NCBI GenBank assembly: GCA_030674185.1
Contig: CM060307.1
Span: 47,203,681 to 47,267,680, forward strand
Direction: 5' to 3'
DNA from: Monoplex corrugatus
Lineage: Eukaryota > Mollusca > Gastropoda > Littorinimorpha > Ranellidae
DNA length: 64,000 nt
Both the position numbers and the translations under genes were made by a program. Each line of letters starts with the position of its first letter. The stretch's first letter is position 1. Shown here in pieces: positions 1 to 64,000 of the stretch. The notes below the pieces were generated by a model, which made no database searches, was not told the origin of the DNA, and worked only from the letters and a program-made list of their open reading frames with translations.

Positions 1-90
1 TGTGCGCGCGCGCACGCACGTGCGTGTGTGCGTGTGTGTGTAATGTGTCTGCGTGCCCGGATGTATGTGTTTGCGCGCGTGTATATGTGT

Positions 91-128
<38 letters not shown>
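1..128. repeat. TG/CG alternating microsatellite
   Basis: Alternating purine-pyrimidine tract: GCGC-rich at the left edge, then almost pure TG to about 128. It is cut by the window start. A small open frame of Val/Cys runs crosses it and is only the translation of the repeat. Confidence 0.95.
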
Positions 129-130
<2 letters not shown>

Positions 131-567
131 CTGTAGGCATAGTAAATTTTTTTAGAGCTGTAAATAAAACAACACACACTGTTTTTGCAATGGCCATAAT
201 CTACTGCAGTAGAAATGTCAACCCATACTGATGACACGTCACTGGTGTCTGCAATGTGATTCTCCTTTTTTCTACGCCAGTCTCACTGTAGACCGTCACT
301 TCGAATTGATCACTATGATTACATTACCGCAAACGGGAGTCCAGTAAAACTGAACACAATCTTCACCAAGCAGCAAGCGATAACGAACAAATCATACAGT
401 TTCATCCTTGAATTGAAATGTGTAATCTTATATAAAACTTGATGTTAAGAATGGATAAGCCTCAAGAGGGAGAAGAAAATTTCATATTATTTTACATGTG
501 ATTGAAGACACTGAAGGCTTACAGATTTTTTGAATATGCTAAAGTTGGATCACAAGACCGGTGCCTC
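129..567. other. No recognisable feature
   Basis: AT-rich unique sequence. I see no coding region, repeat or RNA in it. Confidence 0.5.
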
Positions 568-798
568 TTAACCCTTTGAACGCCGCAACCTATCCATTAC
601 CTGCAAAAACTTAACCCTTTGACTCCTTCACCCTATCCACCAGCTTCCTGCAGTTTACCCCAGATAAACAAGGTATGTGTGTGTGTCTGCAGGAAGCTAG
701 TGGACAGAGTGAGGGAATTAAAGGGTTAATTTTTTGCTTTGCTAGCGTGTTGACAAAGCAGGATGCTGGTGGACAGGGTGTGCGAATCAAACGGTTAA
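568..798. mobile_element. TTAA foldback MITE, copy 1
   Basis: Starts TTAACCCTTTGA and ends GGTTAA. The outer arm is followed by an inner arm (TTAACCCTTTGACTCC, near 612) and its reverse complement. A short TG-containing insertion separates the two inner arms at 655-690, so the central palindrome is interrupted in this copy. The family structure is described in the findings. Confidence 0.8.
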
Positions 799-1084
799 AG
801 TCAAGGTCAATGTTCCCCTTATTCTGAAACATCGCTAACAGTACCTACGTGTATTTCTCATTTCCCACTCATGACGCAGTTTCTGTGGAAAATGCCAGAA
901 CTAGGCAAAGTATTTCATGGAGGATTTTCTATTTACATAATCGAATAAAATTTACATACAGAGATCACTGACTTGCAAAAAGAACACGAAACATGATTCA
1001 CTGACTTACAAAAGGAACAGAAAATTGTATTTGTGTCTTTTTCCACAGGGAATGAAATGTATGTGCAATCGTTACTGACCAACG

Positions 1085-1240
1085 AGAGCTGTGGTCAAAT
1101 GGTTTAGATGTCTATACTTCCAACGGGAATGTCTGGGCTTTGATACGACCTGGCTACCTTCCGCCTCATGGATAAAAAAGGGCGGAGATTTTAATCATCG
1201 TCTCTCAGGACAACATGCATGCAGACCCGTCAGTGGCCAA
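1085..1240 (+). mobile_element. tRNA-derived SINE-like element
   Basis: An A-box-like segment (TGGTCAAATGGTTTAGATG at 1091-1109) is followed about 25 bp later by a B-box-like segment (GGGCTTTGATACGACC, 1135-1150). The spacing suits a pol III tRNA-type promoter. The B box has drifted from GGTTCGANTCC, so the copy is old. It does not look like a functional tRNA gene. Confidence 0.5.
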
Positions 1241-1261
1241 ACCCCCTACGAATGCAGAAAC

Positions 1262-1921
1262 AATAAGTACGCATGTTCAGTTCAGTTCATACTGCTTATA
1301 GCCCAGCCGACTACAAGAGCCATATCAGGGCTAACACCACGTCGAAAAACGACAACCCTTTAAATAAAAGACAACAGTTAAAAACCATGCTCACCATTAA
1401 CCTTGCAAGTTTAAAATGCAATTAAAGAAAAACAGACGTAAAATTAGATCAGGTGAAATCTTTTGATCTCTTGTAAAAACTGGAAAACTGCGTCAGGAGG
1501 GACCTCTTGGAAGAGGTTCTTTAAAGAGTCCGCTGTGTAATGCTTTTGTCTCACATCGTACAAGTCCCAGCAATCGAGGAGGAGGTGTCTGATGCTCAAC
1601 GGCTCGTCAAACGGTATACACCATGGTGCTTCTTCATTTTTTAAAAGGTGCGAATGAGTGTAGGACGTGTGACCCGTGTGTAACCTACATAACACTCTCT
1701 TTCTTACGGTTCCCTGCAGCAGATGAGAGGATTTCTTTCAGGCTAGAGCGGATTTGCAAAAGTTTATCTGTCTGTTTATTCCAATCCTCCTGCCGCAGAT
1801 TTCTCAGGTAACTGTGTACTTTCGATTTTACATCTGTGTAAAGAATCAAGGATTTAGACATTAAAGATAGAAGATGTAAGACATAAAATACAGAGTTCCT
1901 GCTCTTTGAACTTGCCAACAA
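1262..1921 (-). pseudogene. Non-LTR retrotransposon 3' end, broken
   Basis: Two overlapping minus-strand frames join across a frameshift near 1690. The upstream frame (1685-1921) carries the end of an RNase H-like region (KVHSYLRNLRQEDWNK and SSAAGNRKKESV). The downstream frame (1444-1695) has the typical tail RLHTGHTSYTHSHLLKNEE, then a His-Leu-Leu-x-Asp-Cys segment. One of the usual paired cysteines before DEPLS is Phe. The stop is at 1444 and the 3' UTR runs on to about 1262. Similar 3' ends occur at 34515, 37100, 44485 (inverted) and 54132, so this is a local repeat family. It is dead because of the frameshift and 5' truncation. Confidence 0.75.
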
Positions 1922-2177
1922 AACATCTTGTACCTTGTAAAGATCCTGTAAGTCATGTCTGAATCCGGTGGTTTATGAAACATGAAAACACCCAGCATGC
2001 ATGCACACCGCAGATGGATGATGCACAATGTGCAGTAGCATGCAGCCTGCGCAGCGTTGGCAGAACAATGTGCACGTACACACGCATCCAAGAAAAATCG
2101 CAATGCTCAGGAAATGAAAATCTCTGATGAACGATAGAAAGCGAAACGTGATCGTGATATATGCTAACTAGAGACCA

Positions 2178-4202
2178 ATCAAAATAGTCTCTGTATCCCC
2201 ATTAAAATAATCTCTGTATCCCCATTAAAATAGTCTGTATCTCCATTAAAAATAGTCTCCGTATCCCCACTAACATAGTCTCTGTATCTCCATTTAAAAT
2301 AGTCTCTGTATCCCCATTAAAATAGTCTTTGTATCCCCATTAAAATAGTCTCTTATCCCCATTACAATAGTCTCTATATCCCCATTAAAATAGTCTTTGC
2401 ATCCCCATTTAAATAGTCTGTATCCCCATTAAAATAGTCTCAGTATCGCCATTTAAAAAAGTCTGTATCCCTATTAAAATAATCTCTGTATCCCCATTAC
2501 AATAGTCTTTGTATCCCCATTAAAATAGTCTCTGTATCCCCAATAAATAGTCTCTGTATCCCCATTAAAATAGTCTATGTATCCCCATTAAATAGTCTCT
2601 GTATCCCCATTGAAAACAGTTTATGTGTCTTCATTAAAATAGTCTCTGTATCCCAATTAAAGTATTCTCAGTATCTCCATTAAAATAGTCTCTGCATCCC
2701 CACTAAAATAGTCTGCATATCCATTAAAATAGTCTCTGTATCCCCATTAAAAGTCTGTATCTCCATTAAACTAATCTCTTTATCCCCATTAATATAGTTC
2801 GTATCCCCATTAAAATAGTCTTTGTATACCCATTAAAATAGTCTCTGTATTCCCCTTAAAATAGTCTCTGTATCCCCATTGAAAATAGTCTCTGTACCCC
2901 ATTAAAATAGTCTCTGTATCCCTATTAAAATAGTCTCTGTATCCCCGTTAAAATAGTGTATGTATCCCCATTAAAATAGTCTTTATCCCCAATTATATAG
3001 TATGTATCCCCATAAAATAGTCTTTATCCCCATTTAAATAGTCTGTATCCCCATTAAAATAGCCTCTGTATCCCGATTACAATAATCTCTTTATCCCCAT
3101 TAAAATAGTATGTATCCCCATTAATATAGTCTGTGTCCTCATTAAAACAGTCTTTGTATCCCCATTAAAATAGTCTGCATTCCCCTTAAAATAGTCTCTG
3201 TATCCCCATTAAAATAGTCTCTGTATCCCCATTAAAATAGTCTGTATCCCCATTAAAATAGTATCTGTATCCCCATTAAAAATATCCCCATTAAAATAGT
3301 CTCTGTATCCCCTTAAAATAGTCTGTATCTCCATCAAAACAGTCTCTGTATCCCCATTAAAATAGTCTCGGTACCCTATAATAGTCTCTGTATCCCCATT
3401 AAAATAGTCTGTATCCCTATTAAAATATTCTATCCCCATAAAAATAGTCTCAGTATCCTCATTAAAAGTCTCTGTATCCCCATAAAGATAGTCTTTGTAT
3501 CCCCATTAAAACAGTCTCTGTATCTCCATTAAAGTAGTCTCTGTAACCCCATTAAAATAGTCTCCGTGTCTACATTAAAACAGTCTCTGTGTCCCCATTA
3601 ACATAGTCGATGTATCCCCATTAAAATAGTCTCTATCCCCATTAAAAACAATATCTATCCCCATTAAAATAGTCTCTGTGCCCATTAAACCAGTCTATAT
3701 CCTCATTAAAATAGTCTCTGTATCCCCATTAAAATAATCTGTATCCCTATTAAAATATTCTATCCCCATAAAAATAGTCTCAGTATCCTCATTAAAAGTC
3801 TCTGTATCCCCATAAAGATAGTCTCTGTATCCCCATTAAAACAGTCTCTGTATCCCCATTAAAGTAGTCTCTGTAACCCCATTAAAATAGTCTCCGTGTC
3901 TACATTAAAACAGTCTCTGTGTCCCCATTAAAATAGTCGATGTATCCCCATTAAAATAGTCTCTATCCCCATTAAAAACAGTATCTATCCCCATTAAAAT
4001 AGTCTCTGTGCCCATTAAACCAGTCTATATCCTCATTAAAATAGTCTCTGTATCCCCATTAAAATAGTCTTTGTATTCCCATTAGAATAATCTCTGTATC
4101 CCCATTAAAATAGTCTGTATCCCCGTTAGAACAGTTTCTGTATCCCTATTAAAACAGTTTCTATATCCCATTAAAATAATCTCTGTATCCCCATTAAAAA
4201 CA
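2178..4202. repeat. 23-bp minisatellite, about 2 kb
   Basis: Roughly 85 diverged copies of a 23-bp unit close to AGTCTCTGTATCCCCATTAA plus AAT. Unit length wobbles between about 18 and 24 bp. From about 3410 a block of 330 bp is repeated: the variant GTATCCCTATTAAAATATTC occurs at 3411 and again at 3741, with the following variant units in the same order. Short reading frames with NGDTETI-type repeats are a by-product. Confidence 0.95.
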
Positions 4203-6605
4203 GAAATCACATCCTCCATTTTAGACTGTCTTTCATGGCCAAACAGCAGACACGCCACACTGCAAACTCACACAGTACATCGCTGGTCATTCTTAGTGTA
4301 TGAAAACAGTTTTATTTTTCTTCTTCAACCATAATGTTCTTTCACATGCCTTTTAGACATTAATACCAAAGGGATCTATACAGCACTTATTCATTAAAGT
4401 TCAATGTAGGGCCTACTTCTTATAAACAAAACATTACAAACAGAATAAAATGTGAACAAAATACCAGCCATATACAACCAGAAGCCATATGAGCCTTTGC
4501 CGTAAGGAAAAATACAAACTATCGTACACTCGGCGTAGCAGCAAAAGAAAAGACACAATAACAATCAGTCCCAAATACAAGCAGGAACAAATATACACTC
4601 TTGATAACAAAACAAAACAAAACAAAAAAAATAGGAACCGAGTAAAATGAGATTTTCTTAAGAAAATTAGGGCAAAATAACACAAAACTGCCTTTGTCTG
4701 GTAAAAACCTCCTGAAGGATTAACCATCAACCAAATCAGATGCAGAAAATACATAAAACAGATATGCATATAATTATCCCCAGTCTCAAGACATAGAATC
4801 CTGACTACGCTCATAACTACATTTATTTCAATTTTCACATTGAAAATAAATGTATATAAACAAATCTATCAACAAGGGCATTGGCTGTAACTGATACAAG
4901 TATGACAGGTCGGCTGTACATCTGTGTGTCTGAAGACAAAACATCCCAGCACTTGGACCACACATGGCAGCTCGCCCAAAAGGGGTTTCATCAGTGTACG
5001 TTGTCCCGAGACTGGCTGCTTCCATGGTCACAACCGTGGCAAACGTATTAAACTTTCTAACACTTGAAAACGTAGATTGTTTATATGGTTTGACCACCTT
5101 GTCTTTACAAGATACGACAAGAACGGAGATGATAATTATGTGACTCACTCCCACAAAACGGGCATTAAATCGAATTTTGGAGATATCAAGTTAATGGCAT
5201 CAATGGAAACGTCATGAAATCTACTTTCCAATGTATGATACGACTCGTACCCTAACTAAAGTGCTTTCCAATGAATGATATTACCATAACTTAAGTGCTT
5301 TCCAATGAATGATACAACCATAATTAAAGTGTAAAGGACAAAAACTGTAGACATTGGACAGAATGAAATGTCAAATATGTGCAATCCTTTTACGAAAACA
5401 GAGGAGAAAATTCTGAACATTTACTGTCATGTTCTCCCCAGCAACCACAAGGAACGCTGTTGCGTATTTTGAATGGGTGACTTTGAATTATCGTGTACAG
5501 TTCTAGGTCGTTGACGCTGTAAGCCTCAAAATGAGTATGGAGTGATGGGACTTTGCATGAGATTGAATTGTAGAGACAGTATGAAAACTGCCAATTTCAG
5601 GTAATTTTCACGAAACATTGCCGAGGAGTACTCCATACTTATTCGATTTCATTGCTTTCAGTAGATTTTACAATAAAACTTATCTTACACCTAAAGTCAA
5701 GTACAAAGATCAAGTTATAACAAAATATGAATTTCATCCAGATAGATCCCCGCCACTTTTCTGAAGCTGTCTCACTTTGCTCGCGTGTGACTGATGTCCT
5801 GTTTGTGAGAATGGGTCATATTTACATGTATGTTTGAGACGTTTGCTGTGCTGGTCAATCTAATGAGCCCAATGCATGTGTATAGAGGCTAAACATATGT
5901 CATTCAGCTTTTACTGATTCAGTCCCATGTATAAGTTCCAAACCACACTGTGATAGTTAGATTACTGTCTGGGTTGTCTGCTTAAATAGGCATTTGCAAT
6001 GAGATAACACTGAGAAAGATGTTTATATAGTGCAAAATGAATCCTACATTACTGGAGTTTGATGCGAGTAGTAAGACCGGCTCATTGGTCTTATTTTAGG
6101 ATTATAAAAAAGGACAGGTGTGAGAAAGGACAGGTGTGAGAAAAAAACAGTAATCGTACGTCAGCAGAGACCGGAAGTCCAACAAACTGAAATCAGGGCA
6201 GGCTGTGATAACACCACGGGTAGCAAATGTTCCTATGTACAACTAATAGGCTGCCTATCGTGTACTGTAGAAACACTGTCTGAAACTACCAACTTTGTGT
6301 CTTCCTGCTCTACGGATGTAATAATGTCTGGACTTTGGAAAGTTTCATTCCTTTTCTCCCCCCCCCCCCCCCCCCCCATCTTTCAGCAGACACGGAATGA
6401 TTACCAGATATCACTGTAATGTTTAACTGTGTTTACAACTGGAAACTAAGGATCATTCATGTATTCATTAATTTTTGTTCCTCAGCTGACGACCCTTGTC
6501 CTAAAATGTCCTAACCTGATATTTTACTGTCAACTGCCAAACGTTTTCCACTATGTTTCAGTTTAAGGCAACCACGACCTCACGTGACGTCGGATTCTTT
6601 TTGGT
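4203..6605. other. Gene-poor stretch below module exon 1
   Basis: Two minus-strand frames of 134 and 108 codons (4434-4838, 4828-5154) have no recognisable domain, and the first is rich in runs of Phe and Leu as expected of AT-rich DNA. A C-tract lies at 6359-6377. If module 1 is a terminal exon, its 3' UTR should lie here, but no AATAAA was seen close to the stop. Confidence 0.4.
5221..5332. repeat. Three-copy tandem repeat, about 40 bp
   Basis: The segment CTTTCCAATGAATGATA with flanking TAACTAAAGTG recurs three times with slightly different spacing. Confidence 0.8.
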
Positions 6606-6805
6606 TCATTGTGATTCCCTTTGCTGTCTCTCCAGCTTTTTCCGCAGTCTGATCATCCTCATCCTTTCCCGACATTTCTGGCGGTACAGGGAGTATTTCT
6701 CAGGGCTGGACTGCAGTCTGTCCTTCAGTCGCTGCCACTCGCGGGTCAGACAGTAGGCACGTCCCTGTGGCAACCCGTGCCATGAGCTCGTGGGTATTCT
6801 TACAC
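6606..6805 (-). CDS. Basic-module terminal exon 1
   Basis: Coding exon read from an acceptor (TTTCTTTCAG, reverse complement of 6806-6815) to a stop at 6606-6608. It is 200 nt, so it begins two bases into a codon (phase 1) and encodes 65 full residues. The core runs EWQRLKDRLQSSPEKYSLYR then CRERMRMIRLRKKLERQQ. The usual Asp-Pro is Ser-Pro here. There is no signal peptide, membrane segment or cysteine pattern. The open frame continues upstream into what I read as intron because the acceptor matches the other eleven exons. It would be the last exon of the array in transcription order. Its tail resembles module 12 at the far end (CRERMR versus CKERMR). Function is unknown; the basic helix suggests nucleic-acid binding. 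Confidence 0.72.
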
Positions 6806-6857
6806 CTGAAAGAAACCACAGGGCGTTTTCAGTCATTGCCTTGGCTGTGTTATACAT

Positions 6858-7010
6858 ATCATAGATCTACATCTGTAGTGCTTGTCTCTGTCACACATAT
6901 GACAGATTTACAGTCTGTAGTGCTTGCCTCGTCTGTAGTGTTTGCCTCTGTCATACATATGACAGACTCACAGTCTGTAGTGCTCGGCTCTTTCCTACAC
7001 ACCACAGGTT
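6858..7010. repeat. Imperfect repeats with dyad symmetry
   Basis: Repeated motifs CAGTCTGTAGTGCTTGCCTC and TCTGTCATACATATGACAGA, the latter a near-perfect palindrome around CATATG. They lie about 50 bp upstream of the module 1 acceptor, in the presumed intron. Confidence 0.7.
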
Positions 7011-7640
7011 TACAATCTTTACCGCCACAATGAAAGCTCATAAACCAAAGACGGTAGAAAGGTACATACAATACTCTCTCTGATACAATCACAAGAACCA
7101 CAATGACGAGGAATAGTAAAAACAAAGGATCCTCGTAGTAAAAGGAGGTAACAGTAAGTTCTTTGGTGAGAGTCTATATTAACAGTCTCTGCTGAACGCT
7201 CTCAGTTGTGATCAGTTCAGTCAAAAGCCAACACAACGACACACAGAGAGAACCAACAACAAGCAGCAAAACACTGTGAAAGCACCGTATCCATCTGTAC
7301 ACAGCACAACCTCACTTTGTCATGGTTTTCTTTCTCTACACCCAAAAGTTTCTGTTCTAAACTAAATCAACTAAGAGCGTTGATGAATGTGGCGATAGAA
7401 GTTCGTCATGTGTTTTGTATTCGTCTTGCTCTGTATCTACTTCAATGCCTGTTATCCCACAGTGAATACATATTTTTTGTAGTATGTTAACCGATGCTGT
7501 TCTTAAAAAGACCAGGCACAGTCTTGGCTGTGAGCTGTGCCAGCTCAGTATTTGTTTACATATTTCACGGCACATGTACCACACCTTACATCCTGCCTCC
7601 AAAAACTACAGACTGAGTGATGGATGACCATATTTCGTCC
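7011..7640. other. No recognisable feature
   Basis: Unique sequence between the palindromic repeats and the large minisatellite. An 81-codon minus-strand frame (7357-7602) shows no known motif. Confidence 0.4.
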
Positions 7641-10600
7641 TGTGCTGACTTCAGGCAAAACATTGTCCATGGTAAACGTCCTGTGCTGACTTCAGGCAAG
7701 ACATTGTCCATGGTAAACGTCCTGTGCTGACTTCAGGCAAGACATTGTCCATGATGAACGTCCTGTGTTGACTTCAGACAAGACATTGTCCATGATGAAC
7801 GTCCTGTGTTGACTTCAGGCAAGACATTGTCCACGATGAACGTCCTGTGTTGACATCAGGCAAAGACATTGTCCATGATGAACGTCCCGTGTTGACTTCA
7901 GGCAAGACACTGTCCACGATGAACGTCCTGTACTGACTTCAGGCAAGACATTGTCCATGATAAACGTCCTGTGCTGACTTCAGGCAAGACATTGTCCATG
8001 ATAAACGTCCTGAGTTTACTTCAGGCAAGACATTGTCCATGATGAACGTCGTGTGTTGACTTCAGGTAGAAAAGACATTGTCCATGATGAACGTCCTGTG
8101 CTGACTTCAGGCAAGACATTGTCCATGATGAACGTCGTGTGCTGACTTCAGGTAAGACATTGTCCATGATGAACGTCGTGTGTTGACTTCAGGTAGAAAA
8201 GACATTGTCCATGATGAACGTCCTGTGCTGACTTCAGGCAAGACATTGTCCATGATGAACGTCCTGTGTTGACTTCAGACAAGACATTGTCCATGATGAA
8301 CGTCCTGTGTTGACTTCAGGCAAGACATTGTCCACGATGAACGTCCTGTGTTGACTTCAGGCAAAGACATTGTCCATGATGAACGTCCCGTGTTGACTTC
8401 AGGCAAGACACTGTCCACGATGAACGTCCTGTACTGACTTCAGGCAAGACATTGTCCATGATAAACGTCCTGTGCTGACTTCAGGCAAGACATTGTCCAT
8501 GATAAACGTCCTGAGTTTACTTCAGGCAAGACATTGTCCATGATGAACGTCGTGTGTTGACTTCAGGTAGAAAAGACATTGTCCATGATGAACGTCCTGT
8601 GCTGACTTCAGGCAAGACATTGTCCATGATGAACGTCGTGTGCTGACTTCAGGTAAGACATTGTCCATGATGAACGTCGTGTGTTGACTTCAGGTAGAAA
8701 AGACATTGTCCATGATGAACGTCCTGTGCTGACTTCAGGCAAGACATTGTCCATGATGAACGTCCTGTGTTGACTTCAGACAAGACATTGTCCATGATGA
8801 ACGTCCTGTGTTGACTTCAGGCAAGACATTGTCCACGATGAACGTCCTGTGTTGACTTCAGGCAAAGACATTGTCCATGATGAACGTCCCGTGTTGACTT
8901 CAGGCAAGACACTGTCCACGATGAACGTCCTGTACTGACTTCAGGCAAGACATTGTCCATGATAAACGTCCTGTGCTGACTTCAGGCAAGACATTGTCCA
9001 TGATAAACGTCCTGAGTTTACTTCAGGCAAGACATTGTCCATGATGAACGTCGTGTGTTGACTTCAGGTAGAAAAGACATTGTCCATGATGAACGTCCTG
9101 TGCTGACTTCAGGCAAGACATTGTCCATGATGAACGTCGTGTGCTGACTTCAGGTAAGACATTGTCCACGATGAACGTCGTGTGTTGACTTCAGGTAGAA
9201 AAGACATTGTCCATGATGAACGTCCTGTGCTGACTTCAGGTAGAAAAAGACATTGTCCATGGTGAACGTCGTGTGTTGACTTCAGGTAGAAAAGACATTG
9301 TCCATGGTGAACGTCGTGTGTTGACTTCAGGTAGAAAAGACATTGTCCACGATGAACGTCCTGTGCTGACTTCAGGTAGGAAAGACACTGTCCACGATGA
9401 ACGTCCTGTGTTGTCTTCAGATAGAAAAGACATTGTCCATGATGAACGTCCTGTGCTGACTTCAGGTAGAAAAGACATTGTCCATGATGAACGTCGTGTG
9501 TTGACTTCAGGTAGAAAAGACACTGTCCATGATGAACGTCGTGTGTTGACTTCAGGTAGAAAAGACATTGTCCACGATGAACGTCCTGTGCTGACTTCAG
9601 GTAGAAAAGACACTGTCCATGATGAACGTCGTGTGTTGACTTCAGGTAGAAAAGACTGTCCATGGTGAACGTCGTGTGTTGACTTCAGGTAGAAAAGACA
9701 TTGTCCATGGTGAACGTCCTGTGCTGACTTCAGGTGGAAAAGACACTGTCCATGATGAACGTCGTGTGCTGACTTCAGGTAGAAAAGACATTGTCCATGA
9801 TGAACGTCCTGTGCTGACTTCAGGTAGAAAAGACACTGTCCGTGCTGAACGTCGTGTGCTGACTTCAGGCAAGACATTGTCCGTGCTGAACGTCCTGTGC
9901 TGACTTCAAGCAAGACATTGTCCATGGTGAACGTCCTGTGCTGACCTCAGGTAAAAAAGACACTGTCCATGCTGAACGTCCTGTGTTGACTCCAGGCAGA
10001 AAAGACATTGTCCATGGTGAGCGTCCTTTGTTGGCTTCAGGTAAAAAAAGACACTGTCCATGCTGAACGTCCTGTGTTGACTCCAGGCAGAAAAGACATT
10101 GTCCATGGTGAGCGTCCTGTGTTGACTCCAGGCAGAAAAGACATTGTCCATGGTGAGCGTCCTGTGTTGACTCCAGGCAGAAAAGACATTGTCCATGGTG
10201 AGCGTCCTGTGTTGACTCCAGGCAGAAAAGACATTGTCCATGGTGAGCGTCCTGTGTTGACTCCAGGCAGAAAAGACATTGTCCATGGTGAGCGTCCTGT
10301 GTTGACTCCAGGCAGAAAAGACATTGTCCATGGTGAGCATACTGTGTTGACTCCAGGCAGAAAAGACATTGTCCATGGTGAGCGTCCTGTGTTGACTCCA
10401 GGCAGAAAAGACATTGTCCATGGTGAGCGTCCTGTGTTGACTCCAGGCAGAAAAGACATTGTCCATGGTGAGCGTCCTGTGTTGACTCCAGGCAGAAAAG
10501 ACATTGTCCATGGTGAGCGTCCTGTGTTGACTCCAGGCAGAAAAGACATTGTCCATGGTGAGCGTCCTGTGTTGACTCCAGGCAGAAAAGACATTGTCCA

Positions 10601-10829
10601 TGGTGAGCATACTGTGTTGACTCCAGGCAGAAAAGACATTGTCCATGGTGAACATCCTGTGTTGACTCCAGGCAGAAAAGACATTGTCCATGGTGAGCGT
10701 CCTGTGCTGACTCTAGGCAGAAAAGACATTGTCCATGGTGAACATCCTGTGTTGACTTCAGGCAGAAAAGACATTGTCCATGGTGAACGTCATGTGTTGA
10801 CTTCATGCAGAAAAGACATCATCTACGGT
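7641..10829. repeat. 41/45-bp minisatellite with 501-bp higher-order unit
   Basis: About 75 copies of a unit containing GACATTGTCCATGATGAACG then TCCTGTGCTGACTTCAGGCA. From 7641 to about 9200 the unit is mostly 41 bp; from about 9230 it is mostly 45 bp because of an extra AGAA. In the 41-bp part a 501-bp block is repeated three times: the rare variant CCTGAGTTTACTTCAGG falls at 8011, 8512 and 9013. The 45-bp part is nearly homogeneous at 10080-10740. Since 45 is divisible by three, several frames stay open for 130-366 codons, all of one 15-residue repeat. The array ends 37 bp from the module 2 stop codon. Confidence 0.97.
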
Positions 10830-10865
10830 GAACATACTAAAATCTATGCAAGTTCACAGCCAGAT

Positions 10866-11104
10866 CTATCTATGCTGTCCATCCACTGCCCTTTCTTGTC
10901 GTTTTTTCGCCCGCAACACCTGCATTCTCTGCCGCTGCTTCATCTTGATCAGCTGATAGTGTTCCGGGTCGCACAGCTTGACACGTTTGCGATACTCTCT
11001 CATTTTCTGTGCTTTGACGCTGGGCGTGGACATGGCCTCTGTGTTAGTTACAGGGGGTGGCTGGCGGAGATGACTCACCAAGATGGGACGATGCAGGCGA
11101 GGGG
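10866..11104 (-). CDS. Basic-module terminal exon 2
   Basis: Acceptor GTCTGTTTTCAG (reverse complement of 11105-11116), exon 239 nt, phase 1, 78 full residues, stop at 10866. The first 30 residues are Pro-rich and specific to this copy (HLRQPPPVTNTEAM). The core follows: KMREYRKRVKLCDPEHYQLI, then KQRQRMQVLRAKKRQER. The Asp-Pro pair and the tyrosine two residues after it are conserved. The minisatellite starts within 40 bp after the stop, so any 3' UTR would run into tandem repeats. A long plus-strand frame crossing this exon is the antisense extension of the minisatellite frame. Confidence 0.75.
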
Positions 11105-11809
11105 CTGAAAACAGACGGAAACACTTCCATGTCAGGCCCACAACCACGCTAATTCTGATAAGAGACAACATATGTACACAAACAAACAAATAAACCAGTC
11201 AAAAGGAAAGCAGTACTGTCGTCACAAAGCTAACAGGAACAGAGATGTAAGTGCTTTTTTGTGGATGTACTGACAGATTTCAAAACAATATTGACCCTAC
11301 AATAGTTACACACCATATAGGGAATCGATAATAAAATAGAGGAATATTTAAATGAAATCGTACTCTGCAGCAAATGAGGGATATTCTAATAAAAGCGTGT
11401 TCTACAGCAAATCAATATTTGATATAATATGGCCATTTGAATTGAAAAGTCAACGGTTGTCTTCAAGGAGAGAAAAAAACAACAACAAGCTAACACAAAA
11501 CACTAACAACAACAACAAAACAAAGTAAACATATAAAACCATCACGCTTGCATGTTCTTGGGAAGTCAGTAGTAAAAACAGCAAGCCTACCTATAAAACT
11601 TCCACGAGCTGAATAACAGACAGGAACAACGGTGTACAAGACAGACATGCTGGCAACAATGTCTATGTCACCAACAAGGTGTCTGATGATCTGTAGCCTG
11701 AAAGAATCAATGCCACTCCTCATGGAAAACTTGAACTAATTCCTGGGGACCCTGAGAAACTGGAAACTTTTTTTTGCTGGCGATGCCCTGAAGATGTTCG
11801 TGGGCCCCT
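11105..11809. other. No recognisable feature
   Basis: AT-rich unique DNA upstream of module exon 2 in transcription order, presumed intron. A 77-codon frame at 11490-11723 has no support. Confidence 0.4.
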
Positions 11810-11960
11810 TAGGTGAGTTTCAGTTTCAATTTCTCACGATGACCGTCTCCGCGCTCGGAATGAAGAAGATCCAGAATGAACACGACACAAGCCTTAAACC
11901 TGCACATAAACCCATGTGCTGGCCAAGTCCTGAAGTCTTACCTAGATAGTTCCATAACCC
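11810..11960 (+). mobile_element. Dispersed SINE-like repeat B, copy 1
   Basis: Begins near GTTTCAGTTTCAATTTCTCA and contains GATGACCGTCTCCGCGCTCG, then GCCTTAAACCTGCACATAAACCC. It matches, with divergence, copies at 20775 (inverted), 22326 and 63655. Confidence 0.7.
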
Positions 11961-12319
11961 TGGTGTCGTAGGGGAGTGAGGTGGCAGAGACCTCAACTTT
12001 TCCCAAGGCCAGCACAATGAAGTCGACCCCCATCCCCTCCCGCTCGCTTCAAGTTCACATTCATATTCACTTTTTTTTAAAACCATGACTTCATAAAGGC
12101 AAGAAGGCTAATTGGTCTTCAAGGGGTGGGACTGGGAAATCAACGTATCTCTCCAATATTTTATACCAAGACAGATGGGCAGTGCCCTGCTCTTCACGAT
12201 TTTCAACTGCCGTGGGATCTTTAGCGTGCGCAGCCAGGAGACACACGGGTCCAACTCGTTTTTCGTTCCTTCCGAAAGACTGGACGTTCAGTTCGAATTT
12301 CCGGTCAAATTGAGGTTTA

Positions 12320-12405
12320 AAGTCGAGGCCTCTATGTGGAGCGAACCCTGAAACCTCGAGTTTAGTTACGGGCAGGCAACGTCTGAACCATTCTGCCACT
12401 ATTCT
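12320..12405 (-). mobile_element. tRNA-derived SINE head
   Basis: On the minus strand AGTGGCAGAATGGTTCAGACG (A-box type, 12380-12400) is followed by GAGGTTTCAGGGTTCGC (B-box type, 12342-12358). Related sequence may extend left to about 12100. A 102-codon frame over this element is not a gene. Confidence 0.55.
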
Positions 12406-12409
12406 CCCC

Positions 12410-13374
12410 CTTAAGTGAACAACAGCACAGTATCCGTACAGCTGTCCGAACAGAGCATTTGCGTTTCTTTTCGGTACCTTTCTCTATTTATAACAAACAT
12501 ATATATTGTACTTAACGCACTGAGTACAAAATCCGCCGCAAAGATGGGATCTTTAAAAAGAAATTACGATTTCTGTAATGAAATACTACAATGCACTCTC
12601 CCCCGCTGGATGAATGAATGCATACCATGCTATCGTCTGGTTTATGGCATACATGAGAACTAGGTCAAGGCCGTTCCCTTAACTGGTCCGGAATCTTAGC
12701 CCACGCACCAGTAAGTATGGTAACATTCAACATCTGGCACACATCACTGAGTTTTGAACATAGGGCAGTGGTGGGAATCTGATTACGGCGTGCACTGGCT
12801 GGGACTTGGTCTGATCAAGAAAGACAAAGCAACAGATCACGGCTTTTCAAAAGCGATATGTCTTCATACAAGTTAAAACCTACCCCCCTCCCCCCACCAC
12901 TTCATTTACGAGCAGTATCCCAACTGATGAAACAAATGTAATCTTAAAACAAAATCAGATCAAAATAACACCCACACACAAATCTACAAATGACAGTGAT
13001 TTTTTAAAGCTTGTTTTCAGTGGATCAATAATTTATTACAGAAACTGACGAACAAAGCGTTTGCCAGGTGCCACAATGGAAGCGAGAAGCCAAGTAGTCA
13101 TCTAATCTTCCCCCTTTGCAGAAACAAACAAACGGACAAACAAAACAAAACAAAGAAACAGGCAAACAACTAAAACAATAACCATCACTATCCCCCCCCC
13201 CACCACACACACACACAACAAAACAACAACAAAACACACAGAAAGAAAATACAAACAGAAAAAAACAATCAAAAATCAGCAACCAACCAAACAAAAAGAT
13301 AGTTTTCTCACCCTTCATGTTCGCATCGTGTTTTCTGTGGTGTGGTGAGGTACACCATCTTAACTGGTCCTTTG
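12410..13374. other. No gene seen; A/C-rich low complexity
   Basis: Contains C-rich runs near 12885 and 13190 and an AAAC-rich stretch at 13120-13290. The Phe/Cys-rich frame opposite that stretch is low-complexity noise. Confidence 0.4.
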
Positions 13375-14475
13375 AATCAGGTCACATACTGTGATCACGT
13401 GCCAGGTCAAGTTTTATGAATCAGCGTCACATACTGTGATCACGTGCCAGGTCAAGGTTTTATGAATCACGTTACATACTGTGATCACGTGCCAGGTCAA
13501 GGTTTTATGAATCACGTACATACTGTGATCACGTGCCAGGTCAAGGTTTTATGAATCACGTACATACTGTGATCACGTGCCAGGTCAAGGTTTTATGAAT
13601 CACGTTACATACTGTGATCACGTGCCAGGTCAAGGTTTTATGAATCAGTACATACTGTGATCACGTGCCAGGTCAAGGTTTTATGAATCACGGTTACATA
13701 CTGTGATCAGTGCCAGGTCAACGGTTTTATGAATCACGTTACATACTGTGATCACGTGCCAGGTCAAGGTTTTATGAATCAAGTCACATACTGTGATCAC
13801 GTGCCAGGTCAACGTTTTATGAATCACGTACATACTGTGATCACGTGCAGGTCAAGGTTTTATGAATCAAGTCACATACTGTGATCACGTGCCAGGTTCA
13901 AAGTTTTATGAATCAAGTCACATACTGTGATCACGTCCGGTCAAGGTTTTATGAATCAGGTCACATACTGTGATCAGTGCAGGTCAAGTTTTATGAATCA
14001 GGTCACATACTGTGATCAAGTGCAGGTCAAGGTTTTATGAAACAGGTCACATACTGTGATCATTGCAGGTCAAGGGTTTTTTCAATCAGGTCACATACTG
14101 TGATCATGGCAGGTCAACGCTTTCATGAATCAGGTCACATACTGTGATCACATGCGAGGTCAAGGTTTTATGAATCAGGTCACATACTGTGATCACTGCC
14201 AGGTCAAGTTTTATGAATCAAGGTCACTTACTTGTCTACGGTCAAGTTTTATCAGTCACTATGAATCACTGTGGAGTCAAGGCTTTATATCAGTCACAAC
14301 TGTGACACTGCAGGTCAGGTTTTAGTAACAGGTTACTGTGATCGTGGGGTCGGGTTTTTGTCAGGTCAATATAGTGATATGTGTGTGAGGTAGGTTGTGT
14401 GATCAGGTCATAGTGATAGTGGAGTCAAGTTTATGAATCAGGTCACATACTGTGATCATGGAGTCAAGTTTATAA
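13375..14475. repeat. 44-bp minisatellite with TGATCACGTG core
   Basis: About 24 copies of a unit of 43-46 bp: CACATACTGTGATCACGTGC, then CAGGTCAAGGTTTTATGAAT, then CA. Most early copies contain TGATCA overlapping the E-box CACGTG. Copies decay to the right, with many single-base insertions and losses after about 14200. Confidence 0.95.
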
Positions 14476-14544
14476 CATGTCACTTTACTTGTGTCGTCGT
14501 TCAGTTAATAGTCCTTATGTGTTTTCTTACCTGAGCGCTGTGTG

Positions 14545-14549
14545 TTGAG

Positions 14550-14611
<62 letters not shown>

Positions 14612-14655
14612 TGTGTGTTGTGTTGTGTGAGGTGTGGGAGCATGAGATGAGTGAG

Positions 14656-14697
<42 letters not shown>

Positions 14698-14740
14698 CAG
14701 TATGAGTGTGTGTGCGTGTGTGAGTAGAGCGGTGTGTGAG

Positions 14741-14795
<55 letters not shown>

Positions 14796-14990
14796 GGAGT
14801 GAGAGAGAAACAAAAGAGAGAAGAAAGAGAAGAGAGAGAGTGTGTGTGGTCGTGTGTGTTGTGACGTGTTAGTCAGTTCGTGAGGGCGCGCGCCGTGTGT
14901 GTCTGTTGTGGGTGTGGTGTGGTGATGTGAGTGTGGGTGAGTGTGTGTGTGTGATGTGTGTGGTGTGTGTGTGAGTAAACAGTTAGACTA
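14545..14990. repeat. Long interrupted TG microsatellite
   Basis: Three pure TG blocks (about 14551-14610, 14660-14694, 14742-14792) separated by GAG/GTG-rich interruptions, then a GA-rich stretch near 14800-14840 and diffuse TG to 14975. Confidence 0.9.
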
Positions 14991-15084
14991 TCGAAACACC
15001 AATTACCAAGATAGTAGCATTTGGTCCCCTGACCATTGGACGGTCATACAGCAAGTTACTGCACTCACCACACAATATATCTTA

Positions 15085-15155
15085 TTAGATGTGAGAGAGG
15101 GAGAGAGAAGAGAGAGAGAGAGAGGAGAGCGACGAGAGAGAGAGAGAGCGTACAG
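15085..15155. repeat. GA-rich microsatellite
   Basis: Interrupted (GA)n with GAGC/GACG steps. Confidence 0.85.
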
Positions 15156-15409
15156 AAGAGACTACGAAATACCATTACAAACCAGCTACAACGATGGAAA
15201 CAATAAGAAGTAACGAACACCCAGTTTTTGATGTTGTGGGCTGGAATTGAAATGGGGAGAGAGGGGACAGGGACCTACAAATACAAATTACACACTAAAC
15301 GATGAAACAATCAAAAGTAACGCATTTGATGTGTGCTGGATGAATGGAGAGAGGGAGAGGACCACAAAGTATAAATAAAATCACTACAAGAAGAAACAGT
15401 AGAGAACGA

Positions 15410-15595
15410 ACAGGCCAGGTTTTGGATGATGTGGGCTGGGATTGAACTCGAGATACCAGGTCTGGAGTCCACAGTTCTATCAAAAGAACCAACCAGCCCG
15501 CATAAATCATGTGTCTCGTCCGAGGCTTGAACCCACAACCCCTGTGTGTTATGAGCACAGCCAGCTCACAACTGAGCTAAGAAACCACTGAAGTC
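15410..15595 (-). mobile_element. tRNA-derived SINE
   Basis: Reading the minus strand, TTAGCTCAGTTGTGAGCT (15563-15580) is a good A box and GGTTGTGGGTTCAAGCCTCG (15521-15540) contains a good B box. A non-tRNA body follows to about 15410. A second copy in the same orientation lies at 46310-46495. The tRNA part lacks a convincing full cloverleaf, so I call it a SINE rather than a tRNA gene. Confidence 0.7.
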
Positions 15596-15939
15596 TGTCA
15601 ACGGCGCTGAATGGACAAATCAGTCACTTGCCCACAACCACTAAAAATGGAGTCAGCTGGTATATCACTCACTGACACAGCACTTCCACGACCCTGGCAG
15701 GTTACGGGACCTGTAAGTAGTGAGATTAAGAAACAATAACCCCCCCCCACCCCCCACCCACCCCCCCAAAAAAAGACCGCAAGAGCAGTAACCGTTTCTA
15801 AGGGTTCTTTAACCTTATCACTTCATAGTGTTATTATGACTTTATTCGTAAATAAACGTGTTTACACTAGTAACGATAATTTTACAAGGAATTCGAAGTT
15901 CGACAGCAGATCCATCTGCAAGCAAACAACAGTACATTC

Positions 15940-15947
15940 TTGCGGTG

Positions 15948-15997
<50 letters not shown>

Positions 15998-16080
15998 TGT
16001 GTGTGTGTGTGTGTGTGGTGTGTTGTGTGTGGTGTGTGTGCGTGCGTGCGTATGTGTCTGTGTGTCTGTGCACGCGCTTT
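15940..16080. repeat. TG microsatellite
   Basis: (TG)n with GGTG and CGTGCG interruptions. Confidence 0.95.
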
Positions 16081-16169
16081 AATTGTCAATGTGGCTGCAT
16101 CACAATAACGTCAGCGAATTAAAAGAACATTTCTGATAATTGTCAAAAAGCACGTACACACGCGTGCAA

Positions 16170-16655
16170 ACAGGCATGCATGCACAAACACACACATACG
16201 CACACACACACTCAAACACGCTCACACATGCACATCTCTCTCTCTTTCACATATGTGTACTCTCCCTCTTTCTCATACATATACACATGTGCTCTCTCTC
16301 TCTCTCTCATACATATACACGCGTACTCTCTCTCCTCACACATACACAAGCGCACTCTCTCTCTCATAGTGCGCTTGTGTATGTGTGACATACACCACAC
16401 ACCACACGTGCACTCTCTCTCATACATATACACGCGTACTCTCTCTCTCTCTCCTCTCTCATACATACATACACACATACTCTCTCTCTCTCTATCCATC
16501 CATCCCATCATCAATCCATCCTTCCCTCACCTACATCCATCTATCTATCTATCTTCTACCTATCTATCCCATCCCTCCATCTATCTATCATATCTATCTG
16601 TCTATCTGTCAGATTATCTATCTATCTATCTGTCTATCTGTCAGATTATCTATCT
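16170..16655. repeat. Compound CA / CT / ATCT microsatellite
   Basis: CA-rich, then CT-rich blocks alternating with CATACATATACACGCGTACT, then (ATCT)n and (ATCC)n from about 16490. A 268-codon Leu/Ser/His-rich frame across it is translated repeat. Confidence 0.9.
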
Positions 16656-16689
16656 AGCTATCTTCTGCCATACATACACACGCGTACGC

Positions 16690-16930
16690 TGTCTCTTACG
16701 GATACATGCTACCCTGTCTCATACAGATACATGCGTACTCTGTCTCATACAGATACATGCGTACTCTGTCTCATACAGATACATGCGTACTCTGTCTCAT
16801 ACAGAGAAATGCGTACTGTCTCTCATACAGATACACGCTACTCTCTCTCATACAGATACATGCGTACTCTCTCTCATACAGATACATCCGTATTCTCTCT
16901 CATACAGATACATCCGTACTCTCTCTCTCT
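16690..16930. repeat. 25-bp minisatellite
   Basis: About nine copies of a unit near TCTGTCTCATACAGATACAT followed by GCGTAC, directly continuing the compound microsatellite. Confidence 0.9.
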
Positions 16931-17129
16931 GTTTTACATGCATGTATATGTACACAAGCAGAATGCGTCTTGGCAGCAGGCTTTAATCAAAAGCAACACT
17001 GTTTATATGCACAGTTTACATACACATTGTTTACATGTACATTGTACAAGTACAAGTACAAGTACAAGGACAACACAGCGACTGTATGATTATTGTCACA
17101 GCACTTCTCAGATAAAGAAGTTGACCGCC

Positions 17130-17940
17130 ACCAAGCCTAGATTTAAAACTAACAAATTCTTGTTTACATATCCAACTGGAAAGCCTTAGAGCAATTTAAA
17201 CGAAAGATTAAGAAATCAGATCATATGGCTACCTTGGCTGAATTACACAAGACTCTATCTACACTGGATATGGAAATCGTATCATAAAAGAAAAACTCGT
17301 ACGTCATTCCTTTGAGGTGTCTGGAAAAAAACCCAACAACAACTATCCTATAAGTTAACCACGTTTTTGTACTAAACTGCTCAAACAATGAGAAACCAAA
17401 GAACCTCAGCAGGGAAAAATGACTTTTGGAAAGAAGCATTTTTTTCGTATCTGAATAAGAAATCTACAAAAAAATCATCAGATAATATAACCTTGATTAA
17501 TATGAGGAATCACACCTGTTCAATAGCAGACTGATTGAATACAAATATAAAGTACTTAATTGACAAACAAAAATGGAAGAATAGGGCCTTACAACTTTAC
17601 AGATACCATAATCATAAAGGGAAAGCGTATAATGGCACTTATGGAAATACAAGATCTATTTGACCAAAACGGAGCAATAACAATGTTTCAGACGAATGCC
17701 CTAATAAATGCAATACCAAAAACTTGAACAGACTGGTTAATAGCGACGAAATACGCCCAGAAACAGAATGCTTAAGTGTTTCAGAAGCAAACATATTTTA
17801 TACACAAAAACATTACTTATTTGATAGATATCATACCAATAAAAGAATCCCTTCTTGAAAACGCCTTTAGATTTCTAAAAACCCTACACAGCTGTGATAC
17901 TTTGTAAAAGTTGGTTTTTATGAAAATGGGAAAATACTGT
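17130..17940 (+). pseudogene. Possible LINE C-terminal remnant
   Basis: Scattered in-frame pieces such as IKYLIDKQKWKNRALQLYRY and NTKNLNRLVNSDEIRPETEC resemble the C-terminal part of a non-LTR retrotransposon polyprotein, with several stops. No catalytic motif is left. The assignment is tentative. Confidence 0.35.
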
Positions 17941-17949
17941 TTGACAGTC

Positions 17950-17955
17950 TTTATT
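17950..17955 (-). promoter_or_regulatory. Candidate polyadenylation signal for module exon 3
   Basis: AATAAA on the minus strand, starting about ten bases after the module 3 stop codon. It is the only module exon where I saw a canonical signal this close. It would make a very short 3' UTR. Confidence 0.4.
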
Positions 17956-17964
17956 TTTTCCCTT

Positions 17965-18125
17965 CTACTTCCTTTCCAGTTGCTGCAATAATTTTTTCCT
18001 GGCTACGTATCTTCGCATCCTTGCATTGGCAGCACGGCGCATGCGCTGGTACTTTTCCGGATCCTGTTTTTGGCGCTGACGATAATTCCGCCAGTACAGC
18101 AGCTTCTGCTGATGCTGCCGATCAG
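17965..18125 (-). CDS. Basic-module terminal exon 3
   Basis: Acceptor TTTTGTTTCTTTCAG with a long pyrimidine tract (reverse complement of 18126-18140). The exon is 161 nt, phase 1, 52 full residues, stop at 17965. This is the cleanest example of the core: YWRNYRQRQKQDPEKYQRMR, then ANARMRRYVARKKLLQQLE. The leader before the core is only about ten residues, so the core alone may be the essential part. A four-copy 60-bp tandem repeat begins about 160 bp upstream of the acceptor. Confidence 0.8.
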
Positions 18126-18287
18126 CTGAAAGAAACAAAAGACACAATCTCAGTCTAGTCATCGTACAGCACGTCGGACAAAGAACAATCAATGTCAACA
18201 GAACCAGTGAAATTAGTTACAAGAAAGAACAGGGAGATGGCGATGATGAGGCAAAGGCGGACAGCAGGAAGAGGAACAGGAGTAAAG

Positions 18288-18507
18288 AAACTAGGCTAGG
18301 TGACGGTCAATGAATGGGTGTGCCACTAAGTTATTGTAGTTTAAAACTAGGCTAGGTGACGGTCAATAAATGGGTGTGCCACTAAGTTATTTGTTAGTTT
18401 TAAAACTAGGCTAGGTGAGGTCAATAAATGGGTGTGCCACTAAGTTATTTGTTAGTTTTAAAACTAGGCTAGGTGACGGTCAATAAATGGGTGTGCCACT
18501 AAGTTAA
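18288..18507. repeat. Four-copy tandem repeat, about 57-60 bp
   Basis: Each unit contains AAACTAGGCTAGGTGACGGT, CAATAAATGGGTGTGCCACT and AAGTTATTTGTTAGTTTT. The last copy is truncated. Confidence 0.9.
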
Positions 18508-19387
18508 ATCCATGAGGGTGGGGAGGGAGGGGATTGAGGAGAAGGAGGAACAAGCACAGGAACTAGTCTACTAAAGCAAATCTAGGAGTTAACATGAACC
18601 CAAACAACCTTTATTACTTGCAGACAAAACTATTTTTCTTAAGGATTAGGGGAGAGCTGGGTGTGCTGTCTCATACCTCCATCCTACACGGACAACAGAG
18701 ATCACAATTTAGAAAATCTGACTGATTAATATGAGGGTACAATTACAATTAGACTCTCGGGCACAGACTTCTGTCTCTGAAGCCAGCTTCTTTGGTTGCC
18801 TGGAGTAACACCACTTTTGCTCTTTCACATTAACCATATAGCGAGCATACATACTCTGGTTTTCAGATATTCAACAACGGCATTCGTTCAATTTTTCTTA
18901 TCGTAAAGCAATATATCTATTCTCCAACAATACGCCCCACAGACAATTTGCTGGATAAAATCGTTTTCTGGGAACGACATAGCTATGTTTGTAGTTGTGA
19001 CGTTAAAACCAACCGACCAACCAGCCAACCAGTCAGCCAGCCAACCAACCAACCAGGCAGCATGGAGACAGAGAAAATTAAGTTGATCTAAAGCCCCGGT
19101 TACTCCATCAAATCATTCCCCCACCCTCCCGCGGTAAAAGGAATTGCCGTAATATATCACTGTAGATTTGATGACAAACGGAATCTACATCGTCGTTCAA
19201 TTTTGACCATATCATTATCGTTTGAAGCTGCTCAAGCCACCCTTACTCTATCGCTGTCTCGTCTTCTTTTTCAAACAAGCCAATTCTTCTCGGATGTATG
19301 TACGCACACCAGTTCGCCCACACTGTACAGGCAGTATGTTGCTGCACAGTCTGCATACTCCGTCTTTAGTGGATGTGCATACTGACA
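18508..19387. other. No recognisable feature
   Basis: Unique sequence with a short CCAA-rich run near 19010-19055. Confidence 0.4.
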
Positions 19388-19625
19388 TTCTCATAATTCA
19401 AAACAAGTGTGACTGCCCTCGTTCAAGCAAACAGGAACCAGAAAAACACGAAAATAGAATAAGAACACGTATTCAATATAACAAAACAAGACAGGCGCAA
19501 ATTTTCGGCCAACTGGCCTTTGTCAAGCATGAATGTAAGATCACGAACAAACACCAAATACAAAACATTAGGAGAAAACGACTGAAATTCCCTGCTGCTT
19601 CGTCCAGTGGGAGAAGAGGACTAAA
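19388..19625 (-). mobile_element. Dispersed repeat C, copy 1
   Basis: Contains the diagnostic AATTTTCGGCCAACTGGCCT (inverted: the family reads AGGCCAGTTGGCCGAAAATT). On the far side it includes CCCTGCTGCTTCGTCCAGTG, which matches the 5' part of the copy at 24728. It may be a SINE. Confidence 0.75.
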
Positions 19626-19904
19626 TGAAATCACAATGTGTTTGTGAGTAATGACATTTTCATGTTTTCATAAACTACCGGACACTGACATGACGCACAG
19701 GATTTTTAACGTGCACGCATAAAGTTCTGTGTGCAAATTCATACACGAACAAGAACACGGATGCATTTTTACGAAGGAGGGTAAGCCACACTGACTAAAA
19801 ATTGTGTGCACACATACTGACCAGGGAGATGGGAACAATGTCTACCCTGTTTCTCTCCAACATTGTTAAACTGTGTTGTTAAGCCTTTTCGAAAGAAACC
19901 TGAT

Positions 19905-20025
19905 CATGGTCGTACAAACCAGAAAAACACGAAACATAGAAGTACAACGCGTATCTAATATAACAAAACAAGACAGGCGCAAATTTTCGGCCAACTGGCC
20001 TTTGTCAAGCGTGTACAACAGACAA
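19905..20025 (-). mobile_element. Dispersed repeat C, copy 2 (partial)
   Basis: Same core as the copy 500 bp to the left, from CCAGAAAAACACGAAACATA to GGCCTTTGTCAAGCGTG; it lacks the GCTTCGTCCAGTGGGAG end. Confidence 0.75.
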
Positions 20026-20774
20026 AAATAAATAAATAAATTTAATATGCACAACACTTAGTAGGCCTACAAAGAAAAAAACCCAACTGTCCGGTATCAA
20101 ACTTGCCAGTTTTTGTCGAAGGTCACTGAAAAAGAAACATTTTGCAACAACTGTTTGTTTATCCGACAGCCAACGATTTTCTGTGTCTTCCCAGTCTGCC
20201 CACCACTATACCACAGTACCAAGACAACACTCCTTAGGGTAGTAAATGGTATTCTGCTTGCTTTGGATACTGGTAATACGTCCACTTTGACTCTCCTGAT
20301 TTGTCTGTAGCGTTTGACACTACAGACCATGGCGTTATTCTGTACTTATAAGAAAACCTTCGCGATAATCAAGGTTCAGCACGTCCATAGATCGAAGCAT
20401 ATCTATGACGAAAAATGTTTCTAAGCGTTTAAATTATATCATGATGTCAAAGATAAAACAACAATAACAACAACAACAACAACAACTAACTTTGCTTCTA
20501 ATAAAAAAAAAAAAAGTACTGTGTTTAAAATAAGTAGTCTTGTAATAGCTGTCTACTAAGAATAGCAAGCACATGGAAAAAACGACCGCAGCTGTCACAA
20601 TTCAATTTTATTTCTCCCTTTTCGACTCTGTGTTTTCTCATCTTTTCTGAAGTTTGTTGCAATCGTTGTTGTTTCTTTAATTCTTTATTTATTTATCTTA
20701 TATGTATGTTCCGTTTTTTGAAGTAAGATACACACAAACACATGTCATTTACATGTAACCAAGATTATTCCAGT
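20026..20774. other. No recognisable feature
   Basis: AT-rich DNA with a short CAA run at 20459-20486 and a poly-A at 20500-20513. Confidence 0.4.
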
Positions 20775-20990
20775 GGAAGGCTGATAAAATACAGCTTAAA
20801 ATATAGACTAGGTAAAACACAGTCCAGGTAGGGCCTCAGGACCTGGCCAGCTCATGGGTTTATGTGCAGGCTTAAGGCTCGTGCCATGATCATCATATAC
20901 ATGGCACCTGTGACGTTAGTGCATATGGAATTCGTTCTGAGCACGGAGACGTCATCTTGAGAAACTGAAACTGAAACTGAAACTAACCCA
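20775..20990 (-). mobile_element. Dispersed SINE-like repeat B, copy 2
   Basis: Inverted relative to the copy at 22326. It includes AAAATATAGACTAGGTAAAA, TGGCCAGCTCATGGGTTTAT and ends GAAACTGAAACTGAAACTGA. It is the reference that shows part of module exon 4 is SINE-derived. Confidence 0.8.
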
Positions 20991-21455
20991 AAAGGACACT
21001 GCTGTACAGAATATAGAATTCTCTTAGAGCTGATTACATTGTCTGTAGTTACAGCAGTAACTACCTTGCTCCAACACCCAAGGGCTGTTTCTTAAGTGCA
21101 ATACTAACACTATAAAAATACTGGGCTTTTTTTTCCACAAGCAGTTCAGCTTGACTTAACTGCCTGATAAAGAGTATCAACAATGAACTGTGCCAGGTGT
21201 GTTGACTCAAACCCCCAAACCACACTGCCATATGCTGGACGACGAATGTGACAAACAAAAGTCAGACACACCACCACTCCTCAAACGGTAATACCCACGC
21301 CATGCAAGCAGAATATCAAGAACTAAAAAGGAAAACCTAGCATACTGATCAAAACAATGATCGTCTAAACAGTATCAGATAAGTGAATCATTACTTTATC
21401 TTGCCTCAGCTTCTGCGCATCTTTGTGTTACTGCATACATGTCATTAATTTCAGC
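20991..21455. other. No recognisable feature
   Basis: Unique sequence with no supported coding region. Confidence 0.4.
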
Positions 21456-21614
21456 TTAACCCTTTGACTTCCGCACCCTGTCCACCAGCATCCTGCATTG
21501 TCAACAATAGCAGCAAAGCAAAAACTTAAGCTACAGGAAGCTGGCGGATACGGTAGAGAGTGAAAAGATTAAGTTTTTGCAGTTGGTGGATAGGGTGCTA
21601 GAGTCAAAGGTTAA
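21456..21614. mobile_element. TTAA foldback MITE, copy 2
   Basis: TTAACCCTTTGACTTCCGCA at the left and AGAGTCAAAGGTTAA at the right. This copy is shorter; part of one inner arm is missing. Confidence 0.8.
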
Positions 21615-21907
21615 AACAAACAAACAAACAAACTCCGCAACGCACAGAAACTGAGGTCATTCTGAAAGCACAGCATGAAGGTATGATTGTACCCGACAGT
21701 GGAGCTGATCATGCTACGGAGCTCTTCTAAGGTGGATTGCAATTGCGTGTCAGGAATGTACTCTATGCTTGCTTTCATGATACATCAACCAATCTCGCGA
21801 GATACAGACACCTACAATACTGCTCAGGAAATCTGAGCTACACCCTACATGACATATTCCTGAAATGGACGAGACTCAACTGTGTGGTTCAAAGCTTCCT
21901 TCTGAAC

Positions 21908-22142
21908 CTATCAACATCATCATCATCACTATGTGCCCTGCCGCACGGTGTTGGCGATCATGGCCCTCCATATGAATCTATCCCTTGTCACTGCAAGTAT
22001 ATCTTCCACCCTCTCTGTCCTCAGCCACCCTGCAAGTCCGTCCAATATTTTCTCCCTGGGTCTACCTGATATTCTCTTTCCCTCCAGCTTTCCTGTTGTG
22101 AACAGGTGCTCTAATTCCCCGTTCCTTCCCTTTCTGAACCTA
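21908..22142 (-). pseudogene. RTE-like LINE C-terminal fragment
   Basis: Reverse complement of the C-terminal LINE region seen at 23670-23870. A (CATCAT)n run at its left is the element's (ATG)n tail, followed by the complement of RQGT, ANAV and the GRPREKI region. It is 5'-truncated and frameshifted. Confidence 0.75.
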
Positions 22143-22325
22143 TAGTACGCTCAATTCCAGGCAAAAGGCGGTTGCAGCCGGATGGGCTTGAAATATTCCA
22201 AAATGATTTAGACTGATGGGAATCGAAACGCTAACCCCCCAGTCATTAGCTCATTAGCCCATGGCACTAATTTGTTTTAGTTCGCCACAGCGATCAGCGA
22301 AGCATTCATTCTGCTCAGAGAAGGT

Positions 22326-22515
22326 TTCAGTTTCAGTTTCAGTTTCTCAAGATGACGTATCCGCGCTCGGAATGAATTCCATATGCACTAACGTCACAGG
22401 TGCCATGTGTATGGTGATCGAGGCACAAGCCTTAAGCCTGTACAAAAACCCATGAGCTGGCCAGGTCCTGAGGCCCTACCTAGACAATGTTTCACCTAGT
22501 CTATATTTTATACTG
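22326..22515 (+). mobile_element. Dispersed SINE-like repeat B, copy 3
   Basis: Starts GTTTCAGTTTCAGTTTCAGT, with GACGTATCCGCGCTCGGAAT and CACAAGCCTTAAGCCTGTAC, and runs to about ACCTAGTCTATATTTTATAC. Its right end overlaps the 3' end of module exon 4 on the opposite strand. Confidence 0.8.
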
Positions 22516-22723
22516 GTGAAGGGATGGGAGAAAAGAACCACGCGCGTACCGATGGGACATAGCAGACCACTTTGTTGTTTAAGTTTCTGCCTGGCTCTAT
22601 ATCGCTTGACCCTCTCCAGGTTCAAGGCCTTGGTCCTCTGGTAGCGGACCGGGTCATTCTTCACACGCTGACGGTACCAGAAGTCCGTTATCCGACGTGG
22701 CACTTTCGCCTGACAGTAGACCT
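22476..22723 (-). CDS. Basic-module terminal exon 4, SINE-derived C-terminus
   Basis: Acceptor GGTTTTGTGCTTTCAG (reverse complement of 22724-22739), exon 248 nt, phase 1, 81 full residues, stop at 22476. The core is FWYRQRVKNDPVRYQRTKAL then NLERVKRYRARQKLKQQ. It is followed by about 32 residues unlike the other modules (SGLLCPIGTRVVLFSHPFTS, then IKYRLGETLSR). The last eleven or so codons and the TAG stop coincide with the inverted end of SINE-like repeat B, judged from the matching copy at 20790. The original tail was probably shorter and was extended by the insertion. Confidence 0.72.
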
Positions 22724-22975
22724 CTGAAAGCACAAAACCAACCACCCATCAGCCTCCCGCCTACTGCTTTTCTTTTAAGTTACAGATACTTTGAAACGTA
22801 AAACATCACCATCAACTATCTTCTTTGTTTCCTGAAAAGAAAAATATCTTAGGTTTGAAGAAAAATAACGAGTGAAAGAAAATGTATTTGAAGTGTTCGC
22901 AAAAAAGATACGTCTAATATCCTTATGGTCAGTATTAAGTATTAACTTCCTTGTCCATCATGCATAGTTTATGTT

Positions 22976-23902
22976 TATACTGCTTGGATAAATTTATGCA
23001 TACCATATACAGCGAAAACATCATGAGAAACCTAAACGAAGACCCTGGATTAAAGGTTGGAGGGAAAATGATAAACAACATTCGATAAGCAGATGACACC
23101 GTGCTAATTGCAGAAAATGAAAGGGACCTACAAAACCTTGTGAATATACTAGAAATAGAAAGCAAAGGTAAGGGGTTGGAACTAAACAGCAGGAAGACTG
23201 AAGTTATGGTGATCAGTAAAAAACATGAAATCCCCTCATGCAAAATAACAGCAAATGGCACAACCCTGACACAGGTTAATAAGTTCAAATACCTGGGAAC
23301 GGTCATTTCATCAGACGGCAGATGCACATCGGAAATAGCCGGCAGAATCGGCCAAGCCAAAACAGCATTCAAGAAGATGACAAGCATTCTTACCAACAAA
23401 TGCCTATCAATTAACATCTGGAAGAGAGTCCTTGAATGTTATATAGAACCAATACTGTTGTACGGATGTGAGGCGTGGACAGTCAGCAAGCAAATCCAGA
23501 GCAAGATTGAGGCAGCCGAGATGTGGTTTCTCAGAAGAATGTTGAGAGTTCCATGGACAGCAAAGAAAACAAACGAGACAGTCTTGATGGAGGCAGACAC
23601 AAGTAGATCACTCATATGGAACATTAGGAAAAGACAGGCAACATTTATAGGCCATTTTATGAGGAAGGGGGATTTTGGAACACCTGGTCACAACGGGACA
23701 GCTGGAGGGAAAGAGAGCACCAGGTAGACCCAGGGAGAAAATGCTAGACGGACTTGCGGAGTGGCTGAAGACGAGGAGGGTGGAGGAGATGCTTGGGGCA
23801 ACAAGAGATAGAGACAGATGGAAGTCCATGATTGCCAACGCCATGCGGCAAGGCACTTGATGATGATGATGATATACTGCTTGGATAAATTTATGCATAC
23901 CA
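22976..23902 (+). mobile_element. 5'-truncated RTE-like LINE with 30-bp target-site duplication
   Basis: The 30-bp flank beginning TATACTGCTTGGATAAATTT occurs at 22976-23005 and again at 23873-23902. Between them is the end of a non-LTR reverse transcriptase, starting just upstream of the catalytic ADDT motif (near 23089; a stop sits just before it). The thumb and C-terminal region follow, with KFKYLGTVISSDGRC, ILLYGCEAWTVSKQ and MWFLRRMLRVPWTAKK. A frameshift near 23670 moves the last 60 codons (GRPREKMLDGLAEWL) into another frame. The element ends in (TGA)n, as RTE elements typically do. It is non-functional but fairly young. Confidence 0.88.
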
Positions 23903-24000
23903 ATCTTCTTTCAATGTGCCATGTATATTTTACCTCGATGATGATTTGCGATACTTTCTTTCCCCCTCTCCATATCTTATCCTACTGAAATTACTGAAAT

Positions 24001-24117
24001 AGACCATACTATCACCATTTTCCCATTTCAGTGAGGTCTTGGCTTTGCGGATGCACATAGACCATACTATCACCATTTTCCCATTTCAGTGAGGTCTTGG
24101 CTTTGCGGATGCACATA
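24001..24117. repeat. 58-bp direct duplication
   Basis: AGACCATACTATCACCATTT begins at 24001 and again at 24059; the two 58-bp units are essentially identical. Confidence 0.95.
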
Positions 24118-24727
24118 TGCGCTCCCCCCCCCCTTTTTTTTTTAAAATTTGTTTTAATTCTCGTTTCACAAGACAGGCCCAGCCGCGTCTGACTAAGTTT
24201 TTTTCCTCAGGGGACTCCGGTTTTTCCTTCAGCCCCTTGGCTGTTGGTTTTGGATGTTTTTCTTCCTGTTCCAAAGTCAGACTAGATTTATTGCACTAGG
24301 CATGATCCATTTCTACCAGCCTTGCCTCTTAATTATATATTTTCCGCTTGAGTCGATCCTATGCTTATATTTTCCCTTATGTTTATATTTATGTGGGGAT
24401 GTACGTGTATCCATGTGTATGCACGTGTGAGATATATATATGTTTGTATGCAGATATATGTGTGTATATATGTAAGAATTTGTATGTACATGAATATGTA
24501 TGCGTTATTTAATAGTAAGATACTTTACATTCCAAAAACAACCCTTAGCTAGTGCATCATAGTTTTCATAGTTTCAGCCCTGGACCCTCTTCAGGATAAA
24601 GCAAGACTAATATGGCATGACCACTTTTCAAATTGCAGAATTCATCTCACTTCCCTTCTGACATCATATTTGCCTCCCCCTCCCCATTTCTTACCATTAC
24701 TCACAAACGTGTTATGATTTAACTTTA

Positions 24728-24903
24728 GGCTTCTTCTCCCATTGGACGAAGCAGCAGGGAAGTTTCATACTCTTTCTCCAAATTTTTGTATTTGGTGTGT
24801 GTTTATTTGTAGATCTTACATTCACGCTTGACAAAGGCCAGCTGGCCGAAAATTTGCACTGTCTTGTCTGGCTGTATTAAATACGCGTTCTGATTCTATT
24901 GTG
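24728..24903 (+). mobile_element. Dispersed repeat C, copy 3
   Basis: Runs from CTTCTTCTCCCATTGGACGA to TAAATACGCGTTCTGATTCT and contains GGCCAGCTGGCCGAAAATTT. Confidence 0.75.
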
Positions 24904-25084
24904 GCCAACAAATTTCAACACTTAGAACGACGAATGTGAACTTGAGACAGCAATGTGCAATCAAAACTGAACAGTCTTTGGTATGAAAGCAAATGTACAT
25001 GTAGTAAGCATCTGAGCGTTTGCAGACCAACTGAGCACATTTCAAAGCAAAGGATAGGATAGGGCCTGTAGCAAAATACACAAA

Positions 25085-25087
<3 letters not shown>

Positions 25088-25160
<73 letters not shown>

Positions 25161-25258
25161 CATACTTCAGGAGACAGAAAGAGTGAGAGGCAGACAGACG
25201 ACAGACAGATAGAGAGAAAGAAGGAACGAGAGACAGAGAGAGAGTTCAGCTTCAGAAA

Positions 25259-25290
<32 letters not shown>

Positions 25291-25300
25291 AGAAAGAAAG
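25088..25300. repeat. GA microsatellite and GACA-rich tract
   Basis: Pure (GA)n for about 70 bp at 25088-25158, then GACA/GAAA-rich DNA. Ser/Leu-rich minus frames here are repeat translations. Confidence 0.95.
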
Positions 25301-25529
25301 GGAGTGAGGGATAGAGGCGGCTAACAACCACGTAAATCTCCAACAGGAAGTCGTATTTCATGCGTCTGTTGCCTACTATTCATACATATTCTTCAAAAAG
25401 TGCTGATTTTAGGCATTTTGTCCCGTGTGACTTTGGCACCACGACTCCCAAACATATGCTTTCAGGAATCCTCAATGATCCATGCCTTTGACCAAAATTT
25501 GCTTTTAAAAACGTTGCCAACACATTCTT

Positions 25530-25702
25530 GTAACAGACAGACAGACAGACATCTCTCTCTGGTCAATATGAAACAATCTCCCTATTCAAAATTTAAAAAA
25601 GGGAGATCACACACACACACAAAAACAAAAAAACAACAGAGAGAGAGAGAGAGAGAGAAGAAGAAGACAGACAGAACAGACAGACAGACAGACAGACAGA
25701 GA
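25530..25702. repeat. CAGA, CA, GA microsatellites
   Basis: Short (CAGA)n at 25534, (CA)n at 25609, (GA)n at 25639 and (CAGA)n at 25668-25702. Confidence 0.85.
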
Positions 25703-25959
25703 GCAGATTATAAAGAAATAAAACACAATAAATACCGGTACTGTGGTTTACTTATTTTGCACGGATGGGGAGAGGGATGGGGCTGTAAGACTTGGTTTAT
25801 GATTTGATTCTTGCTCTTTGCAGAGGGACTACAGATTCGGGTTGTTGGCCCTGAAGGCAAGGGGATTACTGCGGTGTGCTTTGAAATCCTTGTTCGGAAT
25901 AGTATCATTTTTATTACTGTTTTATTTATTTATTTTTATATCATTTGTTTATACTGTCT

Positions 25960-26205
25960 GATTAGGAAAAGACAAACAACATTTAGAGGCCATTTTATAC
26001 GGAAAGGGGAATTAGAGCACCTGGTCACAATAGGAAAGCTGGAGGGAAAGAGAACACCAGGTAGACTCAGGGAGAGAATATTCGATGGACTTGCAGGGTG
26101 GCTGAGGACAGAGAGGGTGGAAGATGTGCTTGCGGCGACAAGAGATAGATTCGTATGGAGGGCCATGATCGCCAACGCCAAGCGGCAGGGCACATGATGA
26201 TGATG
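25960..26205 (+). pseudogene. RTE-like LINE C-terminal fragment
   Basis: Encodes IRKRQTTFRGHFIRKGELEH and GRLRERIFDGLAGWLRTERV, then ANAKRQGT, and ends with a (TGA)n run. It covers only the last 80 codons of the family at 23006-23872, and in this copy the frame is intact. Confidence 0.8.
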
Positions 26206-26229
26206 ATCATGACTGTTATAACTTGTAAA

Positions 26230-26300
26230 CCAGTCGCCGTGGCGTAGTGATAAGTGCAACGGAATACAGACTGGAAAGTATGGGTTTGAATTACCATCGG
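26230..26300 (+). mobile_element. tRNA-derived SINE head
   Basis: TGGCGTAGTGATAAG (26240-26254) fits an A box and GGGTTTGAATTACC (26282-26295) fits a B box. A long TG microsatellite interrupts or follows the body, and GGCTCTAACCGGTTGTG after it may be the remainder. Confidence 0.6.
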
Positions 26301-26308
26301 TCCCTTCA

Positions 26309-28157
<1,849 letters not shown>

Positions 28158-28349
28158 TTAACCCTTTGACTCCCTCACCCTATCCGCCAGCATCCCGCAA
28201 TGTCAGCCATGACAGTAAAGCAAAAATTTAAACTTTTTCACTCTCACCCTATCCACCAGCTCCCTGCAGGAAGCCGATGGATAGGGTGAGGGAGTGAAAT
28301 TGTTAAGTTTCTGTAGCTGGCGGATAGGGTGCGGGAGTGAAAGGGTTAA
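28158..28349. mobile_element. TTAA foldback MITE, copy 3
   Basis: TTAACCCTTTGACTCCCTCA at the left end and GGGAGTGAAAGGGTTAA at the right, with the inner arms meeting at CCTGCAGG near 28263-28270. Confidence 0.85.
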
Positions 28350-28687
28350 GCTTTAATTTCTTGTTATGTTCACTGATCGATTCCAACAATGTTTACTCCT
28401 TTCTATCAGTACACAGTATTGTTACCTTTGTGGGACTGTTTGTCCATTCATCTCTTAATGCTTAATACTAAACTGAAGTAGCCTGTCCTCTGGCTGTACT
28501 GGTAATGCTTGTGCACTGCCTTGTTTGCAGGACCGGCATTAGTGATGTTAACTGCTGTGAGGATGTTCGTACATTTCCTCTCTCAGTATTCAACGATCGA
28601 AATAATCCCGTTTTCTTTTACTGATAGCGGTAATATCTGTGTACTGCCTTGTCATATTCAGGACCCGCATTATTCCTATTAAGTGCG

Positions 28688-28812
28688 ATAAGGGCGTTTG
28701 TCTATTCCTCTCTTCGTAAATTAGTCCTATTTGTCTATTCCTCTTTCAGTAAATTAGTCCTATTTGTCTATTCCTCTTTCTGTAAATTAGTTCTATTTGT
28801 CTACTCCTCTCT
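28688..28812. repeat. Tandem repeat, about 33 bp, three to four copies
   Basis: Units of TTAGTCCTATTTGTCTATTC plus CTCTTTCAGTAAA. Confidence 0.9.
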
Positions 28813-28978
28813 CTGCAAATCAGTCCTGTTCTCTGGCCGCTGATAATGTGTGAGCACTCCCTGTTATCAGCAAAGACCGGTATATCTGTCCTGTTAACTG
28901 GCAGTGATAGCGTTGGCCCATTATAATACATCAGTTGCGCTGTTGCTTCTGTCCTCCCAGTTTCCTGTATCAGTCACA

Positions 28979-29145
28979 TCACTGGTCCTTCTGGTGTCTC
29001 AGCCTAGCCAGTCTCTTCTGGTGGTAATATCGATCTTTCTGTTCCCTCATTCTCTGGTAGCGGTGTGGCTCACGTAACAACTTTTGGTAATAACGCTGGT
29101 TGATTTCTCTTCGCTTGACCTTGGCCCGTAGCTCCTTGGATATCA
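28979..29145 (-). CDS. Basic-module terminal exon 5
   Basis: Acceptor TTGGCCTGTTTTCAG (reverse complement of 29146-29160), exon 167 nt, phase 1, 54 full residues, stop at 28979. The core is EINQRYYQKLLREPHRYQRM then REQKDRYYHQKRLARLRHQK. Glu-Pro replaces Asp-Pro, and the basic helix is Tyr/His-rich rather than Met/Arg-rich. It is closest to modules 6 and 7, which share an R-K/R-E leader and a paired aromatic (YY or YW) at the start of the core. It lies only 1.3 kb from module 6. Confidence 0.77.
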
Positions 29146-30482
29146 CTGAAAACAGGCCAAGTAATAGGGGTTTGAGTTTGCATCTTGAAGAAGTCATCGG
29201 CTGATCTTAGTCACTAATTTGTTTTAAAACGAAACACGTCTGGTCTTTGATAAGTATACACCCCACATAATGAGCAAATCCACAACGTTTACGCAACGTA
29301 GAGTCATTACTCGTATTTCCCACAACAGGTGCGTACAAACACTACACGAACAACGAACAAACGAACAAACAAGAAGGGGGGGGGGGGGAACTACAACACG
29401 TATCTCATTCTGAGTTCACTATTTTCGTCTTACGAAGCAAACACTTTGAAAACTACAGGAGGACAGGCACAGAAAGTCTGAAGTAATGTATTTAAACATA
29501 CACTACGTTCACGATTCCTAACATTCACAAAGCTTGCATCTCTGACCGGAACGTCCTGAACAATGGTGTCAAGACCATACAATCAAACCACACATTTACT
29601 GAATAGTTCATGATGGTGTGATGCTCGACGCAACTGACTTCACTATTCATCCCATTCTGACCACTGTATATGTAGCTGTAATCTTTCATCTTCATTATGT
29701 CTCAAGAGATTTGTGCAATGTACAGATTTTTAACCACTGAAGATCATTTCATAAGAAAACATGGATCACTCTTTGACTGACTCCCTCCAACACTCTATTT
29801 TGATTTCTCTAAGGGTTGAACCCATGACTTTGGTGTTATCGCCTTAGCGCTCTGACTAATCAAGCTTATGGGGTCAAATGTCTGGCTGTATTTGGTATGC
29901 CTACTTTGTTTTAATTGAAAAAAATCTTTCTTTTACTGTGACTTAAATTTGTGACGAATCAAGCATAGGCTTGAATAAACACTATCACGGCTCTTGAATG
30001 AAACTAGCAACACCAACAGAGTTAATTTCCTTGTGCAGAGATGTTGTCAAGTATTGTGCTGTCGGCAATATGTTGCTGGGTAAACTACAACTGCTGGAAG
30101 TTTTTAAAATCTGACAACTGATCAATGATCAGAACGCTTTACCCGCTTATCTGAAAGCCATCAAGTCATATATCTGCTGAAGCATCATTTCAGTCGCATA
30201 TTTTTCGTGATAGTGTTTAGCATGGTCGGACATGAGTTTTGATAGGACTATGTCGTGATTTCAATGCCTGGACGCAGCACTGCTATAAAATAACAGGTAA
30301 AAGATTTAGGTCAATGGCTACAGACAGAATCCATTACTTCTAATGTTTAAAAACAATTCGCGCTGCTGTCAATGTCAATGTCTTTCTGTGTTTTTCCTAA
30401 TTTCATCCTCAGTCCTGATGATGTGTCCTCTTCACCGAACTGTCCACTAATGTCTGAGACAGAGCGTCGTCATTTCTTGTTT
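29146..30482. other. No recognisable feature between modules 5 and 6
   Basis: Includes a poly-G run near 29380. No promoter-like element or start exon could be recognised in this 1.3-kb gap, which matters for the question of shared or separate genes. Confidence 0.4.
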
Positions 30483-30655
30483 TCAGCGATTGGACGACTC
30501 AGACCGTCTTCGATTCTCTCTCCACTTTCTGGCATAATCTTTATTGAGCTGCAGTCGTCGCTGATAGCGCAGTGGGTCCTCTTGTTGAAGTCGCAGCCAG
30601 TAGCGTCGTTTATATTCCTTGCGTCGGGCTCGCTCTCTCTCTCGGGGCGACAGCG
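30483..30655 (-). CDS. Basic-module terminal exon 6
   Basis: Acceptor GGCTTCTTTATTGCAG (reverse complement of 30656-30671), exon 173 nt, phase 1, 56 full residues, stop TGA at 30483-30485. It has no in-frame ATG and would be missed by an ORF scan; the 67-codon minus frame that overlaps it is the wrong frame. Reading from the acceptor gives LSPRERERARRKEYKRRYWL, then RLQQEDPLRYQRRLQLNKDY and ARKWRENRRRSESSNR. A 1.9-kb minisatellite starts 35 bp upstream of the acceptor, leaving little unique intron there. Confidence 0.77.
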
Positions 30656-30689
30656 CTGCAATAAAGAAGCCACAGGTCAGTTACCTCCC

Positions 30690-32600
30690 GCTATGGCAAC
30701 CAATACACCTACTGTCTATAACAACGACTTTCCCCATATGGCAACCAATACGCCTACTGTTTATAACAACCTTCCGCTATGGCAACCAATATGCCTACTG
30801 TTTTATAACAATGATCTTCCATATGGCAACCAATACGCCTACTGTTTATAACAACCTTCCGCTATGGCAACCAATATGCCTACTGTTTATAACAATGATC
30901 TTCCATATGGCAACCAATACGCCTACTGTTTATAACAACCTTCCGCTATGGCAACCAATATGCCTACTGTTTATAACAATGATCTTCCATATGGCGACCA
31001 ATACGCCTACTGTTTATAACAACCTTCCGCTATGGCAACCAATATGCCTACTGTTTATAACAATGATCTTCCATATGGCAACCAATACGCCTACTGTTTT
31101 AACAACCTTCCGCTATGGCAACCAATATGCCTACTGTTTATAACAATGATCTTCCATATGGCGACCAATACGCCTTCTGTTTATAACAACCTTCCGCTAT
31201 GGCAACCAATATGCCTACTGTTTATAACAATGATCTTCCATATGGCAACCAATACGCCTACTGTTTATAACAACCTTCCGCTATGGCAACCAATATGCCT
31301 ACTGTTTATAACAATGATCTTCCATATGGCGACCAATACGCCTACTGTTTATAACAACTGTTTATAACAACGATCTTCCACTTTGGCAACCAATACGGCC
31401 ATTGTTTATAACAACTTTCCATATGGCAACCAATACGTTTACTGTTTATAACAACGATCTCCCATATGGCAACCAATATGACTACTGTTTATAACAACTA
31501 CCTTCCATATGGCCACCAACACGCCTACTGTTTATAACAACTACCTTCCATATGGCCACCAATATGCCTACTGTTTATAACAACTACCTTCCATATGGCA
31601 ATCAACACGCCTACTGTTTATAACAACTACCTTCCATATGGCCACCAATATGCCTACTGTTTATAACAACTACCTTCCATATGGCAACCAACACGCCTAC
31701 TGTTTATAACAACGATCTTCCATATGGCAACCAATACGCCTACTGTTTATAATAACCTTCCACATGGCAACCAATACGCCCATTGTTTATAACAATGATC
31801 TTCCATATGGCGACCAATACGCCTACTGTTTATAACAACGATCTTCCACTTTGGCAACCAATACGCCCATTGTTTATAACAACAACCTTCCACATGGCAA
31901 CCGATACGCCCACTGTTTATAACAACGGTCTTCCATATGGCGACCAATACGCCTACTGTTTATAACAACTGTTTATAACAACGATCTTCCACTTTGGCAA
32001 CCAATACGCCCATTGTTTATAACAACAACCTTCCATATGGCGACCAATACGTCTACTGTTTATAACAACTGTTTATAACAACGATCTTCCATTTTGGCAA
32101 CCAATACGGCTATTGTTTATAACAACCTTCCACATGGCAACCAATACGCCTACTGTTTATAACAACCACCTTCCATATGGCAACCAATACGCCTACTGTT
32201 TATAACAACGATCTTCCACATGGCAACCAATACGCCTACTGTTTATAACAACCACCTTCCACATGGCAACCAATACGCCTACTGTTTATAACAACGATCT
32301 TCCACTATGGCAACCAATACGCCTACTGTTTATTACAACCTTCCGTTATGGCTACCAATATGCCTACTGTTTATAACAACCACCTTCCATATGGCACCCA
32401 ATACGCCTACTGTTTATAACGACGACTTCCACATGGCCACCAATACGCCTATTGTTTATAACGACGATCTTCCACATGGCCACCAATACGCCTACTGTTT
32501 ATAACGACGATCGTCCACATGGCCACCAATACGCCTACTGTTTATAACGACGATCTTCCACATGGCCACCAATACGCCTACTGTTTATAACGACGATTTG
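30690..32600. repeat. 40-44-bp minisatellite, about 1.9 kb
   Basis: About 46 copies of CTTCCATATGGCAACCAATA followed by CGCCTACTGTTTATAACAAC and an optional GAT. At 30770-31350 two unit types alternate (CTTCCGCTATGG and CTTCCATATGG), giving an 84-bp dimer; since 84 is divisible by three, frames stay open for 110-174 codons. Many units carry CATATG. The array lies in the presumed intron just before module exon 6. Confidence 0.96.
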
Positions 32601-33109
32601 AGTGTAAACCTTATAGCAACTAAAACGTCTATCGTATCGTTCGTTCGTTCTTTGATTTAACGTCTTTTCACTATGAGTGATATTCGACAAAAACAAAACA
32701 ATACAAACCAACCAACCAACCAACCCGCCAACCAACCAACCCCACCAACCAACCATCCAGCTAACCAACCAACCAAACACACAAAACAACAATATATATC
32801 ATAATCCTATTACCTTTTATAGCCACGCTTTGTTTATATGGCAAACTTATCGCTTATAAATATAAATTTTGTGGAACATCCAATAAACCTTTCATATCAG
32901 GTTCAGTGGGGGAGAACGTTACATTCTATTCCTAACTTTCTACATCACATGTGCACTGCAGTATTCCATCATTTCTACAATCCCTGGCACAAAAACTTCT
33001 GCGTTTCCAAGCAGAACCTGGGGATTTATTTTGAATAAGACAGCATGGGATAGCATGAGACTGGAAACAATATCAAGTTCGTAAATCAAAGGCTACTAGT
33101 CCGGGGGAG
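32601..33109. other. No gene seen
   Basis: A CCAA-rich tract at 32705-32780 and otherwise unique AT-rich DNA. Confidence 0.4.
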
Positions 33110-33111
33110 TG

Positions 33112-33161
<50 letters not shown>

Positions 33162-33471
33162 ACAGACAGACAGACAGACAGACAGAAAAAGAACAGATAG
33201 TAACACAAGTATCCATAAGTATCCACCCATAAACCATTCACAGAGAGGGCGAGAGTGAGAGAGAGAGAGAGGGCGAGAGTGAGAGAGAGAGAGAGAAAGA
33301 GAGACAGGCAGGCAGAGAGATAGAGAGACAGGGAGAGACAGAGAGGGAAAGAGAGACAGACGGACAGACAGACAGTCAGACAGAGACACAGAGCGCAGAT
33401 GGTAACGCAAGTATCCACCTATAAACCATTCAGAGAGACAGACGGACAGACAGACAGTCAGACAGACAGAC

Positions 33472-33504
<33 letters not shown>

Positions 33505-33543
33505 GAAAGGGCAGATGGTAACACAAGTATCACCCATAAACCA

Positions 33544-33617
<74 letters not shown>
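33110..33617. repeat. GA / GACA microsatellite cluster
   Basis: Three to four (GA)n and (GACA)n blocks with a repeated spacer (GTATCCACCCATAAACCATT) near 33210, 33410 and 33525, so the whole cluster is a tandem repeat of a larger unit. Ser/Leu-rich frames across it are artefacts. Confidence 0.93.
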
Positions 33618-33849
33618 GCCAAACAATAGCACGACAGTACATCGGTACCATATTTGTGAGCTTTATTACAGTTGACCTGTCGACGTTCGTTATCAATCAA
33701 AAACGACACAGTCACCGAGACTTAAAAAAACCTGCAGCCAACGTCGCAAAAGTACACGCGCACGCAACAATACAGCAGTCCAGTAATATTGTATAATGTA
33801 TCATATTCGAAGATGCTTTCTGAGGGATTGATTTATAAGAGACTGGTTT

Positions 33850-34035
33850 CAAACTCTTTGACTCCCGCACTCTATCCACCAACTGCAAAACCTTAACCGT
33901 TTGACTCCCTCACCCAATCCACCAGCTTCCTGCAGGAAGCTGGTGGATTGGGTGAAGAAATCAAAGGGTTAAGGTTTTGCTTTACCAGCATGATTGACAA
34001 GGCAAGATGCTGGTGGACAGGGTGCGGGAGTCAAA
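33850..34035. mobile_element. TTAA foldback MITE, copy 4
   Basis: Inner palindrome CCAGCTTCCTGCAGGAAGCT is perfect at its centre. The outer ends are degraded (AAACTCTTTGACTCCCGCAC and GGGAGTCAAAC), so the TTAA termini are lost. Confidence 0.82.
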
Positions 34036-34107
34036 CAAATGATTATTACGATTATGTCAGAAAGCATTCTGTGAATTGTCAAACGAAAAACAAAAACAAC
34101 AACAAAA

Positions 34108-34320
34108 TTAATGTTAAGGGAAGTTTCAGTCTTTTTCTTCTAATTTTTGTATCTGGTGTTTGTTTGTGATCTTACGCTTGAAAAAGGCCAGTTGGCCGAA
34201 AATTTGCGCCTGTCGTGTCTTGTTGTATCAAATACGCGTTCTTATTCATTTTTCGTGTTTTTTTTCTTGTTCCTGTTCGCTTTAACGCGGGCAGTCACAC
34301 TTGTTTTGGATTAAATGTTA
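34108..34320 (+). mobile_element. Dispersed repeat C, copy 4
   Basis: Contains AGGCCAGTTGGCCGAAAATT and the downstream part GCGGGCAGTCACACTTGTTT that matches copy 1. Confidence 0.75.
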
Positions 34321-34514
34321 ATTTGTTCAGACTTCGTTAGTAACTAGGTTATGAATACAAAAAAACAGACACAACATCAACGACTCAGTTATGCAATAAC
34401 TCGGTGATACACATAATACACGAACAAAACATTTTCTATGTAAAAGAAATTGTATATAAATGAGGCAGACATTTACATTAAAAGAATGAGTAGACATTAC
34501 AAAATGCATGCAAG

Positions 34515-34580
34515 ATTCAGTTCAGTTCATATTGCTTATAGCCTAGCCGACTACCAGAGCCATATCAGGGCTGCATTCAA
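34515..34580 (-). mobile_element. LINE 3'-UTR fragment
   Basis: TTCAGTTCATATTGCTTATA, then GCCGACTACCAGAGCCATAT: the same 3' UTR as the broken LINE at 1262-1921. Confidence 0.65.
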
Positions 34581-34963
34581 GATAAAATCATATATATATT
34601 ACATATATAATTATATATAATATGATAACATTCCTTGCTCCAAAACGCGGTCAAGGGTAAGAAGTGTACGGCTATAATTCCTTACGTTACCAATCTGTTA
34701 AAATTCGTAGTTACAACTAACACATCTTCGACAAAAAACAACAACAACAACAACAACATCATGCTTTCTTCTCATCTCCAACACAATTGGCAAGACAAAC
34801 CAGCTATCTCCTGGTGGCAAACCTCTCTTGCCACTTACAGGTGTTCTGTCTTGCCAGTCGTTGGTGTGTCTGTGGGGGTGGACTTGTTGTGGGGGGGGGG
34901 GGAATGAATAAAAGGAGCAGGGTACGTTCTGGCCTCAGTTCTCTGTTTCTGAATTCCTCTTCC

Positions 34964-34967
<4 letters not shown>

Positions 34968-35035
<68 letters not shown>

Positions 35036-35176
35036 TGTGTGACTGTATATGTGTGTGTGCATGCGTGCGTGTGTGTGTGTGAGAGAGAGAGAGGCAGACA
35101 GAGAGAGAGACAGACAGACAGACAGACAGGCAGCCAGACAGGGCAGGCAGGCAGACAGACAGACAGACAGACAGAC

Positions 35177-35210
<34 letters not shown>

Positions 35211-35212
35211 AT
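34968..35212. repeat. TG then GACA microsatellites
   Basis: (TG)n at 34968-35033, a mixed stretch, (GA)n, then (CAGA)n to 35210. Confidence 0.95.
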
Positions 35213-35614
35213 ATGTGAACGAAGGGAGTGTGGCATTTCAGGAAGCTAGTGTGACAATCTGGTTTAGTGTCTGCAAATTATACTGTTACAAAAGAAACCG
35301 TATTCATTTCTGATTTCTTCAAAATATACTTTCATAGTATTGGAACACCAGTGAACGAAAATCAACATGTAATGTTTAATTTTTTTCCCCAGAAATGTTC
35401 TCAGGATACACTGTAGCCCAAAAGCAATAGCAGCATGTGTTGGTGAACACCGGACGGAGCTCTAAGCCTGTCGAAAGGAACAGTGAGCTGGGGAGGGTGG
35501 TCATGAAAGGTAGGGGAGAGTCAGGCAGAAACACTGGTAACTCAGCATCTGGTATCGATAAGAAAAGGTCATGGCTTCAAGGCATTTCTAGACTGGGAAA
35601 ACAAAATGCCATAT

Positions 35615-35805
35615 TTAACCCTTTGACTCCCTCACCCTACCCACTAGCATCATGTATCGTCATCAATGATAGCAGCAAAAACTTGACCCTTTGACTCCCT
35701 CACCCTATCCACCAGTTTCCTGCAGGAAGGGTGGGTAGGGTGAGAGAGTCAAAAGGGTTTAAGTTTTTGCAGCCGGTGGATAAGGTGCGGAAATCAAAGG
35801 GTTAA
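35615..35805. mobile_element. TTAA foldback MITE, copy 5
   Basis: TTAACCCTTTGACTCCCTCA at the left and ATCAAAGGGTTAA at the right. The inner arms are TGACCCTTTGACTCCCTCAC and GGTGAGAGAGTCAAAAGGGT. Confidence 0.85.
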
Positions 35806-36164
35806 ATCGATGCTAACTGCCGTAGTACACAAGAATCGGAAACATAACAAGAGAAATAGCCACTTATTTACAAGTGTCTGTATATGCCAAATAATTTATT
35901 TACTGAACTAGCCGGAGATTTCTCTCATATCTCGACAAATGAATTCCAAACGACAGCCGACAATACAACAAATTGAATCCATATCCCATAACATACACAC
36001 ACCCACAACTTCGATCTTCAGCAGGGACTGATATATGTGGGACGTGTTCTGCGGTTTCTAGTGTATTAAAAACACGCGCGACAAAAGCCTAGTTGATGCT
36101 AATGTACACTGAACAGAAATGAAATCACATAATCGTCAGCATCATCAATAGATCCGCGTCCTGC

Positions 36165-36420
36165 CTTGACATGCAATTTTGCCTCCTTCAAGACTACTAA
36201 CACGTGCTACCGTTATCTGACGTGGGATAACTCTACCACCTTGCCTCCTTCAAGACTACTAACACGTGTTACCGTTATCTTACATGCGACTACACTACTA
36301 CCTTGCCTTCTTCAAGACTACTACTACACACGCCCTACCGTTATCTTACGTGTGACTACACTACCACTTTGCCTCCTTCAAGACTACTACAAACGCGCTA
36401 CCGTTATCTTACGTGTGACT
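36165..36420. repeat. Four-copy tandem repeat, about 62 bp
   Basis: Units of TTGCCTCCTTCAAGACTACT plus ACACGTGCTACCGTTATCTT and ACGTGTGACTACACTACC. Confidence 0.92.
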
Positions 36421-36479
36421 GCCGGGAGAGAATACACCAGTCCAGATCCTGCGCTTTTCTGCTTTGAAGACAGAATGAA

Positions 36480-36770
36480 CCAACAGTAAGGGTGAAGAAT
36501 GAAACCGAAGGTATGGGTTAGCGATAGGTTTATCTGTACGTCTGTCTTGAGACACAATAAAGCCAAAGGTTAGGGTTAGTGATAGGTTTATCTGCATTTC
36601 TGTTTTCAAGGTTGCAATAAAGCCAAAGGTAAGGATAGGAATAGGTCTGTCTGCATTTCTGTTTTGAAGATACAATCAAGCCAAAGGTTAAGGTTAGGGA
36701 TATCAGCATTTCTGTTTTGAAGACAGAATGAAGCCAAAGGTTAGGGTTAGTGACGGGTTTATCTTGAGTT
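36480..36770. repeat. Five-copy tandem repeat, about 58 bp
   Basis: Units of AAGCCAAAGGTTAGGGTTAG plus TGATAGGTTTATCTGCATTT and CTGTTTTGAAGACA. TTAGGG occurs once or twice per unit; these are isolated within longer units and are not a telomeric tract. Confidence 0.92.
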
Positions 36771-36834
36771 GTTTTAAAAGCCTAATCCGAATCTTAAATC
36801 TTCCGATTTTCTTTCGTCTTCAGAGCATGGCGAA

Positions 36835-36877
36835 ACACACACACACACACAACACACACACACACACACACACACAC

Positions 36878-36938
<61 letters not shown>
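36835..36938. repeat. CA microsatellite
   Basis: (CA)n with two AACA interruptions. Confidence 0.97.
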
Positions 36939-36940
<2 letters not shown>

Positions 36941-37099
36941 AGAGCCCATCTGAGTTCACAAAATCCACTCTTGTTCTCTACTGCATGTCTGTAATATACC
37001 TGTGGTGGCAATGTTAGACTGTTAAATAAGCGGTTTTACGTTACAATCTGGCAACAATTTTTTTTCTAAATCACCTCTATGACACATACAGGCTTTAGT

Positions 37100-37375
37100 A
37101 GGCCCGATTCAAATTGAGGTTCATATTGCTCATAGCCAGCGACTACTAGAGCCATACCAGGGCTGACACCACGTCAAAAATGACGACTCGGTCAAGATAA
37201 AAGACAACAGTAAAAAAAACATGCTCACCGTTAACCTTGCAAGTGTAAAATGCAATTAAAGAAAAAATACTCAGAGACGTAAAATCATATCGGGTGAAAT
37301 CTATTGATCTCTTGTAAAATCTGGAAAATTGCATCCGAAGGGACGTCTCGGAAGAGGTTCTTCAAGGAGTACTAG
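37100..37375 (-). pseudogene. LINE 3'-end fragment, second copy
   Basis: Matches 1265-1540 in the same orientation: 3' UTR (CATGCTCACCGTTAACCTTG), then the last codons around a TTCCGAGACGTCCCTTCGGA segment. It is cut off near 37375. Confidence 0.7.
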
Positions 37376-37611
37376 GGCTGGGGTGACACAAACATGCAAG
37401 CTGATACAATGATCACAGCACATTTTACTGACCACTGTATCCGCACCATTCACACAAGCGGCTTCTAACACAAGTATATACCCATAAACCATCCAGTTTG
37501 CTCCTTATTAACAGTTGAGATACGCTATTTTCACATCATACACTAAAACAGGCATTTTCTGAATTTCGGCAAAGGCCCGTACCTCGACAAGGCGTCTACC
37601 CTTACTGTGTG

Positions 37612-37935
37612 GGAAGAGAAAGAATGTATGTACTATCTTTTTCACATTTCATAAACATCCCACATGAAGGGAAGAGGGAGAATATATGTACTACCTTTTT
37701 CACACTTCATAAACATCCCACATGAAGGGAAGAGGGAGAATGTATGTACTACCTTTTTCACACTTTATAAACATCCCACATGAAGGGAAGAGGGAGAATA
37801 TATGTACTACCTTTTTCACACTTCATAAACATACTATATGTATGTACTACCTTTTTCACACTTCATAAACATCCCACATGAAGGGAAGAGGGAGAATGTA
37901 TGTACTACCTTTTTCACACTTCATAAACATCCCAC
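37612..37935. repeat. Six-copy tandem repeat, about 57 bp
   Basis: Units of TATGTACTACCTTTTTCACA plus CTTCATAAACATCCCACATG and AAGGGAAGAGGGAGAA. One unit is shortened near 37830. Confidence 0.93.
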
Positions 37936-37964
37936 TGTTTCAAAATATGTTATTTTAAATGCTT

Positions 37965-38220
37965 TAAATTCAAATTCTTACAATATCATCAATCAAAGAT
38001 TTCATCACAAAACTGCTGTTCTGTGGACACCAAATGGGAAACGTGAAAGACGACGACCAAAGAACATGGCCACAACACACTGGAGCATAGATGAAGATAA
38101 ATAAGCTGACGTGAAGCAGTGCTGAAAATACAGCTAAGGACCGGCAGATCTGGATGACTGTCATTGCTGCCCATGTGCCTGGGAGCGTTATTGACAACAA
38201 ATACAAACAATGACCAGACT
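37965..38220 (+). pseudogene. Non-LTR retrotransposon C-terminal remnant
   Basis: Frame pieces LWTPNGKRERRRPKNM and AKDRQIWMTVIAAHVP match the usual C-terminal signature of many LINEs (GKRxRGRPK ... AKDRxxWxxxVAAxCA). Stops and frame changes lie between them. Confidence 0.6.
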
Positions 38221-38927
38221 CCAGATTTTTATTCAATCTGAACTATAATATCATTAACCAAACCTGAGAAATACAGTCTGGATTGAGAGCATCAGCAACA
38301 CAAACAAGGGGCGCAAATACACATGCTACAGCTAAGCCAGTGCAACAAACAGGCACTGGCATGGCTACATGTCAACATATGTACAACAGTGTTTCACAGC
38401 ATTCTGGTACACATGTCTTAATTCATCTGAGAAATGTAAGCACATATTCTCCTACTTTATATCCTGACTTCAAGAACTTCGTGTGCACTCAAGGCATGTC
38501 ACAGTCTATACTTATACGCACAGAACTTAGCGAACAGCAAGATCAGATGAAAACTGTATATAATTTTTCGGCTGTGCCATAAAAAGCACTAAATTTCCAG
38601 TAAGTAATAGATTCCAATATTCATTCTTTTGTGCCGAATATTCAACTGTATCCAGTGCAAAAAAAAATGCACTTATGAACATAATCTTCACTGTGTAAAA
38701 CTACAATTATCACTTGCATTTTTGTGAAATGCTGCAATGAAACAATGTGTTTTACATTTTTGTTCCTCGGACTTTCTTTCTCTTCGAAATTTTCACATAA
38801 ATCGACCTACATTTTACTTGTTTGCTCGTCTGGTGTGCTCTTGACTAGTGAACTTCATTTCTGTTGCCATCACACAGTCACTGGGACAACTGTTCAATGC
38901 TGTACCCACCACCGGTGAAGGTCATTA
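38221..38927. other. No recognisable feature below module exon 7
   Basis: AT-rich. A 99-codon plus frame at 38283-38582 has no recognised motif. It would be the 3' UTR of module 7 if that exon is terminal; no close AATAAA was seen. Confidence 0.4.
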
Positions 38928-39061
38928 TTACATCGTCTTGTAGCGAGTCTCTCTATAATGTTTCTGTTGTTCCTTCAGCCGTTGGAAGCGAAGTGGATCT
39001 TTTTGTATCTTCTCATAGTAGCGCCTGTTCACCTCTCGCTTCCTGTTTCTCGCCGCCAGGA
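38928..39061 (-). CDS. Basic-module terminal exon 7 (shortest)
   Basis: Acceptor TTTGCTTTCCGTTGCAG (reverse complement of 39062-39078), exon 134 nt, phase 1, 43 full residues. TAA at 38928-38930 is reinforced by two more in-frame stops (TAA, TGA). Translation gives LAARNRKREVNRRYYEKIQK, then DPLRFQRLKEQQKHYRETRY and KTM. It has no upstream ATG and is too short for an ORF scan. It contains essentially only the core, which sets the minimum module. Phe replaces the Tyr after Asp-Pro. The degenerate LINE that fills most of the 8-kb gap to module 8 begins about 130 bp upstream of the acceptor. Confidence 0.76.
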
Positions 39062-39194
39062 CTGCAACGGAAAGCAAAGAAAACTTTGCATTACTACCAA
39101 AACCGCCAACGGAGGACAGGAAACTGATACATCTTTTAAAAAAAATTATTCAAAATACTCGACACAAGTGTTTGGATGATGTTTAACACATACA

Positions 39195-41768
39195 GTCCGA
39201 CATTGCAATTCTTAGTAAAAACTGCCACATGGAATGTTAGAACAATGCTCCAGAGCTCCAGAAGGCAAAACTAGAAAATGCCAAGATACAGATGGAAAGA
39301 TCGAACATCGATATTTTAGGATTAGGACAGATGAGATGCAAGGGAGCAGGCATGATCACATCAGCATAAAATTATATATTCTGAAGGAGACACATGAAAG
39401 AGGTACGCATCATAATGGACAAAGTCTATCAAAGGATACTCGGCTATATCAGACCACGTTTTATTACACTGAAGGGCAAGCTATTTGATACCAACATCGT
39501 CCAAGAATATGTACCTACATCCGCAGGTGCTGAGGAAGGAATGGACAACTTCTCTGTAGAATTAGAGACAGCCTAGGCTCAATGTAAATCACAGGACGTT
39601 ACAGTCATAATGGGAGATTTTAATGCCAAAAGTAGATGACAGTTGGCACATGATCTTGGCATGCGAAATGAAAGGGGAAAGAAACTTGTTGAGTGGGCAA
39701 AATTAAACGAATTCATAATAGGAAACACTTGATATGAGCAACCTAACAGACCAAAATAAACATGGATGAGTCCAGGAAACAGCACACGAAATCAAACTGA
39801 TTTCAATCTGATAAATAAACGATTCAGAAATTCTTTATTGATAGCAAAAATATTACCAGGCACAGACTGCTACAGTGGCTATAATCATGTTATGGGAAAA
39901 TTTAGACTGAAACTAAAGAGAAGAAAACAAACCCAAAAGTAACATCTAACCAAATCTTGGACTCTTAAAGACAAGCGAATAAACTCGCGCAAAGTTTAGC
40001 GTATCTGTTCAAGACAAATTAAGTGCTCTAGAATGTTGGGGACACTGATGAACAATGGACAAATCTGAAAAAGCAAAGAAGAAATGGATGACAAAAGAAA
40101 ATTTCTGCTTGATCGATGAACGTAGGACGTAAAATGGAAAAGGGGGAAGAATACAATAAAATAAAGAAATCAGAAATAAGTGCAATGAAGATAGGTAAGC
40201 TTGGCTAGAAACAAAGTGCAAAGAAATAGAAAACCGACAGAAAACACACATAAGATTATGTACAAAAATACTGAAGAGGAGAAAGGCATGCACAAAAACT
40301 GGTTGCTTAAAATCAAAAGATGGTACGATTATCATGGAAAAACACAAAATATTAGATCTGAAGGACCACAAATAATGGAAGATGAAGTCAGAGCAGCGAT
40401 GAAAAAGATGAAACAAATAAAAGCCCCAGGACCAGACAATATTACTAAGAAATGATCGAGGCCCTAGATGAATTTGATGTTGAAAAAGTAACAGTCCTAC
40501 TTACTGAAATTTATGATACCGGAAAATCCCTACAGATGTCAAAGTCATCTTTTACTGCACTTTAAACAAAGCATGGGCTATATAAAATGTCAACTCCATC
40601 GTACAATCAGCTTGATGAGTCATGTGACAAAGATTGTCGTAAGAATAATCATGATGAGGATAAGGAATAAAATCAAAACAGAAATAGCAGCAGAAGAACA
40701 ATGTGGGATTTGTTGAAGGGAAAGGAACTGTTAATGTCATATATATGCTAAGAACTATCATAGAAAGATCATTTGAGCTGAATACGAATTTGTTTGTTGA
40801 TAAAACCAAGGTTTTTGATCGGGTAAGACACGAGGGATTGATCAATCAACTTTGGAAAAGCTAAATATTCATGGAAAAGTTTTGAAAACAATAAGGAATA
40901 GGTAGTGGAAACAAACTACAGCAATGAAATTACAAAATTATATAAACACTTCTCAAAATATCAAAAGAGGGATTAGACAGAGATGTGTTCTGCCACCAAA
41001 TCTGTTTTCACTTTACAGCCAAACTATCACAAGAAACAAAATTGCAGAAAATGAAAAAGATCTAAAAAAAATCTTGTGAATATAATAGAAACAGAGAGCA
41101 GAAATATAGGGCTAAACAGAATCAAAAAAGCAAGAAATCTCCTCATGTAAAATAACAGCAAATGGCGCAATACTAAAACAAAATTGGTAAGTTCAAATAT
41201 CTGAAAACAGTCATCTCACCAGACGGCAGATGCACATTAGACCTGGCCAAGTTAAAACAGTATTCAAGAAAATGAAAAGTGTTCTTACCAACATATTCCT
41301 ATCAATTGATACCAGGAAACGAGTTCTTTGGTGGTATACGGAATCAACACTGTTGTATGAATGCGAAGTCTGGACAATCAACAAGCAAAGTCAGAACAAG
41401 ATTGAGGCAGCTGAAATATAGTTTCTAAGACGAACAGTTCCATGGACAGAAAAGAAAACAAATAAGACAGTCTTGAAAGAAGCAAACACAAAAAGAACAT
41501 CTATGAAGAAGATTATGGAAAGACAAGCAACATTTATAGGACATTTCATGAGGCAAGAGAAATTTGAGCATCTAGTCAAAACAGGAAAGCCAGAAAAAAT
41601 AAGAGCACCAGGCAGACCCGGGGAGAAAATATTAGATAATTTTGTGGAGTGGAGGGGGACAAAAAAGGTTGAAGATATACTTGCAGCAACAAAAGATCTA
41701 TTCATACGGCGGGTCTTGATCGCCGTCGCCATGCGCCATGATGATGATGAAAATGACTGTCCGACATT
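39195..41768 (+). pseudogene. Near-complete degenerate RTE-like LINE
   Basis: Starts with an APE-type endonuclease N-terminus (TATWNVRTM near 39225, then a LGLGQMRCKGAGM-like segment after a frame change) and an IMGDFNAK motif near 39608. The reverse transcriptase follows from about 40380 (MKKMKQIKAPGPDNITK) through a VDKTKVFDRVRHEGLINQL segment near 40797 and a C-terminus (MERQATFIGHFMRQEKFEHL, GRPGEKILDNFVEWRGTKKV) ending in (ATG)n at 41748. It has many frameshifts and stops. The flanking 10-mer GTCCGACATT at 39195 and 41759 is a possible target-site duplication. It belongs to the same family as 22976, 21908 and 25960. Confidence 0.82.
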
Positions 41769-42754
41769 TGACACAAAATACTGCAGATGCACCAGTTATG
41801 ACCACAACGATATCCAGACGACACAAATGCGTTCGCGCACACCGCATCACTATTGTTTAAACCATGTTTCTTCAATCTGGTTTCCACTACAAGTAAGCTT
41901 ACACTGAGAACTGCAAAACCAGCGACGTCGTACTGTTATACTTTCATTTTTAATGTAAAGCACAAATATGCACAGAGATGACTGGTAAAACAAAAGCGAA
42001 AGCCAAGAAAATGTCTTTGCTGACTTCATTAAACACATTTTCCCCATATTTTGTTTGTCTGTCTGCTTGTTTGTTTTGCTTAATTACTTGCTCCATAATC
42101 CAACCATCATCCTTAACGTCGATTACCCTCATGCTGATCTTCAACTATCCTTAGGCTTTTTAAAATAAAGAGTTTAGTTCAATTTTATCCAAATATCGAG
42201 GAGAAATCTTCCTGATACCTTTCCAAAAACAATATTTATAAGAACGTATGCCTTCGTGATGACCCAATGAAACCGACCCGTTTTTCAACTCTAGTGAGAA
42301 CAGTCTAGTATAACATGAATACTCAAAAATCCGTTCCAACATACTTTAATCAGCATACGTATACCATAGTATCAAATGCTTACGTCCCGTATTACTATCA
42401 GTCAGAACTGTCTTCAGATTTTGCTTAACCTGTGGGCTATAAATTACTTTATATATCATCCGTCCTTACACCCCTACTTGTCAGAAGAACTACTAATGCA
42501 TTTGAATACATCTATGATTTTTTTTCCTCAGTGGTTGCAATCGGCGCAAACCCTCTGCAAACTACCGTCATCATCACCTTCCAACAGAATCAGGGCTAAG
42601 ATTTTAAAAGACTAACACAAAACACAAAACTGCATTCCGTATTAAAGGAAAAGAAAAGAAAAGAAAAGAAAAAAAAAAGAAAAAAGAAAAAGGCGTCCTC
42701 AAATTACACCTCTAAGTTCATACCCCAACATTGCCCAAACTCTGTAATTCCTGG
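41769..42754. other. No recognisable feature
   Basis: AT-rich DNA with a poly-purine run (GAAAA)n at 42648-42692. Confidence 0.4.
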
Positions 42755-42975
42755 TGAAGTGTGTGGCCTAGTGAATAACGACCCGCCTAGGAGGCAGGAA
42801 ACCCTGTTCTGAATCCTGATTGGAAAGTGATTTTTCTACACCCTTCCCTACACCTCAAGTGATGGTCCAGGTTACAAGAACATAAACCGACGCCCCATAC
42901 GCAGCCTGCACTTGGTGCATGTTCAATGACCCACGTCAACAAAAGAATTGTCTCTGGCAAAATTCTGCACACAAA
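42755..42975 (+). mobile_element. tRNA-derived SINE-like element
   Basis: TGGCCTAGTGAATAACG (A-box type, 42764-42780) and a weak B box near 42803 (CTGTTCTGAATCCTG), followed by a body with CCCACGTCAACAAAAGAATT. Confidence 0.5.
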
Positions 42976-43007
42976 TCCACTGTAATAGGTAAGTATTCAT
43001 ACACGCG

Positions 43008-43080
43008 TACAGGGATGTGTTCTGTCACCAGATTTGTTTTCACTTTACAGCAAAACCATCATGAAAAAACACTTTAGTGT
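43008..43080 (+). pseudogene. Isolated reverse transcriptase motif fragment
   Basis: Encodes QGCVLSPDLFSLYSKTIMKK followed by a stop. This is the conserved RT block just before the catalytic YADD region of the RTE-like family; the homologous block in the large copy is at about 40975. No other part of the LINE adjoins it. Confidence 0.75.
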
Positions 43081-44164
43081 ATCACTGAAATAACATACGA
43101 CAAAATGTCAAACAAATAAACGTCTTTTGCCGAAATGTCGGTATTTCTCAACTGGTCACAGAACAGAGCATAAAGTAGACAGAAAGCTAAGAACACCTAC
43201 ACTTTCAGCTTTTTCGAGGCTTCAGTTTGTTTGTTTGTATGTTTGTTTGTTTGTTTGTTTTAGAAAGTTTGCTGAAAAAGGTCTCACCGTAAACAAATGA
43301 TTTTATAATAACATGAAGCGCTACACCACAATAAGAGAAAATAATCAGGACAGAGCAGATGCCGTTAGCCTGACCATATATACCTATACATTGGTTAGCT
43401 TTTGAGATTCCACTTGTCAACTTAAGTGTTCCGAGTTTCCATAACACTCACGCACGTCTGATAAGAAAACGTTCAGCAGGAGTTGACCAGAACGTTTCTT
43501 TTACACGCACGTATACACATGCACACAAACATACAAGCATGCACGCACACGCATGTACACACACAGACCCGCAAGCAGATAAAAACAAATTTATTGGCAA
43601 AATAATAAAACAACCAGGGACACGACAATGATAAACATAACTGAAACATTTTGGAAACATAAACAAGAAACAGGTAAATATAGGGCTTGACAGAGGAAAG
43701 GATGGAGATAGTGAAAGAGGGAACATTAGAGGGAGAAGCAGGAAGAAGGGAGAGAAAATTAAGAGAAAAGACAAGAAGAAAGGATACCGGGAAAAATGCT
43801 TTTAAGGTTATGTGAGAGAGAGAGAGAGGGTGAGAGAGAGGGAAAGGGAAGGAGGGAGGGAGGGGAGAGAGAGAGAGAGAGGGGGGGGGGCGGGAGAGCG
43901 TATGTGCAAAGGTCGAAGTCGCACAACTTTGAGGCTAAAACAGGCAGGAGCAAACTAATGAATTTCAAAAAATCACATAACACAGACAAATATGTGAAGA
44001 AAAAAAAAAAAAAACACCTCTGGCTAGAGGATTGGAACACCCAGACAACTTACTTTCCAAATCCATCCAAATTTTAAACAGATCTCCCATCTGTTCTTGA
44101 GAACAGCAGGAAGAAGTTATGCAGGTGATGCTCAGGTCACACATTCTACACTCACACGTATCTT
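43081..44164. other. No gene seen; GA-rich tract inside
   Basis: (GTTT)n at 43225-43260, a (GA)n/(GGGA)n tract at 43812-43895 and poly-A at 44000-44013. Several low-complexity frames but no supported coding region. Confidence 0.4.
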
Positions 44165-44384
44165 TTAACCCTTCGACTCCCGCACCCAGTCAACCAGTAT
44201 CCTGCATTGTTAACCATGCTAGCAAAGCAAAAACTCGACCTTTTGAGACCTTTTGACTCCCTCACCCTATCCACCAGCTTTCTGTATTTACCAGCTTCCT
44301 GCAAGAAGCTGGTGGATAGGATGAGGGAGTCAAGGGGTTAGGTTTTTGCAGTTGGTGGATAGGGTACGGGAGTTAAAAGGTTAA
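44165..44384. mobile_element. TTAA foldback MITE, copy 6
   Basis: TTAACCCTTCGACTCCCGCA at the left and AGTTAAAAGGTTAA at the right. It carries a partial duplication of inner-arm sequence (GACCTTTTGAGACCTTTTGA and CTTTCTGTATTTACCAGC), so it is longer than the others. Confidence 0.85.
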
Positions 44385-44484
44385 AAAAAAAAAAGAAGTA
44401 CCACGGTGCATACGTATGATGAGACACTCAGCGGCAAACACCTTACTGAATGCGGGACTTGCACGACCTGTGACCCAAGCACTA

Positions 44485-44565
44485 CATGTATATCCGTAAG
44501 CCCTGATATGACCTCAGTGGTCGGCTGGGGCTACAAGCAACATGACCTGAACTGACATGGAAACA
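44485..44565 (+). mobile_element. LINE 3'-UTR fragment, inverted
   Basis: Complement of the 3'-UTR segment seen at 1262 and 34515 (CCCTGATATGACCTCAGTGG, GGCTGGGGCTACAAGCAACA). Confidence 0.6.
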
Positions 44566-45049
44566 GTCTGCTTTGAAACTGCAAAGCAAACAAACTTTTT
44601 TGATTAAACAACACTACAGAGCTCTGAACACAGGATCTAAAAACACAAACATCATCATCGTATCCCACCCCAGTATAATACAGAGTGGTAAACATATGCA
44701 TCTGGAAAGAAATCAAACGAAAATAATCTCCGGTGGAAAAAAAACCTTGATTTGAACAACCAAAACATTACACAGCTTAAAACACAGACGATACAAACAG
44801 CATAATCATTCTCAATGCCTCTCACCTCACCTTCTACCAATCAAATCAATCAGTACAAACATACTAATATTCATGTTAATCTTGTTTCTCGTGTTCTCAA
44901 CATTCTACAAAAGCTTCTTGGCAAATGCTCTAGACAATTAATCACATAAATAATTATTAAATTAAACCCGTTTTAGTTATTAAATTACACCCGTTTTTAA
45001 AACACTAACAAAAGAGACGCCGCCACCCCCATCGCCCCAAACAAAAAGA

Positions 45050-45850
45050 GAAAAAGAAAACCTGCTTAAAATTATAGTCAAAATATCAAATAAAGAGAAA
45101 GAGGCCCTGAGAGGGGAAACCACTCTGACTGAGGCAAGTCAGACACTGAAAAACATGAAACAGATGGGGGTGGGGGAACCAGTACAGATAGTTTTAAAAC
45201 AAGGCTTTTTCTGTTTTTGTTTTTAATCTCAGTTGTAATGGGACTTCTCAATGAAGAATACAAAGAAAGCAAATTCCCGTATTACACACAAGGAATGGCT
45301 GATTACTTACATTCCAAAAGGTGATAAACCAAAAGAATATTATCTGCAAAATGGCACCCTATATCTGTCCTGAAGATTGTATACAAAATAGGATCTGCAT
45401 GTTCCCATTTGATTGAAAAACTCAGCTTTTGCCAGAACTTATCCACGAAGAACAACCGGATATTATCATCAACAGGTACACAGGGGACAAAGCGAGATTA
45501 ATATGCAATATGATAAATTATTTGAAGTAAACAATGAACCTAGCTTACATCTTGGTACTGATTCTAACTCAGTGGTTTTATGTATGTACTGATTCTAAAG
45601 TGGTTTTTGGCTAGTTAGACAGAGGGTTTATGTACAAACTTCTGAGAGCTTATAGTGTTGATGATATTGATGATGGTGTCTATTACTGGTTTGAAACTTT
45701 CTACAGAAACAGATCATCAACTGCTATTGTTAACGGTCAGATTACTCAACAGTTTCACGTAGAAAGCGGCTGCAGACAGGGAGATCCAATTTCACCCAGT
45801 GTATTCTCTGTACACAAATTCAAACATAACCATTATATGGGAAAATAGTT
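45050..45850 (+). pseudogene. L1/Tx1-like LINE reverse transcriptase remnant
   Basis: Separate frame pieces follow the usual RT order: VVMGLLNEEYKESKFPYYTQ near 45235, a KPKEY-like block near 45325, MINYLK(V)NNEP-like near 45510, then the long open stretch MYKLLRAYSVDDIDDGVYYW and VESGCRQGDPISPSVF (45630-45848). Stops and frameshifts are frequent, and the catalytic YxDD block is missing. The motif style differs from the RTE-like family, so this is a second LINE lineage. Confidence 0.72.
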
Positions 45851-46309
45851 CAGCAAATTCAATTCAGAATCATGGTATATAACAAAACAAACAAAACATT
45901 CCCTGATAATATCATTCAGCAAACAATAAAAATAAAGCCTCTTTTAAGCAGTCTGTGCACATACTGTAAAGTCGGCATATTGCTGCACAGTCTGCATACT
46001 GTCTTCAGTGGGCGTGTATGATGGGTGTTTTCTGTTTCCATAAGCATCCGAACAGCGACATGGCTTACAGCGGCATACTTGAAAGTCTGTGTATGTATAC
46101 ACATGACGGGGCCTTACGCACGAATCGGTCTGCACACATGCTGACCTCGGAGATCGGGAAAAATCTCACCCACCAGGCGGGACGTACCTAGGATGTACTG
46201 AGGGGTGGGGAATGGGAATGAAGGGGCCTATGAAACATTACACTGGCACCACCATAACCCTTGGAGCTTTATGATGAACAGCATGCATGGCCAGTTTTTA
46301 TGCTACGGG

Positions 46310-46495
46310 CTGGGGTTGAACTTGAGGAATCACATCTTCGAGTCCGTGGCTGTATCAAAAAAAATCAACTAGCTCACATTAAAACTGTGGCCTGGCCCAA
46401 GGTTAAACCCACAAACCCTCCGTTCTGAGTACGGCATCCACAACTCCTGTGTTATGGGCATGCTGCTTTGACATCTGAGCTAACTGGCCGCTGGC
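46310..46495 (-). mobile_element. tRNA-derived SINE, second copy
   Basis: Minus-strand CCAGTTAGCTCAGATGTCAA (A box) and GGGTTTGTGGGTTTAACCTT (decayed B box), followed by the same body as at 15410-15595. Confidence 0.65.
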
Positions 46496-46995
46496 TCTGA
46501 ATTTTAGCCTACGCTAGCTCGGTCACATTCATAGAAACTGGGTGAAAAATAATGCAAAGCTGTTGAATATAAGTTGTCAGATGAAGTTTGAAGGGACTTA
46601 CTGATTCTTTATGAGATGTATGCACGGTTTCTGTGTGACCTACCTGTTAATATTTGAATGTTTGTCTTATACGTAATTCATGCACATAGACCCTTCGTTG
46701 AAGATGCAGATATGATGCATGTATACGAGTTTTATTGCATATAAATCTTGTTCAGTTTTCTCAATGATATCATGATAATGTTCAGCAAATATTGTTTATA
46801 TTTGCGTTTTGTCAAAAACGAATTATAACATAAGTTTGAAAAAAAAAGTTAACAGACTCAGTGACTGCCCCCTCCTTCCCCACTGGTCCCCTTTTTGATG
46901 ATCTTTGATATAATTACAACAACATATAAGTCAACATATTCAATTAACTCAAAAGAAGGGGTAACGTTATAAAGCAGGTAGAAATTTTACGTAAT
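46496..46995. other. No recognisable feature
   Basis: AT-rich unique sequence. Confidence 0.4.
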
Positions 46996-47188
46996 TTAAC
47001 CCTTCGACTCCTGTACCCCATCCACCGACTGCAAAAACTTAATCCTTTGACTCTCTCACCCTATCCACCAGCTTCGTACAGAAAGCTGGCGGATAGAGTG
47101 AGGGAGTCAAAGGGTCAAGTTTTGGCTTTACTAGCATGGTTGACAATGTAGGATGCTGGTGGACAGGGTACGGGAGTCAAAGGGTTAA
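46996..47188. mobile_element. TTAA foldback MITE, copy 7
   Basis: TTAACCCTTCGACTCCTGTA at the left and ACGGGAGTCAAAGGGTTAA at the right. It sits 75 bp after the module 8 stop codon. Confidence 0.87.
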
Positions 47189-47263
47189 GTCGACCTGGTT
47201 TCTGATCTAACGGAACCCCATGATGGAACAATAAAGAAAGTGATGTTTTTGTTTTTTCTATTG

Positions 47264-47940
47264 TCACAGCTGAGAAGGTCCACTGTTTGAAGCAGGGGCT
47301 GTGACAGAACCATTACTGTCCTGATCACTAGCACTCTGGGCCCATGACAAAGACAGAGACGTGGCTTGACCAACACTGTCGCTGGTGGTCTGAGGCCAGG
47401 ACAAAGGAAGAGATGACTCTTGGCCAGGGCTATCGCTGATGTTTTGGGGCCAGCACACAGGAAGAGATGTGCCTTGACTGAGTTCACCCGAGTTGTTACT
47501 GTTGTTCCGGGACCTGGACACTGAAAGAGACGTTGGCTGACCAGGCTGACTGGGTTGGTCATTGATGGTAGTGGACCAGGACACGGGAAGAGATGTGGTC
47601 CGACCGGGTTCGCCAGAGCTGATACTGGTGGTCTTGGACCAGGACACGGGAAGAGATGAGGCTTGACCAGGGCTGTGACTGGTGGTTTGGGGCCATGGCA
47701 TGGGAAGAGATGTGGGTTGTTCTGTAGGAAACCATCTGGCTGTGGCCTGCCTGGGATTGTCGGCAACATTGGGAAGCAAAGAGCGAGGCCAACTCCTCAT
47801 CATGTTGTCCTTTGTGCGGTCCCTGTAGCGTTTGGCTGCGGCACGGTTCTGATGTTTCTTCCGTTCATGACGTGCTCTGTCCATCTTCAGCCGCTGCCAG
47901 GTCAGACTGGTTCTTCCCCGCGGCAACATGTTTCTCCACA
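47264..47940 (-). CDS. Basic-module terminal exon 8 with long Ser/Pro repeat tail
   Basis: Acceptor TTTGACCTGTGTCTTTCAG (reverse complement of 47941-47959), exon 677 nt, phase 1, 224 full residues, stop at 47264. Residues 1-50 hold the module: TWQRLKMDRARHERKKHQNR then AAAKRYRDRTKDN, with Asp-Arg in place of Asp-Pro. From about residue 70 the tail is an imperfect repeat of 18-21 residues, about seven copies, each built on T/S-S-L-P-V-S-W followed by P-Q-T-T-S-D-S-P-G-Q. The tail is rich in Ser, Thr, Pro, Gly and Gln and looks disordered. The frame stays open through all repeats despite unit divergence, which argues for coding. It is four times the usual length of the family. Confidence 0.78.
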
Positions 47941-48601
47941 CTGAAAGACACAGGTCAAAGTCAGAAGCATCATTTGTCTGCGCGAGTGCAATACCAAACT
48001 CATAAGATATACACTTCAATCGTCTTACTTCTTTTCCCAGAAGACAGTGAATCGATTCTTGAGATAACTGTTAAGTATCTGTATGCTTCTCCATCCAAAA
48101 CGTGTCAACAAAGATTTCTTGGCCGTATGTGGGTACATTTTGATCAAATTGATCAAGTAGGCTACAGGTCAGGTATAATAACAATTGAACAACTGGAGAT
48201 CTAATTGTATCCCTGTCTCATGGTACTTACCTTGCCTCATCAATATGTTGCTCTCGTAAACATGCCTGTAAGTATAGTTTTCCATCAAGAGAGACTAATA
48301 AAATATGTGTTGAAAGTTTCTAAATTAATCATGATGGGCAACTATTTGCATACCACCAAGAATATCATCACACTCCAAATTTAATCATGTCTTCTCCTTC
48401 AGCGTGCCTTTCTTTGTGCTTGGATCCACGTTAAAATAAGTTTGAGGTACAATTTCCACGCTCTGTGCATTTTTGCATTGTTCCACTTTTTTTTTTTAAT
48501 CTCGTAGCTATAACATTGAAACGCCTACGATTGGATTTTCAAATGAAAATCTGACGTTTTAAAACGTTACGTGTTTAGATTCAATACTAGGGCTGCTCAC
48601 T
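47941..48601. other. No recognisable feature
   Basis: Presumed intron upstream of module exon 8. A short plus frame with SKTCQQRFLGRMWVHFDQID was noted but not recognised. Confidence 0.35.
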
Positions 48602-48794
48602 TTAACCCTTTGACTCCCGCACCCTATTCACCAATTGCAAAAACTTAATCCTTTGACTCCCTCACCCTATCCACCATATTCCTGCAGGAAGCTGTTGGAT
48701 ATGGTGAGGGAGTCAAAGGGTTAAGCTTTTGCTTTGCTAGCATGCTTGGCAATGCAAGGTGCTGGTGGATAGGGTGACGGAGTCAAAGGGTTAA
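48602..48794. mobile_element. TTAA foldback MITE, copy 8
   Basis: TTAACCCTTTGACTCCCGCA and ACGGAGTCAAAGGGTTAA at the ends. One of the best-preserved copies, with the central palindrome around CCTGCAGG at 48682-48689. Confidence 0.9.
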
Positions 48795-49538
48795 GAAGGC
48801 AACATGCATATGCAGTCAGACCAGACCACTCGTTCATTTCTATTTCCGACATTGTGAGGTCAGGAAAAGCTTTTCTCATAACTCTGAAGTCATGGAAGAG
48901 TGAAGTGGTAAACACCACAACCGCTCTCAGGGAGTGACCATGTCCTCTTCCTCATTACGTCACCCTCCCTAACCCTGATCTCTCTGTGTGTGTAAGTGCG
49001 TGTGTTTATTTATTCATTTATTTTTAGTCAGATTTGAACTAATACAATCCGATTGGAAGGTGGGAGGTCTACTTCTATGCCAACTGGGCTGATTCTGATT
49101 ACTCTGGATTCACCAGATTACACTGCTAATCTATCTCAGATATGTCAGTGTGGCATACTCACTTTGGATTTGCCTAGATTACACAGCAAGAGATAAAATC
49201 TGTGTATAGTGGGGAAACAAAACGAGACAACAAACACGTACTCTCATTCTCAGGCACAACTCATTTAAAAAAAAAAAAAAAAAAAAAAAAGAACAGTCTT
49301 GAAATCTCTTTGAATCCATCATTTATTGATTTAGAAAAAAAAACAAAACTCACTTTATACAGTCATGCTGAAATAGAATTATACACATCCACATGTAAGG
49401 CTGTGGGTGCACATGGACAGCGAACATCTATCCCAGTGTTTATAGTCACAGCATCTAGGAGTCGGAATAAATCGAGGAAATAGGAACCTCAAGGACCATG
49501 TGGTAAGTTGTACGGACAGAAAGCAGGCAAGTGGGGTG

Positions 49539-49540
<2 letters not shown>
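48795..49540. other. No gene seen
   Basis: Poly-A at 49266-49290 and a short segment repeated near 49090 and 49165 (GATTACACTGCTAATC-like). No coding support. Confidence 0.35.
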
Positions 49541-49592
<52 letters not shown>

Positions 49593-49611
49593 GAGAGACA
49601 GACTACCAGCC

Positions 49612-49644
<33 letters not shown>

Positions 49645-49649
49645 CAGCG

Positions 49650-49687
<38 letters not shown>

Positions 49688-49702
49688 AGACAGACAGGAG
49701 AG

Positions 49703-49757
<55 letters not shown>
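49541..49757. repeat. GA / GACA / TG microsatellite cluster
   Basis: (GA)n, (CAGA)n, (TG)n at 49652-49684 and (GA)n to 49756. Ser/Leu and Arg/Glu frames of up to 194 codons are translations of this cluster. Confidence 0.95.
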
Positions 49758-49761
<4 letters not shown>

Positions 49762-51065
49762 CAAAGAGTGAAGATGACAGAAAAACAAGAGAAGAGACAC
49801 ACAAAAGCGTATCTGCATCATACCACACCCAGGAAATGCGGCTAATATGCATAGCATTATTTTTTAAATGGTCAAACCATTTTTTTAAATGGTCAAACCA
49901 ATCTAACAGTCTCCCTTTTCCAATTAAAAACTCATTCATAACACACGCTTTTGTCATAGCCAAACTCCACGAAGCTTAAAAACTAAACCAGCACAACTAT
50001 AAAAACCACCAATATTGCACGATACAACTTGCTTCATTAACGTTAAAAGAAAAGCGAATAGAATATTTTTTAAAAAAAGGGGGGGACGATGGGGGAGAAA
50101 GGAATATGAACACTTGACAATTCCGGGCTAAGATTTAATCATTGTGACTACATGAAAATCATAACACTTTAAGTATTTACTCACTGTGATTAAATGATAG
50201 TCATAACACTTCAAGTCCTAAAATGTAGTGTACGTCTTTTTCTATAGCATGATATCAAGAGAAACAAAAATGGAATAATTGAACAAATTCGAGGACGAAA
50301 ATGTTGTATAAATAAAAACAAAATTTGCTTGTGAGCACCTTATCAAATATTTCTTCCAGCACTGGTTTATCATTTATGCCCCGTTTTAAGGCACTGTGTT
50401 ATTTTCCTCTGTAGCTGAAGTAATGTTGAATTTGCTAAAATCATCGATTTTGATATAGATGTAAGTTCAAAAGTTCTTTAGGGAAGCATTATGTAACTCT
50501 GCCGTCGAGTGGCTGTCTGTTCATATGTTCATATACAGCTTCTGTAGGTAGCGAAACACACTCAAAACCATTTCTTTTCACTCTTTAATGATGCTCTCTT
50601 GGCAGGTGAGGTAAAACCGTTAAACATGAATAAAACATACTGATAGGACAATAACATGTGCTTACAACTAACAACTTATATTCCAAGCTAATTCACTAAA
50701 ACTGATTCCCGGAATTTTTCACCAGTTTTCGTTTTATAACATGTAATCGAGAAGAAACAGATAACCCTGAAAATCAGACAAGGTCAACCATGGACAATGA
50801 TCTAATAGAAAGTTGTCCAAACATGTTAACAGGTCTGTGAAAAAGCTGTGACAGCTACACACATATTTCAGCAATCTAACGGTTGTGGCCTTGAAATGAA
50901 AATCAAGGTCATCCAAACTTTGCCATACGCGAGTCCGATGGTTATGACCTTGAGATGAAAGCCAAAATCATACAAGCGGTGCTATTCATAAGTGTGTCTG
51001 AAAGACATTATTAAAATGGTCAATTCATTTTTAATGGAGACACTGCTGTTCACACAATGTTATCA
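49758..51065. other. No recognisable feature
   Basis: AT-rich unique DNA. CCTTGAAATGAAAATCAAGGTCA and a similar segment recur near 50888 and 50948. Confidence 0.35.
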
Positions 51066-51625
51066 TAACCCACTGTGAGGGTACCAGGGCTCTTTCACAG
51101 TATAGATAGTATCCCCACCTTCTGGAAATTCTGTGATAGAAATTTCCTCTTTTCTGTCGCTCTCTTTGTTTCTTTCGTCCTCTTTTGCTTTCTGTCATTT
51201 CTACCTATCATTTTCAGCCTTAATGGTCCATTTACCTGTATGTGTTCGATAAAGTCTTCGTAACTTTCTCTTAAGATTGATAATTGGGTACATGTAGTAC
51301 CGGTAAGTGCATTTTTTGGCCCTAGGGAAATCAGATATGCAGAAGCAATTTTCGGTAATTTAGGCCCGTTTATATTTATGTTTTAATGTTCTTTGTTATG
51401 TTTAATTTTGTATTCAGGTATGTTTTCTAAATCCTCTGTGCGATAAATTGGATGGAGTGGTCAACGCCAGGGGCATGTCCTTAGATTATGTGCACAAATA
51501 CATTGAAACGTGTATTTAATTTTCTTTTCCTCCCCCCCTCCCCTCCCCCCGTTGAAGTATCGTGAATGTTTGGAAATGGTTATAGCCCTTATATGGTTCT
51601 GCGCACTTGGCTGGACTTTAAACAA
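51066..51625 (+). mobile_element. Dispersed repeat D, copy 1
   Basis: Matches 57726-58280 in inverted orientation over about 550 bp, including GGAAATTCTGTGATAGAAAT, TTAAGATTGATAATTGGGTA, GGATGGAGTGGTCAACGCCA and the tail GGTTATAGCCCTTATATGGT. Short tail-only pieces occur at 27745 and 52555. No coding sequence is visible, so this is probably the 3' end of a retroelement or a SINE-like element. Confidence 0.85.
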
Positions 51626-52153
51626 AAAATAACGGAAACACTAAATTAAAAATCTTTTATTAATATGAGCAGAATAATTTTGTTCTAATAGCTTTAACTG
51701 CTGATGTATGCATGTTGATTCTGGCAAAGAACAGATTTATTCAACCACAAACAGCTGAAATAAACTGATTTGAATTATTTGCTTCCTGCATCCAAATCCA
51801 GATTTTGTACTTCTCAAGGTCACTGTGACCTTGATAAAACATTCAGTATGTAGATGAAACAAAACTTGGCAAACCAGGGCAAGGGAACTGTCATAGAAGT
51901 GAAAACAAAATCTAAATACTGTTGGCAGTTTCTGACAGAATGCGGTTCAAACACCTTTCACAAGAAATACGGTGTCAGGTTTCTTTTTTCCCCATGCGAC
52001 CGCCATCTCCGCGCCAGGACTTCCAAGTGCATGCAGACGTGGCTTATCTATAATGTACATCTTTGATCTCAATTTGGTAAAGATCCATCCACCAACAGCT
52101 GCAAACATCTTGCTAAAGCATGTATGTCACAACACACACACACCACACACACA

Positions 52154-52185
<32 letters not shown>

Positions 52186-52554
52186 CAACAAACATGCCCT
52201 CAACCAAAAAATGCGTGTGGGGGGGGGGGGGGGATGGGAGTGGGTTTGTAGTGGAATCGAGGTACCGCGTAAGCCGTGATAAAAAATTATTTACTTCAAT
52301 GATTTAAAAAGATCAACCCTTGTGTTGTCTTTCTCTCTGACAAACGTTCCACAAATCACGCCGCATAACTGTTATGATATTACATTTCCACCTTTTCATA
52401 CCAAGATTTTACAAAAAAGACATCCCATCAAAATGCCATTCCCTCCGGACTACTTGGAGGGGGTGGAGCAGCACTCGATCTCCGGCCGCCATAATGCAGT
52501 TCTGGTCGTCCCCTTTTAAACAACACTATGGTCCAGTACAACAGCTAGGTGTCA
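51626..52554. other. No gene seen
   Basis: Contains a (CA)n tract (52133-52182) and a poly-G run (52218-52231). Small frames at 51972-52307 and 52322-52565 have no recognised motif. Confidence 0.35.
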
Positions 52555-52606
52555 GGTTTTTTTAACGGTTATAGCCCTGATACGGCTCTACGCAGTCAGC
52601 TGGGCT
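52555..52606 (+). mobile_element. Tail fragment of dispersed repeat D
   Basis: ACGGTTATAGCCCTGATACG, then CTACGCAGTCAGCTGGGCTT: the terminal segment of repeat D directly abutting MITE copy 9. Confidence 0.7.
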
Positions 52607-52772
52607 TTAAGCCTTTGACTCCAGCACCCTATCCATCAACTGCAAAAACTTAACCCTTTGACTCCCTCACCCTATCCACCAGGGCGAGGGAGTCAAAGGG
52701 TTAATTTCTGCTTTGCTAGCATGGTTCACAATGCAGGATGCTGGTGAACAGGCGCGGGAGTCAAAGGGTTAA
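52607..52772. mobile_element. TTAA foldback MITE, copy 9
   Basis: TTAAGCCTTTGACTCCAGCA at the left and GCGGGAGTCAAAGGGTTAA at the right. The centre is deleted, leaving the inner arms meeting at CCACCAGGGCGAGG. It ends 47 bp from the module 9 stop codon. Confidence 0.85.
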
Positions 52773-52819
52773 ACAAAAATTATAATAATGTGTCGGGTGG
52801 AGAAGAACGGGATAGCAGT

Positions 52820-53034
52820 TCACTGTGGCCTTGGTTTGTGCATGTCAGGCATGTAAGCAGCGCGTGCATTCATCAGCCTCTCCCTGTATCTTCTTGCCTC
52901 CTCCCTGTTGCGCTGTTTGCGCCGTTCATGACGTAACGGGTCCCGCTTGAGTCGTTCCCACACGGCCCGGTGTCTTGAAAAGGATTGTCTGACGCCACTG
53001 AACAGTGTGTCTGGGGACCGGAGAGACAGCAGCC
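52820..53034 (-). CDS. Basic-module terminal exon 9
   Basis: Acceptor CTGATTCCTGTCTTTCAG (reverse complement of 53035-53052), exon 215 nt, phase 1, 70 full residues, stop TGA at 52820-52822. An overlapping 60-codon minus frame is out of register and is not the product. Reading from the acceptor gives LLSLRSPDTLFSGVRQSFSR, then HRAVWERLKRDPLRHERRKQ and RNREEARRYRERLM, ending with a diverged Met/Pro/Arg tail. It is a close paralogue of module 10, 2 kb away. The similarity covers the exon and at least 60 bp of upstream intron (ACTACTTTCACTTCTCCATT), with a further match near 53487. Confidence 0.82.
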
Positions 53035-54997
53035 CTGAAAGACAGGAATCAGCAAGCTATCACTACTTTCACTTCTCCATTCTCACTACCTCATTTTGTC
53101 TGCTCCACGTGTAGTTGGAGCGACAGCAAAACACTATCATTACTGAGACAAGACACTGGAATCAAAATCGTTTTGTGTGGGTGAATGCAAAGAGAATGGG
53201 GGAAATGGCACAGGATGGCAACCTCTGCATACACAGCTTTTCTCGTGACACATTTTAACACTTCCTCCGTCAAATATTGAACAACCATAGTTGTAACTTA
53301 ATCATTCACTGTTAATCTTTATTTACAAAAGCAAAAGAAAAACCAAAACAAAACAAAAGAAAAACAATGTTCACTATCACAGGTATATGAACACTGTGTA
53401 AGAGACAAGTAGGCCTGGCAAAGACTCAAGCCAGAAAGTTTCTGCGCCTCTCACAAGACAGTGACTAAAACACATTCTCCACGGTACACCGAAAGTAAAA
53501 TTTTGAATGTTTACTGACAGGCATCTTCCTAAAGTAAAAGAATCCCTAAACATACGAAATTAAACATCACCTTATAGTACACATGTTGACTGGACATGAT
53601 ATGATATTTCACCGAGCAGAGTCAATTTTCAAGCAAGTTACTGCATTTGTTTTATAGTAAAATATGAGTTGGATTCTGTTGGAACTTTTTCGTGGACCTC
53701 CATACCATACTGGAAGACATGTGCTGTACAACAAATCTGACTTTATTGCAGATGTATATCAAAACTCGTTGGAAAATATGTAAGTAGTCCATGTATGCAG
53801 GAACATTTTTTCTTTATAGTCAGGGAAAAGATGAGATAATTTTCTTTGGTGCGAAATCTTGTCGTGAAGTTTGTTTGCAATGTTTTCAAGCAATTCTGCA
53901 ACTAAAGCTTTAAATGGCCCTTCACTGATGCATTCTATTCAAAAGACTAACCCCACAGCTCAAGCTGGCGAAAATATCAACTACGTCACACATTCAACTG
54001 TCCTTCCTCTTCCCACTCTAGAAGGATGTTACCCATGCAGGGTTTGAGTCTGATATACGTCTCCAACACTACTTTCCCCAACATCCAGATTAAACTGATC
54101 CCATGCAGAATATGGCAATATAAGTGACAAGTTTGGTTCAGTTCATGTTGCTCACAGTCCAGCTCATCAGTAAGGCTGTATCAGGTCTATCACCATATTA
54201 AAAACTCCAAGTCTCATTTAAAAGCCAACAGTTAAAAAACAAGCTATTGGTTTGCCTTTCAAAGTCTAAAATGCATTATTTCCTTTTTTGTATACATGAC
54301 CACACAGAAGATGAACTCTACTGACCTCTTGTAAAGACTTACTAATTGTATACCTGGAGGAAAATAACAAGTTTGCTTTGTTATCTGGATCAAAGTGACT
54401 GCCGTGTTCAGCAATTAAAAACCAGAAACACATGAAAATAGAGTGCAAAAGAATCGGTTTCTTTCTTGGCTTTTGTGTACGCGTGACAAAGGCCAGTTAG
54501 CTAAATATTTGTGCCACTCTTGTTTTCTTTGTTATGTTAGAAACCTTACTCAGTTATGTCCAGATTTATTTGCCAAAATTCTGACACATGCCTAACTGAG
54601 GAACAACAGAGTAAATGTATTTCATAGTTAACATCTACCACTAATTCGTTGAGAAACCAGTTCTCGTCTGATGGGACAACACCTGCAATGGGCTTTTAAT
54701 GTACAACTGCGACTATCCGTATGGCATTTCACTCTGAAGATAAATCTTCTGAACAATTTATACTATAATGTCCCAAGCGGCACACGGAAAAGATTAATAT
54801 CAGGTTTGCTTGATAGTGTTTTAAGCCTTATGGCTCCATCGTCCATATTTACAAAATCCCTGAAAAATACACTTCTCCTATATGAATCATGAATGGATGG
54901 CACAGGATCACAATCCCCAGCAGTGACTGAATAGAACTCGGTATCTTCCTTCACAGAAGACGCGTGGTGCAGTTGGAGGGGGCACCGGAATTATGGA
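53035..54997. other. Duplicated intron flank plus repeat fragments
   Basis: 53035-53110 and about 53485-53530 resemble 55216-55300 and 55337-55375, the flank of module 10. At 54132-54275 lies a LINE 3'-UTR copy (GGTTCAGTTCATGTTGCTCA). At 54400-54545 lies a decayed copy of repeat C (GACAAAGGCCAGTTAGCTAA). The rest shows nothing recognisable. Confidence 0.55.
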
Positions 54998-55215
54998 TTA
55001 TAACTGTGGTCTAGATGTCTGTGCATCTGGCATTTGAGCAAGCCGTGCTCTCATCAGTCTCTCCCTGTATCTCCTGACCTCCTCCCTGTTGCGTTGTTTG
55101 CGCCGCTCATGCCGTAATGGGTCTCGCTTGAGTCGTTCCCACACGGCCCGGTGTCTGGAGAAGGATTGTCTGACGCCACTGAACATTGTGTCTGGGGACT
55201 GGCGGGGCAGCAGCC
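54998..55215 (-). CDS. Basic-module terminal exon 10
   Basis: Acceptor CAAATTCCTGTCTTTCAG (reverse complement of 55216-55233), exon 218 nt, phase 1, 71 full residues, stop TAA at 54998. Translation gives LLPRQSPDTMFSGVRQSFSR, then HRAVWERLKRDPLRHERRKQ and RNREEVRRYRERLMRARLAQ. Between VRQSFSR and RERLM it differs from module 9 by nine synonymous codon changes and only one replacement (Val for Ala). Beyond that the tails differ freely. This is direct evidence that the core is under protein-level constraint. An ATG inside the exon would allow a 62-codon frame, but the acceptor and the conserved leader upstream of it favour the longer exon. Confidence 0.84.
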
Positions 55216-56075
55216 CTGAAAGACAGGAATTTGCAAGCTGTCACTACTTTCACTTCTCCATTTTCCCTACCTCATTTTGTCTGCTCTGTGTGTGTTAGGA
55301 GCAACAGCACAAGAATGATAAATACGAATTTAACACTGAAAGCAAAATGTTGAATGTTTGTTGACAGGCATCTTTTAGCAAGCTTGATACAGTAAGTTCT
55401 TTTAACAAAGTGTGTTCACTTAGGAGAATATTAAAGCAGTGCTGTAGGAACCAAACAGCTGGATGAAAGGTTTAAATATATACGAGCACATTAGGGCGTT
55501 CATATGTATAGCGGTATTACAGTGATACTATGAAGCCCAAGGCACTGGCAACGTGAATTAACTAATATGCATGCTTATGTGGATAAATTCCATTCTACAA
55601 CTGCAAAACACAAATACAGTCACAAAGTTCAAAGGAACAGCTTGCGTATTCTTTATCTAATACTGAAACCATTACCCAAGTGGATGGGAAGAAAGACTGA
55701 GTAATCCTACCTGAAGAAACCACAATTATGTCCATCAAATGGTACATATTAACCGACGAACAACTTCAGGAATCAAACTCAAACTCAGACAAAAGTGCTC
55801 ACTTCACGGTCTAATGTTCATCACTCTCCTCACTTCATTCACTTGTTTACCAGAAAGGTTAAAAAAAAAGGGGGTGATCCATAATTCTGCTTATATTTGA
55901 AATTTTAAAACTTCTCCAGCAGGACTCCATTGAAAATTTAAAGTATATACTCAAAACAGACCTTCAAACAACACTGCATAGCACCAAAGAACTTGGAAGA
56001 ATCACGTCAATGTACTTAAGTGGGGATGAGGCTTTGTAAATGATTGGCACAATGTCTACAAATGAGGATGGGTTA
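55216..56075. other. Duplicated intron flank, otherwise nothing seen
   Basis: The first 170 bp match the flank of module 9; no coding support beyond that. Confidence 0.4.
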
Positions 56076-56079
56076 CTGT

Positions 56080-56264
56080 CAACTCCCCCCCCCCCCCCCC
56101 CCCCCCCCTGCAGGAAACGGTCTTTCACTGTTAAACAAATTCCTTCAGAAACGGAATAAGTTTAAAGCTTCACTGGACCTGTCTAGTTACATAGAAAGAG
56201 GGAAAAAAGTGAGAGACAGACAGACAGAGAGAGGGAGAGAGAGAGGAGACACAGAGACGGAGGG

Positions 56265-56334
<70 letters not shown>

Positions 56335-56487
56335 GGGTGGGAGACAGACAATATGAGGGACAACTATTTTACTGTGGGAAAAGAGGACACACAGTACAGG
56401 TCAATTTTTTGTTTTTTTACATCACAGCCTCAGATACTAAAGCATACCACACTTATGCAACACATAAACACAAATAATGTACTTGCA

Positions 56488-56541
<54 letters not shown>

Positions 56542-56580
56542 CACACACACACCACACCACACACACACACACACACATGC
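56080..56580. repeat. Poly-C, GACA and CA microsatellites
   Basis: Poly-C at 56084-56108, (GA)n and (CAGA)n at 56215-56335, and (CA)n with ACC interruptions at 56488-56577. A 179-codon frame spans them and is not a gene. Confidence 0.9.
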
Positions 56581-56584
56581 TGAT

Positions 56585-57725
56585 AGCATTTTACCAGATC
56601 AGGTTTGATGATGTTGGGTTCAAGACGGATTTCAATTTTAGAAGTTTGACGTGTCTAATGAAATCAGGGGAGAGAGTGGGGAGACGTTGTATATCAAAGT
56701 TTGACCGTCGTCTTTTGGTCACTAATGCATAACAGGGATCCAATAATACCAAAGACTGTTAGTATCGTTTGATAATCTTTGTGCATCTGAGAGTGGGTGC
56801 GTGGGTGGGTGTATGTGGAGGGGGAGTTTACACGCAGAAGTGTATTATTAAGAGCTTACTCTGACAGAAAATGAAAGCAAGTCATCACAAGTTTTAAAAG
56901 GATTACCACTGGACACGCACATTGATGACACCCTTGACATGACAACGTCCGTCTACTTTTGACCAGAACTGGAAGGTTTTAAATCGTGTTTATATTTTTC
57001 ACTATGTACTCGATGTATGTCGACAAGCTGAGATGCGCTGCCGATAACTGAACTGAGATGGCCACAAATTAACCATAACATGAAAAATGTGACTGGCCCA
57101 TCCCATTAACTGTATTACATCAGTATACACATGCCGAAAACAATACATTAAAGGGAAAAAAGTTAAGAGGAAAGAAAAGTAGTTTGATGTCCTTGGAAGT
57201 TTACCATCTCACACTGTTCACACAACATGTTTTCATGAAAAAATTAAGACAACACTGAAAACAACTGACTTTTATTCTCTTTTCATTTACAATGGCAAAG
57301 CTCATGCAATCATCCTACACGCTGATCAGTCTTGAAACAAACTTTCAGATACACAAACTTAAAACAATTGCTGATCCCCAGATAAGAAACAAGTTCTCAT
57401 TACCATCCAATCATGAAAAAAAGTTATAAAATATCAATGTACATGTATGTGTTCACGTTTGAACGTTACTACACAAAAGCAGAAAACCAGCAGGGCCTGG
57501 ACACCATTAAAACTCTGCTGTCTATAAACGCCACCTTATCTTTAATCTAGCTAACATTCCTCAAGGATCATTTCTCTCATACTGCCAAAATAATCTCAAG
57601 ACAACAATATACACAAAACTACAACAGACTCAGCACACAGAAATCAACTAGGTACTCTCTGGTAAGTAAAAGATGACGATTTTCTTGGGATCTCACGCGT
57701 AAACATACGCACAGATGTAATTGTT
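56585..57725. other. No recognisable feature
   Basis: AT-rich unique sequence in the long gap between modules 10 and 11. Confidence 0.35.
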
Positions 57726-58280
57726 TTTGTTGTTTAAAGCCCAGCCAATTGCGTACGGCTATAACCGTTTCAAAGCACAAGCAAAACTTCGACAGGAAAA
57801 AGAAAAGAAAAGAAAAGAAAATTAAGTAGCCTACGCATATCAATGTATTTGCGCACATAATCTAAGAAGATGCCCCCGGCGTTGACCACTCCATCCATTT
57901 TATCGCACACGGGATTTAAAAAAAAACCCACCTGATTACAAATCTAAACATACATAAGGACACAAAAGCATATATAAAAACGGGCATAAATTACTTAAAA
58001 TTACTTCCGCATATCTCACTTCCCTAGAGCCAAAAATGTACTTATTAATGCATGTATCCAATTATCAATCCTAAGAAAAAGTATGTAAGATTTTATCGAA
58101 CACATACAGGTGAATGGACCAGCAAGGCATAAAATGATAAGAAGAAATGACAGAAAGCTAAGGAGGAAGAAAGAAACAAACAGAGTGAGAGAAAAGAGGA
58201 AATTTCAAGCACAGAATTTCCAGAAGGTGCGGATACAATCTATACTGAAAGAGCACATGGCATCTCAACGGGGGGATGCA
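57726..58280 (-). mobile_element. Dispersed repeat D, copy 2
   Basis: Inverted copy of 51066-51625. It includes TTTAAAGCCCAGCCAATTGC at the left and AATTTCCAGAAGGTGCGGAT at the right. A (GAAAA)n run lies where copy 1 has a C/T-rich tract. The two copies face each other around modules 9 and 10. Confidence 0.85.
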
Positions 58281-58613
58281 CAGACATAAACTCCTTTCAT
58301 ATATATAAGCAAGCAGGACATCAAATACACACATTAAAGATCCTTTAAGCCACGTCAATTTTCAATGGTTTATGTAAACACCCAGCATGCACACTGACTG
58401 AAGACAAAGTAAGCAGACTGCGCAGAAATATAATGCCTGCACAGAGAGAGTGGTCAAAACAACATGCAACCGTGAAAGCATTGCTCAGAACTAAAACAAA
58501 ACAAAATTAAAAAAACCCAAGGAAGATGAAGTTATTTATCAATCACTACTGTCATTCTCGTCTTTTATAACTGCATAATTAGCACACATTACCAAGTTTG
58601 TTCTAATGGAAGA

Positions 58614-58807
58614 TTAACCCTTTGACTACCGCAGCCTGTCTACCAGCATCCTGCATTGTCAACCACACTAGCAAAGCAAAGACCTAATCCTTTGACTCCC
58701 TCACCCTATCCACCAGATTCCTGCAGGAAGCTGGTGGATAGGGTGAAGGAGTCAAAGGGTTAAGTTTTTGAAGTTGGTGGATAGGGTGCGGGAGTCACAA
58801 GGGTTAA
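58614..58807. mobile_element. TTAA foldback MITE, copy 10
   Basis: TTAACCCTTTGACTACCGCA at the left and GGGAGTCACAAGGGTTAA at the right, with a well-preserved central palindrome. Confidence 0.88.
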
Positions 58808-58914
58808 GATGGTCCGAAAAAGTCTAGTTTTGATATGAGATAGGAGTGGGGAGGGGATGTACACAACTGAAAAGGGGAGCAAATGTGGACAGCAATCTTT
58901 GATTTATATAATGG

Positions 58915-59232
58915 AGTCCGCCTATAACGAACCTGCTTACAACGAATTTCCAGCAATAAGGTACACTTAATTTTCCAAGCCCACTTCTTTCTTTTTCCTC
59001 TTGTGAAACGCTGTCTATAACAAACAGAATATACTATCGTGCATAACGACCTCTCCTTTGTACGGACGAAATTTTGTTTCCAGACTAAAAGGCCAAGCCT
59101 GTATAGTCTTGCCCTACAACGAACAAGCACTCAAGAGTGTTTCAACTGCAGTATCGCATACTGAGCACATGGCACACAGCCACAGCGATCACCATGACTT
59201 TACGCCTGAGGCAAAGTGTGTGTGTGTGTGTA

Positions 59233-59307
<75 letters not shown>

Positions 59308-59782
59308 GTGTGTGTCTGTGTGTGTGGGGGGTGGGTGTGTGTGTGTGTGTGTGGGTGTGTGTGTGTGTGGGTGGGGGTGTGGGGATGTGTGTGTGGGGGT
59401 GGGGGTGTGTGGGGGTGTGTGTGGGTGTGGGGTTGTGTGTGGGGGGGGGGGGGTGTGCGTGTGTGTGTGTGTGTGCGTGTGTGTGCGTGCGAGCGTGCGT
59501 GCATGCGCGTTTCGTTTTTGGTGTCGTCATTGACTGACCCACAGAAATGACTGATAAACGCCATACTGATGACCCAAAATAGAGGAATGATAAACGTCAT
59601 AATGATGACGTATACAATAAGGAGTGAACTGAATAACATCAAAATTCCACCAGTAAGGCGATAACCAATCACCGCTGTGTAAGGTCACTGGTTTTCCTTA
59701 CTTGTAGTACGTTGTACCTACTACGAACTGCTGCTGTAACGAATACATTTACATTTTCTTTGAATTTCGTTGTAAGCGGACT
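58915..59782. mobile_element. Possible DNA transposon MITE with AGTCCGC termini
   Basis: Left end AGTCCGCCTATAACGAACCT; right end, complemented, AGTCCGCTTACAACGAAATT. Internal TATAACAAA/TAACGA repeats are typical of non-autonomous elements of the pogo/Tigger type. A TG/GGTG microsatellite (59213-59505) lies inside. I found no clear TA duplication, so the class is tentative. Confidence 0.5.
59213..59505. repeat. TG and GGTG-rich microsatellite
   Basis: (TG)n, then G-rich variants (GGGGTGTG) including a run of twelve G near 59439. Cys/Val and His/Thr frames across it are artefacts. Confidence 0.95.
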
Positions 59783-60227
59783 ACGCTCTAGATGGTAAGA
59801 TTGAAGGAACGGGGATACGGAATGTCAGGTAGCAAGAAATTCTAGGGACAACCAGGCAGCAGAAGATCCTCACAGGGAAAATGGGCCATCTATGTCTAGA
59901 GGCAAGCATTACGCCCTGCCAAGTATACCCGACCATAGGTGGCTGTCCAACAGAGCTATGATATACCCACTGAACAGTTTCCTGTTGGTGTAATTATTGC
60001 ATAATAGGGAATCGCTATACAATTGAGAAATCACCAATATTGCAGCCTGTTTGCTTTACTGTGATAAAACCATTCCCACAATTAGTTACACAATCATTAA
60101 CACAGTACTTGCATGCTCTCTCTCTCTGTGTCTCTCTCTCATCAATGTTCTGCTTACCACAATCCATTTTTTTATGCGTATTAAAACTTTACTATGATTG
60201 TGTGTTTGGACTGCTCTGTACTGCACT
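59783..60227. other. No recognisable feature
   Basis: Unique DNA with a short CT run at 60118-60140. Confidence 0.35.
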
Positions 60228-60311
60228 GCAAGAAGCTGGTGGATAGGGTGCGGGGGTCAAAGGGTTAAACTTTTGTAGTTGGTGAATAGGGTGCGGGAGT
60301 CAAAGGGTTAA
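60228..60311. mobile_element. TTAA foldback MITE, copy 11 (right half only)
   Basis: AGAAGCTGGTGGATAGGGTG, an internal GTCAAAGGGTTAA, then the outer arm ending GTCAAAGGGTTAA at 60311. The left half is missing. Confidence 0.8.
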
Positions 60312-60434
60312 AACCGCGTTGAAGTCAGGGACAAGCTATCTCACTGGGAGACTCAACCTACTCAAGACGATAATCATTAAGGTACCGTATCCATACTGTA
60401 TAACAAGATAGTCATTAAAAAAATATCTACTAAA

Positions 60435-60448
60435 ACACACACACACAC

Positions 60449-60524
<76 letters not shown>
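60435..60524. repeat. CA microsatellite
   Basis: (CA)n with one AACA interruption. Confidence 0.97.
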
Positions 60525-60525
<1 letters not shown>

Positions 60526-61576
60526 TAAGACTTTATGAAGCAAAGAGAAAGTATGAACAAGTTTGATGGTAGATGGTGAAACTTTTTTCTAATCTGAAAA
60601 CGATAGATACTTCATGCAAAAAATATCACCTAAACATCTTCCAAGTTTACAAAAAAGACCTCACCCATATACTGTTGTTATGGATCAGGTGATCACCTTG
60701 GGCCATTTCTGGGTTGTAGATCTACATAAAACAATGAAACAAACCAGCTCGACCCTCACCAAACACTTCTTACCCATTACTATCTTTAACATCTACATAC
60801 GGTCAATGACACATCAAAACTAAACCACTAAATCACAAAGACAAGAATATTAACAAGCTAGGCAACACTGGAGTCGCCAACCCTTCCACTTGATTTAGCA
60901 TTTCCATATTCTTAAAATGAATTCTACAACAAAAAGCCAGATGGCATTTAACACTGCAGAATGGACAGCGAGTATCCATCCAAGGATTTTCAACATTATA
61001 CACCCAACATGACCAAAGCATCAGAGTGGGCAGCTTCGCATGCATTTCACAGATATCAGAGGGAATCTTCCTTCAAAATATACATGTGAATGAATCAGTT
61101 GTCAAAAAAAGATGATGACTCAAGAAAGTCTGGAGAAAAAATTTTGAGCACGTACAGAAAACAGGGACTTTATTACACATTGCAGCCAGAACATAAGGCA
61201 ATACTTCATACTCGTACTGTTCTGCAACCCAACGTAAAACTTTCAGTTTAAAAGGCAAACTTTAATGACACGCTAAGGATGTGCGACTTTAGAAAAGCAC
61301 AAGTAATTTCCAAAGATCATCATGGCTCTCTAAGGATCTTGATAATCTATCTCTTTTCAACAATATGAGGCCAGCAACATATTCTCCCGACTAATCAATA
61401 TCCTATTCAATTTTGGATGCACAGCAATTCTCATGGTCCGAGTCCACTTAAGAGTTGATCTTATCAATGCATGTCCAACCTCCTGTATGTTTATCCTCCG
61501 ATGATATCAAAAAGTGACTGTGCTAGACAACCTTGTTTCTCTTGAGCTTATGTTCGTTTAGGAAAAAAAAGTAAAA
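60525..61576. other. No recognisable feature below module exon 11
   Basis: Small frames at 60614-60823, 60833-61045 and 61073-61258 carry no recognised motif. Confidence 0.35.
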
Positions 61577-61773
61577 TCATTGTGACATAGTATGACTGCT
61601 CAAAGACAGCATCTTTTTCTTCATTCTAGACTTCCTCATGCTGGCCCTGGCCTGTTCTTTCCAACGAGCGTAACGAACAGGATCCTGTTTCACCTTCTGC
61701 CAGCGCTGACTCTGTACTTGAGCATTCTGATGATACCATGTATTCAGGTCACCCTGTAGAGACGTCAATAGGT
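61577..61773 (-). CDS. Basic-module terminal exon 11
   Basis: Acceptor TTGTGTCTTGTTTCTTGCAG (reverse complement of 61774-61793), exon 197 nt, phase 1, 64 full residues, stop at 61577. The leader LLTSLQGDLNTWYHQNAQVQ leads into the core QRWQKVKQDPVRYARWKEQA, then SMRKSRMKKKMLSL. It shares length, the L-L/M-T-S start and K-x-D-P-V-R-Y-A with module 12, so the two are a sister pair. A TTAA MITE starts 70 bp upstream of the acceptor. Confidence 0.79.
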
Positions 61774-61843
61774 CTGCAAGAAACAAGACACAACCAGTGT
61801 ATTTATGACTATCCTTAAACAGAACAGACGCTTACTGTTTTCT

Positions 61844-62020
61844 TTAACCCTTTGATTTCCGCATCCTATCCACAACTGCAAGAACTTAACTCTTTGACTC
61901 TATCATCCTATCCACCAGCTTCCATGGATGAGGGAGTCAAAGGGTTTTAAGTTTTTGCTTTGCTAGCATGATTGACAATGCAGGATGCTAAAGGACATGG
62001 AGAGGGAGTCAAAGGGTTAA
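61844..62020. mobile_element. TTAA foldback MITE, copy 12
   Basis: TTAACCCTTTGATTTCCGCA at the left and GGAGTCAAAGGGTTAA at the right. The inner palindrome is shortened (CCAGCTTCCATGGATGAGGG). Confidence 0.85.
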
Positions 62021-63079
62021 ATGCTTTCTGAAAGGAAATGAAGCTCAACCCAGAGCACTTCACTTTTTAAATTAAAATTTGACAAGGATGGACAGAGCTC
62101 AGTCAAAGCGCAGTGACTCCACTTATAACTGATCTTTAAGTACAAAATAGGCCTACTGTCTCAATTCGTCCTCTCTGGCGTATCAGTTTCTCAATCTAAT
62201 GCCTGGTTGCTACACATTGTCTTTTCAAATCATCAATTCATTATGTTTGTTTTTGTTTATTTCTAGTCTACTTGATTGTAGTTGTTGTTTTTAAAAGACG
62301 GTTCTATTTCTTCTCTGTCGTTGTTGTTCTTTTGTTTGTATTAGTTAATTTTGTTGTGACAGTACAGATCAAATACAGAAGTTAATCTCAGCAGAACACA
62401 AACACTGTACACGTACACTATTACTAGGGTTTTTGGTTTTCCGAGATCATCTGAATGTATGCAGGAAACACTTCCAAAAGTTAGATTATGCTGCGTTGGG
62501 ATGTAAAAACTGAGACACTGACACAAACTACTTTGACCACCTCTGATCTTTACTACAGAGGGGAAAAGACTCTTCAAGAAAGCTATACAAATTCATGGGA
62601 AAATAATATTGAATGAATCCAATTTTACAGCAAAAAATAACAAAAACAAATCCCTGACTATTTTCATGCTCGATTCTCTTAACACATACAATCAAAATCA
62701 TAGCACTCTTTGAAGAAAATAGGTATGGTTGTGTGGGTTTGTAGCAGTTCAAAATCCTAACACTCTTTGAAGAAAACAAGTATGGTTGTGTGGGATTGTA
62801 GTGGTGTGAGACAGCATGCCTAGGGTGTAGCACAGACAGAGTGAAGAAGGGGATACTTTTCGTGTGATGTGGTGCCTACAGATGTTCATTTGTGGATGTG
62901 CATGATTATGCATATACATATGCGCGCACATATACTAAGGATTTAGCAAGCTGTTTTATGCTTATTGGAAAAAAAACTCAGTTTGAATAGCAGTATCAAA
63001 TACGTCAGGCACACACGGAAGGTATGATTGCAACTCTATAATACGTCATGGACTCTACTGGCAATTCAAACACAAACAA
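62021..63079. other. No gene seen between modules 11 and 12
   Basis: Contains a 57-bp tandem duplication (CACTCTTTGAAGAAAATAGG near 62704 and its variant near 62761). A 101-codon minus frame covers that duplication and is not convincing. No start exon for module 11 could be recognised in this gap. Confidence 0.4.
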
Positions 63080-63276
63080 TCAGTTTTGCTGAGATCTTTG
63101 TCTTTCAAGTAATTCAATCTTTCTCCTCATTCTGCACTGTCTCATTCTCTCCTTGCACTGTTGTTTAAAAATGGCGTAGCGAACAGGATCTTCTTTTAAC
63201 TTGCGAAACCACTTCCTCTGGTACTCAGACTGTTTGTTGCCACACTCCCCTTTGTGCAGAACTGATGTCATCAACC
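63080..63276 (-). CDS. Basic-module terminal exon 12 (first in transcription order)
   Basis: Acceptor GCGTTGTGTCTTGCAG (reverse complement of 63277-63292), exon 197 nt, phase 1, 64 full residues, stop at 63080. Leader LMTSVLHKGECGNKQSEYQR, core KWFRKLKEDPVRYAIFKQQC, then KERMRQCRMRRKIELLERQR. It has three cysteines, more than any other short module, but no obvious disulfide pattern. Any constant upstream exon would lie to its right, from 63277 on or beyond the window. Confidence 0.8.
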
Positions 63277-63654
63277 CTGCAAGACACAACGCACACCATC
63301 GTCATTACGGTCTCTCCATATCTGTGCTAAAACATACAGCCAAGAGCTAGCTCTCTGTTTGTGCCTAAAACATACAGTCAAATACTGCAAGTTAGTAAAA
63401 ATCTTAACAGAATGCTGAAATTTTTTAATTTCAAATGTACAGCCAAAAGTTCAAAGTTTGCGCACATACAAACAGATGCCAGCTCTAAGGGTTTAACGAT
63501 TGTGTGGTCATTCACCATAAAAGAATATTCGAATTTTCAAAGTGCAACATAACACGCCTAAGGAAAGAAGGTATAATATCTAACACAGAAAACAAGCATG
63601 TCACGACTGGGCCATCAATGAAAATGGAATGCTACTGAAGAAGACGTCAGTACA
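63277..63654. other. No recognisable feature
   Basis: CTAAAACATACAG is repeated near 63327 and 63365; nothing else is supported. Confidence 0.35.
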
Positions 63655-63745
63655 CAGTTTCAATTTCAGTTTCTCAAAATGGCATCTCTGCAATCTGAAC
63701 AAATTATATATGCACTGATGCCACATTGTACTCCCCAAGCTGTAA
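63655..63745 (+). mobile_element. Dispersed SINE-like repeat B, copy 4 (partial)
   Basis: CAGTTTCAATTTCAGTTTCT, then a diverged TGGCATCTCTGCAATCTGAA and TATGCACTGATGCCACATTG. Confidence 0.65.
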
Positions 63746-63817
63746 CAGAATACACTGAATGCCTCATCTGTCTTGGAAAAACTCCACTCCCTCACCAGCT
63801 TAGAAAAAAATTCGTCC

Positions 63818-64000
63818 TTCAGCTGTCCAGGAAAATGCTCCAACCTTCAGCAGTCCAGGAAAATGCTCTGTCCTTCAGCTGTCCAGGAAAATGCTCCAAC
63901 CTTCAGCAGTCCAGGAAAATGCTCCAACCTTCAGCAGTCCAGGAAAATGCTCCAACCTTCCACTGTCCAGGAAAATGCTCTGTCCTTCAGCTGTCCAGGA
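63818..64000. repeat. 28-bp minisatellite, continues past the window
   Basis: At least six units of CCAGGAAAATGCTCCAACCT plus TCAGCAGT, alternating with a GCTCTGTCCTTCAGCTGT variant. It is cut by the window end. Confidence 0.95.

Follow-up and report, generated by a model that had tools for sequence, protein, structure and literature searches.

The minus strand of the window, by which we mean the whole stretch of 64,000 nucleotides of Monoplex corrugatus DNA analysed here, carries twelve homologous exons that are entered in phase 1. These exons are probably alternative last exons that share one donor, at the end of a constant part lying further upstream, and the products would then likely be transcription factors that have a common front and differ in their basic DNA-binding tails. 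The interpretation as alternative last exons had been put forward in a preliminary description made from the letters alone, and it is supported by the gene models of gastropod relatives, in which many variable last exons follow a shared donor. This support from relatives is direct for the exon m47264 and comes through paralogous tails for the other eleven; that all twelve are used by one gene is what we infer.

The twelve minus-strand exons of the preliminary description were all located where it had placed them, each having an uninterrupted frame that leads from the acceptor to an individual stop (Table 1). Phase-1 entry also held for every exon, the length leaving a remainder of 2 on division by three in 12 of 12 cases, but since paralogous exons inherit their phase, the twelve equal phases are not twelve independent trials. 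For the acceptors, a simple weight matrix was applied to the open stretch that precedes each core. The acceptor chosen in the earlier description was top-ranked in 11 exons and second by 0.06 bits in m10866, and when all 3,763 AGs on the minus strand of the window are ranked, the chosen acceptors fall into the top 0.1 to 5.8%. The core, described as D-P-x-R/K-Y, proved looser than had been written: the proline is present in 11 of the 12 exons and D-P in nine, while the strict form D-P-x-[R/K]-Y was found in just five (17965, 22476, 30483, 61577 and 63080). When a profile of the twelve modules was compared with the six frames of the window, only the twelve were above the inclusion threshold, the best other frame having an E of 0.21. 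In leave-one-out profiles, for which 52820 and 54998 were removed together, all twelve modules were recovered at E 2.5e-12 to 6.5e-4, above every non-module frame (best E 0.03 to 0.51). The twelve homologous exons are thus confirmed as real. Poly(A) signals were uninformative, AATAAA or ATTAAA within 1,500 nt being missing for three of the exons (6606, 10866 and 22476).

Table 1. Predicted variable last exons in the window, with the comparison that characterises each.
Exon	Feature	Positions	Strand	Length (nt)	Comparison
m6606	variable last exon	6606..6805	-	200	Nucella ACOMHN_022961 counterpart, 70% over 64 aa
m10866	variable last exon	10866..11104	-	239	leave-one-out E 2.2e-5; best relative 40%
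m17965	variable last exon	17965..18125	-	161	Nucella ACOMHN_022962, 85% over 47 aa
m22476	variable last exon	22476..22723	-	248	leave-one-out E 3.2e-11
m28979	variable last exon	28979..29145	-	167	weakest leave-one-out, E 6.5e-4
m30483	variable last exon	30483..30655	-	173	leave-one-out E 1.3e-5
m38928	variable last exon	38928..39061	-	134 (shortest)	leave-one-out E 4.5e-9
m47264	variable last exon	47264..47940	-	677	Babylonia LOC143299846 (P0008), 81% over 48 aa
m52820	variable last exon	52820..53034	-	215	Nucella ACOMHN_022965, 77% over 56 aa
m54998	variable last exon	54998..55215	-	218	recent duplicate of m52820
m61577	variable last exon	61577..61773	-	197	database relative P0004, 70% over 64 aa
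m63080	variable last exon	63080..63276	-	197	database relative P0005, 63% over 41 aa

A database search with the aligned modules, which the preliminary description had suggested as the way to the constant part, led to it in gastropod proteins. The alignment of twelve modules found seven proteins, three of them from Nucella lapillus (ACOMHN_022961, 022962 and 022965), and the number order of these three matches the order of their counterparts in the window. With the joined cores as query, one long protein was detected, LOC143299846 of Babylonia areolata (P0008, 453 aa), in which a constant part is followed by the m47264 counterpart as the last part of the protein. P0008 resembles the window from the junction at residue 332-333 onwards, and the junction residue V is the amino acid that the G of the donor would encode together with the first bases TG of the exon. 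This best match is listed with a single isoform. With residues 1-340 of P0008 as query, 261 proteins were obtained, and the best 120 of these 261, as listed, are the basis of all counts given below; the organisms named among them are all gastropods.

All 120 listed proteins share the same N-domain, and two profiles of this domain, one built on 34 and the other on 10 unique sequences, each match 120 of the 127 collected proteins at E 3e-40 or better. The constant part in the relatives consists of this near-invariant domain of 75 residues, a mostly disordered linker and a stretch whose last residues are mostly D-[PS]-[AS] or a variant of this, after which comes a single G belonging to the next codon, as read from the database proteins. 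The linker, otherwise variable, carries a psi-K-x-E motif in which K and E are invariant (P0008 residues 241-244, alignment A2) and which resembles a SUMO site. Modules of the window's kind end proteins with the conserved N-domain and linker in Babylonia, Nucella, Littorina and Pomacea. Two proteins from short contigs, P0019 and P0042, have G-G... after D-P-[AS], which looks like a frame continuing across the donor into intron sequence; they may show the donor sequence itself.

Within the 64-kb window the N-domain was not found between or beside the modules with the same profiles (best E 0.29), and in tblastn of 13 of the 120 listed proteins against the window, residues 1-330 gave nothing better than E 0.08. 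For all modules but m47264 (11 of 12), no direct counterpart joined to a constant part was found.

Three Nucella proteins, P0001, P0003 and P0006, are annotated as small separate proteins. P0001 contains two module copies, and in P0003 the start of an m28979-like module is fused to an m17965-like one; the start of ACOMHN_022962 is similar to the first helix of m28979. P0006 reads through acceptor sequence, so that its model looks like an annotation error. All three are likely mis-modelled last exons, and automatic annotation can split genes of this kind into small hypothetical proteins, as in Nucella.

Within single genes of the relatives, an identical front is joined to different tails. This was observed for 77 proteins in ten gene sets from seven species, the rest of the 120 listed being fragments or without a listed partner of the same gene. 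The isoform sets are gene models of public annotation; six separately annotated Bradybaena proteins were counted as one locus, and four Littorina isoforms, agreeing in their first 337 residues, as one gene. At least 15 tails are present on the identical 314-residue front of Babylonia LOC143299761, 12 of them being of the window's type, and the other sets listed include Babylonia LOC143299684 (6 tails), Littorina saxatilis (4), Physella (16), Aplysia (12), Biomphalaria (11) and smaller sets. The first tail residue is GNN-coded in all 77 junctions (G 33, A 15, D 10, E 10 and V 9), the mark of one donor leaving a single G in a split codon, in agreement with the phase of all twelve exons of the window. 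With the window profile at a domain E of 0.01 or less, 31 of the 120 listed constant-bearing proteins end in a window-type module. One protein not counted among these carriers, P0121 (Aplysia isoform X15), has a tail with R-R-Y-R-E-R-L-K at a domain E of 0.016, which may extend the range of the module to heterobranch snails.

Some of the database items are RNA-like, namely P0029, which is named in transcriptome-assembly style, and P0021 and P0061, 1.3-kb contigs, with an uninterrupted frame from front to module. Among fragments that stem from longer contigs, the first long exon of the front enters other sequence after ...D-[TA]-G. Because the front exon breaks off there on the longer contigs, the unbroken frame from front to module is best read as spliced RNA.

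The tails of the relatives were compared with Pfam for 97 constant-bearing proteins (alignment A2; the 120 listed minus 23 fragments). At E 0.01 or less, the families found include zf-C2H2 in 32 proteins, homeodomain in two, FLYWCH in two, zf-Tnp_2 in two and HTH_psq in one, together with a weak match to UBA2_C and to TFIIF_alpha in one protein each. Of ten relatives checked singly, those with the homeodomain, FLYWCH, HTH_psq and one of the two zf-Tnp_2 pass the curated cut-off, and CENP-B_N (P0053) and the fingers of P0027 are below it. P0051 and P0031 of Babylonia have complete homeodomains as alternative tails on the constant front (E 1.3e-21 and 1.9e-20). The tail types recognised on the constant front are mainly DNA-binding kinds, and DNA binding is for this reason the likeliest role of the module too. 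By this analogy the module of the window is most likely a DNA-binding tail. Basic helices are able to bind RNA as well.

The module itself has no confident relative among known domains. When ten modules of the window were scanned with Pfam, six were without any family match and four had sub-threshold matches only. No solved structure related to the module was found, the nearest chain being NFIL3 at E 1.3, and no confident match was obtained when the predicted structures were compared with solved folds. The predicted structure of m52820 has helices at 7-29 and 32-60 with a mean pLDDT of 80, and the tail module is accordingly modelled as a pair of basic helices with a break at the D-P turn. For P0008 the prediction gives a helix at 3-24 and strands at 31-40, 46-59 and 62-65 (block pLDDT 58 to 84 for residues 1-70), then a low-confidence linker and a helical tail at residues 341-400 (block pLDDT 76 to 96).

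The only families matching more than one of 46 module sequences (the twelve of the window and 34 selected tail pieces from relatives) were bZIP_1, in five, and bZIP_2, in four, all weakly. The scores for bZIP_1 were 16.4 bits for m52820 and 20.1 for P0010 with a cut-off of 27.6, and that for bZIP_2 was 21.2 for P0010 with a cut-off of 22.3; the best bZIP_2 match among the 46 has an E of 1.3e-4, close to the cut-off. The match of m52820 spans profile positions 3-23 of 64, and that of P0010 extends to 39-40. The matches are mainly in the basic part, and by eye no heptad leucine run was seen in the twelve tails. At the level of sequence, the second helix of the module weakly resembles a bZIP basic region. 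We do not file the module as bZIP on these weak scores, the best of which come near the cut-off.

The exons m52820 and m54998 are a recent duplicate pair, in which the exon and about 100 bases of the preceding intron align at 86% over 312 columns. For the whole tail dN is 0.110 and dS 0.439, and for codons 8 to 56 dN is 0.036 and dS 0.383, giving a dN/dS of about 0.09 in the core, which suggests that the core of this pair is under constraint. The core is conserved at 70 to 85% in the counterparts of m6606, m17965, m47264, m52820, m54998 and m61577 from other sources, and for m63080 the value is 63%. Nucella and Babylonia supply the closest of these counterparts. The best relatives of m10866, m22476, m28979, m30483 and m38928 among the matches listed show 37 to 60%, and these may be paralogues.

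Repeats and transposon fragments are abundant in the region. The final 40 nt of m22476 with its stop (22476-22515) lie inside a repeat, an inverted copy of which is present at 20792-20983 (91%), and a mobile element seems to be the source of the end of this tail. In m47264 the module is followed by a long repetitive stretch (47264-47730) with repeats around S-L-P-x-S-W; in its Babylonia counterpart the tail after the module is likewise long, but different. Minisatellites with units of 41 and 45 bp occupy 7616-10841, the 45-bp array stopping about 25 bases downstream of the m10866 stop, and others are located at 2167-4200 (about 23 bp) and 30678-32640 (42 to 43 bp). Open frames resembling pieces of retrotransposon reverse transcriptase, as judged by eye, are present at 1444-1972 on the minus strand and 23089-23727 on the plus strand.

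Several other explanations of the array were considered. The twelve modules might be separate small tandem genes that each have a start and a promoter of their own and lack a common front. The annotation of Nucella has such small genes (ACOMHN_022961, 022962 and 022965), and an ATG stands in the open frame before the core in seven of the twelve exons, but the other five (22476, 30483, 38928, 52820 and 61577) have none, so that an ATG start is impossible there, and the same module terminates long proteins with the constant front in relatives. We consider this explanation very unlikely. The possibility that the modules are internal exons of one long repeat protein is the least probable of all. 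Phase-1 entry is compatible with symmetric 1-1 exons, and a GT above the top 5% donor score of the window was detected in 22476, 54998 and 61577. However, no in-exon donor belongs to the top 1% (3.77), just one site above the top 5% line (22476, score 1.37) keeps the 1-1 phase when the three best sites of each exon are taken from 60 nt inside, and the modules are C-terminal in the proteins of the relatives. A decaying array of dead exon copies would suit the abundance of repeats and transposon fragments and the stop that m22476 takes from a repeat. It is hard to reconcile with twelve open exons with good acceptors, with the low core dN/dS of the recent pair and with the 70 to 85% counterparts of six modules, and for the array as a whole it appears highly improbable, even though individual exon copies could be dead.

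The most serious of the alternatives, although itself unlikely, is that the tails are joined by trans-splicing or are shared out among several neighbouring constant-part genes. In Babylonia the constant-part genes LOC143299684, LOC143299761 and LOC143299846 are on one sequence, and in Nucella the constant parts ACOMHN_022959 and ACOMHN_022972 are on a contig equal in length to that of the module pieces ACOMHN_022961, 022962 and 022965; the twelve tails may therefore be split among neighbours. Trans-splicing is used by mod(mdg4) and lola, and in mod(mdg4) some variable parts lie on the opposite strand (PMC4667647). In contrast, all twelve modules of the window are on one strand, in an array of 56.7 kb without an interrupting constant part, and both features favour choice in cis.

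We therefore keep the reading as alternative last exons of a gene with a shared donor, for which the following mechanism may be proposed. The constant front would be located upstream of the window on the minus strand, beyond position 64,000, m63080 being the exon closest to it, and one transcript would select among the twelve tails, with one tail exon spliced at a time. The N-domain would bring partners or self-association, the selected tail would set the DNA target, and tandem duplication of the tail exons would widen the range of targets with the front unchanged.

The statement of the preliminary description that no system with this module was known agrees with the searches, there being neither a confident match in Pfam or among solved structures nor a description in the literature searched. 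In the same literature, which was searched without most subscription papers, a published description of the constant-front and variable-tail family of snails was not found, and six locus names of the family gave no match. The module is a candidate for a new DNA-binding domain, of which the 120 listed proteins provide 31 examples on known fronts. The modules of the window agree with this gastropod family in tail homology and in phase-1 entry.

The array had been compared with protocadherins. In clustered protocadherins the tandem variable exons come first and the constant exons last. The likeness, an array of tandem variable exons joined to a constant part, can be retained, but the variable exons of the window carry stop codons, and lola and mod(mdg4) offer the closer comparison. 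Membership in the protocadherins was rejected, since the variable exons end at stops and no cadherin family was detected in 10 modules and 97 relatives. The bZIP basic region is like the second helix of some modules, but the module differs from bZIP in its leading helix and D-P turn, as well as in its weak scores.

Genes in which DNA-binding tails are exchanged on a fixed front are known chiefly from a small number of BTB loci in insects. Drosophila mod(mdg4) and lola have, like the snail family, a constant N-terminal part and many alternative 3' tails of DNA-binding type: mod(mdg4) has at least 31 isoforms on a common 5' exon, most with FLYWCH (PMC4667647), and 17 of 20 lola isoforms have different C2H2 fingers (PMC11426971). 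The snail front, too, is found with tails of the FLYWCH, C2H2 and Psq types, and the arrangement that characterises lola and mod(mdg4), an identical front with varied tails of DNA-binding type, is found in the snail relatives (77 proteins, ten gene sets). Unlike in these two loci, the tail module of the window matches no known family at cut-off and several constant-part genes are found together in snails; BTB was not, at the sequence level, among the 24 Pfam families detected at E 0.01 or less in the 97 relatives. As to molluscs themselves, FLYWCH, CENPB and HTH-Psq factors are described as expanded, with HTH-Psq in Aplysia and Biomphalaria (PMC10027918), and such transposon-derived domains are found among the tails on the snail front. 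The main text of that paper describes no shared front part: the stem 'isoform' is absent from it, and 'exon' and 'splic' are each found a single time.

With moderate confidence we propose that gastropods have a socket-and-tail system of transcription factors which evolved separately from the insect BTB loci. It would combine a new domain of 75 residues, an invariant phase-1 donor and dozens of last exons, including arrays of a new basic DNA-binding fold of the two-helix-hairpin type, beside tails derived from homeobox genes and transposases. Such a system would offer a natural series of DNA-binding domains tried out in one exon slot. As a second and apparently unrelated case, it would demonstrate that evolution can produce this architecture repeatedly, and whether the insect and snail systems converged becomes directly testable.
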